DNA of 64,000 nucleotides from Sphingopyxis sp. DBS4 (lineage in GTDB: Bacteria; Pseudomonadota; Alphaproteobacteria; Sphingomonadales; Sphingomonadaceae): the NCBI RefSeq assembly GCF_024628865.1, contig NZ_CP102386.1, positions 1-64,000 of the forward strand, read 5' to 3'. The notes beneath the pieces are model-generated. The model had not been told where the DNA came from, searched no databases, and saw nothing but the letters and a program-made list of their open reading frames with translations. Numbering within the stretch: the first letter of the stretch is position 1; every line of letters starts with the position of its first letter. Shown here in pieces: positions 1-64,000 of this stretch. Made by a program: the position numbers and the translations under genes.

Positions 1-1669
1 CAGCTTCGTCGCGATCGGCACGCCGGATTTGAGGGTCAGGGTAACGGGCGTGCGTTCGGCGATGTCGGCAAGGCGGGCGCGCTGGTCTTCGGTCAGCGTG
101 CCTTCAAGCGTGATCGTCCGTTCGATGCGGCTCATCGCCGTTGCGGATGAAGCGCAGGTCGACTGGGCTGCCCGCGATGACTGGTCCGGTTGCATAGTTA
201 GTTGAAGATCGCCTCCGATGCCAGCCTGGGCGGGAGGCGGAGCGCAGCGGAGCCGAGCGGCCAGGCTGGCATCTTGATCGTTTCCGGAGCCGGTGGGCGG
301 TACCCAAGGCTGCTATGAGGCCGGACGCGATTGTAGTGCTCCCGCCACCAGCCGGTGACGCAACGGACTTCCTCGAGGCTGTAGAAGATTTCGCCGTTGA
401 GCAGTTCGTCCGCAGGCGGGCATTGAAGCTCTCGATATAGCCATTCTCCCACGGACTGCCGGGCTCGATATAGAGGGTCGTGACGCCAAGCCGGCCGAGC
501 CATTCGCGCACCGCATGGGCGACGAACTCGGGGCCGTTATCGGACCTGATATACTCGGGCGGGCCATGTTCGATGAACAGATCGGCGAGCACGTCGATGA
601 CATCGTTCGAACGGAACCGCCGCAGCGGCACCATTGCCAGGCACTCGCGACTGTATTCGTCGATGATGTTGAGCATCCGGAACTTCCTTCCGTTGTGCGT
701 CTGATCCTCGACGAAGTCATAGGACCACACATGCCCGCGATGAAACGGGCGCAGCCGGATGCACGACCCGTCACCAAGCCAGAGCCGGCGCCGCTTCGGT
801 TGTTTCTTCGGCACCTTTAAACCCTCCCGCCGCCAGATGCGCTCGACCACCGACAGGCTGACCTGCCAGCCAGCATGTCCGAGCAGCGCATGGATACGGC
901 GATAGCCGTAACGGCCATAATCCTTCGCCAGCACGATGATGTCGGCCGTCAGGCGCCGTTCGTCGGCATCATCCTTCGGGGATGTCGCTGCGTCGAGCGA
1001 TGCTGGCGAGTACGCGGCAGGTCCGTCGTTCCGATACCGGCAACGCACGACGGACCTGCTCGATCGCTTCGCGGCGGCGGGAGGGGCTTAAAAGTCAGCT
1101 TCGACGCTCTTTGCAGGATCGCCTTGTCCAACGCGAGGTCCGCGACAAGCCGCTTCAACCGGCGTTCTCTCGCTCCAAATCCTTCATCCGCCGCGCCTGA
1201 TCGACCTTCAGCCGCCATATTCCTTGCGCCACCGATACAGCGTCTGCTCCGATATCCCGATCTGCCGGCAAGCCTCGATCGCTGTCGATCCCGCCCGACC
1301 AGCACATCCGCCTCACGCAGCTTCGCGATGATCTGTTCCGGCGTAAAACGTTGACGTCCCATAACTTTCTCCAATTCTCTCGCCACAATGGGCTCTCTCT
1401 AGAATTGGACCAGTTTTTCCAAGGCAGACCACCGCAGATCCCATTGCTTGCGTTCGCATACATGCGCAGCGTGATTGCGGTGCAGGCGCCAAGGCCCGAC
1501 AGCAGGTATTCATAGGGCGCCGGGCCGGCGTTACCGCCGCCATGAGCCGGGCGCTCATCGCGACGAGCGCGTGATGGCCTGCCTTGATGCCGACGCGATA
1601 GTTTTCGGTGCCGATGGTGGTGGCGGCACGCGCGATGAGCCGGTCGCCTGTTCCGTCAGTGCCGCTCAT
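1..1669 (-). pseudogene. OsmC-family peroxide/osmotic stress protein, split by an IS element
   Basis: The gene runs leftwards from an ATG at 1669 and is cut by the window edge. The N-terminal part (about 1432-1669) reads through GHHALVA and then, one frame over, [29 protein letters not shown], the OsmC segment that carries the first redox cysteine. The C-terminal part (about 1-163) gives VDLRFIRNGDE and, one frame over, the family's RIERTITLEGTL and ADIAERTPVT stretch. An IS3-family element occupies 164-1431 between them. At least three single-base gaps (near 1560, 1453 and 134) are needed to keep the frame, even outside the IS. The start codon overlaps the stop of the pirin gene (ATGA), so the two formed a coupled pair. 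OsmC proteins reduce organic hydroperoxides. In the C-terminal motif the usual second cysteine is replaced by Thr, so a peroxidatic role is uncertain even for the intact form. Confidence 0.72.
164..1431 (-). mobile_element. IS3-family (IS407-group-like) insertion sequence, copy 1, frame-broken
   Basis: This 1268-bp element is the same IS as at 52965-54239. Its ends are imperfect inverted repeats: TGGGCTGCC...ACTGGTCC on the left and, read inward on the other strand, TGGTCTGCC...ACTGGTCC on the right. Compared by eye with copy 2, it differs by seven net single-base losses (near 411, 980, 1007, 1090, 1160, 1207 and 1291) plus one loss/gain pair near 1100, and I saw no other substitution. The losses break both orfA and orfB. 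No 4-bp target duplication can be seen (left flank CGAC, right flank CCGC), in contrast to copy 2. Losses confined to short runs look more like base-calling errors than old decay, so the true copy may be intact. Confidence 0.9.
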
Positions 1670-2391
1670 GACTTTACCCTCACCGGCGTACCCGGATCGG
1701 GCGGCAAGGGTATGAAGCTGTCATGATCGAGATCGGGCAGCTTCATGCGTCCTGCCCGCCAGTCGGCCTTGGCCTGCTCGATGCGTTCCTTTGACGAGGA
1801 GACGAAATTCCAGTCGATGAAGCGGGGACCAAGCGGTTCGCCCCCGATCGCCATCACGACCGCCTCTGCGAGCACGGTGATCGTGACGGCCCGGCCGGGC
1901 GTCAGGACCAGCATCCGGCCTTCATCGAAGCGCTGGCCATCGACCTCGATAGCGCCGCTGACGACATAGATCCCCGTTCCGGATATTCGGCGGGAAGTTC
2001 CGTCCGGGCACCGGCGGCAAGTTGCCAATGCAGATAGAACAGCGGCGAATGCGTCCGGACGGCGGCCTGAAGCCCCAGCGTCTTGCCGGCCACAAGCCGC
2101 CCCCAGACGCCAGTCTCTTCGAATGTCGGAAGGTCATGCGCGCCATGATGGGCAAAGGCGGGGTCGCTCTCCTCATCGGCTTCGGGCAGGGCCACCCAAG
2201 CCTGGACGCCGTGCACCGGCCCGCCCTCGCGGCGCACGCGTTCGAGTCGCTCGCTGTGGGTGATGCCCTTGCCCGCCGTCATCCAGTTGACTTCGCCGGG
2301 CCGGATCGCCGGCTCGAACGCGGCGCGGCGCTCGGTGCGGGGGCGGTGAAGCCGGTCCATGCCCGCGCACCGCGAATGCCCGTCGCCTCAA
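1666..2391 (-). pseudogene. Pirin-family cupin protein, frameshifted and 5'-truncated
   Basis: The recognisable part starts at FEPAIRPGEVNWMTAGKG and HSERLERVRREGGPVHG, continues through GVQAWVALP, and shifts frame near 1972 in a run of four Gs into IYVVSGAIEVDGQRF, ending at the 1666 stop. One extra G there would restore a normal pirin C-terminal cupin half. The roughly 80 N-terminal residues of pirins, including the HPHIGL metal-binding region, cannot be found: the sequence reaches the stop of the neighbouring exonuclease gene (2430) too soon. Pirins are iron-binding bicupins, some with quercetinase or regulatory roles. The stop overlaps the osmC start by ATGA. The frameshift may be a sequencing error, but the missing N-terminus looks like a real deletion or a misassembly. 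Confidence 0.65.
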
Positions 2392-2429
2392 GCGGCAAGG
2401 AAACCCTAATCGCTCGACCGATCCACCCG

Positions 2430-3011
2430 TCAGGCCGCGATCCCTATCGGCGGATGATCTGCGCGCGACGCGACCCGATCGAACAGCGGCCGTTCTCCGG
2501 CCCGTTCACGGTCCGCAACGATTGCCTCCAGCGCCGTGATGAAAGCGGCAAGCCATTGCGCATCTCCGCCCGCCCGGTGTCGAGCGAATGACTGGGCGTT
2601 CGCGAGTGCTTGCGCTCGCGCGATATCCGCGTCGTCGGCACCGAGCCGGTCGATTACTTCCTCGACATGCCGGATCTCCACCGGTGGGGCGGTTCCGGCA
2701 GCGCTCGCCAGCACGCCCAGCCATTGGGCGTCGAGATAACTGTCGGCGAAAACGCGCGCGTCGCCGACTGCCGCCGCCAGTTCGGCCATCACGTGATCAA
2801 CGGGAAGGCCGTCGCGGTAGAGTTGGTCGCGGGCGATGCCGTGAAGGGACTGGGCTTCGCTGGTCCAGTCCCAGCCGGCCCAGTCCTCATGCGGCCGGAT
2901 CAGCCAGGAGCGCGACGGTGTGCGGGCGCTCGCGATACCGACCTCAATCGGGAAGGATCGGCCGTGGTATGGCAGGCAGGAGGCTTCGAAGTCGATCGTG
3001 ATGATGGTCAT
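2430..3011 (-). CDS. 3'-5' exonuclease-like protein (DEDDh fold)
   Basis: The 193-residue protein begins MTIITIDFEASCLP. The IDFEAS motif is the Exo I motif (paired acidic residues D7 and E9) of DEDD nucleases. FADSYLDAQWLG around residue 90 fits the Exo II aspartate region, and the C-terminal half has an ARHRAGGDAQW stretch that fits the Exo III histidine and aspartate. It matches small stand-alone exonuclease-like proteins (RNase T/DnaQ superfamily) rather than a polymerase proofreading subunit. Substrate (DNA or RNA) cannot be told. It lies upstream of the damaged pirin gene on the same strand. Confidence 0.7.
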   Translation of the reverse strand: MTIITIDFEASCLPYHGRSFPIEVGIASARTPSRSWLIRPHEDWAGWDWTSEAQSLHGIARDQLYRDGLPVDHVMAELAAAVGDARVFADSYLDAQWLGVLASAAGTAPPVEIRHVEEVIDRLGADDADIARAQALANAQSFARHRAGGDAQWLAAFITALEAIVADRERAGERPLFDRVASRADHPPIGIAA

Positions 3012-3417
3012 GGGATGCTCAGCGAGTTTGAAGGAAGACAGCTGTGGCGTGACCCTTGCTGCGCCGCCATCGGTCCCGTGTCAGTCAGAATGCCGGATAG
3101 ATCGAGCCACAATGGCTTTGGACCCGCGTGGCATGGGCGCGCTGGAAGCCCGGCTTCTCATCGGCGGCTATACTGTCGTTCGGATCCGTCATCAGGAGTC
3201 TCCGTGTCTCGAGGCCCCCGACCCGATCCTGATGCCATTCCCGCAAGACGGGATAATGACATTTGCGAGCTATGCGTTGGACAGTTCAGTCCGACGGACG
3301 AGACGATCACGCCCCCGCGGCCTTTTCATGATTACGCTGGCTGGACGTTGACCTTATCCTTGAGCGTCTTGGCGGTCTTGAGTCGAGTTGGATCGAATCA
3401 GCAATTCATGGCAAGCA
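3012..3417. other. 406-bp stretch without a convincing gene
   Basis: Open frames exist on the plus strand (for instance from 3112 and 3204) but none shows a recognisable domain or a good ribosome binding site. The frame from about 3204 has a CELC pair but no zinc-binding partner. The segment probably holds the exonuclease promoter next to 3011 and the 3' trailer of the transpeptidase gene that ends at 3418. Confidence 0.4.
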
Positions 3418-4431
3418 CTATTCCGGATCCTCACTCGTGATCACGGTGACCGATGCACCCGTGTTCCCACGCTGCAAGCTATCCGCCGTCACGATGAGCG
3501 TGGTTCCTGGCTTGAGGACCACCAGAAGTTTCTGGCGGAAGTCCTCCGGTAGTATCAGCCGCTCGCGCTCCTGCTGGGATACTTCGCCCGTCCGGGTGCT
3601 CCCGAGCAAGGGCAGATACATCCAATGCGCCCCGTGCTGATCGATGGAGGAAAGTGTAAAGGCCTGCACCCCTGAAACCTGTCCGCGGATCGCTATGGGC
3701 GCGGAACCGATCTCGACGCCATTGCGCAGGACCACGGCGCGCTCGTCGGAGGCGCTGAGAATGATGGAGACTGGTCCGGCGGACGCTTTTTCCGGCTGCC
3801 AGGTCGTAGAGAAGGCGCTCTCGAATGAAGAGGGTGAAGCTCCCCGATTTTCCAGCACATGCGGGGCAGGAGCGAAACGCGGGATATCCGCCGATTGGGT
3901 AATGATCACCGTCAATCCGAGTTGCGTGACACCATAGAGGTGTTCCGCAAAGGCGAGCGGCAATCGTATGCAGCCATGTGATGCGGGATAGCCGGGAAGA
4001 TTGCCAGCATGCATGGCAATGCCGCTCCAGGTAAGCCTTTGCATGAACGGCATCGGTGCATCATCGTAGAGGTTGGATTTGTGGTCGACCTTCTTCTGCA
4101 GGATGGTGAAAATCCCGGTCGGCGTCTCATGGCCGGCGGTACCTGACGATATGGTCGAAATACCGATCAGGACACCGTTGCGATAGACATAGGCGCGCTG
4201 CTTGCTGAGGCTGACGACGATGATGACGGGGCCTTCCGGGGCTGCTTCGGGTGCCCAGAGAAACTGTCCGGGCCGCAAATTCTGGGCGGTTGCTGCGATC
4301 GATCCTTCGTCAAGCCCTGCCTGGGCCAATGCCGGAGGAACTGCCAGGCCAAGCGCCCCCATCGCTGCGGTTGCCAGCAGGGAACGGCGCGTGAGGGGTT
4401 TGGCTGAGCTTATTGCCATGCGACGTCTCAT
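3418..4431 (-). CDS. L,D-transpeptidase (YkuD domain), exported
   Basis: The 337-residue protein starts with a Tat-type signal (TRRSLLATAAMGALGLA, residues about 14-30, ending ALAQA). The YkuD catalytic domain spans about residues 65-190: VIIVVSLSKQRAYVYRNG, then SSGTAGHETPTGIF, then MHAGNLPGYPASHGCIRLP with the catalytic His and Cys in HGCIRLP. A C-terminal region (about 200-330) has no domain I can name. The family makes 3-3 crosslinks in peptidoglycan or anchors proteins to it. The gene follows the glucan synthase on the same strand after 188 bp in which I see no gene, so both act on the envelope but probably from separate promoters. Confidence 0.88.
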   Translation of the reverse strand: MRRRMAISSAKPLTRRSLLATAAMGALGLAVPPALAQAGLDEGSIAATAQNLRPGQFLWAPEAAPEGPVIIVVSLSKQRAYVYRNGVLIGISTISSGTAGHETPTGIFTILQKKVDHKSNLYDDAPMPFMQRLTWSGIAMHAGNLPGYPASHGCIRLPLAFAEHLYGVTQLGLTVIITQSADIPRFAPAPHVLENRGASPSSFESAFSTTWQPEKASAGPVSIILSASDERAVVLRNGVEIGSAPIAIRGQVSGVQAFTLSSIDQHGAHWMYLPLLGSTRTGEVSQQERERLILPEDFRQKLLVVLKPGTTLIVTADSLQRGNTGASVTVITSEDPE

Positions 4432-4619
4432 TTATGGAACAATGTGCGGGCGGGAGGCCAAACAAAGCAGTTGGAAGCTCGTCGATCAAAGCCGGAACCG
4501 GCTCATGGCGATTAAGGGCGAGCCCCATATGGTTCGGGGAGTGGAGACAGCATTTCAAACATCAAGTCAAAATTCGTAGATTACCGGATGGCGTGCGAGG
4601 AGGTGATGAGCGCCTGATT

Positions 4620-7600
4620 TCACGCCGGCCGAGCAAGCCGCACGAGGACGTGGCGCGTCTTCCCCTCCTCGGGGAACGGAATTCCGGGTGCATACCAATC
4701 CGCGCCATCGACGACCACCTGCGTTTGCAGTTCGAAATCGAGATCAACCTGTAGCGTCACGGCAATCGTTGCCGCCCCCCGACGGAAGGTCATCTCTGCC
4801 CGGTCCCAATCTCGCGGCAAGTTCGGGCGGATATGCAATTCATTCTGGATGAGCCGCACGCCAAGGATTTCCTCGACGGCCAGACGCCACGTCCAGGCGG
4901 CCGCACCAGTATACCAGGTCCAGCCTCCGCGACCCAGATGGGGTATCACACCCGCAATGTCGGCGGAGACTACATAGGGCTCGGTCCGGTAATGTCCCGC
5001 AGCTTCGCGGGTTGCTGTGTGCCGGATCGGATTGATCCGATCGAGCAGGGACATGGCGCCGTCACCATCCCGATTGCGTGCAACCGCGATGGCGAGCCAG
5101 GCTGCGGCATGGGTGTATTGGCCGCCATTCTCACGAACGCCGGGGGGATAGGCCTTGATATAGCCTGGTTCGCGAGGCGTTCGATCGAAGGCGGGGTCGA
5201 GGAGCCGGATAATGCTGTCGTCATCCCGGACGAGGTGCTTTCTCGCCGAGGCGATGGCCACGTCCGTCCGTTCCGGATCGCCTGCATCCGAGAGTATGGA
5301 CCAGGACTGCGCGATCGAATCGATGCGACACTCCTGCTCTTCGGATGTACCCCAGGCCCTGCCGTCATCATCGAATGCGCGCAGATACCATTCGCCATCC
5401 CATGCGGATCGCTCGACGGCGGCCGCGAGAGAGTCGGCGCGCCCGTTCCAGCGATCACGAAACTCGGTTTGGCTTTCATCGAGACAGTGCCGCGTGAAAT
5501 TTCGGATGGTCGCAATGAGGAACCAGGCAAGCCACACGCTTTCGCCGCGCCCCCGGTTGCCCACGCGGTCCATCCCGTCATTCCAGTCGCCGGCACCAAT
5601 CAGGGGAAGCCCATGAGGTCCGAGACGATAGGCATGTGAAAGCGCCCGGTCGCAATGGTCGAAGAGGGACCGGGTGTATGGGCTGACGTCAAATCGGGCG
5701 TAGCGATCGCCTTCATCGGCTGTGAGCGGCGGCGCTTGCAGATAGGGGATCTGCTCTGAAAGAATCCCTGTATCGCCGGTGGCCTCCACATAATGGCCAA
5801 CCGCATAAGGGAGCCAAACGAGATCGTCCGAACACCGGGTTCGAACACCCCGGTCAAAGGGCGGATGCCACCAGTGAAGAACATCACCTTCCTCGAACTG
5901 ATGGGCGGCCGCTGCCAGGATATGGCGCCGCGTTGCCGCTGGATCGACGTGCAGTTGTCCGAGGACGTCCTGGAGCTGATCGCGGAAACCGAAAGCCCCG
6001 CTTGCCTGATAGAAGCCGGCGCGGGCGCGCACGCGGGCGCTGATCGACTGGTGAGGGAGCCAGCGGTTGACCATGAGGTCAAAGGCGGGGTCGGGTGTCG
6101 TGACCTGGACCCGGCTCAGCCTCTCTTCCCAGGCGTCTGCACAGGCGCTGGCGGCAGCTTCGATGCTAGCCGGATCCTGCCAGGTGCGTACGAGTTCACG
6201 CGCATGATCCCAATTCTCGCCTTGTCCGAGAACGAAGCAGACTTCCGCCGACCCGTCGGCGGGAATGTCGAGGTGGACCTGAAGGGCCGCGCAGCAATCG
6301 TCGGCGGCGACAGCCGACCTGTTTCCCAGATCCCAGCTCAAAAGTGCTCCCGGGCGCGCGGGATCGGATTGGCCGCCTTCGAAATCCTGGCGGGAGGTCG
6401 TGAAACTGTGGACCGAGCGCGTGGTGGCGAGGAATGCCACGCGGCCACCAAATTCCTCGGTCCAGGGGTTCCGCGCGAGAATTGCGTGGCATTCCGGATC
6501 GTAATCGGATGTGCGCAGCGGCGCCTGTTCGCCGTGGACTGCCCCGAGCAGCCATTCCGCATAATAGGTCGCCGTGAGGCGGCGAGGGCTTGGCGTGAGG
6601 TTGCGCAAACGCAAGCGGACCAGTTTGACCGGTGCGGTGGCGGGAACGAAGGCGGAGAGTTCCTGTTCAAGGCCCTCGCTGTTGCTCCGCCAGGTGGTTT
6701 GATCCGGGCCGTGCTGAATTTGACATGCCGAATGCCTGCCGGCCGGCAAGGGCGTCGGGGTCCACAGGCGAGCATTCTCTTCGTCGCGCAGGTACAGTCG
6801 TTCGCACTGCGGGTCGCGGATGGGATCGTTGAACCAGGGCGTGAGCCTGTTTTCACCGCTGTTGATCGCCCAGGTGAATCCCAGCCCGCCTTCCGTCACG
6901 ATCGTTCCGAAGCTTTCGTTGGCGAGGACATTGGACCAGGGGGCAGGCGTGGTGGCGCCGGGCTCCAGATAAATGACATAATCTCCGCTATCGGGAGCAA
7001 AGCCGCCCCAGCCATTGTCAAATTGCAGATTGGACGGTCTGGGCAGCGGGGCGGATGCGTGCACCGCTGCCGTGCCATCGACCGGGATGAATGATGGTCC
7101 CTGATGGTACGGCTGCTCCTGGCGGGTAAGCTGGTCTCCGAGTGGTCCACCGCCTTCGTCGAGGATCACCCGCGAAACCCGATCAAGGAGTGCCGCGCGT
7201 TCGCCATCGCCGGGACCGATACCGATCACGTGGACGCCGCCGTTTGTCCCAAGGCGATCCTGGGCATTCTGGTCTCTGAGCACCTCAAGAAGCTGCTCGC
7301 GCACAGGTTCGATATAGCCTGACGTTCCATCGTGCGTGACCACAAGGTCCACGATCATCCCTCGCTGCCGCCAGAGCGCGTGCGCCGGGATGAGGAAACG
7401 GAGCAGCCCGGTCTGCTCTGCGGTTCCGGCGCGCAGCAGCAGGACGGGGTGGTCGCCTGAAATGCCAAGTGCCCAAAGGTCGCCGCGGCCGAATCCGTAT
7501 GGCGCAGATGGCGGATGATTAGTGCGGGCAGAGAGGAGGAAGGACAAGAGCTCCTGCGCTTGCGGTACAAATTCTGGCGCCAGGCCGAGGGCGTGCATGT

Positions 7601-10600
7601 TGCGCGCGGTTGCTGTTGCGGTGTCACTGACGGCCCAATCGAGTGAAGCGAGGGTTGTGTAGCGCTCTGCGATATCGAGTGCGGACTTGTGGGACGCGGC
7701 GGCGATTGTCAGAAAGGCGAGTTCGCGCCGGCCATGCGGCGGGAGCTCGATCCGGAGCCTGACCGCGCAAACCGGATCGAGCGTCCATCCCAGCGTTCCG
7801 CTGAACGCCTCTCCATCCATTCCGGCCGGGCGGGTTGCGCTGCCGTGGCGGCCGAGGAAGGCCCTGCGATCGGCTTCCACACCAAGATGTGTGAAACCCT
7901 CGTCATCGCCGATCGCCCGATGGAGCATGACAGGGGGCTTCTCGGCGGGATTGCGGGGGCGCCGGGTGAACAGCAGCCCGTCCCCACCCGGCAAAGGTTC
8001 CGCGCCGACGAACAATTTGCTGAAAGCAGGATGGCGCGCGGCGTCATGGGCCGGCGCCAGCACGATCTCGGCGTAGCTGGTGATTTCGATGATGCGGGGA
8101 CGGTCCTCCTCATTGACGAGGCTGAGGCGCCGGATCTCGAGGTCATCACCATTGGCGACGGTGATCGTCGTTGTGGCCGACAGGCCATGCGCCCGCCTAT
8201 GGAATTCAACCTGATGTGCATGGAAAACCACTTGTGGCGGCTCTTCCGGTTGCGGAAATGGGCCGCCGGTCGCCGACCAGACATCAGCGCCATCAAGGTC
8301 GCGCAGATAGAGCCAGTGACCGGTCTCCGCGTCGAAGGGGGCAACCCTGGTGAGCGCGTTCTGGTTCCAGCCGATGCTTCCGGCGCCGTCCGTGCGGATT
8401 CGGGTTGAGAGGCGGCCATTTCCAAGAACCTGCCAGGCTGGATTGCCGTAACGACGGTTCGGCACCCAGCTGTAGAGGCCCGGAATTGCGCTCTCGGGCG
8501 TGGCTTGCGATTCCCGGACCTCGACCCGTGCGATCTCAGGGGGCAATTCCCACGGGATTCGCTCGTTGAGAAGGAGATCGACGGAGCGCACATGGGGATC
8601 CGTGTGGAACCAGCGGACATGCATATTCTCGAACAGGACGTTGCCAAGTGCCCCAAGGCTCATGCCATGGTGATGTGCCATGTAGGAGCGCACGAGGGCG
8701 AAGCGCTTTCCAGTGGGCACGCGCTCGGGCGTGAAGTCGATGGCCTCATAAAAGCCATAGCGGCCGATGACGCCCAGTTCCTCTAGCGCCCTGAGATTTC
8801 GTACGGCAACCGAAGGGCGTGTCGTCAGAGCAAGGGCGGTCGCATAAGGCGCGACGACGAGATCCCGGCCCAATCCACGCTGCAGCCCGAGTTCCGGGAC
8901 GCCGAAGGCATGATATCGATAGACACGGTCCTGGCTCATCGATGCAAATGAAGACTCGGAAATTCCCCAGGGAATCGCCTGCGATCGACCGAACGTCCTC
9001 TGGATGTCGACGGACGTGCGATCGCTCATGCCGAGAAGAGTGGTCGGATCGCTGTGCAGGAAGATATTCGGCATAAGATATTCGAACATCGAGCCGTTCC
9101 AGGACACCAGCGCCAGTCCGGTATCCTGCTTGGTGATCGGGCGGCCCAGGTGAAACCAATGCGCCGGCGCTACGTCGCCCTTGGCTATTGCGAAATAGCT
9201 GGCAAGGCGGGCTTCGCTGGCCAGGAGGTCGTAGTGATGAGGATCGATACGGTCGGCGCTGAGATTGTAGCCGATGTGGAAAAGGCGGCTGGCGGGATCG
9301 AAGAGCAGTGCAAAATCCATCTCGTGGGCGAGCGTGGCCGCACGGTGCGCGAGGTTTTTTAGGCGTTCGGAAAGTTCCTGCGCGGCCAGGCGGCCCTCCG
9401 CGATCGCGGCGCGAAGATCTTGTACCCACTCTCGCGCAGCATCAGGAGCCGCATCTCGCAAAAAGGCGTCGAGGATGTCGAGGGCTTGCGCCTCCCCGGC
9501 GCCGACTGGCGATGCCAAGCCGTAAGTCATGAGGTCAGCGATCCGGGCCGCGATTTCGGCGCAGCCTGACGGGGGAGTTGCAAGACGCTCTGTCCAGGGG
9601 GCGAAGATACGAAGATCGCGCCGCATACCCAGCAGATGATGCTCCAGCCGCTCGAGCCAGGTCTGAACGTCCCGAAGGGCGGCGATATTGTTCTCGGCAA
9701 CGCTCTCGGCGAGCAAGCCGGTCTGTTCTCGCAGCCGTTGCATGTCGATCGAGATCAGGTCTTCGATCGCCCAGATCCATTCGGGTTCGTTGTCCCGCGT
9801 ACGCTCGGCGGTTTCGCGCATGGCGGCGAGAGTCGCGCGAACTGCCGGTGCTGCTTTCGAATCGAGTGCATCCAGCGCTCCGGCGAGCAGGCCGATGGTG
9901 TCTTGGAGCCCATGCCACGGATCGGTGCCAACCGGCGGCGCGTTACGCGCATCGCGCAGAGCTTGCGCGACGGTAATCAGGCTAACCGCCAGATTGCCGC
10001 TATCGACGGTCGAGACATACCGGGGTTCGAGCGCGGCCAGCGTTCTCGTCTCGTACCAGTTCAGAATATGGCCGCGATAGCGCTCCAGGCGATCGATTGT
10101 GTCGAACGCGTTGCGCAGGCGCATCTCGAGTTCATTGAGACCGATATGTCCAAGCCGCCAGGCAGTGAGGGATGAGATCAACATCATGCCGATGTTGGTT
10201 GGGGAGGTGCGGTGCGCGGTCTCTTCGTTCGGCGGTTCCTGATAGTTGTCGGGAGGGAGCCAGTTGTCCTCAGGCCGCACGAAGGTTTCGAAAAAGAGCC
10301 AGGTGCGGCGCGCCACCAACCGGAGGTACTTTCTGTCCGCTTCGGAGATGGTTTCCGTGCGTTGAGGAAGGACGCGGCTGACCCGGATCGCAACTTCCGG
10401 CGCAACAAACCAGAGCAGCAGAACCGGCGCGGCCGCGGGCAAGGCGGCAGGAGCGATGATGATCAGGGCGCCGGCAACAAGCGCCGCAAGCACGGGAGAC
10501 GCGGCCATATCACGCCAGGCGGCAATCCGGGGATGGCGCGCGGCGATCCGGCTCGCCATGTGCGCAGCAGAGGTCCATTCGAGCCTCTTTCGTCCCGATC

Positions 10601-13046
10601 GGAGCCGCCAGAGGGTGACCAGGATAGCGTGGAGCGCGATGAATGTGTCGCTGACGAGGAATGTAATCGCCAGCGCCCATCGGCCGAACTGATCGGCCTG
10701 TCGCCGAAGGACGCGTTGCATGACGCCGCGCCGTCGGCCCCGGGCGACGCCGGTGACGAGATCGGTGAAAAGATAGGCGGCGGGTGCAGCAAGCGCGAGG
10801 AGCGTCCACACCCAAGGCTCGCCATGGAGCAGGAACCAGCCGCCCAGCAGCAGCGCGACGATGCTGAAGGGTATAAGACTGCGGCGCAGATTGTCGAATA
10901 TCTTGAGGCGGTCGAACCAGTCGAGCCGGTTGCGCAGCCAGCGTCCGTCGCGGCTGGGTACGAAGGGAAACAGCCAGGGCAGGATCTGCCAGTCGCCACG
11001 CACCCATCGATGCCATCGCCACGCGAAATCGAGATAGCCGGTCGGGAAGCCCTCGTAGACGATGATGTCGCTCGCCAGGGCTGCGCGGCCATGCAGGCCC
11101 TCGAACAGATCGTGGCTGAGCAAAGTGTTCTCAGGAACACGGCCTTCAAGGCTGCGCTCGAAAGGGGCGACCTCGTAGATGCCCTTTCCGACGAAGACAC
11201 CGGAGCCCAGGAGGTCCTGGTAGACGTCCGATACGGCGCGCGAATAGATGTCGATCGCCGTATCTCCGCCATAGAAACGGGAGAACAGCGACTGACCGGC
11301 CGCGTCTGGCGCCAGCTCGACGCGAGGCTGGATGATGGTGTAACCCCGTTCCACCCGGCCTGAAACGGGATCGAAATGCGCCCTGTTGAGCGGATGCGCG
11401 AGTGTGCCGACCAATCGGCGGACGACACCGGGCGGGAGGCGGGTGTCGGCATCGGCTGTCACCACGAAGCGACATTTGCGCAGCGCATCGATCCGGCCGA
11501 CGGTCACGCTGAAGGGCGCGGAAATTCCGTGGAGGATGTAAGCATTGAACCGCTCAAGTTTGCCGCGCTTGCGTTCCCATCCCATCCAGGATCCCTGTGC
11601 CTCATTGTAGAGGCGAGGGCGGTGGAAGAGGTGAAACGGACCATCGCCCCGGGGGTCCCGGTAGCGCCTGTTAAGCTCGTCCACGCCCGAGACCAGCGCA
11701 TGGGTAATGTCGTCATCGGCCGGCATGTCCTCAGAATCCGCGTCGGCGAAGTCGCTGAGCAGGACGAACTGGAGAGCTGCATCGGGATTTGCCAGCCGAT
11801 GCGCCTCGAGCCGCTGCAGAAGGGAAGGGACGTCCGAGGCGTTCGCAACAAGCACAGGCGTGACGACGGCGGTGGCGCAATCCTTGGGGATTCCCTTTTT
11901 GAATTCGAACTTGGGAAGAACCCGTGGGGGAGCAATCTGGGTCACGAGCCAGTTGACGAATGTGATGCTCAGGATCGACGCGGGGAGGAGTGTCAGCGCA
12001 ATGCCGAGCAGCCAGGAGCCGATCGAAGCTTCGGCTGACGCGAGATAGGCAGCTGGCACGGCGAAGGCGGTAAGCCCGGCCAGGAGCAGAGCGCACGCGT
12101 AGATGACGCCCGGATAGCGAACTATGCGGCGCAGCATCGATCCCAACGTCCAGGGGCGCGGATCGATGGCATCCGAAAAGAACGCCCGCCCTTCGTCGAT
12201 CAGCCAATAGCCGACATGGCCCGACGGCGAGTTTTCACTGCTATGGCACTGGCGCAGGGCCCGTTCCGCGACTTCCCATTCCGCCAACTGTGACTGCTCG
12301 GCAAGCTGCTCTACGGCGTGACGGTATCGGTCGCGGGTGTCGAAATCCATGCGCGGATAGACCCCGGCCGGGTCGCGCCTGAGGATCGCCTCAACCCGGC
12401 TCGTTCGATCGAAAAAGTCGTTCCACTGGATGGTTGCGATCACCGCCAGATTGGCGATGGCGCGCGCCACATATTCTGTCTCGTCGAACGCCGTTGCGCA
12501 TGCGTCCGGGGTCTCGACGACCTCGAAGGGTGGCTCGACATCGGGGAAGAGCCGGCCGAAGGCCGTGACCAGAAACTCCAGGCAGACGATGCGGAGCATC
12601 GTCGGAAAGGCCCAGATTTCGGCGATGCTGAGTGGCATCCGCTCCTGGTAGCAGTCGACATAGTGGACAGCCGTGTTCAGCGACACCTGAAGGTGCGAAG
12701 CCTGCAGGAACGAGTGGGCAAGTTGATGGATGCGCGGGCGCGCGAGGCTTCCCTCGCCGAGACCCGGCAGTTTCGCGTAGAAGTCCTGCGGAAGGTCCTC
12801 ACGGATCTGGAGGATGGCCCGCTGGATCTGATAGTCATTGTCCAGCAGCCACTCGGCCGCCGAGCTGGCATGCGGCTCGGCCTTGCCCGCCGCGAGCCGC
12901 GCCCTGGTCAACCACTCTTTCATCGCATCAAGGCGAGTCCAGGCTATGAGAGGGGTCGATCGGCTGATCAGGCCCGTGAGCTGGTGGCGGGCCGCGGTGT
13001 CAGCGGCGATCCCGCTGATGGGATCGCGGTCCTCCAGATCGGCCAT
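4620..13046 (-). CDS. ndvB: Cyclic beta-1,2-glucan synthase (NdvB/ChvB type)
   Basis: At 2808 residues it has the size and layout of NdvB/ChvB. An N-terminal region is followed by membrane helices (about 310-375) and a family-84-type glycosyltransferase domain with the acidic motif TADADTRLP (about 534), LLSHDLFEG and RWVRGDWQ. More membrane segments lie at about 715-790 and 830-950. The central glycoamylase-like domain has ALVSWNGSMFEYLMPN and YMAHHHGMSLG (about 1456). The C-terminal family-94 glycoside phosphorylase-like domain has GAGDWNDGMDRVG (about 2485) with the catalytic Asp, and ENGGQYTHAAAW. The family builds a linear beta-1,2-glucan on itself from UDP-glucose at the inner membrane, cyclises it, and trims it with the family-94 domain; the product acts in the periplasm in osmotic adaptation. 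Its ATG lies 2 bp after the stop of a Usp gene, so the two are co-translated. Confidence 0.93.
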   Translation of the reverse strand: MADLEDRDPISGIAADTAARHQLTGLISRSTPLIAWTRLDAMKEWLTRARLAAGKAEPHASSAAEWLLDNDYQIQRAILQIREDLPQDFYAKLPGLGEGSLARPRIHQLAHSFLQASHLQVSLNTAVHYVDCYQERMPLSIAEIWAFPTMLRIVCLEFLVTAFGRLFPDVEPPFEVVETPDACATAFDETEYVARAIANLAVIATIQWNDFFDRTSRVEAILRRDPAGVYPRMDFDTRDRYRHAVEQLAEQSQLAEWEVAERALRQCHSSENSPSGHVGYWLIDEGRAFFSDAIDPRPWTLGSMLRRIVRYPGVIYACALLLAGLTAFAVPAAYLASAEASIGSWLLGIALTLLPASILSITFVNWLVTQIAPPRVLPKFEFKKGIPKDCATAVVTPVLVANASDVPSLLQRLEAHRLANPDAALQFVLLSDFADADSEDMPADDDITHALVSGVDELNRRYRDPRGDGPFHLFHRPRLYNEAQGSWMGWERKRGKLERFNAYILHGISAPFSVTVGRIDALRKCRFVVTADADTRLPPGVVRRLVGTLAHPLNRAHFDPVSGRVERGYTIIQPRVELAPDAAGQSLFSRFYGGDTAIDIYSRAVSDVYQDLLGSGVFVGKGIYEVAPFERSLEGRVPENTLLSHDLFEGLHGRAALASDIIVYEGFPTGYLDFAWRWHRWVRGDWQILPWLFPFVPSRDGRWLRNRLDWFDRLKIFDNLRRSLIPFSIVALLLGGWFLLHGEPWVWTLLALAAPAAYLFTDLVTGVARGRRRGVMQRVLRRQADQFGRWALAITFLVSDTFIALHAILVTLWRLRSGRKRLEWTSAAHMASRIAARHPRIAAWRDMAASPVLAALVAGALIIIAPAALPAAAPVLLLWFVAPEVAIRVSRVLPQRTETISEADRKYLRLVARRTWLFFETFVRPEDNWLPPDNYQEPPNEETAHRTSPTNIGMMLISSLTAWRLGHIGLNELEMRLRNAFDTIDRLERYRGHILNWYETRTLAALEPRYVSTVDSGNLAVSLITVAQALRDARNAPPVGTDPWHGLQDTIGLLAGALDALDSKAAPAVRATLAAMRETAERTRDNEPEWIWAIEDLISIDMQRLREQTGLLAESVAENNIAALRDVQTWLERLEHHLLGMRRDLRIFAPWTERLATPPSGCAEIAARIADLMTYGLASPVGAGEAQALDILDAFLRDAAPDAAREWVQDLRAAIAEGRLAAQELSERLKNLAHRAATLAHEMDFALLFDPASRLFHIGYNLSADRIDPHHYDLLASEARLASYFAIAKGDVAPAHWFHLGRPITKQDTGLALVSWNGSMFEYLMPNIFLHSDPTTLLGMSDRTSVDIQRTFGRSQAIPWGISESSFASMSQDRVYRYHAFGVPELGLQRGLGRDLVVAPYATALALTTRPSVAVRNLRALEELGVIGRYGFYEAIDFTPERVPTGKRFALVRSYMAHHHGMSLGALGNVLFENMHVRWFHTDPHVRSVDLLLNERIPWELPPEIARVEVRESQATPESAIPGLYSWVPNRRYGNPAWQVLGNGRLSTRIRTDGAGSIGWNQNALTRVAPFDAETGHWLYLRDLDGADVWSATGGPFPQPEEPPQVVFHAHQVEFHRRAHGLSATTTITVANGDDLEIRRLSLVNEEDRPRIIEITSYAEIVLAPAHDAARHPAFSKLFVGAEPLPGGDGLLFTRRPRNPAEKPPVMLHRAIGDDEGFTHLGVEADRRAFLGRHGSATRPAGMDGEAFSGTLGWTLDPVCAVRLRIELPPHGRRELAFLTIAAASHKSALDIAERYTTLASLDWAVSDTATATARNMHALGLAPEFVPQAQELLSFLLSARTNHPPSAPYGFGRGDLWALGISGDHPVLLLRAGTAEQTGLLRFLIPAHALWRQRGMIVDLVVTHDGTSGYIEPVREQLLEVLRDQNAQDRLGTNGGVHVIGIGPGDGERAALLDRVSRVILDEGGGPLGDQLTRQEQPYHQGPSFIPVDGTAAVHASAPLPRPSNLQFDNGWGGFAPDSGDYVIYLEPGATTPAPWSNVLANESFGTIVTEGGLGFTWAINSGENRLTPWFNDPIRDPQCERLYLRDEENARLWTPTPLPAGRHSACQIQHGPDQTTWRSNSEGLEQELSAFVPATAPVKLVRLRLRNLTPSPRRLTATYYAEWLLGAVHGEQAPLRTSDYDPECHAILARNPWTEEFGGRVAFLATTRSVHSFTTSRQDFEGGQSDPARPGALLSWDLGNRSAVAADDCCAALQVHLDIPADGSAEVCFVLGQGENWDHARELVRTWQDPASIEAAASACADAWEERLSRVQVTTPDPAFDLMVNRWLPHQSISARVRARAGFYQASGAFGFRDQLQDVLGQLHVDPAATRRHILAAAAHQFEEGDVLHWWHPPFDRGVRTRCSDDLVWLPYAVGHYVEATGDTGILSEQIPYLQAPPLTADEGDRYARFDVSPYTRSLFDHCDRALSHAYRLGPHGLPLIGAGDWNDGMDRVGNRGRGESVWLAWFLIATIRNFTRHCLDESQTEFRDRWNGRADSLAAAVERSAWDGEWYLRAFDDDGRAWGTSEEQECRIDSIAQSWSILSDAGDPERTDVAIASARKHLVRDDDSIIRLLDPAFDRTPREPGYIKAYPPGVRENGGQYTHAAAWLAIAVARNRDGDGAMSLLDRINPIRHTATREAAGHYRTEPYVVSADIAGVIPHLGRGGWTWYTGAAAWTWRLAVEEILGVRLIQNELHIRPNLPRDWDRAEMTFRRGAATIAVTLQVDLDFELQTQVVVDGADWYAPGIPFPEEGKTRHVLVRLARPA

Positions 13047-13048
13047 GA

Positions 13049-14062
13049 TCAGCCCAGGCCGCCGACCGGCAAGCGGAGCCTCTCATGCGTGGTTGGGAGA
13101 GTTGTCTGCGCCGGGCGAGATGTGGTCGGCAAAACGAGCATCGGTACGCTGCAGTGCGCCATCAGGTACGATGCGACCGTGCCATAGGGAACGTCCGCCA
13201 CGTGCTGACGATTATGGCCGCGGGCCGACATCACGGTGAGATCGACGGCTTCCTTTTGGATCAACCCATTGAGCGCCTCGCGGACATCCTCTGCGCGGGT
13301 TGACAGGGTGCGAACGCGAAGGCCGCTCGCTGCCAGGTTCGATTTGATCCGCTGAAGATAGCTGTGCGCGGCCTGTTCGTTGCGCTCGATGAGACTTTGG
13401 CGAAGCTCCTTGTCTTCCAGTTCCAGCGGCCGTGCTTCGATCATTTCGGGGGCGGGGACGACATGGGCGAGCAGGATCTCCGCGTTGGCGGCGCGCGCAA
13501 TGCGCGCGGCCATGGGCAGGACGCTTTCCGCCCAGCGCGACCCATCAAGCGGCACGAGAATGCGCTGGTAGCACTGGTCCGGTGCTTGAGCCTCGACAGG
13601 GACGAGCAGGATTGGGCTTGGCGCGTGGGCGAGGATTTTCTGAGCGGTGCCGCCTATTCCGGTCTTGCCCAGCTCCTTCTTTCCGCGCCTTCCCAGCACG
13701 ATCAGACCATCGCTGTGCTCGCCAATGAAGCGACAGATCTCTTCTGCCGTTTGTCCTTCGGCGAGTTCGATCGTGGTTTGGGGCGTTGGTGTCTGAGCCG
13801 TAGTGGTGCATCGACCCAGCGCGCGCAACGCTTCGCGTCGTCGAAGATTCCACTCGATCGGATCCGGGCGCACGTCAGGAGATGTATCGGCATCGAGAAC
13901 CTGGAGGAGCGTAACCGGGAACTCGAGTGCGGCCGCGAGCGCAGCGGCGTGCGGATAAATCCAGGCGTTGCGGTCGGCGCAGTCGATACAGGCAACGATC
14001 CCTGGGTCGGAAGCGGTCGGGTGGGGGTGGGACGGAATAGGAAACGCAGCGACAGCAGACAT
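13049..14062 (-). CDS. Universal stress protein, two Usp domains
   Basis: The 337-residue protein has two Usp folds. The first (about 20-155) starts PGIVACIDCADRNAW and ends LIVLGRRGKKELGKTGIGG then SPILLVPVE. The second (about 165-320) starts RILVPLDGSRWAESVLP and ends LTVMSARGHNRQHVADVPYG then VPMLVLP. The glycine-rich ATP-binding loop is recognisable in the first domain and degenerate in the second. Usp proteins support survival under starvation, redox and oxygen stress, by mechanisms that are mostly unknown. It is the first gene of a pair with the glucan synthase (2-bp gap). The 257 bp upstream, down to the stop of ppsA at 14320, hold its promoter; I see no TACGTA there, only a weak TTTTACGAATAG. 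Confidence 0.9.
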   Translation of the reverse strand: MSAVAAFPIPSHPHPTASDPGIVACIDCADRNAWIYPHAAALAAALEFPVTLLQVLDADTSPDVRPDPIEWNLRRREALRALGRCTTTAQTPTPQTTIELAEGQTAEEICRFIGEHSDGLIVLGRRGKKELGKTGIGGTAQKILAHAPSPILLVPVEAQAPDQCYQRILVPLDGSRWAESVLPMAARIARAANAEILLAHVVPAPEMIEARPLELEDKELRQSLIERNEQAAHSYLQRIKSNLAASGLRVRTLSTRAEDVREALNGLIQKEAVDLTVMSARGHNRQHVADVPYGTVASYLMAHCSVPMLVLPTTSRPAQTTLPTTHERLRLPVGGLG

Positions 14063-14319
14063 GGGACACGACCTCCTGTTGCCGTTCGTCCCCCGGCGAT
14101 CGGCGGTTTTGAGTGCGGCGGACCCTCTTGGTGCGCTGCGTGGACCAGCCCTTGCCCCCTTGCTGATTCGAGCCAGTGCGGGAGCAGGCTATCGGGGCCA
14201 ATCGGGGGAAGACATTAGGGCTTTTACGAATAGCAGAGGACTGAAGGGTTTCCGGTTGGCCGCACCGGACTGGCGCTTCGGGAAAAATCGTGGCTCGCGC
14301 GCCGGTCGGGCAGGGGAGA

Positions 14320-16704
14320 TCAGGTCGCCGAGATGCCCTCGGCTGCCGAAACGGCCTGCACCGTCCGTACGAAGCTGTCCGGGTTCAGCGATATGGAGTC
14401 GATACCTTCAGCCACGAGGAAAGCCGCGAAATCTGGGTGATTGCTCGGCGCTTGGCCGCAAATGCCGATCTTGATGCCGGCAGCATGAGCCTTGCGTATG
14501 GCCTCGGCGATCATCCGGGTGACGGCCTCATCACGCTCATCGAACAAGCCTGCCAGTAAGCCTGAATCGCGGTCGACGCCAAGCACCAGCTGGGTGAGGT
14601 CGTTCGACCCGATGGAGAAGCCGTCGAAGCGCGTGGCGAACTGTTCGGCCAGGATGACGTTCGAGGGGATCTCGCACATCATATAGACTTGGAGGCCGTT
14701 CTCGCCGCGGCGCAGGCCATTTTCGGCCATGGCTTCGAGGACGCGATCAGCTTCGGCCGGGGTGCGGCAGAAGGGAACCATCACGATGACGTTGCGGAAG
14801 CCCATGGTTTCACGCACCCGTTTGAGGGCGCGGCATTCGAGCGCAAAGCCTTCGCGATAACGGTCGTCATAATAGCGTGACGCGCCCCGGAATCCGAGCA
14901 TCGGATTCTCTTCCTCAGGTTCGAAGACGTCGCCGCCCACGAGGTGGGCATATTCGTTGGTCTTGAAGTCGCTGAGGCGAACGATGGCGGGGTGGGGGTG
15001 ATAGGGGCTTGCAAGCTTGGCGATGCCACGAGCGAGGACGTCGACGAAATAGTCGGACGGGTGTGCGTATCCACGTGTGAGTTCCCGGATCTGGCGCTGG
15101 GCTTCCGGGCTCGCGCGCTCGGGATGGACAAGCGCCATGGGGTGGACCTTGATGTGGGCATTGATGATGAATTCCATACGGGCGAGGCCAACGCCCTTTG
15201 CGGGCAGCCTCCACCACTGGAAGGCTGCTGCCGGGTTGGCGATATTGACCATCATGTCGGTCCTGGTGACGGGCAGGGCGCCGATATCGACCTCTGTTAC
15301 CGAGAAATCGAGGATGCCGTCGTAGATCGTGCCGACGTCCCCCTCGGCGCAACTGATCGTGATGTCCTGGTTTTCGGCGATGACCTCGGTGGCATTTCCC
15401 GTGCCGACGATCGCGGGGACGCCAAGTTCGCGGCTGACGATGGCGGCATGGCTGGTGGTGCCGCCATGGTTGGTCACGATGCCCGCAGCCCGTTTCATGG
15501 CGGGAACCCAGTCGGGATCTGTCGTCTCGGTGACGAGGATCGATCCATCGCGGAACTGTTCGATGTCGGCGGCGGTGCGGATCACGCAGGCTTTTCCGGC
15601 GGCGATGGCAGTGCCGATGGCGGCGCCGGTCGTCATTGCGGCGCCTTTCGATTGGAGGCGGTAATGCCGGAAGGCGGTGACGCTGGATTGCGCCTGGACC
15701 GTCTCGGGCCGAGCCTGAACAATGTAAAGTTCGCCCGTCTCGCCGTCTTTCGCCCACTCGATGTCCATCGGGCGTTGATAATGGTCCTCGATCGCGACGG
15801 CCCAGCGGGCAAGCTGCAGGATATCGGCATTGTCGAGCACGAAGGACCGGCGTTCCTGCGCGGTCGTCTCGACGATGCGCGTGCGGTGGCTTCCGCCTTC
15901 GCCGTAGATCATGCGGAAAGCCTTGCCGCCAAGCTCCTTGTCGATGATCGGCTCGTTTCCCGGCTGTACGAGAAGCGGCTTGAAAACGACATATCTGTCC
16001 GGATTGACGGTGCCCTGCACCACGGTTTCACCGAGGCCCCAGGCGGCACTGATGACGATCGCGTTGGGAAATCCGGTTTCGGTGTCGATCGAGAACATGA
16101 CCCCCGAGCCGGATAAATCCGAACGCACCATCTGCTGGATACCGATCGAAAGGGCAACGTCGAGATGATCGAAGCCCATCGCATCGCGGTAACTGATTGC
16201 CCGGTCCGTGAACAGCGAGGCGAAACAGCGCCGGCAGGCGTCCTGAAGTGCGAGCTGCCCTTTCACGTTCAGGAAGGTTTCCTGTTGTCCCGCGAAACTC
16301 GCATCCGGGAGATCCTCGGCGGTAGCACTGCTGCGCACGGCGACGGCCGGATGATCAATGCCCGTGCGGCGACCGAGTTCCGCATAGGCGGCCAATATAT
16401 CTTCCGCGACATAGGAAGGGATTGCGCCCTCCAGGAACAGGCGACGAATGGCTTGTCCGGTTTCCTGCAACGTCTTTTTCCCGGAATGGAAAGCGGCGAG
16501 ATGTTGGGTGATCAGCGGGGCAAGCTGGTTGTCATGCACAAATGCCCGATAAGCCTCAGCGGTTGTAGCGAAACCGGATGGGACCTTGACGCCCTTTTGA
16601 GAAAGCGCCGCCGTCATCTCGCCCAGAGACGCGTTTTTGCCGCCAACGGCCGGCACGTCTGCGATGGCGATTTCCTCGAACCACAGGATCAATGGTTTGG
16701 GCAT
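14320..16704 (-). CDS. ppsA: Phosphoenolpyruvate synthase
   Basis: From the chosen start (MPKPLILWFEEI) the protein has 794 residues, the normal PpsA length. The N-terminal ATP-grasp half has VGGKNASLGEM and AVRSSATAEDLPDASFAGQQET. The central phosphohistidine domain has NHGGTTSHAAIVSRELG with the catalytic His. The C-terminal TIM barrel has PMLGFRGASRY and the Cys of GICGQAPSNHPDF. The enzyme converts pyruvate, ATP and water to PEP, AMP and phosphate for gluconeogenesis. A longer frame runs to 16800, but the ATG at 16704 is preceded by GGAGGGGAGCC, a strong ribosome binding site. A TACGTA motif lies 96 bp upstream of this start. With the 1-phosphofructokinase-like gene at 21071, it suggests tuning of carbon flow in both directions. 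Confidence 0.95.
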   Translation of the reverse strand: MPKPLILWFEEIAIADVPAVGGKNASLGEMTAALSQKGVKVPSGFATTAEAYRAFVHDNQLAPLITQHLAAFHSGKKTLQETGQAIRRLFLEGAIPSYVAEDILAAYAELGRRTGIDHPAVAVRSSATAEDLPDASFAGQQETFLNVKGQLALQDACRRCFASLFTDRAISYRDAMGFDHLDVALSIGIQQMVRSDLSGSGVMFSIDTETGFPNAIVISAAWGLGETVVQGTVNPDRYVVFKPLLVQPGNEPIIDKELGGKAFRMIYGEGGSHRTRIVETTAQERRSFVLDNADILQLARWAVAIEDHYQRPMDIEWAKDGETGELYIVQARPETVQAQSSVTAFRHYRLQSKGAAMTTGAAIGTAIAAGKACVIRTAADIEQFRDGSILVTETTDPDWVPAMKRAAGIVTNHGGTTSHAAIVSRELGVPAIVGTGNATEVIAENQDITISCAEGDVGTIYDGILDFSVTEVDIGALPVTRTDMMVNIANPAAAFQWWRLPAKGVGLARMEFIINAHIKVHPMALVHPERASPEAQRQIRELTRGYAHPSDYFVDVLARGIAKLASPYHPHPAIVRLSDFKTNEYAHLVGGDVFEPEEENPMLGFRGASRYYDDRYREGFALECRALKRVRETMGFRNVIVMVPFCRTPAEADRVLEAMAENGLRRGENGLQVYMMCEIPSNVILAEQFATRFDGFSIGSNDLTQLVLGVDRDSGLLAGLFDERDEAVTRMIAEAIRKAHAAGIKIGICGQAPSNHPDFAAFLVAEGIDSISLNPDSFVRTVQAVSAAEGISAT

Positions 16705-16800
16705 GGCTCCCCTCCAGCTTGGGTACGGCGCCAGGCGCGCTACCGCCTTGATCGCCTCGTTTTCGCAGGTGACCATCGCCGAGGAGGTGGCGAGGGTCAT

Positions 16801-16806
16801 TACGTA
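16801..16806. promoter_or_regulatory. Candidate FixJ-type box (TACGTA) upstream of ppsA
   Basis: TACGTA in the context ATTACGTAAGGG, 96 bp before the ppsA start at 16704 and in the 316-bp interval between ppsA and the DUF2238 gene. One of seven such hexamers in the window, all in promoter-like positions. Confidence 0.45.
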
Positions 16807-17020
16807 AGGGTCCTATGCGCCGCAGAGCACAGAAGGACCGGGATTAAGGGGCGGCCGCGGTCCGATATGTTTTGCTTCGGCTTGTGGCGACCCAAGCCAT
16901 CCGATGGAGCCTGTTGGCCAGGGCGGCACCGGCGATTTTCGCGGGCTTTGCCGTCAAATGCTTGGTCAGCCCGGCTGCTTCAGGTGCTTCTCTCACGCCA
17001 TCGGCGGGACGGCGATCGTT

Positions 17021-17704
17021 TCAATCACCGAAGAGCTGGGGATTGCGAGCGATGAAGCGTTTGACCCAGTCGTCCACGTAGGAGGATCGGGCGCGACTGA
17101 GATAGCGCCAGCCAGCCACGCTGATCGCGAGCGCACCGATGGCGTTGACGATGAGATCCCACATTGTGTCGGTAAGTCCAGACGGGTCGCCGAGCATGGG
17201 CTTTTGCATAGTTAACCCGAATACCTGGTCCATCCCGAACTCGAATATCTCCCAAAGGGCACCGATCGCCTGGGAGAAACAGAATGCAAAGATTGCGAGA
17301 AACGAAGGCCTCATATGAAGGTCCACATGGCGGTCTTCATTGAGGATGTAGACTGTCATGAACCCTTGAAGGCCCAGGAGTAGTCCTGCCGTTGTATGAA
17401 GGACCAGATCCCACCACCAAAAACGTTCATAATAGTCGCGGACCTCGCCGAGGAAGAGAGTGGCAAAACCAAACAGGATGGCAAGTATCTGTACTTCAGG
17501 TGGTATCTGAACGGAAAAGCGGGCTTTCAGCACGACAGGCAACGCCATCGTCAGCATGATTCCAGCCACCAGGAAGACGTGGACCCATTGCTCCTCGACG
17601 ACCAGAAAAACAAGCTCCGCTGCCATCACGGATTGCAGGGCGACGAGGATGACGAGATGCGCGAACCTCGCTCGCTTCCCCTCAACTGGCTTATTGTCCT
17701 GCAT
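17021..17704 (-). CDS. DUF2238/YjdF-like inner-membrane protein
   Basis: From the likely start (MQDNKPVEGKR) the protein has 227 residues with about six hydrophobic helices. The segment RDYYERFWWWDLVLHTTAGLL followed by LGLQGF resembles the YjdF/DUF2238 family, and so do ALWEIFEFGMD and the C-terminal DTMWDLIVNAIGALA. Function is not known for the family. It starts 13 bp after the stop of a Usp gene, so the two are probably one operon. A longer frame reaches 17959, but that part runs through the Usp coding region and is unlikely to be translated. I see no clear ribosome binding site. Confidence 0.75.
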   Translation of the reverse strand: MQDNKPVEGKRARFAHLVILVALQSVMAAELVFLVVEEQWVHVFLVAGIMLTMALPVVLKARFSVQIPPEVQILAILFGFATLFLGEVRDYYERFWWWDLVLHTTAGLLLGLQGFMTVYILNEDRHVDLHMRPSFLAIFAFCFSQAIGALWEIFEFGMDQVFGLTMQKPMLGDPSGLTDTMWDLIVNAIGALAISVAGWRYLSRARSSYVDDWVKRFIARNPQLFGD

Positions 17705-17717
17705 CGACAGGCACGCT

Positions 17718-18587
17718 TCAGCGGATGATGTGGTGCGCCGGCTGGTTAGCCCGGCTGCTCTGCGGAACCAGCAGGACGTCGCATTCGAGGCAGCCGACAA
17801 GGGCGCGCGCCGTGCTACCGAGCATTGCTGTTGCCAGCGCCGAGCGCCCATGGGTTCCAATGACCGCGAGATCGACAACGTTCGTCTGCACATGGTCGCG
17901 CGCAACCTGGCAGACGTCACCATAATCCACGTTGACATCAATGAGTGCTTGCGTCCCATGAGGCAGGGCGGTCGCGTTCAGAAACGCGTCTAGCTCCATC
18001 GCGATTTCCGCCTGTTGCGCCGCGGCGGGGCCTTCGCGGCCGCGCAACGCCTCAAGCCGGACGTGATAGGCATGGACGAGCGTGATCGCCGCCGATGGGA
18101 ACAGGTCAACCGCGGTTATCAGCGCGGTTCGCGAGCATTCCGAAAAATCCGTGGCCGCCATCAGCTGCCGATATTCATCTTCCGCGCGGCCCTTGACGAT
18201 CAGGAGCGGCAAGCCTGCCCGTCGTGCCAGGCGTTCGACCGTGGTTCCAATGAGGAAATCTCCGAGCTCGTCCTTGCGGGAAATGCCTGTGACGATGAGA
18301 TCGACCGAGAATTCGGCAGCGACATCGAGAATGGTCGAAGTGACATCACCGAACGCGACCCTCGTGCAAATCGCGATATCACTGTTTTGCACTTCGCTCT
18401 CAAGCTTCGCCTGGGCCCGATCGATGGCTTCTTCGCGATCCCACGGTATCGTCGCATCGTCCTCGAGGACGTGAAGAAGCACTAACCTGGCGCCCCAGGC
18501 GCGTGCCAATAGCACCGCCCGGTCGCGGGAGCGGTCGCACCGGCCGGTAAAGTCGGTGGGCAGCAGGATCGTTTGCGGCGTGACCAT
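17718..18587 (-). CDS. Universal stress protein, two Usp domains
   Basis: The 289-residue protein starts MVTPQTILLPTDFTGRCDRS, a Usp beta-1 strand. Domain 1 ends LIVTGISRKDELGDFLIG and LLIVKGR. Domain 2 starts RQLMAATDFSECS and ends LAVIGTHGRSALATAMLGSTA and VLLVPQSS. The second copy keeps the full ATP-binding loop G-x2-G-x9-G-S/T (GTHGRSALATAMLGST), so it probably binds ATP. It leads an operon with the membrane protein at 17021-17704. About 70 bp upstream lies GGGACTTACAGC, a degenerate form of the TTACGTA motif found before other genes here. The start is chosen by alignment to Usp domains; no strong ribosome binding site is visible. Confidence 0.87.
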   Translation of the reverse strand: MVTPQTILLPTDFTGRCDRSRDRAVLLARAWGARLVLLHVLEDDATIPWDREEAIDRAQAKLESEVQNSDIAICTRVAFGDVTSTILDVAAEFSVDLIVTGISRKDELGDFLIGTTVERLARRAGLPLLIVKGRAEDEYRQLMAATDFSECSRTALITAVDLFPSAAITLVHAYHVRLEALRGREGPAAAQQAEIAMELDAFLNATALPHGTQALIDVNVDYGDVCQVARDHVQTNVVDLAVIGTHGRSALATAMLGSTARALVGCLECDVLLVPQSSRANQPAHHIIR

Positions 18588-18724
18588 AAAATTCAACTGA
18601 GGAGACAAGCAGATACCATGGCCGGGAAGGTACCAGCGGTCGTCGACGTCTGCAAAGGGACTTACAGCAGCTTGTCTCAACTTCAGATATGGGCTGATTC
18701 AATCGCAGCATGTGCGCGGCGATA

Positions 18725-18833
18725 TCCCGGACGGGAAATTTATTAGCTTTCCTGCTGGGATCGGGCCAGAAATACCCGATCGGGTAAATTTCTGCTTGAA
18801 ATCGGTGTCGGGCCCAATATTTCCCGTTCGGGA
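18725..18833. promoter_or_regulatory. Three palindromic operators of a HipB-like repressor
   Basis: Three near-identical inverted repeats of the form [T/A]CCCG-N2-CGGG[A/T] stand at 18725-18736 (TCCCGGACGGGA), 18774-18785 (ACCCGATCGGGT) and 18822-18833 (TCCCGTTCGGGA), each followed by an A-rich AAAT or AAAG. Spacing is 49 and 48 bp, i.e. similar faces of the helix. The last one ends 12 bp before the start of the small XRE repressor at 18846, the layout of an autoregulated HipB-type promoter. Confidence 0.75.
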
Positions 18834-18845
18834 AAGTAGGGTGCT

Positions 18846-19079
18846 ATGCTCGACACAACAGCGATCGGACAAATCATTCGCGACGAACGCAAGGCGCTTG
18901 GGCTCCGCCAGGATGAATTGGCGGCCGCAAGCGGGGTCGGGCTGCGCTTCCTTGTCGAACTCGAGCGAGGCAAGGCGACAGCCCAGATCGGTAAAGTCAT
19001 CGCGGTCCTTGCAGCATTGGGCTGTGAACTCCAGATCCGGCGACCGGATGGGATCGTGATGGCGGGCCGGCCAGTATGA
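18846..19079 (+). CDS. HipB-like XRE transcriptional repressor/antitoxin
   Basis: The 77-residue protein is almost only a helix-turn-helix: GQIIRDERKALGLRQDELAAASGVGLRFLVELERGKATAQIGKVIAVLAALGCELQI is the arrangement of HipB, the antitoxin and autorepressor of HipA kinases, including the short beta C-terminus (LQIRRPDG). Three palindromic operators precede it. The stop overlaps an ATG (ATGA at 19076) of a 44-residue frame that shows no HipA motif, so the expected toxin gene is missing or replaced. It may be an orphan regulator or a remnant of a hipBA module. Confidence 0.82.
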   Translation: MLDTTAIGQIIRDERKALGLRQDELAAASGVGLRFLVELERGKATAQIGKVIAVLAALGCELQIRRPDGIVMAGRPV

Positions 19080-19210
19080 CTACCGATATCCGGGGCGCCA
19101 TCATCGCTGGGATCGAAGTGCCCGGACTTGAGGATGTGTCTCGTCTTGGCGATTTGCCGATGATTGTGCTCGACCGGGCGGACCGGCTTGCGCTGAAGCT
19201 GGGAACATAG
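19076..19210 (+). CDS. Small protein coupled to the HipB-like gene, unknown
   Basis: A 44-residue frame starts on the ATGA overlapping the repressor stop and ends at TAG 19208-19210. It encodes MTTDIRGAIIAGIEVPGLED and ends LDRADRLALKLGT. The overlap and normal GC-rich codon use support translation, and the position is where hipA would begin, but no HipA feature is visible. Right after its stop the sequence becomes strongly AT-rich, so it may be the truncated start of a longer lost gene. Confidence 0.4.
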   Translation: MTTDIRGAIIAGIEVPGLEDVSRLGDLPMIVLDRADRLALKLGT

Positions 19211-19330
19211 AGGGAGTGATTTTATAACATATTGATATAAAAGGATAAAAGACTGATAATGATGATTATGTTAAATATAATCTTAGAAAGCGCGATATTC
19301 TAGGGTCCACATCACATGCAGCACAAATGC
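19211..19330. other. AT-rich island in GC-rich surroundings
   Basis: About 100 bp (roughly 19220-19300) consist mostly of A and T, including ATAACATATTGATATAAAAG and a small inverted repeat GATTAT-N7-ATAATC, although flanking DNA is above 60% GC. No gene is seen. It marks a junction between the repressor module and the next toxin-antitoxin pair and may be foreign DNA or a promoter-rich junction. Confidence 0.5.
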
Positions 19331-19539
19331 GTTATGTTAGGTGAAGCATTCGACGGATAGCGCAGATACTCCGTTCCATCCCAACGACGATAGACGAAAT
19401 CGCCCTCGATCAGCGCCTGGGTCAACTGACGATCGCCGCCGCTGCATGTCGCCATCACAAGCGCACGGCTCGAACCCGAAACGGGTTTCAACAGCTTCGC
19501 CAGGGCCGACCACGTTAAGCGGGTTTGGCACATTATCAT
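19312..19539 (-). other. Weak open frame, possible gene remnant
   Basis: A minus-strand frame of about 75 residues contains RLTWSALAKLLKPVSGSSRA, LVMATCSGGDRQLTQALIEG and VYRRWDGTEYL, ending LCCM. It has protein-like composition but I do not recognise a family, and there is no clear ribosome binding site. It may be a remnant of a longer gene or not coding. Confidence 0.25.
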
Positions 19540-19628
19540 GATTATGCCACAAATGCGATCTTGTTGTTCAAATGGCGTTTCGTGCCTATATTGCAACCAC
19601 GACGCACAATTCTCGTTTGGAGCCACCC

Positions 19629-19874
19629 ATGACGATACAGGTCAATATCACGCCCAACGGACGGATGAGCCTTCCCGCCGATCTGCGCAAGCGGCTCGGC
19701 TTGACCGAAGGCGGCGCGGTGTTTCTGGAAGAAACGGATGATGGTGTGGTCCTGCGCACCGCGGCCCAAGCCGTCGCCCGTGCGAAAGCGATTGCCCAGC
19801 GGTTCACCGAAGGAAAGCCCGAAGCCTCCGTAGATGCGTTCCTTGCGAACCGCGTCGCGGAGAGCGGTGAATGA
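19629..19874 (+). CDS. AbrB/MazE-type antitoxin
   Basis: The 81-residue protein MTIQVNITPNGRMSLPADLR with KRLGLTEGGAVFLEE is a swapped-hairpin AbrB DNA-binding domain (residues 1-45), followed by a C-terminal helix region that would neutralise the toxin. The start at 19629 is chosen because it begins the domain; longer frames add an unrelated leader. Its stop overlaps the start of the PIN-domain toxin by ATGA, the usual vapBC-like coupling. Confidence 0.87.
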   Translation: MTIQVNITPNGRMSLPADLRKRLGLTEGGAVFLEETDDGVVLRTAAQAVARAKAIAQRFTEGKPEASVDAFLANRVAESGE

Positions 19875-20269
19875 ACGAGGTCGTTCTGGACGCTTCGGCG
19901 CTGCTGGCGATGTTGCAGGACGAACCGGGCGGCGCGAAGGTCGCCGGGGTGATCGCCTCGTCGCGGATCAGCGCCATCAACTATGCCGAAGTCGTAAGCC
20001 ATTACATCCGGCTCGGGATGCCCGAACGCGAGGTCGATGCGATGCTCGATCCGCTGCCCATGACGATCGTGCCGGCGGACAAGGCGTTGGGCCAGCTCGC
20101 GGGCCGCCTGCGCGCCGTCACCGCCGAAGCCGGGCTATCGCTGGGAGACCGCTTCTGCCTCGCCCTCGCCCGCCGCGACGGCCTCCCCGCCTGGACGGCT
20201 GATACGGCATGGAAAAACATTGCCGATGCCGCCAAGGTCGGGGTGGTGCTGGTCCGCAATCATCAATGA
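19871..20269 (+). CDS. vapC: PIN-domain ribonuclease toxin (VapC-like)
   Basis: This 132-residue PIN protein begins MNEVVLDASALLAMLQDEPG with the first catalytic Asp (D7). NYAEVVSHYIRLG carries the conserved Glu, and LGDRFCLALARRDGLPAWTADTAW carries the two later Asp residues. VapC toxins are Mg-dependent endoribonucleases that cut specific RNAs, often initiator tRNA or 23S rRNA. It is translationally coupled to the AbrB-type antitoxin. All four acidic positions look intact, so it should be active. Confidence 0.88.
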   Translation: MNEVVLDASALLAMLQDEPGGAKVAGVIASSRISAINYAEVVSHYIRLGMPEREVDAMLDPLPMTIVPADKALGQLAGRLRAVTAEAGLSLGDRFCLALARRDGLPAWTADTAWKNIADAAKVGVVLVRNHQ

Positions 20270-20293
20270 TGTCTGTCATGCCTTGGAGGATTC

Positions 20294-20530
20294 ATGGGAA
20301 CTGCTGATCCTTGGGAAGGCGCGTCGGAACGGGCGGATGCCGTCCGCGACAGCGCAGCCGATTTCGTGACGATGACGGCACGGATGATCGCCGAAATAAA
20401 ATGTGAAGCGGCGGCGCTGCGGGATGGTGGCGCCAACGAATTCGATCCTCGCATCATCGCGCTGGCGAACGATTTTGTTCGCATCGAGGCGGTCATCGGC
20501 CTTCGGGCGGAAATTAACAAGCGGATATGA
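20294..20530 (+). CDS. Small hypothetical protein
   Basis: A 78-residue frame starts at an ATG preceded by TTGGAGGATTC, a strong ribosome binding site, 24 bp after the toxin stop. It is rich in Ala, Glu and Asp and probably all helical (ADAVRDSAADFVTMTARMIA, FVRIEAVIGLRAEINKRI). I do not recognise a family. The position suggests co-transcription with the toxin-antitoxin pair. Confidence 0.55.
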   Translation: MGTADPWEGASERADAVRDSAADFVTMTARMIAEIKCEAAALRDGGANEFDPRIIALANDFVRIEAVIGLRAEINKRI

Positions 20531-20546
20531 TCCGCCGCGCCGTGGA

Positions 20547-20714
20547 TCAGCGGTTCCGGGCAGTCCCCTTCCCTTGGGGCGGCGCGCGCTGATCGGTGGA
20601 GCGACCATGGGGCAGCAAAGGGGATTCGGCCGCCTCTTTTTCGCGGCGCGCTCGTTCCTCATAATAGCGCAGGCTGTCCGCGTGCCTTGCAAACAAGAAG
20701 CCCTCTTCGCTCAT
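20547..20714 (-). CDS. Possible small protein, unknown
   Basis: A 55-residue minus-strand frame reads MSEEGFLFARHADSLRYYEE then RARREKEAAES with a Pro/Arg-rich tail. The N-terminal half looks like a charged helix with protein-like composition. It converges on the small gene at 20294-20530. The ribosome binding site is poor and no family is recognised. Confidence 0.28.
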   Translation of the reverse strand: MSEEGFLFARHADSLRYYEERARREKEAAESPLLPHGRSTDQRAPPQGKGTARNR

Positions 20715-20740
20715 GCCACGCCCATAGCCTGAAAGCGGCC

Positions 20741-20970
20741 TTGTTGCGAATCAATTGCACATTCGATCAGAATGTCGATCGCCAGTTGGAAGGGCAGTCG
20801 CTCGACCGGGTTTTCACCGAGAAGGCTTCGGGCAAGGACGTCAACCGGCCCCAACTCGACGCCATGCTGACCTTCGCCCGCGAAGGCGATACCGATGTGG
20901 TCCACAGCATGGATCGGCTTGCGCGCAAGCTCGATGACCTGCGAAAGTTGGTCCAGTCCCTCACCAAAAG
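20741..20970 (+). pseudogene. Serine recombinase (resolvase/invertase) fragment
   Basis: The frame reads FDQNVDRQLEGQSLDRVFTE, KASGKDVNRPQLDAML, FAREGDTDVVHSMDRLARKL and DDLRKLVQSLTKR, residues about 15-95 of a Tn3-type resolvase catalytic domain. The N-terminal strand with the catalytic Ser is missing or altered (RINCTFDQN where RVS/STxDQN is usual), and the C-terminal helix-turn-helix domain is absent. After 20970 the sequence is unrelated. It is a relic of a transposon or plasmid resolution system at the edge of the toxin-antitoxin patch. Confidence 0.75.
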
Positions 20971-21070
20971 ATGCGCGATGCGAGCGACGAGTATGTCTAT
21001 GATGAAGCCTCTGGCGAATGGCTCCTCACCGTCCCGGCAGTCGAGTGGGATATACCGATCTTCGCAACAC

Positions 21071-22003
21071 TCAGGATATTTGCGACGTCCGTTGATATAG
21101 ATGTTCGATGTCGCTTGGCCTGGCGAGATCGTGGCCCGGGCTCATCACCGCGGCAGCGCCAGCCGCAATGCCGAAACGGAATGCTTCGCCCATCTCCCAG
21201 CCGATCGAGATCGCAAAGAGCATGGCGGACAGGAAGCTGTCGCCGGCGCCGACCGCGCTTTTCGCCTCGATGGGGGCTACGGGCAGGAAAAGCGGTCCAG
21301 CGGTGCTCGCAAGGATCGCGCCTTCATGGCCCATGGTGACGGCGACATGGGCGGCTCGTCCGGATTGAACGATTTCGCTTGCCGCATCGGCGATTTCGTC
21401 GGGATTGGCGAGTTCGAGTCCGGTCAGCTGCCGCAGCTCGCCGATGCTGGGCTTGACGAGAAAGACGCCGCCTTCATCAAGGCCGCCCTTGAGGCCAGGG
21501 CCTGAACTGTCGAGGACGACGGGAATATTGCGACGGCGCATTATTGCCACGACCCGACCATAAAAATCGTCGGGCATGCCGGGTGGCAGCGAACCGCTCA
21601 GGACCATGAAGTTGCACTGCGCGGTTTCAAGCTGGTCAAGGCAGGCCTGCCATTCGGCTGGCTGGATGGTCGGCCCCGGTGGAACGAAACGATACTCCTT
21701 GCCGCTTTCGAGTTCGAGTACGGCGGATGCGACACGGGTATGGCCCGCGATGTGGATGCGATTGTGGACGAGTTGATGCAGATCGAGCAGGCCGTCCAGG
21801 GCATCGCCTGTGGCGCCGCCCGCCATATAATAGCTTCGGGCATTGCCGCCGAGGCGAACGAAGACCCGAGCGACGTTGATTCCGCCGCCGCCTGGACTGT
21901 AGAATTCGGATTTGGTCCGCATCTTGCGCGTGTGGAAAATACGATCGACTTCATAGGCGACGTCGATCGTGGGGTTCAGGGTCAGGGTGGCGATGTTCGT
22001 CAT
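21071..22003 (-). CDS. pfkB: PfkB-family phosphofructokinase
   Basis: From MTNIATLTLNPTIDVAYEVD the protein has 310 residues, the size of PfkB/FruK/LacC sugar-phosphate kinases. GGGGINVARVFVRLGG is the N-terminal signature, VLSGSLPPGMP is mid-protein, and SAVGAGDSFLSAMLFA holds the catalytic GAGD with the base Asp. LTLNPTID at the start is typical of 6-phosphofructokinase II and 1-phosphofructokinase. It phosphorylates fructose-6-phosphate or a similar sugar phosphate with ATP. The frame extends to 22045 but the domain begins at 22003. It diverges from the nuclease gene at 22169 over a 165-bp shared promoter region in which I see no TACGTA. Confidence 0.88.
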   Translation of the reverse strand: MTNIATLTLNPTIDVAYEVDRIFHTRKMRTKSEFYSPGGGGINVARVFVRLGGNARSYYMAGGATGDALDGLLDLHQLVHNRIHIAGHTRVASAVLELESGKEYRFVPPGPTIQPAEWQACLDQLETAQCNFMVLSGSLPPGMPDDFYGRVVAIMRRRNIPVVLDSSGPGLKGGLDEGGVFLVKPSIGELRQLTGLELANPDEIADAASEIVQSGRAAHVAVTMGHEGAILASTAGPLFLPVAPIEAKSAVGAGDSFLSAMLFAISIGWEMGEAFRFGIAAGAAAVMSPGHDLARPSDIEHLYQRTSQIS

Positions 22004-22168
22004 CCGCCAATTGAACGGGCTGGGTGCATTCCGGTCTATCCGCAATATCCCCCATTCGTTCCGCTGGCGCGACGGGCAGCGCGCATTAAGGAAAATCTCT
22101 CATAGCGGGAGCACATCGCGTCACTATGGTGTCGCGGATCAGAACCCTGCTAATTGGGAGCGCGTGCA

Positions 22169-23773
22169 GTGACGAGCAATGAGCCGAAAATCACCTTCCA
22201 CGGCGCCGCAGGGACAGTCACTGGTTCGTGCATGGAACTCGAATATGATGGCCGCGCGATCCTGATTGATTGCGGCCTGTTCCAGGGCCCCCGGACGCTT
22301 GAGACACTCAATCGCGAGCCCTTTTCGTTCGATGCACGCAAGATTGCCGCCGTCGTCCTCACGCACGCGCATATCGACCATAGCGGCCTGTTGCCAAAGC
22401 TGGTCGCCGAGGGCTTCAGGGGGCCGGTCTATGCGACGCCGCAAACGCGCGATCTTCTCTACCACATGCTGCCCGATGCCGGGCGCATTCAGGAAAGCGA
22501 AGCGGAACGCCGTAACCGGCGCAGGGATCGCAAGGACGAGGAGCCGGTCGAGCCGATCTATACCGAGGCCGATTCCAAGGCGGCCTATGACCAGATAGAG
22601 ACGGTGGCGCTCAACAAGTGGTTCCAGCCCGCGCGGGGCTTCACGGCCCGGTTGTGGAATGCCGGCCACATTCTCGGATCGACCTCCGTCGAGATGCAGA
22701 TCGGCGAAACGCGCTTACTCTTTTCCGGCGATCTTGGACCTGACCACAAGGCTTTCCACGCCGATCCTGAGGGACCGTCGGGGCTCGATCATGTGATCTG
22801 CGAAAGCACCTATGGCGACCGGGTCCGCGAGGATTTAACGATCGAGCAGCGCCGCACGCTTCTGGAAGCTGAAATCAAGGCGGCGCTGACGCGCGGCGGC
22901 AATCTCGTCATCCCGGTGTTCGCGCTGGAGCGAACGCAGGAACTGCTCCTCGACATCGCCATGCTCATCAATACCGGACGTCTGGCCCACCCCCAGGTGT
23001 TCATCGATTCTCCCCTGGCGACGCGGGCGACCGAGGTGTTCGCGAAGCACGCCGGGGAGCTTGAGGACATGGGCTCGGGCGAGATCTTCCACCATCCGTC
23101 CTTCCACTATGTCCTGAACGCCGCGGAATCGATGCGGCTCAACAGTCTGTCCGGCGCCATCATCATGGCGGCTTCGGGCATGTGCGAGGCCGGGCGCATC
23201 CGCCATCACCTGCGCCATAATCTGGGGCGAAGGGAATCGACGATCCTGTTCGTCGGCTTCCAGGCGGCCGGGTCGCTCGGCCGGACCATTCTCGATGGCG
23301 CCAACCGCGTGCGGATCTGGGGTCAGGACGTCGCCGTTCGTGCCCAGATCCGCCGGATCGACTCCTATTCAGCGCATGCTGACCAGCAGGATCTTCAGCG
23401 ATGGATCAAGGCGCGGCAGCCGATCGAGGGCAGCCTCTTCCTGAGCCACGGCGAGTCCGGATCGGTCGAGACATTTCGCCGGTTGCTGCAATCGGACGGG
23501 ACGGCGGCGTCGATCATCGCCCCGAAGCTGGGCGAGACCTATGCGCTTCCCGCGCGCGCGCCGGCGCGGCGCCTCAAGACGGGCGACCCCGAACTGCAAG
23601 GCGCAGTCGGGCGCGACTGGCAGAATGACTATGCCGATTTCTCGATCCGCCTGAAAAAGGAGCTCCAGGGTATCGAGAGCGCCTCGGAACGGCGCGAAGC
23701 CCTTGCGCGGATGTCCGAGGTTCTTCGCTCGTACCAGAGGCACCGGGACAAGCGGAAAGCGCGGAACGGTTAG
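22169..23773 (+). CDS. Metallo-beta-lactamase/beta-CASP RNA-processing nuclease
   Basis: The protein of about 534 residues starts with TSNEPKITFHGAAGTVTGSC, a beta-CASP (CPSF73/YSH1-like) N-terminus. VVLTHAHIDHSGLLPKL has the zinc-binding HxHxDH motif; NAGHILGSTSV, FSGDLGP, FIDSPLATRATEVF, IMAASGMCEAGRI and SYSAHADQQ are the later motifs. These enzymes act on RNA as endo- or 5'-exonucleases. A GTG start at 22169 is preferred because GGGAG lies just upstream; a TTG at 22154 is in frame. The same protein type is common beside Usp and PHA genes in such stress islands. Its promoter is shared with pfkB, divergently. Confidence 0.88.
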   Translation: MTSNEPKITFHGAAGTVTGSCMELEYDGRAILIDCGLFQGPRTLETLNREPFSFDARKIAAVVLTHAHIDHSGLLPKLVAEGFRGPVYATPQTRDLLYHMLPDAGRIQESEAERRNRRRDRKDEEPVEPIYTEADSKAAYDQIETVALNKWFQPARGFTARLWNAGHILGSTSVEMQIGETRLLFSGDLGPDHKAFHADPEGPSGLDHVICESTYGDRVREDLTIEQRRTLLEAEIKAALTRGGNLVIPVFALERTQELLLDIAMLINTGRLAHPQVFIDSPLATRATEVFAKHAGELEDMGSGEIFHHPSFHYVLNAAESMRLNSLSGAIIMAASGMCEAGRIRHHLRHNLGRRESTILFVGFQAAGSLGRTILDGANRVRIWGQDVAVRAQIRRIDSYSAHADQQDLQRWIKARQPIEGSLFLSHGESGSVETFRRLLQSDGTAASIIAPKLGETYALPARAPARRLKTGDPELQGAVGRDWQNDYADFSIRLKKELQGIESASERREALARMSEVLRSYQRHRDKRKARNG

Positions 23774-23834
23774 ATTTTCTCAGCGACGCGGCAATCGGGA
23801 TAGACGGATCGAGCCTGGAGCGGATTAGGGAACC

Positions 23835-23840
23835 TACGTA
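23835..23840. promoter_or_regulatory. Candidate FixJ-type box (TACGTA) upstream of the YdcH-like gene
   Basis: TACGTA in AACCTACGTATCGG, 57 bp before the ATG at 23898. It overlaps GGAAC-N16-CGTG (from 23829), one base off the EcfG general-stress promoter GGAAC-N16/17-CGTT, so the site could serve either input. Confidence 0.5.
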
Positions 23841-23897
23841 TCGGCGCGCCGTGGCGCGTCTCCTATCACGCTTGCATCAAAGCCAACGGAGTAAAAC

Positions 23898-24140
23898 ATG
23901 TCGAATACACCGCATACCTTGGGCGAAGAGTTTCCGGACCAGATGGACAAGATCCACGCGCTAAAAGTTTCAGACCCGATCTTTGCGCAGCTGCTCGCCA
24001 CTTATGATGAAGTAAACGACGAGATTCATGTGGCCGAAACCAACGTTCAGCCGACATCGCAGGATCGTGAGACCGAGCTGCGCAAGCGCCGCCTGTCGAT
24101 CAAGGACCAGATCGCCGAAGCGCTTTCACAGGCAGCCTGA
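23898..24140 (+). CDS. YdcH-like (DUF465) small protein
   Basis: The 80-residue protein begins MSNTPHTLGEEFPDQMDKIH and ends RKRRLSIKDQIAEALSQA. The pattern LGEEFP...I..L...D..F..L...Y...N..I and the C-terminal LRKRRLSIKDQI are those of YdcH/DUF465 proteins: short, helical and of unknown function. A TACGTA box lies 57 bp upstream. It precedes the cytochrome c gene at 24302 by 161 bp. Confidence 0.8.
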   Translation: MSNTPHTLGEEFPDQMDKIHALKVSDPIFAQLLATYDEVNDEIHVAETNVQPTSQDRETELRKRRLSIKDQIAEALSQAA

Positions 24141-24301
24141 TCGGTAGACAGCGGCCGGGCGCGCGGCGTCCGGCCGCCTTCCGCGCAAGCGTTGTGCGAA
24201 AATGAGGAGGGGGCGAGAGAATGATCCTACGCCCTCAACGCAGTTGAATAGCGGCAGAATTGGGTCTGTTGAGAAGTTCTTGCCATTCAGGGTCATCCAG
24301 C

Positions 24302-24682
24302 ATGTGGAAGAAATCCATTGCAATCGGCCTGTTGCTGACGGGAGCCTCTACCTTCGCGGCTGCCAGCGACGCAGGAGAAGTATCTCAAGGTCGCGAACTG
24401 GCGGAGCGGCGATGCGCGAGTTGTCACGCCATCGGCGAAACCAATGCGAGTCCCAACGTGCTCGCGCCACCGTTTCGCAATCTCTACAGGCAATATCCGG
24501 TCGACGCTTTGCGGCCTGCGTTCCTGAAGGGTCTTGAGGTCGGTCACCGTGATATGCCGCGCTTTGTCCTGACGCCGCAGGAGGTGACGGACATCATCGC
24601 GTTCCTTCATGAGCTCAACCCATGCCGCAAACCTTCGTCGGATGACACGGCCATGGCGCGGTGTTTCGCGCCCATGGAATGA
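24302..24682 (+). CDS. Periplasmic class I cytochrome c
   Basis: The 126-residue precursor begins MWKKSIAIGLLLTGASTFAA, a Sec signal peptide, and then has one heme site RRCASCHAIGE with an axial Met probably in HRDMPRF. It is a small monoheme cytochrome c, about 105 residues when mature. Two further cysteines near the C-terminus (NPCRKPSS and MARCFAP) are unusual and may form a disulfide. It could carry electrons to a terminal oxidase or sensor under low oxygen. It is convergent with the Usp gene at 24764. The start is set by the signal peptide. Confidence 0.87.
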   Translation: MWKKSIAIGLLLTGASTFAAASDAGEVSQGRELAERRCASCHAIGETNASPNVLAPPFRNLYRQYPVDALRPAFLKGLEVGHRDMPRFVLTPQEVTDIIAFLHELNPCRKPSSDDTAMARCFAPME

Positions 24683-24710
24683 TGGATAATCCGGAATTTG
24701 GAGAGAGCCG

Positions 24711-24723
24711 GTGCATCACCGAC
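24711..24723. terminator. Hairpin between convergent genes
   Basis: CGGTG-CAT-CACCG, a 5-bp GC stem with a 3-nt loop, lies in the 81-bp gap between the convergent cytochrome and Usp genes. There is no T-run, so it is at best a weak or Rho-assisted terminator. Confidence 0.3.
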
Positions 24724-24763
24724 GCCCCCTCCTTAGCCAGATGGATGCTCTGCTTCTCCGCCG

Positions 24764-25591
24764 TCAACGCGACATCAGGACAGGCAGGCCGACGTCGTCG
24801 ATCAGGTCGCGCGTGACGCCGCCCAGCAGAATATCGCGTACCCGCGAATGGGCAAAGGCGCCGATGGCGAGAAGGTCCGCTCCAGTTTCGTTTGCAAAAT
24901 CCTGGAGGGCCACGGAAACGCGCCGGCCGGTCGAACTCACCACATGAACGTCGACCTTGAAGCCGTGGCGGGCGAGGTGGCGGGCAATATCCGAGCCGGG
25001 AGCGGGACCGTGACCTTCGGCAGTCGGTTCCGGATCCACACAGACCACGTCGATGACGGCGCCCGGATCGGCAACATCGATAAGATCCCGGGCAGCGCGG
25101 CGCGCTTCGCTCGAGGCGTCCCATCCCAGAACGGCGCGGCCCACGCGTTCGAGCCTTGCCTCGTCCGGCAGGACCAGGACGGGTCCGCCCGATCCCGTCA
25201 CGGCGGCCTGCAGGCTCCGGCGACGCAGTTTCTGGTTCTCGAAGGCCGAAGCACCGCCGATCAGCAGAAGATCGGCATAACGTCCTTCAACACGTGACAC
25301 GCCGCCGAGATAGGCAAGGGCGTCCGCGACGGGACGGATCTCGACGGGGATCGGCGCGTCTTCCACGGCGGCCTTCACCGTTTCCGTGCGGCGCTTCGCT
25401 TCGTCATCGATGCGATCCAGGATCACCGGATAATAATCGAAGGGTGGCAACACAGCAGCATTGTCGAAAATGTCCATCATCAAGGATATTGCGAGATGCG
25501 CCTCCTGCGCGGCGGCGAACGCCGTGGCGCGCTCGATGAAGCCGCGGGCGGCCTCTCCATTGTCCACGATTGCGACGAGGTCTTTCAGCAT
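24764..25591 (-). CDS. Universal stress protein (tandem, about 275 residues)
   Basis: The protein starts MLKDLVAIVDNGEAARGFIE and has a first Usp-like half without a clear ATP loop (ADLLLIGGASAFENQKLRRR, VLVLPDE). The second half starts AVLGWDASSEARRAARDLID and ends ADLLAIGAFAHSRVRDILLG then GLPVLMSR. The GAFAHSRVRDILLGGVTRDLI block is shared almost word for word with the Usps at 31700 and 36132, so the three form one paralogous set. It lies downstream of the antiporter with a 51-bp gap, the last gene of the ATPase-Usp-antiporter-Usp series. A CTCCTT stretch just upstream on the plus strand gives a minus-strand AAGGAGG binding site. Confidence 0.87.
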   Translation of the reverse strand: MLKDLVAIVDNGEAARGFIERATAFAAAQEAHLAISLMMDIFDNAAVLPPFDYYPVILDRIDDEAKRRTETVKAAVEDAPIPVEIRPVADALAYLGGVSRVEGRYADLLLIGGASAFENQKLRRRSLQAAVTGSGGPVLVLPDEARLERVGRAVLGWDASSEARRAARDLIDVADPGAVIDVVCVDPEPTAEGHGPAPGSDIARHLARHGFKVDVHVVSSTGRRVSVALQDFANETGADLLAIGAFAHSRVRDILLGGVTRDLIDDVGLPVLMSR

Positions 25592-25642
25592 GTTTTCCTC
25601 CTTCTCGGTTGACCAAGTTCCACTCGCTAGGGCCGGTGGATG

Positions 25643-26611
25643 TTATGTGCGCTGTATGATGAGGTAGCTGAGATAGGCGGCGTAAAAGCTGACGAAGAGG
25701 CCGCCCTCGAACCGCGAAATCTGGCGCCCGCTGACGAAAACCGGAATGCAGAACAGCGCAACGCCCAGCATGACCGGTATGTCGATGCGGATGAGATGAC
25801 TGCTGACATCAACCCCATGGGCCGGGATGAGGCAGGTCACGCCCAGGATTATGAGAATGTTGTAGACGCTGCTTCCGATCAGGTTGCCGATCGCGATGTC
25901 GCGCTCGCCGCGGATCGTGGAGATGATCGTGGTCACGAGTTCGGGTGCTGAGGTGCCAATGGCAACGATGGTCAAGCCGATGAAGGCGTCCGACACATGC
26001 CAGAGACGTGCCAGGTCGACAGCACTTTCAACGAGCCAGTCGGCGCCGACAACGATGATGACGAGACCGACCGCGAGCATCAGCATCTCGGTCGCCGCCT
26101 GACGGTTGGCGAGGCGCCGGGGCCCGAACTCACGGGCGAACTCCAGCTTGACCTTGAGGCTCTCTCGCCGGGCTGCGCGGATGACCGCCAGCGTGAATGC
26201 CGCGCCCATGGTGACGAGCAGGAGGCCCTCCAACCGCGAGAGCGTGCCGTCCCAGGCGAAGGCGAGCAGCGTGGCGGCGGCAATGACAATCGCGGGGAGC
26301 TCCAGACGCAGGGTCTGCATTTGGATCGCCAGCGGCTGCAATGCGGCGCTGAGGCCAAGGATCAGGAGGATATTGACCGTGTTCGTGCCGGCGATGTTCC
26401 CGATCGCGAGCGAGCCGTTGCCTTGTATGGCGGCCTCGATGCCAACGGCCAGCTCCGGCGTGCTCGTTCCAAGCGCAACCACGGTAAGGCCAATCAGCAG
26501 GGGTGAAATGCCAAGGCGGGCTGCCAGTGCCGCGCCGCCTCTTACGAGCAGTTCGGCACCGGCGATCAACGCGGCAAGCCCGACACCAATCCAGACGATT
26601 GCATGAGCCAT
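25643..26611 (-). CDS. Calcium/sodium antiporter (CaCA superfamily, YrbG-like)
   Basis: The 322-residue protein is almost entirely membrane-spanning (about ten helices). It has the two inverted alpha-repeats of Na+/Ca2+ exchangers: GTSTPELAVGIEAAIQGNG with GNIAGTNTVNILLILG (about 45-90), and GTSAPELVTTIISTIRGERD with GNLIGSSVYNILIILG (about 215-260). A hydrophilic loop of about 40 residues (RAARRESLKVKLEFAREFG) separates the halves. Such proteins export Ca2+ in exchange for Na+ or H+. The gene starts 6 bp after the Usp at 26618 ends and lies in line with the P-type ATPase, so this cluster links cation transport to stress. Confidence 0.9.
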   Translation of the reverse strand: MAHAIVWIGVGLAALIAGAELLVRGGAALAARLGISPLLIGLTVVALGTSTPELAVGIEAAIQGNGSLAIGNIAGTNTVNILLILGLSAALQPLAIQMQTLRLELPAIVIAAATLLAFAWDGTLSRLEGLLLVTMGAAFTLAVIRAARRESLKVKLEFAREFGPRRLANRQAATEMLMLAVGLVIIVVGADWLVESAVDLARLWHVSDAFIGLTIVAIGTSAPELVTTIISTIRGERDIAIGNLIGSSVYNILIILGVTCLIPAHGVDVSSHLIRIDIPVMLGVALFCIPVFVSGRQISRFEGGLFVSFYAAYLSYLIIQRT

Positions 26612-26617
26612 TGGCGG

Positions 26618-27503
26618 TTAGTCTACCTTGCGCCTGGTGGGATCGGGGACGAGAAGGACGTCGCCGGGCACGGCATCGATGATCTTGCGCGCCGTGCTGC
26701 CGATCAGGGTCTCATAGACCATGCCGCCGCCATGAGACCCCACCACGTTGAGATGGCGTCGCGAATTCTCGGCATAGTCCCGCAGCAGCCCCTCGGGCAC
26801 GCCATGTTCGATCATGCGGCTGACCTTGCGCGCGGCGTCGGGCGCGATCCCGGCTTCGGCCAGGAACTTGTCGGCCGCGTCCTTGCCATATCCTTCGAAC
26901 TGCTTCTCGACCTCGGCGCGGCCAAGATAGCCGGCAAAAGGCACGTCATAGGCGTGAAAGAGCGAGATGCCTGCCTCCGGCCGTCTCAAGCGCAACGCGG
27001 GAGGATGCCGAGAAATCGGTGGTTACGAGCATGGTGCGATAGGGCTCGAAAGCACGGTCGCGAACGATCAGGACCGGAACGGGAGATTTGCGGATCAGCC
27101 GGTCAACGGTGTCGCCGAGGAACATGCGCGCGAGCAGTTCGTCGCGGGCGACGCCGGTAACGATCAGATCCGCATGGGACGCCCGGGCAGCACCCAGGAC
27201 CACCTCGGCCGGCGAGCCCGTCTCGACGTGAACCATGATGTCGACACCTGGATCCTCGCGGACCAGATCCCTGTAGATGCGGTCGCGCGCCTTTCGAACC
27301 GGATCGGGCGAGCGGCGCCAGGACGGTAGGTCGCGCAGGCTCCCGAACAGAGGAGAATCTTCAGGCGGAGCAAGCGCGTGAATGACGGTGAGTTCAGCCT
27401 GCCACGCCTTGGCGACCAGCAGGGCACGATCAAGCGCACGGTCGCAGCGATGACTGAGGTCGGTCGCCAAGGCGATGCGCCTGGGAAAAGTGCCTTGGGT
27501 CAT
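26618..27503 (-). pseudogene. Universal stress protein (tandem), frame-broken in the middle
   Basis: The N-terminal part (27503 to about 26990) reads RRIALATDLSHRCDRALDRA through LIVTGVARDELLARMFLGDT and VPVLIVRDR, then enters domain 2 (TMLVTTDFSASSRVALETA). Here the frame is lost. One frame over, the protein continues PEAGISLFHAYDVPFAGYLG and LNVVGSHGGGMVYETLIGST and VLLVPDPT to the stop at 26618. Comparison with related Usps suggests a gap of about 11-14 bases between ALETA and PEAGI, more than a simple run-length error, so this may be a genuine small deletion. If so, only domain 1 is made intact. It sits 11 bp after the P-type ATPase gene and 6 bp before the antiporter gene. Confidence 0.8.
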
Positions 27504-27514
27504 ATTTCGTTCTC

Positions 27515-30205
27515 CTAGTCGTTGAGTTCCTCGAACCAGCCCAGCCGCCGCATGACGTGCTTTTCGACCTCGAGCAGGAGCATGAGAGCCGCGCCGGCGA
27601 CCACAAGCAATGCGAGGTCGGCGAAAGTGAGCGGTCGCGAGTGGAAGATCGCGTTCATGAACGGGGCGTAAGTGAAGAGCGCCTGGCCCAGGATGAGGAC
27701 CGTGATCGCGATCAGCACGGCGGGGGTGCCTACGGTGCCGCGCCAGGTCAGGGACGTCATATGCAGATAGCGGACGTTAAAGAGATAGAAGATCTCCGCG
27801 ACGATGAACATGTTGACGACCATCGTGCGCGCGACTTCAAGCCCGCGGCCCTGATCGAGCGTGTAGAAGAAGATGCCGAGCGTGACCGCGGCGAACAGCA
27901 CCGACACCAGCACGACGCGCCAGAGGAGGAAGGGTGAAAGCAGGGGCGCGCCGCGCTCGCGCGGACGGCGCTGCATGGCGCCGGGCTCGGTGGGTTCGAA
28001 GGCGAGCACCAGACCAAGGGTCGCGGCGAGGATGAGATTGACCCACAGGATCTGGGTTGCCGACATCGGGAGGGCAAACCCCAGCAGGATGGCCAGGACG
28101 ACGGCCAGTGTCTCGCCGCCGTTTGTGGGGATTTCCCAGGAAATGACTTTCCTGATGTTGTCATAGACGGTCCGGCCCTCGCGCACGGCGCTGACGATCG
28201 ATGCGAAATTGTCGTCGAGGAGCACCATCGAGGCGGCCTCCTTCGACGCCTCGGTCCCCTTGATGCCCATCGCCACGCCGACATCGGCCTGCTTGAGCGA
28301 TGGGGCGTCGTTGACGCCATCGCCGGTCATGGCCACGATATTGCCTTGGGCCTGCAGAGCGCGGACAATGCGCAGCTTGTGTTCCGGACTGGTCCGGGCG
28401 AAAACGGAAATCCGGTTGACGGCCTGCTCGAGTTCCTCGTCCGAGAGTTTCTCAAGGTCCAGGCCGGTCATCACCTGGGGGTCATCGGCAAGGTCGAGTT
28501 GACGCGCGATGGCAAGAGCCGTCGCGGCATGATCGCCGGTGATCATCTTGACGGCGATCCCGGCCGAGCGGCACTCCGCGATCGCCTCCCTGGCTTCGAG
28601 GCGCGGCGGGTCGATGAAGCCGACAAGGCCAAGCAACTCGACGCCCGCCATGACGTCCTCGAATGCGATGCGATGCGTACCCGCCGCCATGGCCTTGGCG
28701 CCGAACGCCAAGACGCGCTCGCCTTCGGACCCAGCCTGCGCGATGGCATTTTCCCAATAAGCGCTGTCGCCTGGCGAGGTCATCGCGAAGATAGCCTCCG
28801 GCGCGCCCTTGATGAACAGTGTCATCGCGCCGTCAGGTCCGCGACAGAGCGTCGCCATGAAGCGGTGCGCGGCATCGAATGGGATCTCGTCGATCCGTTC
28901 CCATTCCGAACGCTCCAGTTCCGGATCGACGCCTGCCTTCGCGGCCAGCGCGCACAGCGCGCCTTCCATGGGATCGCCCTCGACGCGCCATTCCTCTCCG
29001 ACCTTGCGCAGCGACGCATCGTTGCACAGGAGACCGCAGCGGATCAGCGGCATCGAAGCGGCCATGGCCTCGGCCTGGTCGCCAGCGCCCACGACCTGGA
29101 TATGGCCTTCCGGGACATAGCCTGAACCGCTGGCGAGCATGGTGCATCGCGCCGAAATGATCCGGCGGGCCGTCATCTCGTTGCGGGTCAGCGTACCGGT
29201 CTTGTCCGAGCAGATCACCGAAGTGGCGCCGAGCGTTTCAACCGCTGGCAGCTTGCGGATGACGGCGTTCCGGGCCGCCATCCGGCGCACGCCGATGGCC
29301 AGCGTGATGGTGATGACCGCGGGCAATCCTTCCGGCACGATGCCCACCGCCAGGGCGACGACGGCGATCAGGGCATCGACCCAGTCGTAGCTGCGCGCCA
29401 GGACAGCGAACGCAAACAGCGCCAGGCCCCCCGCGAGCACGAACCAGGTGAAGCGGCGGGCGAACTGGTCGATCTGCGTCAGGAGGGGCGTCGCCATCAC
29501 CTCGACCGACTGGATCAGCGAGCTGATCCGTCCGATCTGCGTATGCGCGCCTGTCGCGACAGCGATACCGTTCGCTTGTCCCGCAGCGACCAGGGTGCCG
29601 GAGAAGGCCATGTTCTGCCGGTCCGCAAGAACCGTTTCCGCAGGCAGCACCGCCTCGTGCTTCTCGGCCGCGACCGACTCCCCGGTCAGCAGAGCCTCAT
29701 CGATCAGGAGGCGGCGGGCGTGGAGCAACCGGAGATCGACCGGGACGCGATCACCGGCTTCGATGAGAACGAGGTCGCCCGGGACAATTTCTGCGACCGG
29801 GATCGTCAGCCGGGCGCCATCCCGGATGACGCTCGCCTTTGGCGCGATCATCTGCTGGATCGCCTCAAGCGCCTGTTCGGCCTTCCCTTCCTGAATATAA
29901 CCGATGATCGCATTCACGATGACGACGGCCACGATGACCGACGCATCGATCATATGGTCGAGCAATGCGGCCGCGAGCGCGCCGGCGAGCAGGACGTAGA
30001 TCAGGGTATTGTTGAACTGGGCCAGAAAGCGCAGCAGCGGACTGCGCCGGGATGCCTTGGGTAGCGCATTGGGACCGAAACGGGCAACTTGCCGGTCGAC
30101 CTCCCCATGGGAGAGGCCGGTGAGGTCTACATCAAGAACCCTGGCGATCTCGCTGCTCGATAATGCATGCCAGCGCATTTCTTCCAAATCGACAGGCGCC
30201 GACAT
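27515..30205 (-). CDS. Cation-transporting P-type ATPase (P2 type)
   Basis: From [20 protein letters not shown] the protein has 896 residues, typical of P2 Ca2+- or Na+/H+-type pumps. The N-terminal cation ATPase domain has [17 protein letters not shown]; the actuator has [13 protein letters not shown]; the phosphorylation site is [13 protein letters not shown] (D334); the hinge is [18 protein letters not shown]; the C-terminus has six helices. [17 protein letters not shown] in helix M4 is the Ca2+-pump type PEGL motif. The ion is not certain; Ca2+ is most likely given the antiporter two genes on. The start is fixed by GGAGG five bases upstream; a longer frame to 30328 lacks support. It heads the ATPase-Usp-antiporter-Usp series. 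Confidence 0.92.
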
Positions 30206-30590
30206 CAAGCCTCCTTCAGACAGTTTGGGCCATGGGTATCTGGCACAGGGATGCGCGGCTCGGTCACCACTTTGTTGCGTTCCTGAGCTGCGCTCCGATG
30301 CCCTCCAGTTTGATAAATGCGGGGTCAACTAGCCGGACGGGCCGGGTGGACCGCAATCCGGTTATATCCGTAGAGACGCCGCTGCCGTCGACCGATAATA
30401 AACAATGCTGCCCATGCGCGCGCTGGAGCGGCGCGCCGAGGCAATCGAGGTTCACGGAACACAGCAGTTCTTCACATCTTTAACGGTCTCGCAGGAATCC
30501 GGGGCAGCCCCGCATTTGCGAGGATGACGCGCTATGCCGGACCCGCTAGGAACGATCACGATCGCATCTCGACACAGGAAGACGAAATCC
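30206..30590. other. 385-bp intergenic region between ATPase and HU genes
   Basis: No convincing gene; a short minus frame (30264-30455) shows no family. It must hold divergent promoters for the ATPase and the HU gene. The right part contains a nested hairpin described separately. I see no TACGTA here, only TCCGTAGAG near 30368. Confidence 0.4.
30488..30522 (+). promoter_or_regulatory. Nested hairpin in the HU leader region
   Basis: An outer stem CTCGCA (30488-30493) pairs with TGCGAG (30517-30522), and an inner stem CGGGGC (30500-30505) pairs with GCCCCG (30507-30512). There is no T-run. It lies about 70 bp before the HU start and could be a leader structure or protein-binding site. Confidence 0.35.
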
Positions 30591-30866
30591 ATGAATAACA
30601 CTGATCTTGCCGAAAAGATCGCCGCCGAACAGGGGATCACCAAGGCTGACGCGCGCAAGATTGTCGATGCGATATTCGCAGGGATTGGCGAGGCGGCGGC
30701 CAAGGGCGAGGAAATCGCGCTCAACGGGTTTGGCAAGTTCAAGGTCAAGGAAAGCCCGGCGCGGGAGGGCCGGAACCCGGCCACTGGCGAACCTATGACC
30801 ATCAAGGCATCGCGAAAGATCAGCTTTTCGGCGGCCAAAGCCCTGAAAGACAAACTCAACCCGTAA
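30591..30866 (+). CDS. HU-family nucleoid-associated DNA-binding protein
   Basis: The 91-residue protein MNNTDLAEKIAAEQGITKAD continues with ALNGFGKFKVKESPAREGRNPATGEPMTIKA, where GRNPATGE is the HU/IHF beta-arm signature with its intercalating Pro, and ends KISFSAAKALKDKLNP. HU bends and compacts DNA and often rises in dormancy-type responses. The start at 30591 follows CAGGAAG; the longer frame from 30534 lacks a binding site. It is convergent with the gene at 30889, sharing a terminator hairpin. Confidence 0.93.
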   Translation: MNNTDLAEKIAAEQGITKADARKIVDAIFAGIGEAAAKGEEIALNGFGKFKVKESPAREGRNPATGEPMTIKASRKISFSAAKALKDKLNP

Positions 30867-30868
30867 GC

Positions 30869-30900
30869 GCCTTCGGCTATCGCTCTGCTTAGCCAAAGGC
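30869..30900. terminator. Bidirectional terminator-like hairpin
   Basis: GCCTTCGGCT (30869-30878) pairs with AGCCAAAGGC (30891-30900), nine of ten positions, loop 12 nt. It sits just after the HU stop and overlaps the last codons of the convergent gene at 30889. No strong T-run. Confidence 0.45.
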
Positions 30901-31479
30901 CAGTGAACCCTGGTGTTGTCGTGGAGGGGCTGCCTCGAAACGGCCTGCTTGGAGAAGCTTTCGAGCGATCGGTGAAAGCGTGTAGACCGCCTGGCGTTGA
31001 CCGCCTCGATTGTGGTGATCGACGCGGTAGCCTTGATAGTGCCTGCTTAGGATACCTGCGCGAACAAGATCGGACACCGCGCGGCTCACATTCGTCTTGC
31101 CGGATGCGCGAACCCGCCTCCGGACCTCAGCATCGATTTCGCACTCAGCGTCGACGGGATTCTGGGGCAAGGTTCCCGCCTCCTCCATCTCCTGGCGAAC
31201 ACGGTTCGCCAGAGCCATCCTGCGCGGGTAGCTGCTGCCCATCGGCATGAGCGCGTCACACAACCACTCCCGGATAGGGATGGCGCGCCCTCCTTCGAAG
31301 ACGAGCGGGCCGGCGTTGCCATTGGGTCCAGCGATCTTCGCAATCAGATCGAGGATCATGTAAGCGTAGCGAGGCCGCGAGGAGGTTTGCGAAAGCAGTT
31401 CGACAAGACCGGGCATATCGAGCGGCCTGGCATTACGATCGGATGTAAGACGGGTCTGGAGCATGTGAGAATCATGCAC
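30889..31479 (-). CDS. Putative winged-helix regulator, family not recognised
   Basis: The 196-residue soluble protein contains a C-terminal region that looks like a winged helix: INAEVRRRVRASG-like start (CEIDAEVRRRVRASGKTNVS), then RAVSDLVRAGILSRHYQGYR and the wing RGGQRQAVYTLSPIARKLL. The N-terminal half (PGLVELLSQTSSRPRYAYMI, PIREWLCDALMPMGSSYPRR) is unknown. I do not recognise a named family. A near-perfect 28-bp palindrome (31534-31561) stands about 55 bp upstream, where an autoregulator would bind. The ATG at 31479 or the one at 31464 could be used. Confidence 0.55.
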   Translation of the reverse strand: MHDSHMLQTRLTSDRNARPLDMPGLVELLSQTSSRPRYAYMILDLIAKIAGPNGNAGPLVFEGGRAIPIREWLCDALMPMGSSYPRRMALANRVRQEMEEAGTLPQNPVDAECEIDAEVRRRVRASGKTNVSRAVSDLVRAGILSRHYQGYRVDHHNRGGQRQAVYTLSPIARKLLQAGRFEAAPPRQHQGSLAFG

Positions 31480-31533
31480 AGGCAGAACGAAAAGTGAATC
31501 CCTCCATTGGCTCCAGGTACCATTTGTCGGCTA

Positions 31534-31561
31534 TGACACTTTGCCGATGGGTAAAGTGTCA
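31534..31561. promoter_or_regulatory. 28-bp palindrome, probable operator
   Basis: TGACACTTT (31534-31542) and AAAGTGTCA (31553-31561) are exact inverted repeats; the stem extends with one mismatch (GCC against GGT) to a 4-nt centre GATG. It lies 55 bp upstream of the putative regulator start at 31479. There is no T-run, so an operator is more likely than a terminator. Confidence 0.6.
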
Positions 31562-31699
31562 CAGATGCCCGTTTGCAGTCAGGATGAACTTGATTCATTC
31601 TCGGTGCTGGCGCGCCAGGACAACCCAGAGCGACGATCATCCTTGTCCAGAGGCCATAACAAAGCCTCCTCCCGGAGCCGCAGGAGCGGAACGCAGCCC

Positions 31700-32521
31700 C
31701 TAGTGTGCAAAAAGCAACGGGAGCGATGCGCCACTAATCAGATCACGGGTGACGCCGCCAAGGATCATTTCGCGCAAGCGCGAATGCCCGTAGGCACCGA
31801 GGGCGAGCATGGCCGCGCCGCTCCGCCGGGCGGCCGTCACGAGCGCGTCGCCATCCGCCTCATCGCCACCGCGAACCGGTACCACCCTCGATACAAAGCC
31901 GTGCCGGGCAAGGTGGCGGGCTATGTCGGCGCCCGGCTCCGATCCATGCCCCTTCAAGGTTGGTTTTGCGTCGAGAACAAGGATATCAATGCTTGCTCCT
32001 GGAGACGCAAAGGTTGTCGCATCGCGAAGGGCATGCGTTGCTTCCCGTGTAGCATTCCAGCCGATCGCGAGATGTTCGATCGCTCTTGCCTTGTAGCCGC
32101 CTGGCAGGATCAGGACAGGGCGGCCCGATGAAAACAGAATACTCTCGGCGGTTTCGCGGCGGATCGGCGGGTGGTCATAGCTGTCGGCCGGCCCGATAAG
32201 AACAACGTCAGCATAGCGGGCATAGACCGCCGTCTTGACGAAGATCACCGATGGTTGGTCTGAAATCGTGCGTATCTCGACATTGGTGGAACGCGCGAGC
32301 GCGCCGATGCGCTCCTGCTTGGCCTCCACTGCTTCGGTGTAATCCTGCAGGAAGGCATAAGGCCGCACGATCGTGAAAGCGTAGTCAGCCGATGGAAGCG
32401 CCGAGAGAATGACCACGGACAGGCTGGCCTTGTGGAACTCCGCAAAGCCAAGAGCGTCTCGTAGGAACTGTTCGTCCTTGTCGCCGGTATCCACAACCGC
32501 GAGGACATCCTTGATGGCCAT
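31700..32521 (-). CDS. Universal stress protein (tandem, about 273 residues)
   Basis: The protein starts MAIKDVLAVVDTGDKDEQFL; GGAGGAAAGC directly before the ATG fixes this start over one four codons upstream. The first half ends ADVVLIGPADSYDHPPIRRE and VLILPGG; the second starts LAIGWNATREATHALRDATT and ends AMLALGAYGHSRLREMILGG then LPLLFAH. The second half is close to those of the Usps at 24764 and 36132 and keeps the G-x2-G-x9-G loop. A TACGTA box lies 62 bp upstream inside the end of the PRPP synthetase gene, suggesting an own promoter. Confidence 0.9.
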   Translation of the reverse strand: MAIKDVLAVVDTGDKDEQFLRDALGFAEFHKASLSVVILSALPSADYAFTIVRPYAFLQDYTEAVEAKQERIGALARSTNVEIRTISDQPSVIFVKTAVYARYADVVLIGPADSYDHPPIRRETAESILFSSGRPVLILPGGYKARAIEHLAIGWNATREATHALRDATTFASPGASIDILVLDAKPTLKGHGSEPGADIARHLARHGFVSRVVPVRGGDEADGDALVTAARRSGAAMLALGAYGHSRLREMILGGVTRDLISGASLPLLFAH

Positions 32522-32569
32522 GCTTTCCTCCAAAGTGCGGGACGTTTCTACCCAGCGCCGCCGTTCGGT

Positions 32570-33490
32570 TCATTTGGGTGTTCTACGTAATCCTTTCGCA
32601 TCGATGGCCGCGAACTGGCCTGCCAGCGCGTCGCCGAGTATCGAAGCGAGCGTGATCGCATTGCTCGAATGCGGGATGCTGTCGGTCGTCACCAAGCGGC
32701 AGCCGAGGCCCCGGAGCATTGCTTCGGCATCGGATGCGAAGAGGCCATGGACCGCGAGGCAAATCGGCGCGGGGAACCCCTGCTCATGGATCTCCCGCGC
32801 AGCGTTCGCAAGGGTATGGCCCGATGAGATGACATCATCGACGAGGATCGGCGTTCGTCCTTTCCAGGCCGAAAGGTTCGACGCCGCAATGAGGACATCG
32901 CGGTCGCCCCGGCGCGTCTTCGTAAACACCACATGCGGCGCGCCGATATGCCCGGCGATGGCGCCCGCCCATTGTTCGCTCTCGCTGTCGGGACCGATGA
33001 TGAGCGGCGCCTCGACATGATCGCGAATCCATTCCGCCAGAAGCGGGGACGCGGCGAGCGCTTCGGTTTCGATCGAATAGACCTCCTGCAGATTGCCGTA
33101 CCGGTGCAGATGCGGATCAACCGTGACGAGCCCGTCAAATTCGGCGGAGAGCAGTTGGGCAAACTGGCGCGAGGTAAGCGCTTCGCCATCATTGAACCGG
33201 CGATCCTGCCGCAGATAGGCAAGATAGGGCGCCACGAGGTGGACGGATCGCGCACCGTTCTCGCGCAGCAATCGCGCCGTGAAGAGCAACTGCAAAAACC
33301 GGTCATCGGGGTGTGCGAGCGTACACACCACCGCAACAGCGCGCCCCGCAACGGTTGAATGGAGACGAATATAGCTCTCACCATCCGGGAAACGGCGTAA
33401 TTCAAGCTTCCCGACCGCGCTTCCGATACGCTCGGCGATCGCGTTGGTCATACGCTCGTTCCCGAGCATCGGAAACAGCATCATGGTCAT
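32570..33490 (-). CDS. prs: Ribose-phosphate pyrophosphokinase (PRPP synthetase)
   Basis: The 306-residue protein has the Prs pattern: GKLELRRFPDGESYIRL, APYLAYLRQDRRFNDGEALT, VDPHLHRYGNL with metal ligands, and the PRPP loop ILVDDVISSGHTLANAA near residue 220. It transfers pyrophosphate from ATP to ribose-5-phosphate. The catalytic flexible loop is in KTRRGDRDV. It is a divergent, shorter form than housekeeping Prs (about 310-320 residues), probably a second copy. Its start overlaps the stop of the phosphorylase gene (ATGA at 33487-33490), so the two are translated together and may act in one nucleotide-salvage route. Confidence 0.9.
   Translation of the reverse strand: MTMMLFPMLGNERMTNAIAERIGSAVGKLELRRFPDGESYIRLHSTVAGRAVAVVCTLAHPDDRFLQLLFTARLLRENGARSVHLVAPYLAYLRQDRRFNDGEALTSRQFAQLLSAEFDGLVTVDPHLHRYGNLQEVYSIETEALAASPLLAEWIRDHVEAPLIIGPDSESEQWAGAIAGHIGAPHVVFTKTRRGDRDVLIAASNLSAWKGRTPILVDDVISSGHTLANAAREIHEQGFPAPICLAVHGLFASDAEAMLRGLGCRLVTTDSIPHSSNAITLASILGDALAGQFAAIDAKGLRRTPK
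32584..32589. promoter_or_regulatory. Candidate FixJ-type box (TACGTA) upstream of the Usp gene at 31700
   Basis: TACGTA in GATTACGTAGAAC (minus strand), lying inside the last codons of prs and 62 bp before the Usp start at 32521. Being in a coding end yet at the common distance suggests selection for the site. Confidence 0.5.
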
Positions 33491-35058
33491 GGGACGATCA
33501 CGATCATATCCGGATTGGAAGCGGCGTAGGTCAGGGCGTAAGCCATTTCCCCCTGCGACTGCGCATGAAGGGTCAGCAGGGGTTGACCAGCGATGATATC
33601 GTCGCCGAGGCTGACATGCAGGCGCATCCCTGCCGCCGGCACGTCTGGAGCGCCGGCGAGCTTTGCCAGGCGGGCAATCCGGCGATTATCGATATGCGTA
33701 ACCCGGCCACTGTGGGTTGCCGCGATCGGGTGTGTCAGCCTGGCCGTGGGCGGCGTTCGCATTCCGCCCTGAGCATCGCATATACGCTGGAATTTCTGCC
33801 AGGCGCTTCCATCAGCCAGGGTGCGTTCGGCGAGCGCCCTTCCCGTCCCTGCCGCAGCCGCCTCGCCGATTTCCAGGAGGACGCCCGCAAGGATGCAGGC
33901 GCGATCGCGCAGATCCATGGGTGCGTCCGGGTCTCCCGTCAGCACGGCGATGACTTCGCGCGCCTCGAGCGCGGGGCCGATCGCCCGGCCGACCGGCTGT
34001 GTGCCGTCGGTCTGGACGCAGTAGGTGACGATGCCGAAGCGCGCCGCAACGGCACTGAGCGTTGCCGCCAGCCGGTCCGCCGCGGCGGCGCTGCGAACTT
34101 TCGCGGTGGGCCCGACCGGAATGTCGAGAACGACATGGGTGGCTCCCGCCGCAATCTTCTTCGACAGAACCGATGCGATCAATTGTCCTTCGGTATCGAT
34201 ATCGAGCGCGCGCTCGACGCTGATGAAGATATCATCGGCAGGGCTCAGGCGGACCGCACCGCCCCAGGCGAGGCACCCGCCTTCGGAGGCTACCACGCGT
34301 TGCATGGCCTCGAGGTCAAGGTCGACCTGGGTGAGCGTCTCCATGGTATCGGCGGTACCGGCCGGGGAGGTAATCGCGCGCGACGATGTCTTGGGCATGG
34401 TGAGGCCGCAGACAGCCGCGATGGCGACAATGATCGGCGTCGTCCGGTTACCGGGCAGACCCCCAACGCTATGCTTGTCGACGACGATCTCGCTCGGCCA
34501 GCTGAGGCGGTCGCCGGCGTCGACCATGGCTTTAGTGAGGAAATAGGTTTCATCATCGTCGAGCGGGAGAGCAGCCGTCGCCGTCAGGAACGCGGCCAGA
34601 TGCACATCGGTATAGCGCCCGGCAACGACGTCTTCGACAATATGGCTCAAGGCAGCGGCGTCCAGCCGATGCCCATAGATGCGCTGGCGAACGCAGGCAA
34701 TCGATTCAAGTGGCGGTGCATGCCCGACTTGCAGGATGGCCCCCTCCTCGGCGCCGAGCGCCTTCCATGCCGCTTCGGAGAGACCGATTTCGTCGCCAGC
34801 GAGAAATTCGCCATCGACCTGATAAAGCGTTGCCGCAATCGGCTGGCTGCCGTTGCGGATATAGACTTGGGTATGCGCTGCCAGTCCTTCGGCATGGCAG
34901 ACCGGGCTGTCGGTCCGCATCACAGCGACCAGCTCATGGTGCGTGTGTAAGTGAAGACGGCGCGCCCGGGCGAAGGACGGCTCGATCTGCCCTGATACGC
35001 CCAGGTCCTGTAGCGCGGACTGTGCGCCGATGAGGTCGCCGCGCTGATCCTCGATCAC
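33487..35058 (-). CDS. Thymidine phosphorylase family protein (AMP-phosphorylase-like)
   Basis: The 523-residue protein carries an extra N-terminal domain (about 1-100, with HHELVAVMRTDSPVCHAEGL) seen in AMP/NMP phosphorylase-like members, then the glycosyltransferase-3 fold. KHSVGGLPGNRTTPIIVAIA is the phosphate-binding region, followed by TMPKTSSRAITSPAGTADTM. The C-terminal PYNP domain has PIAATHSGRVTHIDNRRIAR. Known members cleave nucleosides or nucleoside monophosphates with phosphate to give ribose-1-phosphate or ribose-1,5-bisphosphate. The start is a GTG whose bases overlap the TGA of the alcohol dehydrogenase gene (GTGA), and the stop overlaps the prs ATG, so three genes form one coupled operon. 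Thymidine or AMP as substrate cannot be decided here. Confidence 0.88.
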   Translation of the reverse strand: MIEDQRGDLIGAQSALQDLGVSGQIEPSFARARRLHLHTHHELVAVMRTDSPVCHAEGLAAHTQVYIRNGSQPIAATLYQVDGEFLAGDEIGLSEAAWKALGAEEGAILQVGHAPPLESIACVRQRIYGHRLDAAALSHIVEDVVAGRYTDVHLAAFLTATAALPLDDDETYFLTKAMVDAGDRLSWPSEIVVDKHSVGGLPGNRTTPIIVAIAAVCGLTMPKTSSRAITSPAGTADTMETLTQVDLDLEAMQRVVASEGGCLAWGGAVRLSPADDIFISVERALDIDTEGQLIASVLSKKIAAGATHVVLDIPVGPTAKVRSAAAADRLAATLSAVAARFGIVTYCVQTDGTQPVGRAIGPALEAREVIAVLTGDPDAPMDLRDRACILAGVLLEIGEAAAAGTGRALAERTLADGSAWQKFQRICDAQGGMRTPPTARLTHPIAATHSGRVTHIDNRRIARLAKLAGAPDVPAAGMRLHVSLGDDIIAGQPLLTLHAQSQGEMAYALTYAASNPDMIVIVP

Positions 35059-36092
35059 GCGGCGATGACCACCTTCAGGGCCTGGGAAGCGGCCGCATTC
35101 GAGAATGTCTCATAGGCGGCGAGGATGTCATCAAGCGCAAAGTGATGGGTAATGAGTTGTTCAGGCTGCAATCGCTTCGCTTCGACCGTCTTGAGAAGCA
35201 TCGGCGTGCTGACGGTATCGACCAGACGCGTCGTGATCGTGATATTGTGCGACCAGAGCTTCTCAAGATGCAGATCGACTTTCGTGCCGTGCACCCCAAC
35301 ATTGGCGATCACCCCGCCCGGCGCGACGAGCTCCTCGCACAGACTGAAGGTCGCAGGCACGCCAACCGCCTCGATCGCCGCATCGACGCCCTTATCATCC
35401 GTCAGGTCGCGAACCAGGCGCACGACGGCATCGCGCGAGCTGTTGAACGTATGCGTGGCGCCGAACCGGCGCGCAACAGCAAGACGATTGTCGTCAAGAT
35501 CGATCATGATGATGAGGGCCGGCGCATAGAACTGCGCGGTGAGCAGGGTCGCAAGACCGATCGGGCCGGCGCCCACGATCGCCACGCTGCTTCCCGGCGC
35601 GACCTTGCCGTTGAGGACGCCGCATTCATAGCCGGTGGGCAGGATATCACTGAGCATGACGAGCGCTTCCTCATCCGCTCCGGCGGGTACCGGATGGAGG
35701 CTGTTGTCGGCATGAGGGATGCGGACGAATTCAGCCTGCGTCCCATCGATGGTATTGCCCAAGGCCCATCCGCCGTCGGTGCAGTGCGAATACATGCCGC
35801 GACGGCAATATTCGCAACGCGCACAGGACGTGATGCAGGAAATGAGGACATGATCACCAGCCTTGAAGCTGCCGACCGCCGTACCGACTTCCTCGACGAT
35901 CCCGACGCCCTCATGGCCAAGAACTCGGCCCGGTTCACAAGTGGGGACATCGCCCTTGAGGATATGCAGATCGGTGCCGCAAATCGTCGTTTTCGTTATC
36001 CGTACAATCGCGTCGGTCGGGGCCTGAATCTCGGGCCTGGGGCGTTCGTCGAGGCTTTTCCGACCAGGACCGTGATAAACCAGAGCTTTCAT
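35055..36092 (-). CDS. Zinc-dependent alcohol dehydrogenase (MDR family)
   Basis: The 345-residue protein MKALVYHGPGRKSLDERPRP has the catalytic zinc ligands in TTICGTDLH and VLGHEGVG, the structural zinc site CARCEYCRRGMYSHC, and the Rossmann motif VAIVGAGPIGLATLL. It resembles class III-like/butanediol or alcohol dehydrogenases and would interconvert an alcohol and aldehyde with NAD(P)H. GGAGG six bases upstream sets the start at 36092 rather than 36110. The TGA stop overlaps the phosphorylase GTG. It follows a Usp gene by 39 bp. Under low oxygen it may reoxidise NADH. Confidence 0.92.
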   Translation of the reverse strand: MKALVYHGPGRKSLDERPRPEIQAPTDAIVRITKTTICGTDLHILKGDVPTCEPGRVLGHEGVGIVEEVGTAVGSFKAGDHVLISCITSCARCEYCRRGMYSHCTDGGWALGNTIDGTQAEFVRIPHADNSLHPVPAGADEEALVMLSDILPTGYECGVLNGKVAPGSSVAIVGAGPIGLATLLTAQFYAPALIIMIDLDDNRLAVARRFGATHTFNSSRDAVVRLVRDLTDDKGVDAAIEAVGVPATFSLCEELVAPGGVIANVGVHGTKVDLHLEKLWSHNITITTRLVDTVSTPMLLKTVEAKRLQPEQLITHHFALDDILAAYETFSNAAASQALKVVIAA

Positions 36093-36131
36093 GACATCCT
36101 CCGTTCGCAATCATTTGGTCGCAGCCAGTCA

Positions 36132-36968
36132 TCAATGCACGAAGACGATCGGTAATCGTTGGTGCGCGATCAGTTCACGGGTCACGCCGCCCAGGATGAA
36201 TTCCAAGGCTCGCGAACGCCCATAACCCCCGATGACGAGCACGTCGGCGCGGCTCTCAAAGGCAAAAAGTTGCAGAGCAGCCGAGGTTCCATGCTCCGCT
36301 GAAGCAATCGCGTGAACGAGGGCATTATGGCCATGGCGGGTGATATGGCGGGCAATCCGCGTTCCCGGCGCGGGCTGACCGGATTTATCGCCGTCGAGCG
36401 AGTCTACCACGACGACGTCGACCGTCGCGCCGGGTTCGACCAGGTCGAGAACCGTCCGCGCAGCCCGAAAGGCTTCAAGCGACGCATTCCATCCAAGTGC
36501 GGCATGAGTGATGGGCGCCGGTCTCCAGGCCGCCGGCATCACCATTGTGGGCACGCCCGCGAACATGAGCGCCTCGGTGATGTGGCGACGCAGGCCATCG
36601 CTCTGCCAGCCCCCTGTTCCGGGGACGAGGACGATATCTGCATACTGCCCTTCCGCCTTGGCAAGCCCGGGGAGAAGGCCAGGCGCTTCGAACAGCGCAT
36701 GGACCTCGACGTGAACCGGCGCGCCTGCGACACGCTCGCGAACCGCCGCGACATGCTCTTTGCGCTGGGCCTCCGACGCCTCCATCGCTTCGGCATATGC
36801 CATCGGATCGACTGCTGCCGCCCAGGCGAGATTTTCGGTCACGACGACGATCGCGAGCGTTGCGTCATAAAGACCCGCGTAAGCGACCGCCTGATCGACC
36901 CCAGTCAGCGATGCAGGTGTGCCATCGACGACGGCGAGTACGTCCTTGATCGATATGTTCTTGCTCAT
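36132..36968 (-). CDS. Universal stress protein (tandem, about 278 residues)
   Basis: The protein MSKNISIKDVLAVVDGTPAS has a first Usp half ending ADIVLVPGTGGWQSDGLRRH and TMVMPAAW, and a second half starting AALGWNASLEAFRAARTVLD and ending VLVIGGYGRSRALEFILGGV then LPIVFVH. GGYGRSRALEFILGG keeps the ATP-loop glycines. It is a paralogue of the Usps at 24764 and 31700. It lies between two alcohol dehydrogenase genes (gaps of 39 and 92 bp). GTTACGGAG (minus strand, about 40 bp upstream) is one base off TTACGTAG. Confidence 0.9.
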   Translation of the reverse strand: MSKNISIKDVLAVVDGTPASLTGVDQAVAYAGLYDATLAIVVVTENLAWAAAVDPMAYAEAMEASEAQRKEHVAAVRERVAGAPVHVEVHALFEAPGLLPGLAKAEGQYADIVLVPGTGGWQSDGLRRHITEALMFAGVPTMVMPAAWRPAPITHAALGWNASLEAFRAARTVLDLVEPGATVDVVVVDSLDGDKSGQPAPGTRIARHITRHGHNALVHAIASAEHGTSAALQLFAFESRADVLVIGGYGRSRALEFILGGVTRELIAHQRLPIVFVH

Positions 36969-37060
36969 GACCGCATCATGGTTCCGAATGATCGGCCTCG
37001 CACTCCGTAACATTACCATGAGCCGCCGAGACGCCGAACAGGTCGTGAATCATGCGAACA

Positions 37061-38080
37061 TCATTCCTGACGTTGATAATTTCCCGGCTCTCCGGGAAGG
37101 AGAACGGCCGCGCCGACCAGAGCCCCTGCGCGAAGGCGCTCAAGCGCAATGTTGGCGTCAGCAAGGCGGAAGGTTGTCGTGACCGTCCTGACCCGAGCCT
37201 CTTGTGCGACTTCGAAAAAGCTCGTCCCATCGTCGCGGGTGAGATTTGCAACCGAGGCGATCGTGCGTTCGCCCCAGAGATCGGCATAGGGGAATGCGGG
37301 GATGTCGCTCATGTGAATGCCGGCACAGATGACCCGCCCTCCCTTGCGGATAGCGCGAAGCGCGACAGGGACCAGCGCACCGACCGGCGCGAAGAGGATC
37401 GCGGCATCGAGTTCCACAGGGGCCGGCTCATCCGATGATCCGGCCCACGCGCAGCCAAGCGACCGCGCAAAGTCCTGGCCCTCGCGATCGTCCGCTTTGG
37501 TGAAGGCGTAAACCTCCCTGCCCTGCCAGATGGCGATCTGCGCGATGATATGCGCCGCGGCGCCAAAGCCGTAGAGTCCAAGACACCGCCCTTCGCCGGC
37601 GGCACGCAGCGAGCGCCAGCCGATCAGGCCAGCACACAGCAGCGGCGCCGCCTCTTCATCCGAATAGAGGTCGGGGATTCGGAAACAGAAATGAGCATCG
37701 GCGACAGCATGGGTCGCATAGCCGCCGTCGCGCGTGCATCCCGTAAAGCCGGGCATGTCGCACAGATTTTCACGGCCCGAGCGGCAATAGTCGCAACGCC
37801 CGCAGCTATGGCCCAACCATGGAACGCCGACCCGGTCGCCCGGCAGGAACCCGGTCACACCCTCCCCAATCGCGGCGACGATCCCGACAATCTCATGGCC
37901 CGGGATAATCGGAAGCTGGGCCGTTACTTCACCATCGACAATGTGAAGGTCAGTCCGGCACACACCGCAGGCGATCACCTTGATGAGCAGTTCCCCTGGT
38001 CCCGGATCTGGAATCGCGCGGGCGACAAGACGCAGCGGACCGCCCACCGCGCCGAGTTCCATCGCCCACATCTCCGTCAT
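37061..38080 (-). CDS. Zinc-dependent alcohol dehydrogenase (AdhP-like)
   Basis: From MTEMWAMELGAVGGPLRLVA the protein has 339 residues. Zinc ligands are in ACGVCRTDLH and IPGHEIVG; the structural site is CGRCDYCRSGRENLC; the cofactor fold has LGLYGFGAAAHIIAQIA. CTRDGGYATHAV with the ALGAxVH-type LCAGLIGWRSL is typical of AdhP-like alcohol dehydrogenases. The last part LADANIALERLRAGALVGAAVL is the usual C-terminus. A longer frame to 38158 lacks support. It is not a close duplicate of the one at 35055, so the two likely act on different substrates. Confidence 0.9.
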   Translation of the reverse strand: MTEMWAMELGAVGGPLRLVARAIPDPGPGELLIKVIACGVCRTDLHIVDGEVTAQLPIIPGHEIVGIVAAIGEGVTGFLPGDRVGVPWLGHSCGRCDYCRSGRENLCDMPGFTGCTRDGGYATHAVADAHFCFRIPDLYSDEEAAPLLCAGLIGWRSLRAAGEGRCLGLYGFGAAAHIIAQIAIWQGREVYAFTKADDREGQDFARSLGCAWAGSSDEPAPVELDAAILFAPVGALVPVALRAIRKGGRVICAGIHMSDIPAFPYADLWGERTIASVANLTRDDGTSFFEVAQEARVRTVTTTFRLADANIALERLRAGALVGAAVLLPGEPGNYQRQE

Positions 38081-38117
38081 CGAAAGACGTCCTTTCGGGG
38101 ATATAATTATCAGCCCA

Positions 38118-38633
38118 TCATTGAAGCTGCTTCGAGACAATGACGAGGGTTGCGTCATCCGGATAGGCCTTCACCGTGAAGCCCGAGTCCCGTTCCACTT
38201 CAATCGCCTTCTGGTTCAGCCGGCTTTCGACTGCCTCCAGCGTGCGGCAGCCACGCGTCTTCGCATAGTCTGCGGCGAGGTTGAGAAGCGTCCAGCCTAC
38301 GCCTTGATGCTTATAGTCCGCACGGACCGCGATCGCCACCTCGGCGCGTTCTCCCGATGGTTCGATTGCGATCATGGCCGATCCGACCAGCGTCCCGTTG
38401 TCCGCGAAGGCCAGGAAATCCTCAGTCTGCTTGTGGTCGACATCGATCATGGACGCGATCTGGTCGTCAGAGACCTTGAGCATTGCTGTGAGGAAACGGA
38501 AGCGGAGATCTTCCGGGGTAACCCTGTCGAAAAAATCTCGGAGCAAAGGCCCATCGTCGCGCGTAACCGGCCTTAAGGACAGGCTGAGACCCGATCGGGT
38601 CACCACCTCGGTGAAGGACGCTATATCGGACAT
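38118..38633 (-). CDS. GNAT-family N-acetyltransferase
   Basis: The 171-residue protein has SLRPVTRDDGPLLRDFFDRV at the start, the substrate and acetyl-CoA strands VGSAMIAIEPSGERAEVAIA, and the pyrophosphate loop RADYKHQGVGWTLLNLAADY (Q/RxxGxG/A). The EDLRFRF motif early on is typical of acetyltransferases joined to acyl-CoA synthetase or acting on proteins (Pat-like), so it may regulate metabolic enzymes by lysine acetylation; this is inference. It lies 37 bp before the alcohol dehydrogenase at 37061-38080, probably in one operon. Confidence 0.87.
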   Translation of the reverse strand: MSDIASFTEVVTRSGLSLSLRPVTRDDGPLLRDFFDRVTPEDLRFRFLTAMLKVSDDQIASMIDVDHKQTEDFLAFADNGTLVGSAMIAIEPSGERAEVAIAVRADYKHQGVGWTLLNLAADYAKTRGCRTLEAVESRLNQKAIEVERDSGFTVKAYPDDATLVIVSKQLQ

Positions 38634-38638
38634 ATGAT

Positions 38639-38928
38639 CACCTCATCTGCGATATTGGCCATGTCGAGAGGACGGTAAGTTGCCGGCACCACGGCGCGCG
38701 CCTTTTCACACGATCCCAAGGCGCCGTCAGCCGGAATGATGACTCCTCCGTCGACGATGCGGCAGGGAGGATAGCTGACCGTTGACCTCAGCGAGCCTAG
38801 GAAGTGTACGTAACCGAAATGGAAGTTCGCTGTTTGTGGTAAAGGGACAACGGTGATGCCCATCGACCGGGGCCCATCTTGCACCACTGCTCGGCTGCGC
38901 CCATCACGGGCACAGCCTGATCTGTCAT
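38639..38928. other. 290-bp intergenic region upstream of the GNAT gene
   Basis: A minus-strand frame from 38932 overlaps the CBS stop but shows no family and poor protein character. The region holds one TACGTA box and an inferred promoter for the GNAT-ADH-Usp-ADH-phosphorylase series. Confidence 0.4.
38807..38812. promoter_or_regulatory. Candidate FixJ-type box (TACGTA) upstream of the GNAT operon
   Basis: TACGTA in GTGTACGTAACCG, in non-coding DNA 173 bp before the GNAT start at 38633. GTACGTAA matches seven of eight positions of the FixJ consensus GTAMGTAG. Confidence 0.5.
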
Positions 38929-39348
38929 TCATTCGTCCAGAAGGACACGGAGAATGTCGGCTCGGCTGATGAGGCCGACCAGCTTGCCGTTCGAAATCAC
39001 CGGCAGTCGCTTGACCCCGTGTCGTTCCATCAAGCCGATCGCATCGGTGAGCGAAGCATCGCCGTCGACCGTCACGAGTTCGGTCGACATGAGATCTCCA
39101 ACTCGCGTCGAATCCAGTGCATCCCTTCGGACCTCCGGCCCGGCATCGAACAACGAGTCCAGCCGAAACGAGTCCGTCGACTTCCGGAAGAAATCGCCTT
39201 CGGAAAGGATGCCATGAAGTTCGCCATCACCATCCACCACCGGCAAGCCGCTGATGTTGTGGTTGCCCATGCATCGGATTGCTTCCGCCAGGGAGCTTAC
39301 CGGGGTGACGGTGGCCGCCCCGAGCGTCATGATGTCGCTGACTTTCAT
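38929..39348 (-). CDS. Two-CBS-domain protein
   Basis: The 139-residue protein consists of two CBS motifs: MKVSDIMTLGAATVTPVSSL with HNISGLPVVDGDGELHGILS, and RVGDLMSTELVTVDGDASLT with GVKRLPVISNGKLVGLISRA. Such pairs form a Bateman module that senses adenosine nucleotides (AMP/ATP) or similar ligands. Stand-alone CBS proteins are frequent in hypoxia and dormancy gene sets. It starts 28 bp after the phasin gene ends, so both probably share a transcript. Confidence 0.9.
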   Translation of the reverse strand: MKVSDIMTLGAATVTPVSSLAEAIRCMGNHNISGLPVVDGDGELHGILSEGDFFRKSTDSFRLDSLFDAGPEVRRDALDSTRVGDLMSTELVTVDGDASLTDAIGLMERHGVKRLPVISNGKLVGLISRADILRVLLDE

Positions 39349-39376
39349 GCCTTGGTCCTTCCGCATTCCCTGTGGC

Positions 39377-39757
39377 TCAGGCGTTGGCTTCAGCGTTGTT
39401 TGCGACCGGCACGCCAGCAGCATTGGCGAAGGCCTGGAGCGGCGACAGGAAGAAGGCGCGCAAAGGCGCAAAGGCAACAGACAGCTGCGCCGTCTCGCTT
39501 TCCGGCGAGAAGAGGTCCCCGGCGGTTTCCTGCCATTCTTCGAACGCCGCCTTTGTGTCGGCGATGAGGGCCTGACGGTTCTGCTCCACCTCCTGGGCCA
39601 CTTCGGAAAGCTTGCCCGGCTCGAGGAAGGCGCCCAGCGCATGGGCCCCGATCGCGGCCTGCCGCGCGCCGGTGGTGCGCGCGATATCAAAGAACTTCAG
39701 CGCGAGTTGGCGGTTGGCGCCGGCGACCGCCAAGACCTGATCGAGTGGAAATGCCAT
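39377..39757 (-). CDS. Phasin-family PHA granule protein
   Basis: The 126-residue protein MAFPLDQVLAVAGANRQLAL is helical and Ala-rich, with KLSEVAQEVEQNRQALIADT and FEEWQETAGDLFSPESETAQ, a pattern of phasin-like amphipathic helices. Phasins coat polyhydroxyalkanoate granules. It lies divergently to the PHA synthase across 215 bp, which supports the call. The start at 39757 follows GGAAGGG; a longer frame lacks support. Confidence 0.72.
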   Translation of the reverse strand: MAFPLDQVLAVAGANRQLALKFFDIARTTGARQAAIGAHALGAFLEPGKLSEVAQEVEQNRQALIADTKAAFEEWQETAGDLFSPESETAQLSVAFAPLRAFFLSPLQAFANAAGVPVANNAEANA

Positions 39758-39899
39758 CGTTGGATCCCTTCCATGATGATATCCGCAAGACGAGCCTGTC
39801 ACCGGGCCGCAACCATCGGTTGCAATCATGTGAAGGTTCTTTCCCGCGGAAACACAGGTCCTGTACCCTGATTGGCGCCATGAAGAGAATGGGGATGTA

Positions 39900-39905
39900 T
39901 ACGTA
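39900..39905. promoter_or_regulatory. Candidate FixJ-type box (TACGTA) between phasin and PHA synthase
   Basis: TACGTA in TGTATACGTATCGG, 67 bp before the PHA synthase start at 39973 and 142 bp before the phasin start at 39757. The CTACGTATCGG/TATACGTATCGG similarity to the site at 23835 extends to TACGTATCGG. Confidence 0.55.
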
Positions 39906-39972
39906 TCGGTCGGCCGCTGCCGATCGGATAGGGGCGGCAGACGCTAAAGCATGACCCACGCGCGGCAGGTTG

Positions 39973-41730
39973 ATGATGAATAACATAGAGCATGTTGCCA
40001 CCGACCCTCTCGACGGTATCAGCCAGACCCTCGATCGCGCGGCGGCTGCTGGCATCGCGCACCTGACGCACGGGCTGTCGCCGGTGACGATGATGCTCGC
40101 GGCAACGGACTGGATGCTGCACCTCGCCAGCGCGCCCGGCAAGCAATTGCAATTGGGCGCCAAGGCCTTGAGAAAATGCTGGCGTTTGTCCGATTATATC
40201 GGACGAAGCCTCAGCAATCCCGATGCCACCCCCGCGATCGAGCCTCTGCCGCAGGATCGCCGGTTCATCGATCCGGCATGGAAGGAGCCGCCCTTCAACC
40301 TGATCGTCCAGGCTTTCTTGCTGAACCAGCAATGGTGGCACGCCGCGACCACCGGGATCGGCGGGGTAAGCAGGCACCATGAGGAGATCGTCGAGTTCGC
40401 GGCCCGCCAAATCCTCGATGTCTTTGCGCCGGCCAATTTCCTTGCGACCAATCCGGTCCTGCAACGCAAGATCGTCGAAACCGGCGGGCGGTGCGTCGTC
40501 GATGGCTTCCATAACCTCATGGAGGACATGCAGCGCCTGGCGCGCGGCGAGCCGCCCGTGGGCGCGGAGGCCTTTCCCGTCGGCGAGAAGGTGGCGACGG
40601 CCAGGGGGAAGGTTGTCTATCGCAACGCGCTCATCGAACTCATCCAGTATGAGCCCACGACGGAGACCGTGCGCCCCGAACCGGTCCTGATCGTCCCTGC
40701 CTGGATCATGAAATATTATATCCTCGACCTCTCGCCGGAAAATTCACTCGTACGCTGGCTGACGGATCAGGGCTTCACCGTGTTCATGATCTCCTGGCAC
40801 AACCCCGGCAAACAGGACCGCGGCCTCGATCTTGAGGACTATCGCCAGCTGGGTCCGATGGCCGCGCTGGACGTCATCGACACGATCGTGGGCGGTCAGA
40901 AGGTGCATGCCGCCGGTTACTGCCTTGGCGGCACGCTGTTGTCGATCGCCGCGGCGGCGATGGCGCGAGACGGTGACGAGCGGCTCGCCAGCGTCACCCT
41001 GCTGGCGGCCCAAACCGAGTTCAGCGAGCCGGGTGAGCTTGGTCTGTTTATCGACGAAGCCCAGCTCAACGTGCTCGACAACATGATGTGGGGCCGCGGC
41101 TATCTCGACGGCGCGCAGATGGGCGGTGCATTCCAGATTCTGCGGTCGAACGATCTCGTCTGGTCGCGCGTGCTCGGCACCTATCTCATGGGCGAACGCG
41201 AGCCGATGAGCGATCTCATGGCCTGGAACACGGACGCAACGCGCATGCCCTATCGCATGCACAGCGAATATCTGAACCGCCTGTTCCTGAACGACGATCT
41301 GGCCGAAGGAAAATACAAGGTCGATGACCGCACGATCACGCTGTCGGCGATCGATACGCCGATGTTCGTGGTCGGCACCGAGCGCGACCATGTCGCCCCG
41401 TGGCGTTCGGTCCACAAGATCCACCTGCTGACCAGTGCGGAGATCACCTTCGTGCTCACCAGCGGCGGGCATAATGCGGGGATCGTTTCCGAACCGGGTC
41501 ACAAGGGCCGCTCCTATCGGGTAATGACGCGCGAGGCGTGCGGACCATCCTATGACCCCGAGGCCTGGCTGGAACGGGCGGAAGGCAAGGCGGGGTCCTG
41601 GTGGACCGAGTGGGGCGCATGGCTCACGGCGCGCTCGGGAGCGCTGAGCGCGCCTCCGGCCATGGGCGCGCCCGACAAGGGCTTCACGCCCCTTGGCGAC
41701 GCGCCCGGCCGATATGTCCTGGAGAAATAA
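39973..41730 (+). CDS. phaC: Polyhydroxyalkanoate synthase (class I-like)
   Basis: The 585-residue protein has the PhaC N-terminal domain (RRFIDPAWKEPPFNLIVQAF) and the alpha/beta-hydrolase core. The lipase box is AAGYCLGGTLLSIA with the catalytic Cys at about residue 317; the Asp is in VGTERDHVAPWRSV and the His in LTSGGHNAGIVSEP. YLMGEREPMSDLMAWNTDAT is also typical. It polymerises 3-hydroxyacyl-CoA into storage granules. ATGs at 39973 and 39976 are both possible. It is followed after 4 bp by the MaoC-phosphotransacetylase fusion, and a TACGTA box lies 67 bp upstream. Confidence 0.93.
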   Translation: MMNNIEHVATDPLDGISQTLDRAAAAGIAHLTHGLSPVTMMLAATDWMLHLASAPGKQLQLGAKALRKCWRLSDYIGRSLSNPDATPAIEPLPQDRRFIDPAWKEPPFNLIVQAFLLNQQWWHAATTGIGGVSRHHEEIVEFAARQILDVFAPANFLATNPVLQRKIVETGGRCVVDGFHNLMEDMQRLARGEPPVGAEAFPVGEKVATARGKVVYRNALIELIQYEPTTETVRPEPVLIVPAWIMKYYILDLSPENSLVRWLTDQGFTVFMISWHNPGKQDRGLDLEDYRQLGPMAALDVIDTIVGGQKVHAAGYCLGGTLLSIAAAAMARDGDERLASVTLLAAQTEFSEPGELGLFIDEAQLNVLDNMMWGRGYLDGAQMGGAFQILRSNDLVWSRVLGTYLMGEREPMSDLMAWNTDATRMPYRMHSEYLNRLFLNDDLAEGKYKVDDRTITLSAIDTPMFVVGTERDHVAPWRSVHKIHLLTSAEITFVLTSGGHNAGIVSEPGHKGRSYRVMTREACGPSYDPEAWLERAEGKAGSWWTEWGAWLTARSGALSAPPAMGAPDKGFTPLGDAPGRYVLEK

Positions 41731-41734
41731 GCGA

Positions 41735-43156
41735 ATGACCGACGAGACGTTTATCGAGAACCGGACGTTCGACGAGATCCGGATCGGCGACACGGCAAGC
41801 GTGTCCCGCACCCTGTCGGAGAAGGACATCCAACTATTCGCGCTCGTCTCCGGTGATGTGAACCCTGCGCATCTCGATGCCGACTTTGCGCAGACGGATT
41901 TCTTTCAGCGGATCATCGCCCATGGCATGTGGGGCGGGGGGCTCATCTCGGCGGTGCTCGGGACCGAGCTGCCCGGACCGGGAACGATCTATCTCGGGCA
42001 ATCGCTGCGCTTCACGCGCCCGGTGGACATAGGCGACGTCATCACGGCATCCGTCACGGTGACGGAAAAGAAGCCCGAGGGCTGCATCCTCATCCTCGAC
42101 TGCCGCTGTGTGAACCAGAACGGCGAGACCGTTATCGCCGGGCAGGCCGAGGTCCGCGCGCCAAGCGAAAAAGTGCGCCGCCCGCGCCTGACGCTCCCCG
42201 ACGTTCGTGTCGCCACGCATGATGGATACCGGCGTTTGATCGAGCAGACGCAGGATGGAGAACCCATCGCCACCGCAGTCGCGCACCCGTGCAGCGCGGC
42301 GGCGCTCGCGGCGGCGGTGGATGCCGCGGAAACACGGCTGATCGTACCGATTCTCGTCGGCCCGGAAAAACGGATCCGCGCCGCTGCCGAGGAAGCGGGG
42401 AAGGACATTTCCGGCTACCGCCTTGTGCCTGCCGATCACAGCCACGATGCGGCCGCGAAGGCCGTGGCGCTCGTGCGCAGCGGCGAGGCGAAACTGCTGA
42501 TGAAAGGCTCGCTGCATACCGACGAGCTTATGGGCGCAGTCATATCGGCCGCAACTGGCCTCAGGACCGAGCGGCGCATCAGCCATGCCTATGTGATGGA
42601 TGTGCCGGGACATCCGACGCCGCTCATCATCACCGATGCGGCGATCAACATAGCGCCGTCTCTCAAGGAAAAAGCCGACATCATTCGCAACGCGATCGAC
42701 CTCGCCCATGTCATAGGCATCGCGGCGCCCAAGGTCGCCATTCTTTCCGCTGTCGAAACGGTGAACCCCGACCTGCCCTCGACGCTCGATGCGGCAGCCC
42801 TGTGCAAGATGGCCGACCGGGGCCAGATCAGCGGCGGCATTCTCGACGGCCCCCTCGCCTTCGACAATGCGATCAGCGAGGCGGCGGCGCGGGAAAAGGG
42901 CATCGTCTCGCCAGTCGCCGGAAAGGCGGAAATCCTGGTCGTTCCCAACCTGGAGGCTGGCAATATGCTCGCCAAGCAGCTTACCTTTCTGGGCGGCGCC
43001 GACGCCGCAGGCGTGGTCCTTGGCGCGCGGGTGCCCATCATCCTCACCAGCCGCGCGGACAGCGAGCGGACACGCCTAGCATCCTGCGCCATTGCGGCGC
43101 TGCTTGCGCGCGCCGCCCCGAAAGCCGCGCCCGGGCTCCCGCAGGCTTCCGTATGA
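41735..43156 (+). CDS. MaoC hydratase-phosphate acyltransferase fusion
   Basis: The 473-residue protein joins two domains. Residues 1-145 are a MaoC/hot-dog hydratase (FALVSGDVNPAHLDADFAQT, FFQRIIAHGMWGGGLISAVL), with the catalytic Asp/His pair in DxNPxHxD-like GDVNPAHLD. Residues about 160-465 are a phosphotransacetylase/phosphotransbutyrylase (AETRLIVPILVGPEKRI, LLMKGSLHTDELMGAVI, GGILDGPLAFDNAIS, VGLNxLV-like GNMLAKQLTFLGGADAAGVV). It converts acyl-CoA plus phosphate to acyl-phosphate. The order phaC, this gene, ackA with a 4-bp gap and an ATGA overlap implies joint use of CoA thioesters for storage or ATP. Whether acetyl- or butyryl-CoA is preferred is open. Confidence 0.9.
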   Translation: MTDETFIENRTFDEIRIGDTASVSRTLSEKDIQLFALVSGDVNPAHLDADFAQTDFFQRIIAHGMWGGGLISAVLGTELPGPGTIYLGQSLRFTRPVDIGDVITASVTVTEKKPEGCILILDCRCVNQNGETVIAGQAEVRAPSEKVRRPRLTLPDVRVATHDGYRRLIEQTQDGEPIATAVAHPCSAAALAAAVDAAETRLIVPILVGPEKRIRAAAEEAGKDISGYRLVPADHSHDAAAKAVALVRSGEAKLLMKGSLHTDELMGAVISAATGLRTERRISHAYVMDVPGHPTPLIITDAAINIAPSLKEKADIIRNAIDLAHVIGIAAPKVAILSAVETVNPDLPSTLDAAALCKMADRGQISGGILDGPLAFDNAISEAAAREKGIVSPVAGKAEILVVPNLEAGNMLAKQLTFLGGADAAGVVLGARVPIILTSRADSERTRLASCAIAALLARAAPKAAPGLPQASV

Positions 43157-44340
43157 AGGCGATCGTCAGCCTCAATTCGGGTTCGTCGAGCATCAAGTTT
43201 GCGTTCTTCACCCTGGACGGCGCGGGCCATCCGGAGCGTTCGGCAGGCGGCAAGATCGAGAAGATCGGGATCGCGCCGTCACTGGTCGCGCGCCGGGTCG
43301 ACGGCACTGTCCTTGTCGAGCGCACATGGGAACAGGGAGCTGACCTGACGCATGCCGAACTCCTCAAGGATCTGTTCGACTGGGCCATAGAGCATCTCGA
43401 AGGCCGGGAAGTGATCGCGATCGGGCACCGCGTCGTGCATGGCGGGATGCGTTTCGCCGCGCCGCGCCGCGTCGACGCCGCCCTCCTCACCGAGCTTGAC
43501 GCGCTCTGCCCGCTCGCGCCGCTCCATCAGCCGCACAATCTGGCCGCGATCCGCGCCATTGCGGCCCTGGCGCGGGATCTTCCCCAGATCGCCTGCTTCG
43601 ATACCGCCTTTCACCACGACAAGCCCGAGGTCGCCGCGCGGCTCGCGCTCCCCCGCGCGCTGCATGAGCAGGGAATCCGTCGCTATGGATTTCATGGGCT
43701 GTCCTACGAATATATCGCCGGGCAGTTGCGAACCATCGACGGGGAGCTTGCCGGCGGGCGGGTGATCGCGGCGCATCTCGGCAATGGCGCGAGCCTGTGC
43801 GCAATGCGGGACGGCAAGAGTGTCGACACCACCATGGGCTTCACGGCGCTCGATGGCCTGATGATGGGCACGCGTTGCGGAACGCTCGACCCCGGAGTCG
43901 TGCTCCACCTCCAGACGCAAATGGGCCTGAGCCCGGCCGGGATAGACGATCTGCTTTATCGCAAATCCGGCCTGCTTGGCGTGTCAGGCATATCCAGCGA
44001 CATGCGGATACTGACGGCTGACCCGAGCAGGCAATCCCAGGAAGCCGTCGAACTTTTCATCTGGCGGGCTGTCCGTGAATTCGGCGCGCTCACCGCATCG
44101 CTCGGCGGCGTTGACGGCATCGTCTTCACGGCCGGGATCGGCGAGAACCACGCGGAAATCCGCCGGCGTATTTGCGAGCGGTTCGACTGGCTGGGACTGT
44201 CGATCGACGACGATGCGAATGCCGCCAATGCCCTTTGCATCTCGGGCGGGGACAGCCGCGTCAAAGTCCTCGTCATTCCGACCGACGAGGAGCGGATGAT
44301 TGCCGATCATACGCTTGCCGTTCTGCGGTCGGGATCATGA
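43153..44340 (+). CDS. ackA: Acetate kinase
   Basis: The 395-residue protein MKAIVSLNSGSSSIKFAFFT has the acetokinase signatures: LNSGSSSIKF (signature 1), GHRVVHGG (substrate pocket), FDTAFHHDKP with the catalytic Asp, RRYGFHGLSYEYIA, AHLGNGASLCAMRDGKSVDTT-type phosphate loop, and TAGIGENHAEIRRRI. It makes ATP from acyl-phosphate. Its start overlaps the stop of the fusion gene (ATGA), a translational coupling that matches the pathway order acyl-CoA to acyl-phosphate to acid plus ATP. This is substrate-level phosphorylation suited to oxygen shortage. Confidence 0.95.
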   Translation: MKAIVSLNSGSSSIKFAFFTLDGAGHPERSAGGKIEKIGIAPSLVARRVDGTVLVERTWEQGADLTHAELLKDLFDWAIEHLEGREVIAIGHRVVHGGMRFAAPRRVDAALLTELDALCPLAPLHQPHNLAAIRAIAALARDLPQIACFDTAFHHDKPEVAARLALPRALHEQGIRRYGFHGLSYEYIAGQLRTIDGELAGGRVIAAHLGNGASLCAMRDGKSVDTTMGFTALDGLMMGTRCGTLDPGVVLHLQTQMGLSPAGIDDLLYRKSGLLGVSGISSDMRILTADPSRQSQEAVELFIWRAVREFGALTASLGGVDGIVFTAGIGENHAEIRRRICERFDWLGLSIDDDANAANALCISGGDSRVKVLVIPTDEERMIADHTLAVLRSGS

Positions 44341-44352
44341 TCCGGGCATTGC

Positions 44353-44367
44353 CGGTGTTGATCACCG
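44353..44367. terminator. Hairpin between convergent ackA and SpoIIAA-like genes
   Basis: CGGTG-TTGAT-CACCG, a 5-bp stem with a 5-nt loop, lies 13 bp after the ackA stop. The stem is identical to that at 24711-24723. No T-run. Confidence 0.3.
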
Positions 44368-44406
44368 CATCTCGCCACCCTCGCCGTCCGTTCTGCGTGG
44401 CCAGTT

Positions 44407-45171
44407 CTATCGCCCCTCGTCACCACCCTCTGACAACCAGGCGCGTGCGGCATCCTCGCTATCCAATGGGAAATGACGCAACTCGATCCTGAACAGAGGA
44501 TCGAAAAGCTTCACCAGAGTCGCCAGCCAATCCGGTCCGCCGACGATCGCATAGCGCGACACGCGATGCAGCAGGGAAAGTTTGCGTTCGACAATTTTCG
44601 GATCGGCCAGGATTGCCGGTGCAAAGCCGTCATAGCGCTTCATCCGGACCAGTATTTTCAGCGGCGAATCCGGCTGGGAGACCTCGAAAATATGAGTGTA
44701 CAGGCCGTCGAGTTCATCCGCCGTAATCCGGCCGTCCACCTCGAACGCACAGATGTCGTCGTCGCCAGGAATGCGGCGGACGGCCTGAGCGTATGGCGTA
44801 TCGACTTCGCCCTTCACCCAGGCGAGCGCGCGGTCACGCTGGGTAACCGGATAGACCTCGTAAGACACGTAAGGCAGCAGCGCGCTTTCGATGCGTGACG
44901 CAATGCGGACCCAGGACTGATCCGTGACGATGGCGATCCGGCCGAATTGCCTGAGCCGCGCCAGATAATGAAGGACATGGCGAAGATCGAAAAGCAGCGC
45001 ATCGGGCGCGATGGATTGAAGATCCAGCACCTCAACGAAGATATGGACCTTGCCGTCGCGCGCGAACGCTTCGTCCAGCAGCCGGAAGGCGAGTTCCATT
45101 TCGTCCTTTTCGATCCGTCCGCCTACCGACAGAGCAATGATGTCGTTCTCGCCATTCAGTTGCGTGAGCAT
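44407..45171 (-). CDS. Tandem SpoIIAA-like (STAS/SEC14-type) protein
   Basis: The 254-residue protein has two related halves: MLTQLNGENDIIALSVGGRI with ARLRQFGRIAIVTDQSWVRI, and DDDICAFEVDGRITADELDG with VSRYAIVGGPDWLATLVKLF. This is the SpoIIAA-like (DUF3478) pattern of a short beta-strand start, a helix, and the AIVTD/AIVGG strand before an active helix. Single-domain members are common and of unknown role, probably membrane-binding or partner-switching; a fused double copy is less common. A start five codons earlier (45186) is possible. It faces ackA convergently. Confidence 0.8.
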   Translation of the reverse strand: MLTQLNGENDIIALSVGGRIEKDEMELAFRLLDEAFARDGKVHIFVEVLDLQSIAPDALLFDLRHVLHYLARLRQFGRIAIVTDQSWVRIASRIESALLPYVSYEVYPVTQRDRALAWVKGEVDTPYAQAVRRIPGDDDICAFEVDGRITADELDGLYTHIFEVSQPDSPLKILVRMKRYDGFAPAILADPKIVERKLSLLHRVSRYAIVGGPDWLATLVKLFDPLFRIELRHFPLDSEDAARAWLSEGGDEGR

Positions 45172-45278
45172 GGTTATTTCGTCCAATGTCTGCGCCGAAA
45201 CCGGATGGAGCGGTATCGGTTGGTTCCCCGTGCAAATCGACGTGAACGCCCGCGGGCGACGATCAATCCCGCCGGATA

Positions 45279-45659
45279 TTACTGGATCGGAGGGCGATAA
45301 TCGGCGTTCTTGAGAGTCAGCATGTAAGCCGCAAGCGCATCGATCTGTTCCGGCGCGATTTCGAAGTTCATGATCTCAGGAAAATTATGCGAATTCCGGA
45401 GCCATGGGTTCAGGGTACGGGCGGTCAGTCCGGGGGTATTGACGATCGCCTCGAACGATGGCGCCTCCGGTTTGGGCGAGATACCGGTATTGATGTCATG
45501 ACAGGTCGAGCAATGTTTTTGGGCAAACGCCAGCCCCCGCTGCTGAGCCGTCCTTTCGGCTCGATTGCTTTCCTTTGCAGGCCTGGCCTGTCCGGTCGCG
45601 ATTGCTCCGCTGACAACCGCGACGGCGATCAGGACAGCCGATATTCCCTTCAGACGCAT
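45279..45659 (-). CDS. Periplasmic class I cytochrome c
   Basis: The 126-residue precursor has an N-terminal signal (MRLKGISAVLIAVAVVSGAI) and one heme site QKHCSTCHDINTG; the axial Met is probably in FPEIMNFEIAPEQIDALAAY. It is similar in size to the cytochrome at 24302 but clearly a different sequence. It lies next to the truncated globin gene, 67 bp downstream on the same strand, so both may serve oxygen or NO handling. Confidence 0.88.
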   Translation of the reverse strand: MRLKGISAVLIAVAVVSGAIATGQARPAKESNRAERTAQQRGLAFAQKHCSTCHDINTGISPKPEAPSFEAIVNTPGLTARTLNPWLRNSHNFPEIMNFEIAPEQIDALAAYMLTLKNADYRPPIQ

Positions 45660-45726
45660 CGCGAGTTCCAGTAGTGGCTGTCATAGGCGGCGTCCGCGAC
45701 CGCACGTTCATGATCGATACAGCAGG

Positions 45727-46134
45727 TCACATCGCTTGTCCCGGGTTCGGAGCCATGCCTTGCGCCATGGCGCCGAGCGCTTCGGCCATCTTGCCGGCAA
45801 TCACGGGTTCTACCGGCGATGCCGTGATCGCGCGGCGCATGGCATCGGCCCACTGGTCTGCCGTTTCCCGGGTGATGGGCAGACGTGCATGCGCGGACAT
45901 CATGCAAACGCCTGGATGTTCGACGAACCAATCGGATGGGCCGCCCAGCCAGGCGTTGAGGAAGCCGGCAAGAGACACGCGCATGGGTGCGAGATCCTCA
46001 GCGTGAAGATCGCGCAATTGTGCGTAGGCTGGGTCAGCTTCCATCAGATCATAGAAGTGATCGGTAATTTGGCGAACGATCTTTGCTCCACCGATAAGAT
46101 CGAAAGGCGTCTGCGATTGCTCGGCTACGGTCAT
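45727..46134 (-). CDS. Truncated hemoglobin
   Basis: The 135-residue protein MTVAEQSQTPFDLIGGAKIV has the truncated-globin start (PFDLIGG..I...FYDLM), the AEDLAPMRVSLAGFLNAWLG stretch of helix E and GGP turn (LGGPSDWFVEHPG), and SAHARLPITRETADQW where the proximal His lies in HARLPI. Group II-like features (the GGP..W/Y segment) fit best. Such globins bind O2 or NO and appear in hypoxia and NO defence. It is followed by a cytochrome c gene on the same strand. Confidence 0.88.
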   Translation of the reverse strand: MTVAEQSQTPFDLIGGAKIVRQITDHFYDLMEADPAYAQLRDLHAEDLAPMRVSLAGFLNAWLGGPSDWFVEHPGVCMMSAHARLPITRETADQWADAMRRAITASPVEPVIAGKMAEALGAMAQGMAPNPGQAM

Positions 46135-46266
46135 CTGGTCTTCCTTTGCCTGATAAGGCTATGCGGATATCAATGGCTTCAGGCGTGCTACTGTTCTGAC
46201 GGTGATTGCGCCTTGATTGCGTGCACGGCTGCCCTGGCACGCGGGGATGTCGCAGATTCTGCCAAA

Positions 46267-46686
46267 TCACGGTGGCCAGCGACCGCGCCCACCGCAAAGC
46301 TCCTCCAAGGCCGATCGCAACCGCGCCAGCGTATAGGGCTTTTGAATCACGTCGCGGACCCCACGCCGCATGATCTCCACCACCAGGCGAACGGGTGGTG
46401 CGGCAATCTGCAGAATGATCGGATTTTCCCTGATGAAATCGGCATATCGATCAAGTTTAGCGATTAGTTGAGGCGAGGAGAGACCATCAAGAAGAACGAC
46501 GTAGGGAGATGTAAACGGCGGCCGGCCCAGAAATGTCTCGAGATTTTCAACATTGCCAAGCCAGGTGACCGGACCGCTCGTCAACTGCTTGGCGATGGCA
46601 AACTCCTCATCTGGACCAACACCTATCAAATGCATGGGGAACCGGTCAGGCACAGCGTTTTCCATACAGGCGCAGCCGTCATTCAT
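46267..46686 (-). CDS. Divergent receiver-like (REC) protein
   Basis: The 139-residue protein resembles a stand-alone response-regulator receiver: PMHLIGVGPDEEFAIAKQLT (strand 1 with acidic DEE), PYVVLLDGLSSPQLIAKLDR (VLLDGL with the presumed phospho-Asp), NPIILQIAAPPVRLVVEIMR (strand 4 where Thr/Ser is usually found, here Ala), and GVRDVIQKPYTLARLRSALE with the conserved Lys-Pro. Missing Thr/Ser suggests altered signalling. It lies upstream of the globin and downstream of the other response regulators on the same strand. Confidence 0.65.
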   Translation of the reverse strand: MNDGCACMENAVPDRFPMHLIGVGPDEEFAIAKQLTSGPVTWLGNVENLETFLGRPPFTSPYVVLLDGLSSPQLIAKLDRYADFIRENPIILQIAAPPVRLVVEIMRRGVRDVIQKPYTLARLRSALEELCGGRGRWPP

Positions 46687-46795
46687 GGGGTGCCCTACAC
46701 CCGCGGCCGCGCGGGATGAGGCTCACCATATGAGGGAAATCTCCAAGCATCAGACTATCATCTCCAGCCGTCTGTTGGCGCAAAGGCAAGCGCGA

Positions 46796-47212
46796 TCAGG
46801 AATGGGCGATTGCCTCACCCGCACCTGTCAATCGAGCAACGGTCTCGCCGAGCACATGTTCGCGAAAGGGCTTCTCGAGGACCTGGTTGAACCCATGCGC
46901 CAGGGCCCGCTCGGTGAGATCAGGAGATGGGAAAGCTGTGATGAGCACCGCTGGGCCGGACCAACCACTCTCTCTGAGACGGCAGAGCACGTCGATCCCG
47001 TCGGTTTCGTCCAGCCTGTAATCCGCGATAAAGCAGCAGGCATCGCGGGCGGTCGGATCGGCAAGGAGCGCAGCACCGGCCGCATAGGCCCGGACATCGA
47101 AGCCTCGGGCTCGAAACAGAAGCTGTAACGATCGGCGAACCCCGGCATCATCCTCCACCAGGAGAAGCCGTGGACGCTCCTGCATCTGGGATGCAATTCT
47201 CTCACTTGTCAT
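46796..47212 (-). CDS. Single-domain response regulator
   Basis: The 138-residue protein is a receiver only: RPRLLLVEDDAGVRRSLQLL (acidic pair), CCFIADYRLDETDGIDVLCR (phospho-Asp in ADYRL), GPAVLITAFPSPDLTERALA (Thr) and NQVLEKPFREHVLGETV (Lys-Pro). There is no output domain. Such FixJ-N-like proteins may take phosphoryl groups from the FixL-type kinase or compete with FixJ. A TACGTA box lies 67 bp upstream, so the gene may be under FixJ control and form a feedback loop. Confidence 0.88.
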   Translation of the reverse strand: MTSERIASQMQERPRLLLVEDDAGVRRSLQLLFRARGFDVRAYAAGAALLADPTARDACCFIADYRLDETDGIDVLCRLRESGWSGPAVLITAFPSPDLTERALAHGFNQVLEKPFREHVLGETVARLTGAGEAIAHS

Positions 47213-47279
47213 GACACACCATCAAATCCAGCGACCATGCTGATTGATTGGGAATGTCAGGAAATCGGCGACGGGTCGC

Positions 47280-47285
47280 TACGTA
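47280..47285. promoter_or_regulatory. Candidate FixJ-type box (TACGTA) upstream of the receiver gene
   Basis: TACGTA in GCTACGTAAGTGTCC, between the fixJ stop (47299) and the receiver gene start at 47212 (67 bp away). The minus-strand reading is CACTTACGTAGCG, containing TTACGTAG. Confidence 0.55.
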
Positions 47286-47298
47286 AGTGTCCGAAGCC

Positions 47299-47913
47299 TT
47301 AGCCGGTTACGCCCGCGGAAAATGCGATGCGAAGAGCCTCCGACAGGCTGCGGACGCCGAGCTTTGTCATCAGATTGGCACGATGAACTTCTACCGTACG
47401 CGGCGAAATGCCGAGGTCATAGGCGATGGATTTGTTCGGCAAGCCCTGGGCAAGTCCCTTGAGGACGTCCTGCTCACGTGCGGAGAGACCCGCGATGAGG
47501 ATGGTCGCATCGGCCGCCCGGCTCGCCCTGCCTTCGGCATCGGCAAGGCGCTCAAAGGCGGTTTCGATGGCCGTGATCAATACCGCCTTCTCGAACGGCT
47601 TCTCCAGGAAATCGACCGCCCCGGCCTTCATCGCCTGAACGGCGATTGTAACGTCCCCATGGCCGGTCAGGACAACAACAGGCATGGATATACCACGCGC
47701 GTTCAGTTCCTGCTGGACTGCCAGGCCATCCATCTCGGGCATGCGGACATCAAGCAGGATACAACCCTGCTCGGCCTGCTTGAGATTTTTAAGAAATTCC
47801 ACGCCGGAAACCCACGGCGTCACCGAAAAACCCGATTTCTTCAGCATGAAACCAGTCGAACGGCGGATCGAATCCTCGTCATCGACTATGTGAACAACAC
47901 GTTTTTCATCCAT
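47299..47913 (-). CDS. fixJ: FixJ-type two-component response regulator
   Basis: The 204-residue protein has a receiver ([20 protein letters not shown]; phospho-Asp in [47 protein letters not shown]) and a LuxR/FixJ helix-turn-helix ([57 protein letters not shown]). The whole layout, including the TGHGDVxxAVxAMKxGAxDFLEKPF stretch, is that of FixJ. Its start overlaps the fixL end by eight bases, so sensor and regulator are made together. FixJ-phosphate activates genes for low-oxygen life in rhizobia and Caulobacter. Confidence 0.93.
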
Positions 47914-49969
47914 CCAGCTTCTCCGCCTCCGTCCTTATCAAGGTAAAATGGAACTGGGTACCGCCCCCTTCCGCTGGCTCCATCCAGATGCGGCCGCCAT
48001 TGGCTTCGACGATGGTTCGGCAAATGGAGAGGCCAAGACCCATGCCTTCCGTTTTGGTGCTCACGAATGCCTTGAAGAGCTGGGCTGCCACCTCGGGCGC
48101 CACACCAGGCCCCGTGTCAGCCACCGTCACGCGAACAAATCCTGGCTGATCGGGCGCCGTCCGGATCGTGAGAACGCGGCGGGTGGCCGTACTCATCGCG
48201 TCCACCGCGTTGCGGATAAGGTTGACCAGAACCTGCTGGATCTGGATCTTGTCGACCAGCACGCTCGCTGCCTCGTGATCGATATCGATCCGGGTTCCGA
48301 TCGACTTGTCACCCGCGCCCAGCAACCCGAAAGCGGCAGATTCGTTGATCAGATCAGGCAGGCTCTCGACCGTCTTTTCAACTTCGCCGCGCGCCACGAA
48401 ATCACGTAGCCGCCTGACGATTTGGCCCGCGCGCATGGCCTCCCCTGCGGCCTCCTGCAACGCCTCGACAATTTCCGGCAGCTCGTCGGGATCCGGCTCG
48501 GCCAGCAAATCGCGAACGGCTTCGACATAGTTTGCAACCGCTGTGATCGGCTGGTTGAGTTCGTGGGCCAGGGTGGATGCCATGGTTCCCATCGCGCTGA
48601 CGCGGGCGACGTGTATAAGCTCGGATTGAAGTTCCTCGAGCCGCTCCTGCGTTCGATGGCGGTCCGTAAGGTCGCGGATGAAGCCCGTGAAGACACGCTG
48701 GCCGTCGCCGGTTGCCTCGCCCACTGACAATTCCATCGGAAATGTGGTCCCGTCCTTGCGCATTGCGAAGACCACCCGGCCGATACCGATGATCCGGCGC
48801 TCGCCCGTCGTGAGATAGCGTTCGAGATAGCCGTCATGACGTTCGCGATAGGGCGAGGGCATGAGCATGCTCACATTGGCGCCCAGGACTTCGGCCTGCG
48901 CGTACCCGAACAGGCGCTCGGCCGCAGCACTGAAGGACAGCATTGTCCCCCGCTCGTCGATAACGATCATCGCATCGGGAACGGTCGACAGGATTGAGCG
49001 AAGATGCGCCTCGCTGTTGCGGAGCGAGCTTTCGGCGGCGCGCTGGTCGGTAATGTCGCGGACGACGATCGCAAAGCTGCGAACCGTCCCGTCCGGATTC
49101 TTCAACGCCGTGATCGCAACATGGGCGAGAAATTCGCTGCCATCCTTGCGGACGCGCCAGTCGTCCATCTCTATCTTGCCGCGTGCAACCGCTTCGGCCC
49201 GGATCAACGCCGGTTTGCCGGCGGCAACGGCGTCATCAGGATAGAAGAGATCGGCCGGTCTCCCGATCATTTCCGCGGCGGTCCAGCCCTTCAGTCGCTG
49301 GGCGCCTTCGTTCCAGATCGTGACGTTTCCGTCGGGATCGAGCATGTAGATGGCGTAATCCTGCGCGCCGTCGATCAGGAGGTTAAGCTCTTCGGCGAGG
49401 ATGACCGCGCTTTCGGCCAGTTCGCGCGTGACCGTGACGGTGCGATGGTGATTGCGCCACAGGAGGAACATCGCGAAGAGAAAGATCGCGACGGCTATCT
49501 GCTGGCTCGTTGCGGTGGGCCAGCCGTCGACGATGACAAGCGTTGCAAGGGTTACGAGCGAGAGGCTCGAGATCACGAACAGGTCGGGCCTGAGCGCGAC
49601 CAGCACCATGCCCGCCACACCCAGGGCCACGAAGTAATGGACGCGTTCATCGACGTGCACAGCGAGCTGTTCGCGGGTCACGAAGGTGATAATCGCGACC
49701 GCGAGACCCGCGAGAACCGCCGTGATGATCTGGGAACGGATCGAAGGACTGGCGAGCAGCCTGGCAGCGGCCAATGCCGGCGCAAAGGCGCCCTTCCGTT
49801 CCGATGGCCGGTTGGTATCCGGAATTGCTTTGCTCCCTCGCCGTGGTGAAGGGAGCCGCACCGCGCGGACACACTCCCCTTTTGTTCCGTTTTCTATCGA
49901 TTGAACCCGGATTGAGCCATCGAAAGTTGCGAGGTCAGGCCTCTGGGAATTGCGACGGATTACCTTCAT
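47906..49969 (-). CDS. fixL: FixL-type heme-PAS oxygen-sensing histidine kinase
   Basis: The protein (about 687 residues from 49969) has four membrane helices (about 78-172), a PAS domain (about 196-310), a second PAS domain (about 318-440), and a kinase core with phosphoacceptor [42 protein letters not shown] and [15 protein letters not shown]. The second PAS matches Fix[21 protein letters not shown] holds the heme-ligand His (about residue 378, codon 48836-48838), and [15 protein letters not shown] holds the Arg that contacts bound O2. When O2 leaves the heme, the kinase turns on. Start uncertain: the frame runs to 50191 with other ATGs at 50008 and 50056, none with a clear binding site. 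Confidence 0.92.
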
Positions 49970-50223
49970 CTCTGCCGCAGCGCGCGACGCTCGCCCTCTG
50001 CCGGTCATTGGAACAAATACGGATTCCCATGACGGCGCCTGGAAGATAGACCCCATTTCGTGTTTCGTCGACGAACCGACACGATTGATAGGCAGGGGGA
50101 ATAAATGGCGCCGCGTTGGTTCATTCGGCACGTTTGGAAAGGGGTGGGTGCAAGTGTGCAGGCTGTTCCGTGTGCCCACACCGTCCACCATTCGATCAAT
50201 CTGGATCCCGACAAGGCAACTCC

Positions 50224-51486
50224 ATGAACATGCCTGACGCTGAATTGCTGCGTACCCTGACGGCCTCTCTGGCAGTTGGCATCCTGATCGGCATCGAACG
50301 CGGTTGGCGCCAGCGGAATGCGATCGATGGAAGCCGGGTGAGCGGGCTCAGAACATTTGGTCTGATTGGCCTCGCCGGCGGACTCGCCGGGCACGTCCCG
50401 GATCTTCTGGCCGCCGTCATTACGCTCGCCACGCTGTCGAGCCTGGTCCTCGGTTACCGCGGCGCTCTCGCACGCGAAGGGAGTCTTTCGGTCACCAATA
50501 CGCTGGTTGGGATCATCACCTTCGCTTTGGGTTACATCGCCGCCAGGGGCCAGGTCAGCGAGGCGCTGGCGGTCGCCGCCGTGACCACGCTGATCCTCAC
50601 GCTGCGCGGACAGGCCCACGCCATGCTGAAAGGCATGACGGCACAGGAAGTCGATTCGATCGCGCGCTTTGCGCTCGTGGCCCTCGTCATCCTGCCGTTG
50701 CTCCCGGATCGCAATCTCGGCCCCTACGATGCCTGGAATCCCCGCCAGATCTGGATGGTGGTGGTCGTGGTCCTCGGACTTTCCTTCGCTGGCTATGTCG
50801 CGACCCGCCGACTGGGATCCGAGAAAGGCATCATGATAACCGCGCTATGCGGATCGCTTGTGTCCTCAACGGCCGTGACCGCAACCTATGCGCGGCGATT
50901 GCGCGCAAAAGACGGACCGGAAGCTCCTCTTATTGCCGGTATAGCGCTTGCCTCGCTGGTGATGTTTGTGCGCGTCCAGCTGTTGTCGATTGCCCTCATC
51001 CCCTACGCAGCCCGGTCGCTGGCTCTGGCCATGGTTCCAGCGTTCATCGTCGGCGGATTGACGACATTGATCGCGCTTCGCAAATATAACGCAAAGACGA
51101 GCAGCGCTGAGGTGAAGCTCGGCAACCCGCTCGATTTTGGACCGGCGCTGTTGCTCGCCGGAGTGGTGGCGGTGATGGCCGTGCCGGCACGCTGGGCGCT
51201 CGAACAGTTCGGCAACCAGGGCATTGTCGTCGTGCTGGGCCTGACCGGCATGTGGGATGTCGACGCGGCGGTCCTCACTCTCGCGGGAATGCCCAGGGAT
51301 GTTCTCGACGAAAACACGGCAGGCCTGGTGCTGGCGGTCCCCGTGCTCGCGAACACGGCCTTCAAGGGCCTTCTGGCGCTCGGGATCGCCGGCCCCCGCC
51401 AGCAGGGCTGGAAGGCGTCCGGCCCCCTGTTCGCCGCGGTACTGGCCTCCGGCGTGGGGATCGCGGTGCTTCTCGCGCTCAGATAG
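50224..51486 (+). CDS. MgtC/DUF4010-family membrane protein
   Basis: The 420-residue protein [20 protein letters not shown] has an N-terminal MgtC/SapB domain ([36 protein letters not shown]) and a C-terminal DUF4010 region ([60 protein letters not shown]). About a dozen helices are predicted. MgtC proteins support growth at low Mg2+ and during persistence; the exact activity is unsettled. The gene diverges from fixL and converges on the orphan ATPase gene, whose stop is 2 bp away. Start chosen at the first conserved Met. Confidence 0.88.
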
Positions 51487-51488
51487 AA

Positions 51489-52346
51489 TTAGACACTGGC
51501 GGGGTATTCCTCCGGTGGCACACCCGGTACGAAATCAGGCTGGCTTGGGATGATTTCAGGGGGATTGGGCATAGGCGTTTCCCGGGGCTCTGGAGGTGCG
51601 GGAGTCTCTGGCGGGGCCAATGGCCGAATAATGTCAGGCTTGGGTTCGACGGGCTGAGCATTCATATGGGCCTTGTTCCTTCTTGGCTGTCCACGCTGCA
51701 GTCTTCCGCGGCGTTCATGTAGCCGTGCTTGCCTCCCTGCGGGCGCTAGCGATCCCGCCTGACGAGTAAGGCCAACATTGAGGACAAGCGGTATCATGAG
51801 CACGGCAACCGTGCCCCGGCCGACTGCGCTACGAAGTCGAAATCTGGCGTGACAGGATCGTGCGAAATGGCGAATTTGACCGAGGCCAGTGTCATGCGCG
51901 CCATCCAGAACGGCTGTGCGTTCCGGCGGGCTCATCCCTTTTCCCGTGTCTGCAACGGTGACCCATAACCGACGCCCCACGCGCTTGGCTCGCACAATGA
52001 TGCGCCCCCCGATTGCAAGAGCAGTGCGCGCATTGTCGACAAGCTCGACGAGTGCAGCATCAAGGACCGACGCATCAAACCTGACCAGAGCCTTCTCCGC
52101 TGAGACTTTAATTTCGATCTGCGCCTCATCGCTGCTTCGAGCGTCAAGACGCAATTGCAGCGTCCGGAGATGCTGGTTGAGGTCGAACATGCGAACCATC
52201 GGATTGATTTCCCTGGAAGGCAGAACGGTCGTCAAAGTGACTCCGCAGCGCGCCGACTCGGCGATCCCGAATGAAGCGCCGAAGCCGCAGATATTCTCCC
52301 GCCCCACAATCTGCGCGCGCCATCGAGCATACGCTCCTTTATCCAT
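51489..52346 (-). CDS. Orphan histidine-kinase-type ATPase with proline-rich tail
   Basis: The 285-residue protein contains a HATPase domain: LDAALVELVDNARTALAIGG (N box), TVADTGKGMSPPERTAV (G1 box), GLGQIRHFARSCHARFRLRS, VGRGTVAVL (G2-type). Upstream, FDLNQHLRTLQLRLDA fits the end of a kinase dimerisation region but no His box is present, so phosphotransfer to itself is unlikely. The last 58 residues (from Met at 51665) are a Pro/Glu-rich repeat (PPETPAPPEPRETPMPNPPE); an ATG with AAGGAACAAGG before it could start this as a separate small protein in the same frame. TACGTA lies 43 bp upstream of the start. Confidence 0.72.
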   Translation of the reverse strand: MDKGAYARWRAQIVGRENICGFGASFGIAESARCGVTLTTVLPSREINPMVRMFDLNQHLRTLQLRLDARSSDEAQIEIKVSAEKALVRFDASVLDAALVELVDNARTALAIGGRIIVRAKRVGRRLWVTVADTGKGMSPPERTAVLDGAHDTGLGQIRHFARSCHARFRLRSAVGRGTVAVLMIPLVLNVGLTRQAGSLAPAGRQARLHERRGRLQRGQPRRNKAHMNAQPVEPKPDIIRPLAPPETPAPPEPRETPMPNPPEIIPSQPDFVPGVPPEEYPASV

Positions 52347-52389
52347 ATAATTCTGTCACTGCGGGCAGGTTCACGTGAATTGGGAAAGT

Positions 52390-52395
52390 TACGTA
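52390..52395. promoter_or_regulatory. Candidate FixJ-type box (TACGTA) between the HATPase and hsp20 genes
   Basis: TACGTA in AAGTTACGTAGCGG, 43 bp before the HATPase start at 52346 and 201 bp before hsp20 at 52597, in a 250-bp divergent intergenic region without a gene. TTACGTAGCG also occurs at 47280 (minus strand). Confidence 0.5.
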
Positions 52396-52998
52396 GCGGG
52401 TTGCATGAGCAGGGGCGGATATGTGGCACACCATGAGCGGCCTCCGTAGATTCCCGAATAGAGGCGCGTAGGCTGAGGATATTATCTTCGTCACACTCGA
52501 GAGCCGATTGATGGAACAACGGTTCGTGTCGTTTCTGCGGCGAACTTGTTTCTGCCGATTGCTGGCCTTCGGGTTCCCGTTCGAAGGAGGTGTGCAATGA
52601 CTGATCAGGTCCCGGTTTCCGCGTCAAAAGGAACTCCTGTCAGCCGGTCTGGGGATCGTCCAATGGACTGGCTGCGTGGTGAGATCGACCGCTTGTTCGA
52701 AGATTTCGGCCGACCCGCATCGAGCATATTCAGCTTTGGCAATCGATCACCGACAGCGCCCGTGCCGGCCGTCGAGATGGTGGATGATGGCAAAGCCTAT
52801 CGCCTGACCGTCGAACTGCCTGGCCTCAGCGAGGAAGATATCGCAGTTAATATCACCGAAGGCGTACTCGATATCTCGGGCGAAAAGAAGGAAGAAACCG
52901 AGCGCAAGGACAAAGGCTATCTGTACAGCGAGCGCCGTTACGGCTCGTTTCACCGCCAGATATCTGGGCTGCCCGCGATGACTGGTCCGGTTGCATAG

Positions 52999-53895
52999 TT
53001 AGTTGAAGATCGCCTCCGATGCCAGCCTGGGCGGGAGGCGGAGCGCAGCGGAGCCGAGCGGCCAGGCTGGCATCTTGATCGTTTCCGGAGCCGGTGGGCG
53101 GTACCCAAGGCTGCTATGAGGCCGGACGCGATTGTAGTGCTCCCGCCACCAGCCGGTGACGCAACGGACTTCCTCGAGGCTGTAGAAGATTTCGCCGTTG
53201 AGCAGTTCGTCCCGCAGGCGGGCATTGAAGCTCTCGATATAGCCATTCTCCCACGGACTGCCGGGCTCGATATAGAGGGTCGTGACGCCAAGCCGGCCGA
53301 GCCATTCGCGCACCGCATGGGCGACGAACTCGGGGCCGTTATCGGACCTGATATACTCGGGCGGGCCATGTTCGATGAACAGATCGGCGAGCACGTCGAT
53401 GACATCGTTCGAACGGAACCGCCGCAGCGGCACCATTGCCAGGCACTCGCGACTGTATTCGTCGATGATGTTGAGCATCCGGAACTTCCTTCCGTTGTGC
53501 GTCTGATCCTCGACGAAGTCATAGGACCACACATGCCCGCGATGAAACGGGCGCAGCCGGATGCACGACCCGTCACCAAGCCAGAGCCGGCGCCGCTTCG
53601 GTTGTTTCTTCGGCACCTTTAAACCCTCCCGCCGCCAGATGCGCTCGACCACCGACAGGCTGACCTGCCAGCCAGCATGTCCGAGCAGCGCATGGATACG
53701 GCGATAGCCGTAACGGCCATAATCCTTCGCCAGCACGATGATGTCGGCCGTCAGGCGCCGTTCGTCGGCATCATCCTTCGGGGGATGTCGCTGCGTCGAG
53801 CGATGCTGGCCGAGTACGCGGCAGGTCCGTCGTTCCGATACCGGCAACGCACGACGGACCTGCTCGATCGCTTCGCGGCGGCGGGAGGGGCTTAA
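52999..53895 (-). CDS. IS3-family transposase OrfB (DDE integrase)
   Basis: Read after a -1 slip from orfA, this 298-residue part contains HTH_21 (ADERRLTADIIVLAKDYGRY, YGYRRIHALLGHAGW) and the rve DDE core: SYDFVEDQTHNGRKFRMLNI with the first Asp, YIRSDNGPEFVAHAVREWLG with the second, and YIEPGSPWENGYIESFNARL with the Glu, then HYNRVRPHSSLGYRPPAPE. All three catalytic acids are present. The stop at 52999 is 34 bp from the element end. The slip site is T5 in ACTTTTTAA: the second Phe-type codon TTT can re-pair one base back and read TTA. Confidence 0.92.
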   Translation of the reverse strand, partial: LSPSRRREAIEQVRRALPVSERRTCRVLGQHRSTQRHPPKDDADERRLTADIIVLAKDYGRYGYRRIHALLGHAGWQVSLSVVERIWRREGLKVPKKQPKRRRLWLGDGSCIRLRPFHRGHVWSYDFVEDQTHNGRKFRMLNIIDEYSRECLAMVPLRRFRSNDVIDVLADLFIEHGPPEYIRSDNGPEFVAHAVREWLGRLGVTTLYIEPGSPWENGYIESFNARLRDELLNGEIFYSLEEVRCVTGWWREHYNRVRPHSSLGYRPPAPETIKMPAWPLGSAALRLPPRLASEAIFN

Positions 53896-54170
53896 AAAGT
53901 CAGCTTCGACGCCTCTTGCAGGATCGCCTTGTCCAACGCGAGGTCCGCGACAAGCCGCTTCAACCGCGCGTTCTCTCGCTCCAAATCCTTCATCCGCCGC
54001 GCCTGATCGACCTTCAAGCCGCCATATTCCTTGCGCCACCGATACAGCGTCTGCTCCGATATCCCGATCTGCCGGCAAGCCTCGATCGCTGTCGATCCCC
54101 GCCCGACCAGCACATCCGCCTCACGCAGCTTCGCGATGATCTGTTCCGGCGTAAAACGTTGACGTCCCAT
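53892..54170 (-). CDS. IS3-family OrfA (helix-turn-helix, leucine zipper)
   Basis: From [20 protein letters not shown] the protein has 92 residues with the IS3 OrfA helix-turn-helix ([28 protein letters not shown]) and a heptad coiled coil ([20 protein letters not shown]) used for multimerisation and frameshift fusion with OrfB. It ends at TAA 53892-53894 right at the slip site. A longer frame to 54194 exists but runs into the terminal repeat. Confidence 0.92.
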   Translation of the reverse strand: MGRQRFTPEQIIAKLREADVLVGRGSTAIEACRQIGISEQTLYRWRKEYGGLKVDQARRMKDLERENARLKRLVADLALDKAILQEASKLTF

Positions 54171-54376
54171 AACTTTCTCCAATTCTCTCGCCACAATGGG
54201 CTCTCTCTAGAATTGGACCAGTTTTTCCAAGGCAGACCATATCCCTGCCGAGCGATGTTGATCAGAACGAGATCACTGCCGGGTTCAAGGATGGCGTCCT
54301 GACCGTGACCCTGGCAAAGGACGAGAACGTGCCTGCACGCAGTCGCAAGATCGAAATCGGCAAGGACTAGCCCGGG

Positions 54377-55933
54377 ATGACGGCATCGGCCCCGCTGATC
54401 GGCATGACTGGAAAGCAAGCCGATGTCGTCACCTTCCTGGAGTCGCCGGGTGCGCTAAAGCCTGGAGAAACCGCGCGCCGGATAGATACGCACGCCGCGC
54501 ACATATTTCTGGCCGGCGATCGCGCCTGGAAGCTCAAGCAAGCCGTCCATTACGACTATCTCGACTTTTCGAGCGTGGACAAGCGCCGCGCCGCGCTTGA
54601 GGCGGAACTGTCACTCAACCGCAGGACGGCGCCGTCGCTCTATCTTGCGGTCCGCCCGATCTGTCGGGATGGCACTGGCAAGCTCAACATGGAGGGACAG
54701 GGAGAAGCCGTCGACTGGCTCCTCGAAATGCGGCGCTTTGCGGATGGTGCCTTGCTCGAGGACGTCGCCGCTCGCGGCGGGTTGGATGATCGGCTGGTCA
54801 CGAGCCTCGCTGATCAGATCGAAGCATTTCACGGTGATGCGGAGGTGCACCGCTCGCAATCGGGCGCGAAACGTATCGCGGCGGTGATTTCGGGAAATCG
54901 GACGAGCATGGCGCGATTTGGCGAGATATTGCCGGCCGCTGCCGCAAGCGGTTTGATTGAACGGCAAATGGAACAGGCGCTTTGCCATGCCGAATTGCTG
55001 GATGCGCGCACCCGCCAGGGCCGCGTCAGGCACGGGCATGGTGACCTGCATCTCGCGAATATTGCGGTGATCGACGATGAGCCTGTCTTGTTCGATTGCC
55101 TCGAGTTCGATCCGACGCTTGCAACGACCGATGTGCTCTACGATCTCGGCTTCCTGTTGATGGATCTTTGGGCGCGCGGGCTTCAAACGCAGGCGAATCT
55201 GCTGCTGAACCGCTATCTGGACATTTCTCCGCAGGATGAGGCGGGCATAGCGCTCCTCCCCTTGTTTCTTTCCATCCGCGCGACCATCCGGGCCCATGCC
55301 TTGGCGGCACAAGCGGCGGGGACACCGGACTCGGACCTAGCGTACAAGGCCCGGCATTATCTGGCGCTCGCCAATAAGCTGCTCGTTCCCGTGCCGCCGC
55401 GCCTCGTCGCGATCGGCGGGCTTTCCGGAACCGGAAAGTCGACCATTGCCAGGCTGGTGGCTCCATGTCTGGGTCGGGCTCCCGGTGCCCGAATTCTAAG
55501 GTCGGATGTCTTGCGCAAGCGGCTGGCGGGCGTTCCGCCGGAAACCCCGCTTCCCAGTGCCTCTTATACCTCGACAGCAAACGCGGCAGTCTATGGCGAG
55601 TTGGAACGATTGGCCAGTCACACCCTGCACGCCGGGCAGGCCGCGATAGCGGACGCGGTCTTTGCAAGGCCGGTGGAGCGCGATGCGATCGGTCGGATCG
55701 CACGGCGCCAGGGCCTTCCATTCGAGGGTATCTGGCTCGAAGCCGCGCCCGATCTGTTGAAACAACGAATCACGACGCGCGCGAACGATGCCTCGGATGC
55801 CGATGCCGTCGTGGCCGAAGCGCAGGCACATTATGATATCGGCAGTGTTGACTGGCACAAGGTAAGAGCGGACGGCGCACGCGAGGTCGTCGCAGGCAAG
55901 GTGCGAACAATCCTCCTCGGAGGAGACCGCTGA
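54377..55933 (+). CDS. Aminoglycoside-phosphotransferase-like/AAA kinase fusion
   Basis: The 518-residue protein has an N-terminal APH-like kinase fold (about 30-330: AHIFLAGDRAWKLKQAVHYD, RHGHGDLHLANIAVIDDEPV with the catalytic HGDLHLAN, and LFDCLEFDPTLATTDVLYDL) and a C-terminal P-loop kinase (about 340-515: LVAIGGLSGTGKSTIARLVA, Walker A GLSGTGKST). The same two-domain protein is common next to Usp, PHA and Hsp20 genes; its substrate is unknown and resistance is not implied. It begins 6 bp after the hsp20 stop, so the IS in hsp20 may reduce its expression. Confidence 0.85.
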   Translation: MTASAPLIGMTGKQADVVTFLESPGALKPGETARRIDTHAAHIFLAGDRAWKLKQAVHYDYLDFSSVDKRRAALEAELSLNRRTAPSLYLAVRPICRDGTGKLNMEGQGEAVDWLLEMRRFADGALLEDVAARGGLDDRLVTSLADQIEAFHGDAEVHRSQSGAKRIAAVISGNRTSMARFGEILPAAAASGLIERQMEQALCHAELLDARTRQGRVRHGHGDLHLANIAVIDDEPVLFDCLEFDPTLATTDVLYDLGFLLMDLWARGLQTQANLLLNRYLDISPQDEAGIALLPLFLSIRATIRAHALAAQAAGTPDSDLAYKARHYLALANKLLVPVPPRLVAIGGLSGTGKSTIARLVAPCLGRAPGARILRSDVLRKRLAGVPPETPLPSASYTSTANAAVYGELERLASHTLHAGQAAIADAVFARPVERDAIGRIARRQGLPFEGIWLEAAPDLLKQRITTRANDASDADAVVAEAQAHYDIGSVDWHKVRADGAREVVAGKVRTILLGGDR

Positions 55934-55962
55934 TCGTCCAATCCGGGCCGAGCGGAACCCGT

Positions 55963-56358
55963 CTATTCCGTTGTCCGGCCGTCGAAATGTTCGTGCGACG
56001 CTTCGGCATCGGCCTTCGTGCGATGGATCGTACCGTCGATATGTTCCGGCGGCCCATAGATGGTGTAAAGCTGCAGCAGCTTGTCGCCGGTGTTGACGAT
56101 ATTGTGCTCGGCCCCGGCAGGAACGATGATGCCGTCATCGCCCTTGATGGCCGTGCGAACGCCATCAATGAGAACCTCGCCGCTGCCCTTCTCGACCCGA
56201 AAGAACTGGTCACGATCATCGTGTATTTCGAGCCCAATTTCCTCACCGGGCTTCAAAGCCATGAGCACGAGTTGCAGATTTCGGCCCGTGTAGAGAACAC
56301 GGCGAAAGTCCTCATTATCCTCGGTCAGATTTTCGATGTCGCCGATAAATCCCTGCAT
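55963..56358 (-). CDS. Cupin-domain protein
   Basis: The 131-residue protein MQGFIGDIENLTEDNEDFRR has a single cupin barrel: motif 1 KPGEEIGLEIHDDRDQFFRV (His, Glu/Asp and Gln positions) and motif 2 IVPAGAEHNIVNTGDKLLQL (PxGxxHxxxN). It ends HIDGTIHRTKADAEASHEHF, a conserved tail of this cupin type. It probably binds one metal; the reaction is unknown, possibly mannose-6-phosphate isomerase-like or a dioxygenase. It diverges from the 2-hydroxyacid dehydrogenase gene over 158 bp containing ATACTTAGGACAC, weakly like the TTACGTA sites. Confidence 0.88.
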   Translation of the reverse strand: MQGFIGDIENLTEDNEDFRRVLYTGRNLQLVLMALKPGEEIGLEIHDDRDQFFRVEKGSGEVLIDGVRTAIKGDDGIIVPAGAEHNIVNTGDKLLQLYTIYGPPEHIDGTIHRTKADAEASHEHFDGRTTE

Positions 56359-56516
56359 TGTGATGTCCTTCCTGATCTGCCCGCGAGATTCGCTTCAGAG
56401 AGTGATCCTGCTGACGGATTATGACAAAGTGTGGTGACGCTTGCCCCGGATCGACATGGCTGTCTGTCCGGGATCATACTTAGGACACGCACACTGCGGC
56501 CAGGAGAAGCAGGTAG

Positions 56517-57527
56517 ATGGACGTCGCCGTTTTTAGCACCCGCAGCTATGATCGGGAATTTCTCGATCTGGCCAACGCGGCGGCTGGAAATTCGCACGCC
56601 TTGCGTTATTTCGACGCCGGCCTCTCGGAGCAGACGATGGCGCTGGCGGCGGGATCGGATGCGATCTGCGCCTTCGTCAACGACCACCTCGATCGAAACG
56701 TGCTCGCCGCGCTTCACGGCCAAGGGACGAAACTGATTGCCTTGCGATGCGCCGGTTTCAATCATGTCGATCTCGAAGCGGCTGAGGCGCTGAAGATCGC
56801 CGTCGCGCGCGTACCAGCCTATTCCCCCGCAGCAATTGCCGAACACACCGTCGCGCTCATCCTGTCGCTCAACCGCAAGCTGCACCGGGCCTATGTCCGG
56901 GTCCGGGAAGGGAACTTCGCGCTGGACGGCCTGCTTGGGTTCAACCTCGGCAACCGAACAGTCGGGATTGTGGGGACCGGCCGCATTGGAACGCTCGTGG
57001 CCCATATCCTTCAAGGATTCGGATGCACGCTATTGGCCTTCGACCCAGTCCCGGATGAGACCCTCGAGCAGCGGGGCGTGACCTACGTGCCGTTCCCCGA
57101 GCTGATGGAACGATCCGACATCGTAACCATCCATTGCCCGCTCACGCCGCAAACGCATCATCTGATCAATGCGAACTCGCTCAAGCTGATCCGCGAGGGT
57201 GCGATGCTGATCAATACGAGCCGGGGAGCCGTCGTGGATACCCGCGCTGTCATCGCCGGATTGAAGTCGGGAAGGATTGGGGCGTTGGGCCTCGATGTCT
57301 ATGAAGAAGAAGGTGATCTCTTCTTCCGAAACCTGTCGGAAACCATGCTGCAGGATGATGTTTTCGCGCGCCTCCTGACATTCCCGAATGTCCTCATTAC
57401 AGGCCATCAGGGCTTTTTCACCCGCGAGGCGCTCACAGCCATCGCGGAGACCACGATCCACAACATCTCGAGCTTCGAAGAGAGCGGTCAGACAGCACAT
57501 CAGATCGGAACGGAACTCCTGGCCTGA
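56517..57527 (+). CDS. D-2-hydroxyacid dehydrogenase (D-lactate dehydrogenase type)
   Basis: The 336-residue protein MDVAVFSTRSYDREFLDLAN is an LdhA-type enzyme. IALRCAGFNHVDLEAAEAL contains the substrate Arg/Asn region; VGIVGTGRIGTLVAHILQGF is the NAD motif; INTSRGAVVDTRAVIAGLKS carries the catalytic Arg; GLDVYEEEGDLFF carries the Glu; and LLTFPNVLITGHQGFFTREA carries the His. The YDREFL start and the DVYEEEGDLFF stretch are those of fermentative D-lactate dehydrogenase. It reduces pyruvate to D-lactate and reoxidises NADH. With ADHs and acetate kinase it completes a fermentation set. Confidence 0.92.
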   Translation: MDVAVFSTRSYDREFLDLANAAAGNSHALRYFDAGLSEQTMALAAGSDAICAFVNDHLDRNVLAALHGQGTKLIALRCAGFNHVDLEAAEALKIAVARVPAYSPAAIAEHTVALILSLNRKLHRAYVRVREGNFALDGLLGFNLGNRTVGIVGTGRIGTLVAHILQGFGCTLLAFDPVPDETLEQRGVTYVPFPELMERSDIVTIHCPLTPQTHHLINANSLKLIREGAMLINTSRGAVVDTRAVIAGLKSGRIGALGLDVYEEEGDLFFRNLSETMLQDDVFARLLTFPNVLITGHQGFFTREALTAIAETTIHNISSFEESGQTAHQIGTELLA

Positions 57528-57640
57528 GGATCGATAGTCGTAGGATACAGCGCGACCCCCTCCCCGAGCCTTAAGGGCGAACATGGTGCAGCGACTGACA
57601 TAGTCTCTCCATGCCGGCAACAGGAGAGCGAGGCCCCCCC

Positions 57641-57841
57641 TCAACTCCAGCCATCCCGCCTGCCCTCATGACTATCGCGCAAGCCTCGGCGATCGAGAGC
57701 GGAGCGGCGAATGCTAAGCTCGACCTCATCGCCCTTGCGCGCGATATGGACATCGCGAGGGTCGATATTGTTGCGCCGGGCATAGTCGTCGGCCGCCTTC
57801 TCACTGCCGAACTTACCGGCTTCTTCGAATTCCCATCCCAT
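57641..57841 (-). CDS. Small protein downstream of the relaxase, unknown
   Basis: The 66-residue protein MGWEFEEAGKFGSEKAADDY with ARRNNIDPRDVHIARKGDEV is soluble and charged. A GAAGGAGAAATCCC binding site precedes the ATG, so it is probably real. I do not recognise a family. It lies 46 bp downstream of the relaxase gene on the same strand, suggesting a role in conjugation or simple co-transcription. Confidence 0.55.
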   Translation of the reverse strand: MGWEFEEAGKFGSEKAADDYARRNNIDPRDVHIARKGDEVELSIRRSALDRRGLRDSHEGRRDGWS

Positions 57842-57887
57842 GGGATTTCTCCTTCATTGCGGCCGGCCCCTCGCCGGCGGCTTCAAG

Positions 57888-60800
57888 CTACAAATCGAGA
57901 CCCAGGCTTCGCTCCGGCAGCGGCGGCAGCACGTCGCCGCGATCAGGATTCAGATCGGGTGGGCGCTGCGGATCCTTCGCCGCCGGCACTGCCCCATCTG
58001 GCAACGGGGGCAGGTCGGTGGGCAGGGGTGGAAGGTCCGTGAGATCGACGCCCTCGATCGGCCCGGGATCGAACTTGTCGTGGGGGGACGTCCCCTTCTT
58101 CCCATCGATGTCGAGGCGACCAAGCGTCTCCATCGCAGAGGTCTTGTTGCCTGGATTCATATCGAGCTGGCGCTCGAGCTTCTCCTTGTCGTCGACGATC
58201 ATGGTGAGCTCGTCGCGCACGCGGGTGACGCCGACGTTGAACAGGCGCTGGTTCGAGAGGTTGCGCTCGTGCGCGGACATGACGGTGATCGCCTTGTCGG
58301 TGGTGATCCCCTGCGCCATGTGCATGTTGAGGCTGTAGGCAAGGTCGAGCCTGGAGAGCATGGGATCACCGAGCCCGAGCGTCAGGAGCGACTTGTCTGC
58401 GGTCTCGACCTTCACCCCGTCGGCATCGACGCCGACGACGCGAGCGAGCGCCGCGTTATGCAGGCCGCGCTCCTTGTCGTTGGCGGTCCAGCGGATGCGA
58501 TCGCCTTCGCGGAGCTGCAGATCCTTCTTCTCCGAGAGCTGGAGCCGATCGCGCTGTTCGGTCGGCGACAGCTTCTGCGGGTCGAACCGGAACTTGCGAC
58601 GGCCCTCGGCGAGTTCGACCTTGCCATTGGCATGGACCTTGAGGACGTCGTAGCGACCGGCCCTGATGCCTACATCCTGCGCACCGCCGCGGCCGACCTC
58701 GAGCGTCTGGCCCGGCCGGTAGGTCGAGGCATAGCGCAGCTCCTCGCGCGTGGTGTTGACCCGCTCGTAGACGGTGAGGTGGATGCCCTGTCCCTTGACG
58801 CTGCCCTCGGCGACGAGTCCGTCCTGGATCGCCGAGTTGATGATGGCGCGCGCATCGCGGCCCGAGGCGAAGACGGCGGTTGCTTCCCGCCCGGCCGGAT
58901 CCAGCGCCAGCCACATGGCGGCCGCCGCGGCGGCTGGCTCGGCCGTCTCGACCACATGGTCCCCCAGCACCTTCATCGCCGCGCCGGCCTTGCCGATATT
59001 GGCGAGAGCGGCGACCGTCCGCAGCTGGTCGGTGCGCTGGCGGATGTTCTGGTCCATCCGCGCCACGGTGCCACCGCCCGCCTGGATCATCGCGAAGGCC
59101 TTGCCGGCATCGATCGAGGAGAGCTGTTGGCGATCGCCGACCAGCACCAGCTTGTCGACGCCCACCGCTGCCGTGATCTGGTGGAGCTTGAGCATGTCGT
59201 TCGACGACACCATCGAAGTTTCGTCGACGATCAGCATGGTGCCGGCGAGCTTCTCGCGCGCCGCCTCGTAGCGGGGCGTATCGCGCTCGGAGATGAAACG
59301 CTCGTTGGCAAGCACGAACGAGGCGATCGTCTGCGCCTTGATCCCGGCCCCTTCGGCGAGGTCCGCCACCATCTTGTTCTGAAATGCGAGGCCGGTGATC
59401 TCGCGCCCCTCGGCTTCCGCAACCCGGGCCACCGCCTGCAGCATGGTCGACTTGCCCGCGCCGGCGACGCCCTGGACCGACACCGTGCGGTCGGCCGAGG
59501 AGAGGATCATCGTCGCCGCGGCAAGCTGTCCCGGGTTCAGAGGAAGCGCCGCCGCATCCTGCAGGCGCTGCGGCGCGTCGGCCGCCGCGACGATCGGTTC
59601 GGCTTTCCCTTTGCCCTCATCGACCGCGCCAAGAATCCTCTCCTCGGTGCGCAGCGCCTCCTGCGTGGTCACCATGCGGCCCGTCCGGTCCGCTGCCGTC
59701 GCGACGCCCGGAATGAGCTGACGGTTCGTCACGAGCCGGTCGATCCGCTTCTCGATCATATCGACGGTGACGCCCTTGAGACCGAGATCGAGCGCGGTCT
59801 TGCTGAGCAGAGCGACGGGCCAGGCGGCTTCGCGTTCGGAAAGGATGCGCACGGCGGACGCGACGCCAAGCTGCGCGCGCGCTTCGGCCGGCGACCTGAC
59901 CGCTCGGGCAAGCGCATTGTCCACCAAGGGGTCCTGGGGGCGAAGGAGCGCACCCAGCGTCTGGCGGGCGCCATCGACGGCATCGACGATCGCGCGGTAG
60001 CCGCGTTCGAGTGCATTTTCGGACGGCGTCAGCCCTGCGCGCGCCTCGGCCGCCGCGCGCAATTCCTTTCCGTCGAACCCGAGCGCAGCGGCCCTGTCCA
60101 CCCAGTCCTGCTTCAGCGCGGCGCGGTCCTCGACATCGAGCTTGGGATCGCGCGACCGCTTGGTGATCTCGCGCAGACCCTCGGGCGACTTGATCCCGAG
60201 CTGGGTCGCACGGTCGAGGATCTCTTCGCGCCGCTGGCTATATTCGGCGATCACCGCCTTGGGCACGCCGGCGATCTCGAACGTGCCGTGCTTGCCCTTC
60301 ATGTCGAGCTGGTAGCCGATCTGTTCGAGGCCCGCGCGCAGGAAGGCATGGTAGATCGAGCCGATGATGCTGTTGTGGCTCCAGATCTTGTCGGCGTGGA
60401 GCGCTTGCCATTTGCCGTCGGGCATGCGGGTGAGATTGGCGATGACGGCATGGATGTGGGCCTGTGGATCCAGCGCCCGGCTGGTATCGTGCTGGAACAG
60501 CGCATAGACGAGATTGCCGGTCTGGACCGGAACCTTACGTCCCTCGACGTCGCGGCGTCCTTCGGCGAGGTTCTTCTCGACCCAGGCCATGGTCTTCTGG
60601 ACGGCCGCCATGTTCGCGGCCAGCACACGCTTGTCGCCCGCAACATAGGCCATGACCGACGCGGACTTCGGCATCGAGAAAGTGAGGTCGTAACCGGCGC
60701 GCCGGTTCTCGACCTGGGCCACCGCCTCGCCGCTCGGAAGGATGCCGTTGAGCACGCCTTCGAAGGCCTCCTTAGAGACCTCGCCGGACAGCCCGATCGC

Positions 60801-60920
60801 ATCGGCGCCCTCCCCCGCCCAGGCGGTGGCCTCGGACGATCCCTCGACGGTATAATAGTCGTCCTTTGCGAAGTAGTTCGCGGCGCCGGATGCGGAGCGG
60901 ACGGCGGCGACCGACAGCAT
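57888..60920 (-). CDS. traA: MobF-family conjugative relaxase-helicase (TrwC/TraI-like)
   Basis: The 1010-residue protein starts MLSVAAVRSASGAANYFAKD with candidate catalytic tyrosines (Y16, Y22, Y23), then the His triad HIHAVIANLTRMPDG in the context DPQAHIHAV. A RecD-like helicase follows with VQGVAGAGKSTMLQAVAR (Walker A), MLIVDETSMVSSNDMLKLHQ (Walker B, DETS), VLVGDRQQLSSIDAGKAF and ALNMHMAQGITTDKAITVMS-type motif. The Pro-rich C-terminus (DLPPLPTDLPPLPDG) may bind partners. The enzyme nicks at oriT and unwinds the transferred strand. Its start lies 3 bp after the traD stop; the gene order RHH-traD-traA is common on sphingomonad plasmids. Confidence 0.92.
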   Translation of the reverse strand: MLSVAAVRSASGAANYFAKDDYYTVEGSSEATAWAGEGADAIGLSGEVSKEAFEGVLNGILPSGEAVAQVENRRAGYDLTFSMPKSASVMAYVAGDKRVLAANMAAVQKTMAWVEKNLAEGRRDVEGRKVPVQTGNLVYALFQHDTSRALDPQAHIHAVIANLTRMPDGKWQALHADKIWSHNSIIGSIYHAFLRAGLEQIGYQLDMKGKHGTFEIAGVPKAVIAEYSQRREEILDRATQLGIKSPEGLREITKRSRDPKLDVEDRAALKQDWVDRAAALGFDGKELRAAAEARAGLTPSENALERGYRAIVDAVDGARQTLGALLRPQDPLVDNALARAVRSPAEARAQLGVASAVRILSEREAAWPVALLSKTALDLGLKGVTVDMIEKRIDRLVTNRQLIPGVATAADRTGRMVTTQEALRTEERILGAVDEGKGKAEPIVAAADAPQRLQDAAALPLNPGQLAAATMILSSADRTVSVQGVAGAGKSTMLQAVARVAEAEGREITGLAFQNKMVADLAEGAGIKAQTIASFVLANERFISERDTPRYEAAREKLAGTMLIVDETSMVSSNDMLKLHQITAAVGVDKLVLVGDRQQLSSIDAGKAFAMIQAGGGTVARMDQNIRQRTDQLRTVAALANIGKAGAAMKVLGDHVVETAEPAAAAAAMWLALDPAGREATAVFASGRDARAIINSAIQDGLVAEGSVKGQGIHLTVYERVNTTREELRYASTYRPGQTLEVGRGGAQDVGIRAGRYDVLKVHANGKVELAEGRRKFRFDPQKLSPTEQRDRLQLSEKKDLQLREGDRIRWTANDKERGLHNAALARVVGVDADGVKVETADKSLLTLGLGDPMLSRLDLAYSLNMHMAQGITTDKAITVMSAHERNLSNQRLFNVGVTRVRDELTMIVDDKEKLERQLDMNPGNKTSAMETLGRLDIDGKKGTSPHDKFDPGPIEGVDLTDLPPLPTDLPPLPDGAVPAAKDPQRPPDLNPDRGDVLPPLPERSLGLDL

Positions 60921-60923
60921 GGA

Positions 60924-63233
60924 TCAGATCCCCATGTCGACGCCGTCGTCGCCGCGGCCGGGGTGGAAGGCCTGGCGCAGCTCGACCAGTGTCAGATCCT
61001 CGACCTGGGGCGCTCGCGGCGTATCGGACCGCCGCTCGCTTCCCCGGTCCCTCTCGCGCGTCGCGACCGGCTGCTCCTCGCCATTGGCGCGGCCCGCCTG
61101 GGCCCTGTCCGCGGCGTGTAGCGTGGGCGCGGTCTGCTCATCGCGATCGTCGGCACGCTGGGCGGCCCGGCTCGCAGCATCGTCCGCTTCCTCGACCTCG
61201 GCGGACAGGATGCGCGCGGCCAGATCCTTCGCGAGATTGGTGCTTTCGGACACTTCCTCGATCACCTGCCCGGCGCCGTCCCGTCCGCCCGCTTCCCCTG
61301 CTCCGTCCTCCTCGAACGCTTCCTCTCCGCGCTTCGACCGAACCGGCCCGATATCGGGCCGTTGGACGAAGCCCTGGGCGACCTGCGGATAGTCCTTCCA
61401 CTCGAGCAAGATCCGCGCGGCGGGAAAGCCGTCGGGGAATTTCACGAAGCCGTGCATCGAGGGCAGGTTGGTGATGTCGTCGGCGATGACGAGCGGCTCG
61501 ACCTGCTTGCGCGGGGTCAGCGTCGAGGCGTCGCGTGTGTTGTTGTAGCCGTAGCTATAGGCCTCATCCATCTGGCGGACCTCGCGGTTGCCAATATAGC
61601 GTGCGCATTGCTCGGCCGTGTCGAGATCGGCGGTCGCGAGAATGAGTTTCGAGCGGGCGAGCGAGGCAAGATTTCTCGCGCCCTGCTCGCCATAGACCTC
61701 GACGAGTTTCTCGAAGCTGTGGATGCCGAGGATCATTGCACCACCGAACGCGCGCGCGGTCTGAAGACCATTTTCGATCGCCGGCAATTTGTGAAGCGCG
61801 CCGAGCTCATCGAACATGAACCAGGTCCGCAAGCTACGTGTGCGCGGCAGCGTCATCAGGCGGTTGATGGCGAGGTCCATCCAGAGCGTCAGCAGCGCCC
61901 GGTTCATCGGCAGATCGACATAGCTCGACGTCACGAAGAGGATCGATCCCGGCTTCTTCTCCCCGCAGATCCAGTCGCGGATCGAGAAGGGCTCGCCGTC
62001 GTCAGGGAGGAAGCGCAAGGCCTGGGCGTTGGTGTTGAAGACCGCGCGGATCGATTCCGCCATGCGCGCAGCTTCCGGCGCGGTCAGCGGGTCTGCGATG
62101 GTATTGGCGAGGAAGCGGTGAACGCGCTTCAGGTCGGCGGTCATCAGGTTCTCGGACAGCGCGAGATTGGTAGTCTGTCCGCGCTCCATCAAGCGGATGC
62201 ACATCTCGATGAAGAGGGTGCGCGCGGCGAGCGCCCAGAAGGGCTCGGACGAACCACCATCCGACGGTATCAGGGCAGCCGCCGCCGCGGTGAACTCGCT
62301 GTGCGTGCGGCAGTCGTTGAAGATCGACCAGGCCGGGCAGCGCGCGTCCATGGGATTGAGGATCGTGTCGCGCGCGGGATCGTAGAAGGCTTCGACATAG
62401 GCGCCGGTGAGGTCGAAGATGACGGCGGTGTCCTGGCGCTCGCGCATCTGCGTCACGAGGCTCCTGAGCTCGGTGGTCTTGCCCGAGCCGGTGGTGCCGA
62501 TGAGCATGACGTGGGACTGCTCGGTCCGATGCGGAAAGGGCACGCCGGCAAGCGTGTAAGGATGATGGATTCCCGCCCCCTTCCGCTTGCCGAAAGGAAG
62601 GCGGAGGACCTGGGCAGGGGACATGCCGGGGAAGAGATCGCGCGCCTCCTCCTCGAACTTCTCGAGATTGTGCTGGCTGATCTCGGCCTGAAGGATGTCG
62701 CGGGCCACGAGCATCGCCCCGCGTTCGTGCCGTTCCTGAAGGATCGAACGCCCCCGCCGATGCGACAGATCGACGAACCAGATGGCCACCGGAATGGTCA
62801 CGAAGATCGAGATGAGAAAGGCTCCCAGGAGACCGCGCATCGCGGTGCTCCAAGCCTTGATGACTTCGGGGATATAAGGGACTGCCTGCATCACCGTTCG
62901 CATGATGTCGCCGCTCGGCAGCGTGACGTTGACGCGTTTGTTTGGATCGAGGTCGATCCAGTTCCAGAGCGTCGCGTAGACCTTCATGCAGACGAGCTGG
63001 AAACCGTGCTCGTCGAGCTTGATCGACATGATGATGAACCAGGCACCGAGGAAGGCGAAGAACCAGAGGATGAAAGGCAGTTTCGCACCCGAGAACCACA
63101 TGAGCATCTCATGGGTGATGAGCTGGCTGCCGCGGGTGAAATTGCCTGAGTTGCGCTGCACTTTGCCACGCGCGCTGTGATGGGTCAGCGGGATGGCTCT
63201 GCCATCGGTGCGGATGTCGTCCTTACGCGCCAT
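60924..63233 (-). CDS. traD: Type IV coupling protein (VirD4/TraD-like)
   Basis: The 769-residue protein has N-terminal membrane helices (LPFILWFFAFLGAWFIIMSI and AMRGLLGAFLISIFVTIPVA), the Walker A motif MLIGTTGSGKTTELRSLVTQ, the TraD-type AVIFDLTGAYVEAFYDPARD and the Walker B motif TWFMFDELGALHKLPAIENG, then GGAMILGIHSFEKLVEVYGE. The C-terminal 180 residues are acidic and probably bind relaxase. It docks the relaxase-DNA complex at the type IV secretion channel. No secretion-channel genes are in the window. Its start overlaps the RHH gene end by 11 bases. Confidence 0.93.
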   Translation of the reverse strand: MARKDDIRTDGRAIPLTHHSARGKVQRNSGNFTRGSQLITHEMLMWFSGAKLPFILWFFAFLGAWFIIMSIKLDEHGFQLVCMKVYATLWNWIDLDPNKRVNVTLPSGDIMRTVMQAVPYIPEVIKAWSTAMRGLLGAFLISIFVTIPVAIWFVDLSHRRGRSILQERHERGAMLVARDILQAEISQHNLEKFEEEARDLFPGMSPAQVLRLPFGKRKGAGIHHPYTLAGVPFPHRTEQSHVMLIGTTGSGKTTELRSLVTQMRERQDTAVIFDLTGAYVEAFYDPARDTILNPMDARCPAWSIFNDCRTHSEFTAAAAALIPSDGGSSEPFWALAARTLFIEMCIRLMERGQTTNLALSENLMTADLKRVHRFLANTIADPLTAPEAARMAESIRAVFNTNAQALRFLPDDGEPFSIRDWICGEKKPGSILFVTSSYVDLPMNRALLTLWMDLAINRLMTLPRTRSLRTWFMFDELGALHKLPAIENGLQTARAFGGAMILGIHSFEKLVEVYGEQGARNLASLARSKLILATADLDTAEQCARYIGNREVRQMDEAYSYGYNNTRDASTLTPRKQVEPLVIADDITNLPSMHGFVKFPDGFPAARILLEWKDYPQVAQGFVQRPDIGPVRSKRGEEAFEEDGAGEAGGRDGAGQVIEEVSESTNLAKDLAARILSAEVEEADDAASRAAQRADDRDEQTAPTLHAADRAQAGRANGEEQPVATRERDRGSERRSDTPRAPQVEDLTLVELRQAFHPGRGDDGVDMGI

Positions 63234-63513
63234 GGTAGAGCTCCAGGCGCTTGTCGGTTTCCGCGATGATACGGTCGCGATATTCGGGAAATTGTTCGCG
63301 GATGATGATGTCGAGCGCGAGGTGCTGGAACTCGCCGATCCGTGCGATACGGCGCTGACTGGAGGTCAGCAGCTGGCCGGATGACAGGAAGTTGTCGACG
63401 GCCGCGCGGAGCAGGTCGGTCAGCGTGCAACCACGTTCGGTAGCAAGCTCGACGAGGCGATCATATTTGCTCCGGTCGAGGCGGACCGTGCAATGCTTGT
63501 TGGGGGTCGTCAA
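63223..63513 (-). CDS. Ribbon-helix-helix conjugation accessory protein
   Basis: The 96-residue protein MTTPNKHCTVRLDRSKYDRL begins with a ribbon-helix-helix fold (VRLDRSKYDRLVELATERGC, TLTDLLRAAVDNFLSS), followed by a C-terminal helical region. It overlaps the coupling-protein gene. RHH proteins in this position bind oriT and regulate their own operon. The 487 bp upstream contain no gene and could hold oriT. Confidence 0.8.
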   Translation of the reverse strand: MTTPNKHCTVRLDRSKYDRLVELATERGCTLTDLLRAAVDNFLSSGQLLTSSQRRIARIGEFQHLALDIIIREQFPEYRDRIIAETDKRLELYHGA

Positions 63514-64000
63514 ACCAGGCCTCCTAGCAGGGAGGCTGGTGGGGTCTCAGAAACCGATCCGTCTTATAGCGCAGCCGCGCCAGGAGGGCAAGGAAGTCGC
63601 GAGCGACGGGCGCGCTGTGTTCTGACGTAACACGCTGAAATGGCGGATTTTAGCGGTGCTTTCCGCCTCTCGGATGCTGTCCCACAGCAGCACACAGACC
63701 TGGGTGCCACTAACCTATTGGGATCGCTGTCAAAGTCCATGCACCCTGGTGCGTTCGGTGTGCTGCTCTGTACCAGGGCAGATCTCCACCCTCGGGTCGT
63801 CATGTGACACAGATGGTCTGGGATGAAAAATGCCTTCGGTGGGGCGCCTCGCCGTCCTTTGGACGGAACGGCGTGCAAGGCGTGATTACGCGAAGCGAGA
63901 CTGCCAGTCTGCGCGTCTTAGCGTTGTGAACGACGCTGATGGAATTTGTTTGCACGAGGAAAAATGCACCGAAAAACATCGGCGACGTTCCGCTTTCGAG
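63514..64000. other. Non-coding region, candidate oriT and transfer-operon promoter
   Basis: No convincing gene in 487 bp. It holds GCACC-CT-GGTGC (63741-63752), a palindrome, and the hairpin CCGTCC-TTT-GGACGG (63852-63866). Non-coding DNA next to an RHH-traD-traA operon is a usual place for oriT. I cannot identify a nic site. Confidence 0.35.

Follow-up and report, generated by a model that had tools for sequence, protein, structure and literature searches.

Among described systems, the FixLJ-FixK cascade of Sinorhizobium meliloti, B. diazoefficiens and Caulobacter crescentus is the closest to the locus analysed here; the two share a FixL with a haem-type PAS domain, the DNA-reading region of FixJ, a TAMGTA...TTCCC box, and a single-domain receiver gene that adjoins fixJ and is comparable with FixT. 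The DosR/DevR dormancy regulon of mycobacteria, in which a NarL/FixJ-family regulator under a haem kinase turns on universal stress protein (Usp) genes at low oxygen, differs in having another box and another type of kinase. According to the available part of PMC4999443, fixK is the only known conserved target of FixJ, and the FixJ motif is unsettled, with two SELEX classes. Caulobacter FixT is described as a single-domain receiver that inhibits FixL and has a four-cysteine motif unique to it (PMC7078487, in part). Plasmid-borne FixL-FixJ copies like those discussed here are present in another sphingomonad, Sphingobium hydrophobicum C1T, where horizontal acquisition was suggested; the portion of that account available (PMC6783567) describes no binding site or regulon.

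Our analysis concerns a 64-kb stretch of Sphingopyxis sp. DBS4 DNA (the window), bases 1-64000 of the 227-kb contig C3, a probable plasmid judging from its nearest named relatives, all plasmids themselves. The fixLJ pair recognized there by the initial annotation is borne out by domain architecture and by the best-matching NCBIfam models, although both proteins score under the model cut-offs. The fixJ gene (47299..47913, minus strand) encodes a receiver and a LuxR/GerE helix-turn-helix (HTH), and the NCBIfam FixJ model is its best by far (245.6 bits against a cut-off of 255); its DNA-reading region is nearly identical to that of S. meliloti FixJ, with 25 residues common to chain 1x3u. The fixL gene (47906..50191, minus strand, or starting near 49471 if the pISP1 annotation is followed) overlaps fixJ by 8 bp and encodes a PAS-PAS-HisKA-HATPase protein with a haem-type PAS, for which FixL is again the best model (543 bits, under the 850-bit cut-off) and whose HisKA and HATPase domains match FixL. 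The PAS stretches HD.Y..RY and IIGIGR are conserved relative to FixL chain 1dp6 (the IIGIGR Arg is Ala in chain 1y28), and we take them to hold the proximal His and the Arg with their roles in haem-PAS domains. Directly after fixJ lies a single-domain receiver gene (46796..47212, minus strand), a FixT-like candidate that, as in Caulobacter, adjoins fixLJ and is 3' of a FixJ-type box, but it has three cysteines. In contrast to the cascade, one contig here has FixJ-type boxes immediately in front of many genes for stress and fermentation.

The hexamer TACGTA occurs seven times in the window, at 16801, 23835, 32584, 38807, 39900, 47280 and 52390, and a rescan of the whole window found no others; the next ATG lies 96, 57, 62, 173, 67, 67 and 43 bp away, respectively, exactly as first computed. 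With a simple gene caller, five sites are outside every called ORF and two are inside one: 32584 falls among the final codons of the prs ORF (32570-33490), as had been noted, and 38807 is within a 103-aa ORF whose coding signal is very weak and which we take to be spurious. The expectation of about seven by chance stands only for base composition, which alone predicts 7.8; dinucleotide shuffles give 1.16 (none of 100 reached 7), and the whole-genome rate (51 TACGTA in 4.9 Mb) predicts 0.67 (P 6e-6). The window is 1.3% of the genome yet holds 14% of its TACGTA, and the hexamer tops the 64 palindromic hexamers in over-representation there (7 versus 1.2 to 1.3). The promoter-position observation is confirmed, and is stronger than originally presented.

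TACGTA is the middle of a longer box, roughly GGTCGCTACGTAnnnTTCCCAAT, whose core has a second form, TAAGTA. A TAMGTA core with a TTCCC-type half is clear in five of the seven window sites and looser at 32584 and 38807. The link originally drawn to the FixJ site GTAMGTAG can be refined: the box is longer, also occurs with the TAAGTA core, and, since it combines TACGTA with a TTCCC half, resembles both FixJ SELEX classes rather than GTAMGTAG alone. The repeated flank extensions reported earlier are real (TACGTATCGG at 23835 and 39900; TTACGTAGCG at 52389 on the plus strand and 47277 on the minus strand). A SnaBI-type restriction site as the cause of TACGTA was set aside, since it predicts no flank pattern, and an Rfam search gave no match.

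All seven boxes are read on the minus strand. The first (GGACCCTTACGTAATGACC, 16795..16813), 96 bp 5' of the phosphoenolpyruvate synthase gene ppsA (14320..16704, minus strand; PPDK_N and PEP-utilizers domains), is kept in the relative G022 (L187 5612). The second (TACGTAGGTTCCCTAAT, 23824..23840) is 57 bp 5' of a YdcH-like (DUF465) gene (23898..24140, plus strand), which is followed by a c-type cytochrome gene (24260-24682); it matches the S. meliloti fixK site at 12 of 16 positions, and in G022 it reads TACTTA on the plus strand, which is TAAGTA on the minus. The box in the end of prs (32573..32589), 62 bp 5' of a Usp gene (31700..32521, minus strand), has the weakest flanks of the seven, and its TACGTA is kept in G022 (L189) and G021 (L191). 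Also kept in both relatives are the TACGTA of TACGTACACTTCCTAGG (38796..38812), 173 bp 5' of a GNAT-ADH-Usp run (36132..38633, minus strand: GNAT 38118-38633, alcohol dehydrogenase 37061-38158, Usp 36132-37019), and that of TACGTATACATCCCCAT (39889..39905), 67 bp 5' of a plus-strand run (39973..44340) of phaC, an enoyl-CoA hydratase/phosphate acetyltransferase fusion and acetate kinase; the S. panacis plasmid homologue has such a site 59 bp upstream. GGACACTTACGTAGCGACC (47274..47292) separates fixJ from the receiver gene. TACGTAACTTTCCCAAT (52379..52395), with 0 mismatches to TAMGTANNNTTCCCAAT and its TACGTA kept in G022 and pISP1, lies between a HATPase_c ORF (51489..52346, minus strand) and an hsp20-like gene (52546..52998, plus strand), which scores below curated cut-offs but is annotated as Hsp20 at the same place in pISP1. 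Possible weaker boxes are present in the fixL-mgtC region (TCCGTATTTGTTCCAAT, 50007..50023, minus strand) and upstream of hsp20 (TCCGTAGATTCCCGAAT, 52443..52459, plus strand), and there are more boxes elsewhere on C3, at 189934, 218097 and 218911.

The motif was built from 56 distinct sites, chance sites included, drawn from the window (seven), L044 (three), seven plasmid loci and 17 loci of the genus; L206, which is near-identical to the window, and C3 sites 193380 and 197107 were omitted. The control, 35 distinct sites, was taken from contigs C1 and C2; the C4 site and a single site on C2 belong to neither set. Among 41 matrix matches scoring >8 that have no TACGTA, 30 are non-coding, and at least 2 of the 41 overlap a TACGTA box. 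Strict long patterns are too rigid because the spacing of the half-sites varies, and of these searches only the best matches were used: GGAMNNNTACGTARCGACC with 3 mismatches gave 65 matches genome-wide versus 131 for the reversed control, with 2 mismatches it showed no excess over the control among the matches listed in relatives, and TAMGTANNNTTCCCAAT with 3 mismatches gave 100 genome-wide versus 118.

The boxes are tied to fixJ across the genus. Of 27 close fixJ loci, our own included, 22 have TACGTA at most about 45 bp downstream of fixJ, a count that overstates independence since L140 to L144 are near-identical and in which one locus (G012 C13) was judged by coordinates alone; five of the 27 have no TACGTA there, and two of the 27 carry TACCTA instead. 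None of the nine examined among 21 more distant FixJ-like loci has TACGTA after fixJ. The longer TACGTARCGAC is present in 19 of 22 genomes with a close fixJ versus 17 of 77 others, and G022 keeps TACGTA at eight of the ten C3 sites, leaving out the two at 193-197 kb. In eight plasmid regions around fixJ, chosen from the 30 listed among 291 plasmid records that match FixJ, all 27 TACGTA are outside annotated genes, where just 16.8% of the bases lie, as are 21 of 21 in the five regions with least unannotated DNA; these counts rest on the incomplete gene tables of PLSDB, and the two sites of pISP1, which is nearly identical to the window, are not independent. Seven of the eight have the box that follows fixJ and precedes the receiver gene. 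The phaC-pta cluster was rejected as a conservation probe, its neighbourhood not being kept and being without a close fixJ: 80 such regions in other genomes have TACGTA near chance (36 versus 27.5), it is present in only one of 35 stretches upstream of phaC, and a close fixJ copy was absent from every such region examined.

A matrix from 15 distinct boxes next to fixJ in other species ranks C3 sites 1 to 8 among 50 of the 51 genomic TACGTA, and 32584 and 38807 rank amid chromosomal sites. When a matrix of plasmid- and genus-type boxes, with no rhizobial sequence in it, was applied to 140 kb of S. meliloti pSymA, ranks 1, 2 and 4 fell, respectively, before a Usp gene that adjoins fixL, before nifA and before fixK, and the fixK match is the published FixJ site. 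Rank 3 falls inside ORFs, and rank 1 is within the fixL frame at its longest (13382-15109 of L224) and upstream of fixL only if a later start is used. The 400-500 kb stretches of pSymA were picked so as to include nifA; a second fixK copy probably lies near there as well. Flank-shuffled matrices never placed fixK and nifA together in the top 4 (0 of 300); singly, fixK reached the top 4 in 8, nifA did so in 14, and the Usp site was first in 38 of the 300. The fixK and nifA promoters are both FixJ targets in the literature (PMC4999443, in part), and in gel-shift assays R. palustris FixJ binds a fixK promoter that contains GTACGTAG (PMC13327599, in part).

The FixJ box and regulon first suggested are supported by what we observe of the boxes (their promoter positions, their conservation, their association with fixJ and their resemblance to promoters that FixJ targets in S. 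meliloti) and by the FixJ HTH. We propose, with a probability of roughly 0.87, that the TACGTA sites are centres of predicted FixJ sites through which the plasmid FixLJ directly controls a low-oxygen survival regulon; binding, activation and oxygen dependence in DBS4 are the parts of this model that we infer. At low oxygen, haem-FixL would become active and phosphorylate FixJ, and FixJ~P would act at TAMGTAnnnTTCCC-type boxes 43 to 173 bp 5' of start codons to activate fermentation and storage (ppsA, ADH, phaC-pta-ack) and stress (Usp, Hsp20) genes, with the FixT-like receiver protein as a putative feedback target.

It is unlikely, though the strongest of the alternatives, that the boxes are read by other LuxR/NarL-type regulators, for example the small HTH-only protein after chromosomal fixJ, with FixJ a mere neighbour. 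Several chromosomal relatives do encode, immediately after the box, a small protein that by eye looks like a GerE-type HTH alone, but the window and the eight plasmid regions have a receiver-only gene at that place, and the same kind of matrix recovers the fixK and nifA promoters. That an FNR/FixK-type regulator gives the anaerobic control, TACGTA being incidental, is very improbable: an Fnr box is described for a uspA gene of Sphingopyxis granuli (PMC7713065, in part) and the DBS4 genome has 12 CRP-type domain hits, but no TTGATNNNNATCAA-like site with one mismatch or fewer was found in the 300 bp upstream of the eight genes. Two such sites appear when two mismatches are allowed, at gnat and phaC, the latter spanning the start. 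In a further difference from the cascade, no fixK/fnr gene under a FixJ box was found around ten of the 12 CRP-type hits (about 1.5 kb on each side), near which the best box score is 9.4, versus 12.5 to 25.6 for the window seven and C3 218911 (all eight of them in training); in the relative G054 a gene that looks CRP/FNR-like by eye comes after the box. We give equally little credence to a LiuR- or FadR-like regulator of fatty-acid or leucine catabolism with the box TTTACGTAAA. Such boxes precede EtfB-like and acyl-CoA dehydrogenase-like genes on the chromosome (L002, L012; these names, like LiuR/FadR, are presumptive and given from protein starts), but TTTACGTAAA is the sequence of none of the window's seven sites, whose flanks are of a different pattern. 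The chromosomal boxes were separated as another regulator's. Least probable of all is clustering by chance or base composition, which has the mononucleotide expectation in its favour but must contend with the far lower shuffle and genome-rate expectations, the common flanks, and the sites kept in G022 and outside genes on other plasmids.

FixLJ itself is known and its plasmid copies in sphingomonads were noted earlier, but we found no report of a regulon like the one proposed for DBS4. The boxes form a well-populated motif that joins features of both SELEX classes and that, in S. meliloti, also picks out nifA, fixK and a Usp gene. We lean slightly towards the view that conjugative plasmids of sphingomonads, and one of Caulobacter, carry a self-contained oxygen-response module of haem-FixL, FixJ, a FixT-like brake and direct targets, without FixK and with few or no chromosomal targets; on this view, Usp control may be an old role of FixJ that S. 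meliloti shares. The boxes suggest that FixLJ moves on plasmids with direct targets of its own, which makes it directly testable how an oxygen switch spreads and is rewired. A probable plasmid with an oxygen sensor and matching switches ahead of stress, fermentation and storage genes may bring a ready-wired low-oxygen programme; if this is true, a single transfer would give a host the complete programme for survival at low oxygen.

We put at about 0.87 the probability that FixLJ directly controls a plasmid regulon through FixJ boxes, a reading drawn from sequence comparison. Besides fixL and fixJ, the window (bases 1-64000 of contig C3, a probable plasmid) has a gene for a lone receiver domain, several for Usp proteins, ppsA, phaC, a phosphate acetyltransferase fusion, and genes for an Hsp20-like protein, HU, acetate kinase and alcohol dehydrogenases. 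The best solved relative of its FixJ is a FixJ (structure 5xso, which we take to be the B. japonicum protein), and its FixL PAS domain aligns with FixL chain 1dp6 and retains the haem-contact residues. Over a stretch of 23 residues the FixJ HTH is nearly identical to FixJ chain 1x3u, the S. meliloti protein according to the reference list of PMC4999443. The receiver gene adjoining fixJ is a candidate FixT-like brake, by comparison with the FixT passages of PMC7078487. Three integrase ORFs (window 104-1048 and 52999-54078, and 11450-12529 of locus L044) flank the regulon region and have common sequence by eye, which suggests copies of one insertion element; ORF 52999-54078, the one run against Pfam, matches rve. 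The overlapping ORFs 26946-27503 and 26618-26995 lie in different frames, look Usp-like by eye, and are possibly one frameshifted Usp gene.

TACGTA occurs seven times in the window, at 16801, 23835, 32584, 38807, 39900, 47280 and 52390, and these coordinates and the distances to the next start (96, 57, 62, 173, 67, 67 and 43 bp) agree with the initial annotation. Its chance expectation of about seven holds for single-base composition (7.8) but not for dinucleotide-preserving shuffles, none of 100 of which attain seven (mean 1.16). The full genome, 4.9 Mb in five contigs, has 51 copies; at that rate the window would contain 0.67 (P 6e-6 for seven), and TACGTA is its most over-represented palindromic hexamer out of 64.

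A FixJ search of 99 genomes, ours among them, gave a match at E up to 1e-40 in 33 genomes; 27 loci from 22 genomes make up a close fixJ group (E up to 1e-76). At 22 of these 27 loci (G012 C13 by coordinates only) the fixJ stop codon is followed, no more than about 45 bp away, by TACGTA with common flanks such as GGGACCAATACGTAGCGACC; two further close loci have TACCTA in its place, and none of the nine loci examined among 21 more distant FixJ-like matches has TACGTA after fixJ. TACGTARCGAC is present in 19/22 genomes with a close fixJ versus 17/77 others. The gene past the box may be receiver-only, small and HTH-like (by eye) or, in relative G054, CRP/FNR-like (by eye), so the constant neighbour of the box is fixLJ. 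At seven chromosomal fixJ loci (L137, L138, L140-L144) it encodes a protein of about 110 amino acids with, by look, a lone GerE-type HTH, which could be a receiver-less partner of FixJ or compete with it. Of ten C3 sites, the seven window ones plus three at 218-219 kb, the syntenic relative G022 keeps TACGTA at eight; its ydcH site is TACTTA (TAAGTA on the other strand) and the 219360 site is not retained. G022 is close (FixJ 98% and Usp 90% identical), so this conservation is weak on its own.

A matrix trained on the flanks alone of 15 distinct boxes next to fixJ in other species was applied to 50 genomic TACGTA sites. Ranks 1-8 all fall on C3: the three sites at 218-219 kb and five window sites. 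The other two in the window, 32584 and 38807, place low. With 47280 dropped as the counterpart of the training sites, six window sites still differ from 40 others (Mann-Whitney P 0.005). When 56 sites are combined irrespective of orientation, the motif carries 6.9 bits of flank information (minimum 6.4 in subsampled regulon sets) versus 3.0 for 35 sites on contigs C1 and C2. The pattern derived from it, TAMGTANNNTTCCCAAT, has three perfect genomic matches, all on C3 (one of them, at 189934, precedes a 90-aa ORF by 78 bp); at up to two mismatches C3, 4.6% of the genome, has five of seven, and at three mismatches there are 100 (17 on C3) versus 118 for the reversed control. Chromosomal TTTACGTAAA sites (L002, L012, L018, L021, L026), two of which precede genes that we take to be EtfB-like and acyl-CoA dehydrogenase-like, look like a separate regulon, presumably of fatty-acid or leucine catabolism. 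Loci L007 and L008 (C1 1044667 and 1062197), about 17.5 kb apart, are alike around TACGTA, which at each lies in an ORF ahead of a GMC-oxidoreductase-like gene; this suggests a repeat or recent duplication.

A box-derived matrix with no rhizobial sequence in its training set was run over 140 kb of pSymA from S. meliloti. Its first-ranked box (L224:14964) is a TACGTA situated between the likely start of fixL and a divergent Usp gene that begins 169 bp away, and suggests that FixJ may control Usp in S. meliloti also; the longest possible fixL frame includes this box, which precedes fixL only if a later start is used, for which reason we give 0.87 rather than 0.88. The second hit is 99 bp ahead of nifA, the third falls inside ORFs, and the fourth, TAAGTAATTTCCCTTA, precedes a FixK-like gene by 81 bp and is the sequence that PMC4999443 quotes as the site bound by FixJ in the fixK promoter. 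No flank-shuffled matrix of 300 with the core kept places fixK and nifA together in the top 4 (singly, fixK 8/300 and nifA 14/300; Usp first in 38/300). The R. palustris FixJ binds a fixK promoter containing GTACGTAG (PMC13327599). The two site classes in the literature, GTAGTTTCCC and GTAMGTAG, which PMC4999443 quotes, thus seem to be pieces of a single box.

A tblastn search of PLSDB with FixJ gave 291 records, 49 at 60% identity or more, and eight fixJ regions of about 40 kb were opened: pISP1 (Sphingomonas sp. MM-1), S. panacis, pLA4 (N. pentaromativorans), Caulobacter sp. FWC26 p1, pSLPG (Sphingobium sp. SYK-6), R. dicambivorans p1, Q. citrea plas2 and pSA2 (N. resinovorum). PLSDB types seven of the eight plasmids as conjugative, and seven regions have the box between fixJ and the receiver gene. 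The eight regions together contain 27 TACGTA versus 5.9 expected, every one outside annotated genes in tables that are incomplete and leave 16.8% of bases unannotated; the figures for controls are 1379/5899 (anagram hexamers) and 1033/7062 (other palindromes). The result is 21/21 for the five regions with least unannotated DNA (11.7-14.7%) and 25/25 without pISP1, which repeats the window. An annotated start follows at 56-112 bp for 21 of the 27, and the genes include a phaC homologue, mgtA, Usp, phbB, receiver genes, GNAT and metal ATPases. Of 41 near-cognate matches that lack TACGTA and score >8, 30 are non-coding.

The box, its position, its conservation and its tie to fixJ are shown by these comparisons. 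Low oxygen would activate FixL, and FixJ-P would bind the box and activate the genes. The surroundings of ten of the 12 CRP-type genome matches, when scanned, contain no comparable box (best score 9.4), and upstream of the eight genes FNR-type boxes are absent when one mismatch or none is allowed, so control appears direct.

FixLJ and FixJ boxes are already known, and plasmid FixLJ in Sphingobium is noted in PMC6783567. Among the matches listed in the open-licence PMC literature none gives a sphingomonad FixJ box or a sphingomonad regulon under direct FixJ control; PMC4999443 covered Sphingomonadales, and its relevant portion lists FixLJ only for Caulobacterales and Rhizobiales, and the portions of PMC7713065 and PMC6472365 on Fnr and anoxia in Sphingopyxis describe no FixJ sites. 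On Caulobacter FWC26 p1 (L209 18145 and 28764) and pSLPG (L210 11640, 30784 and 31424) boxes precede a heavy-metal P-type ATPase gene and small genes by copper-binding genes, which may link FixJ-type control with metal resistance.
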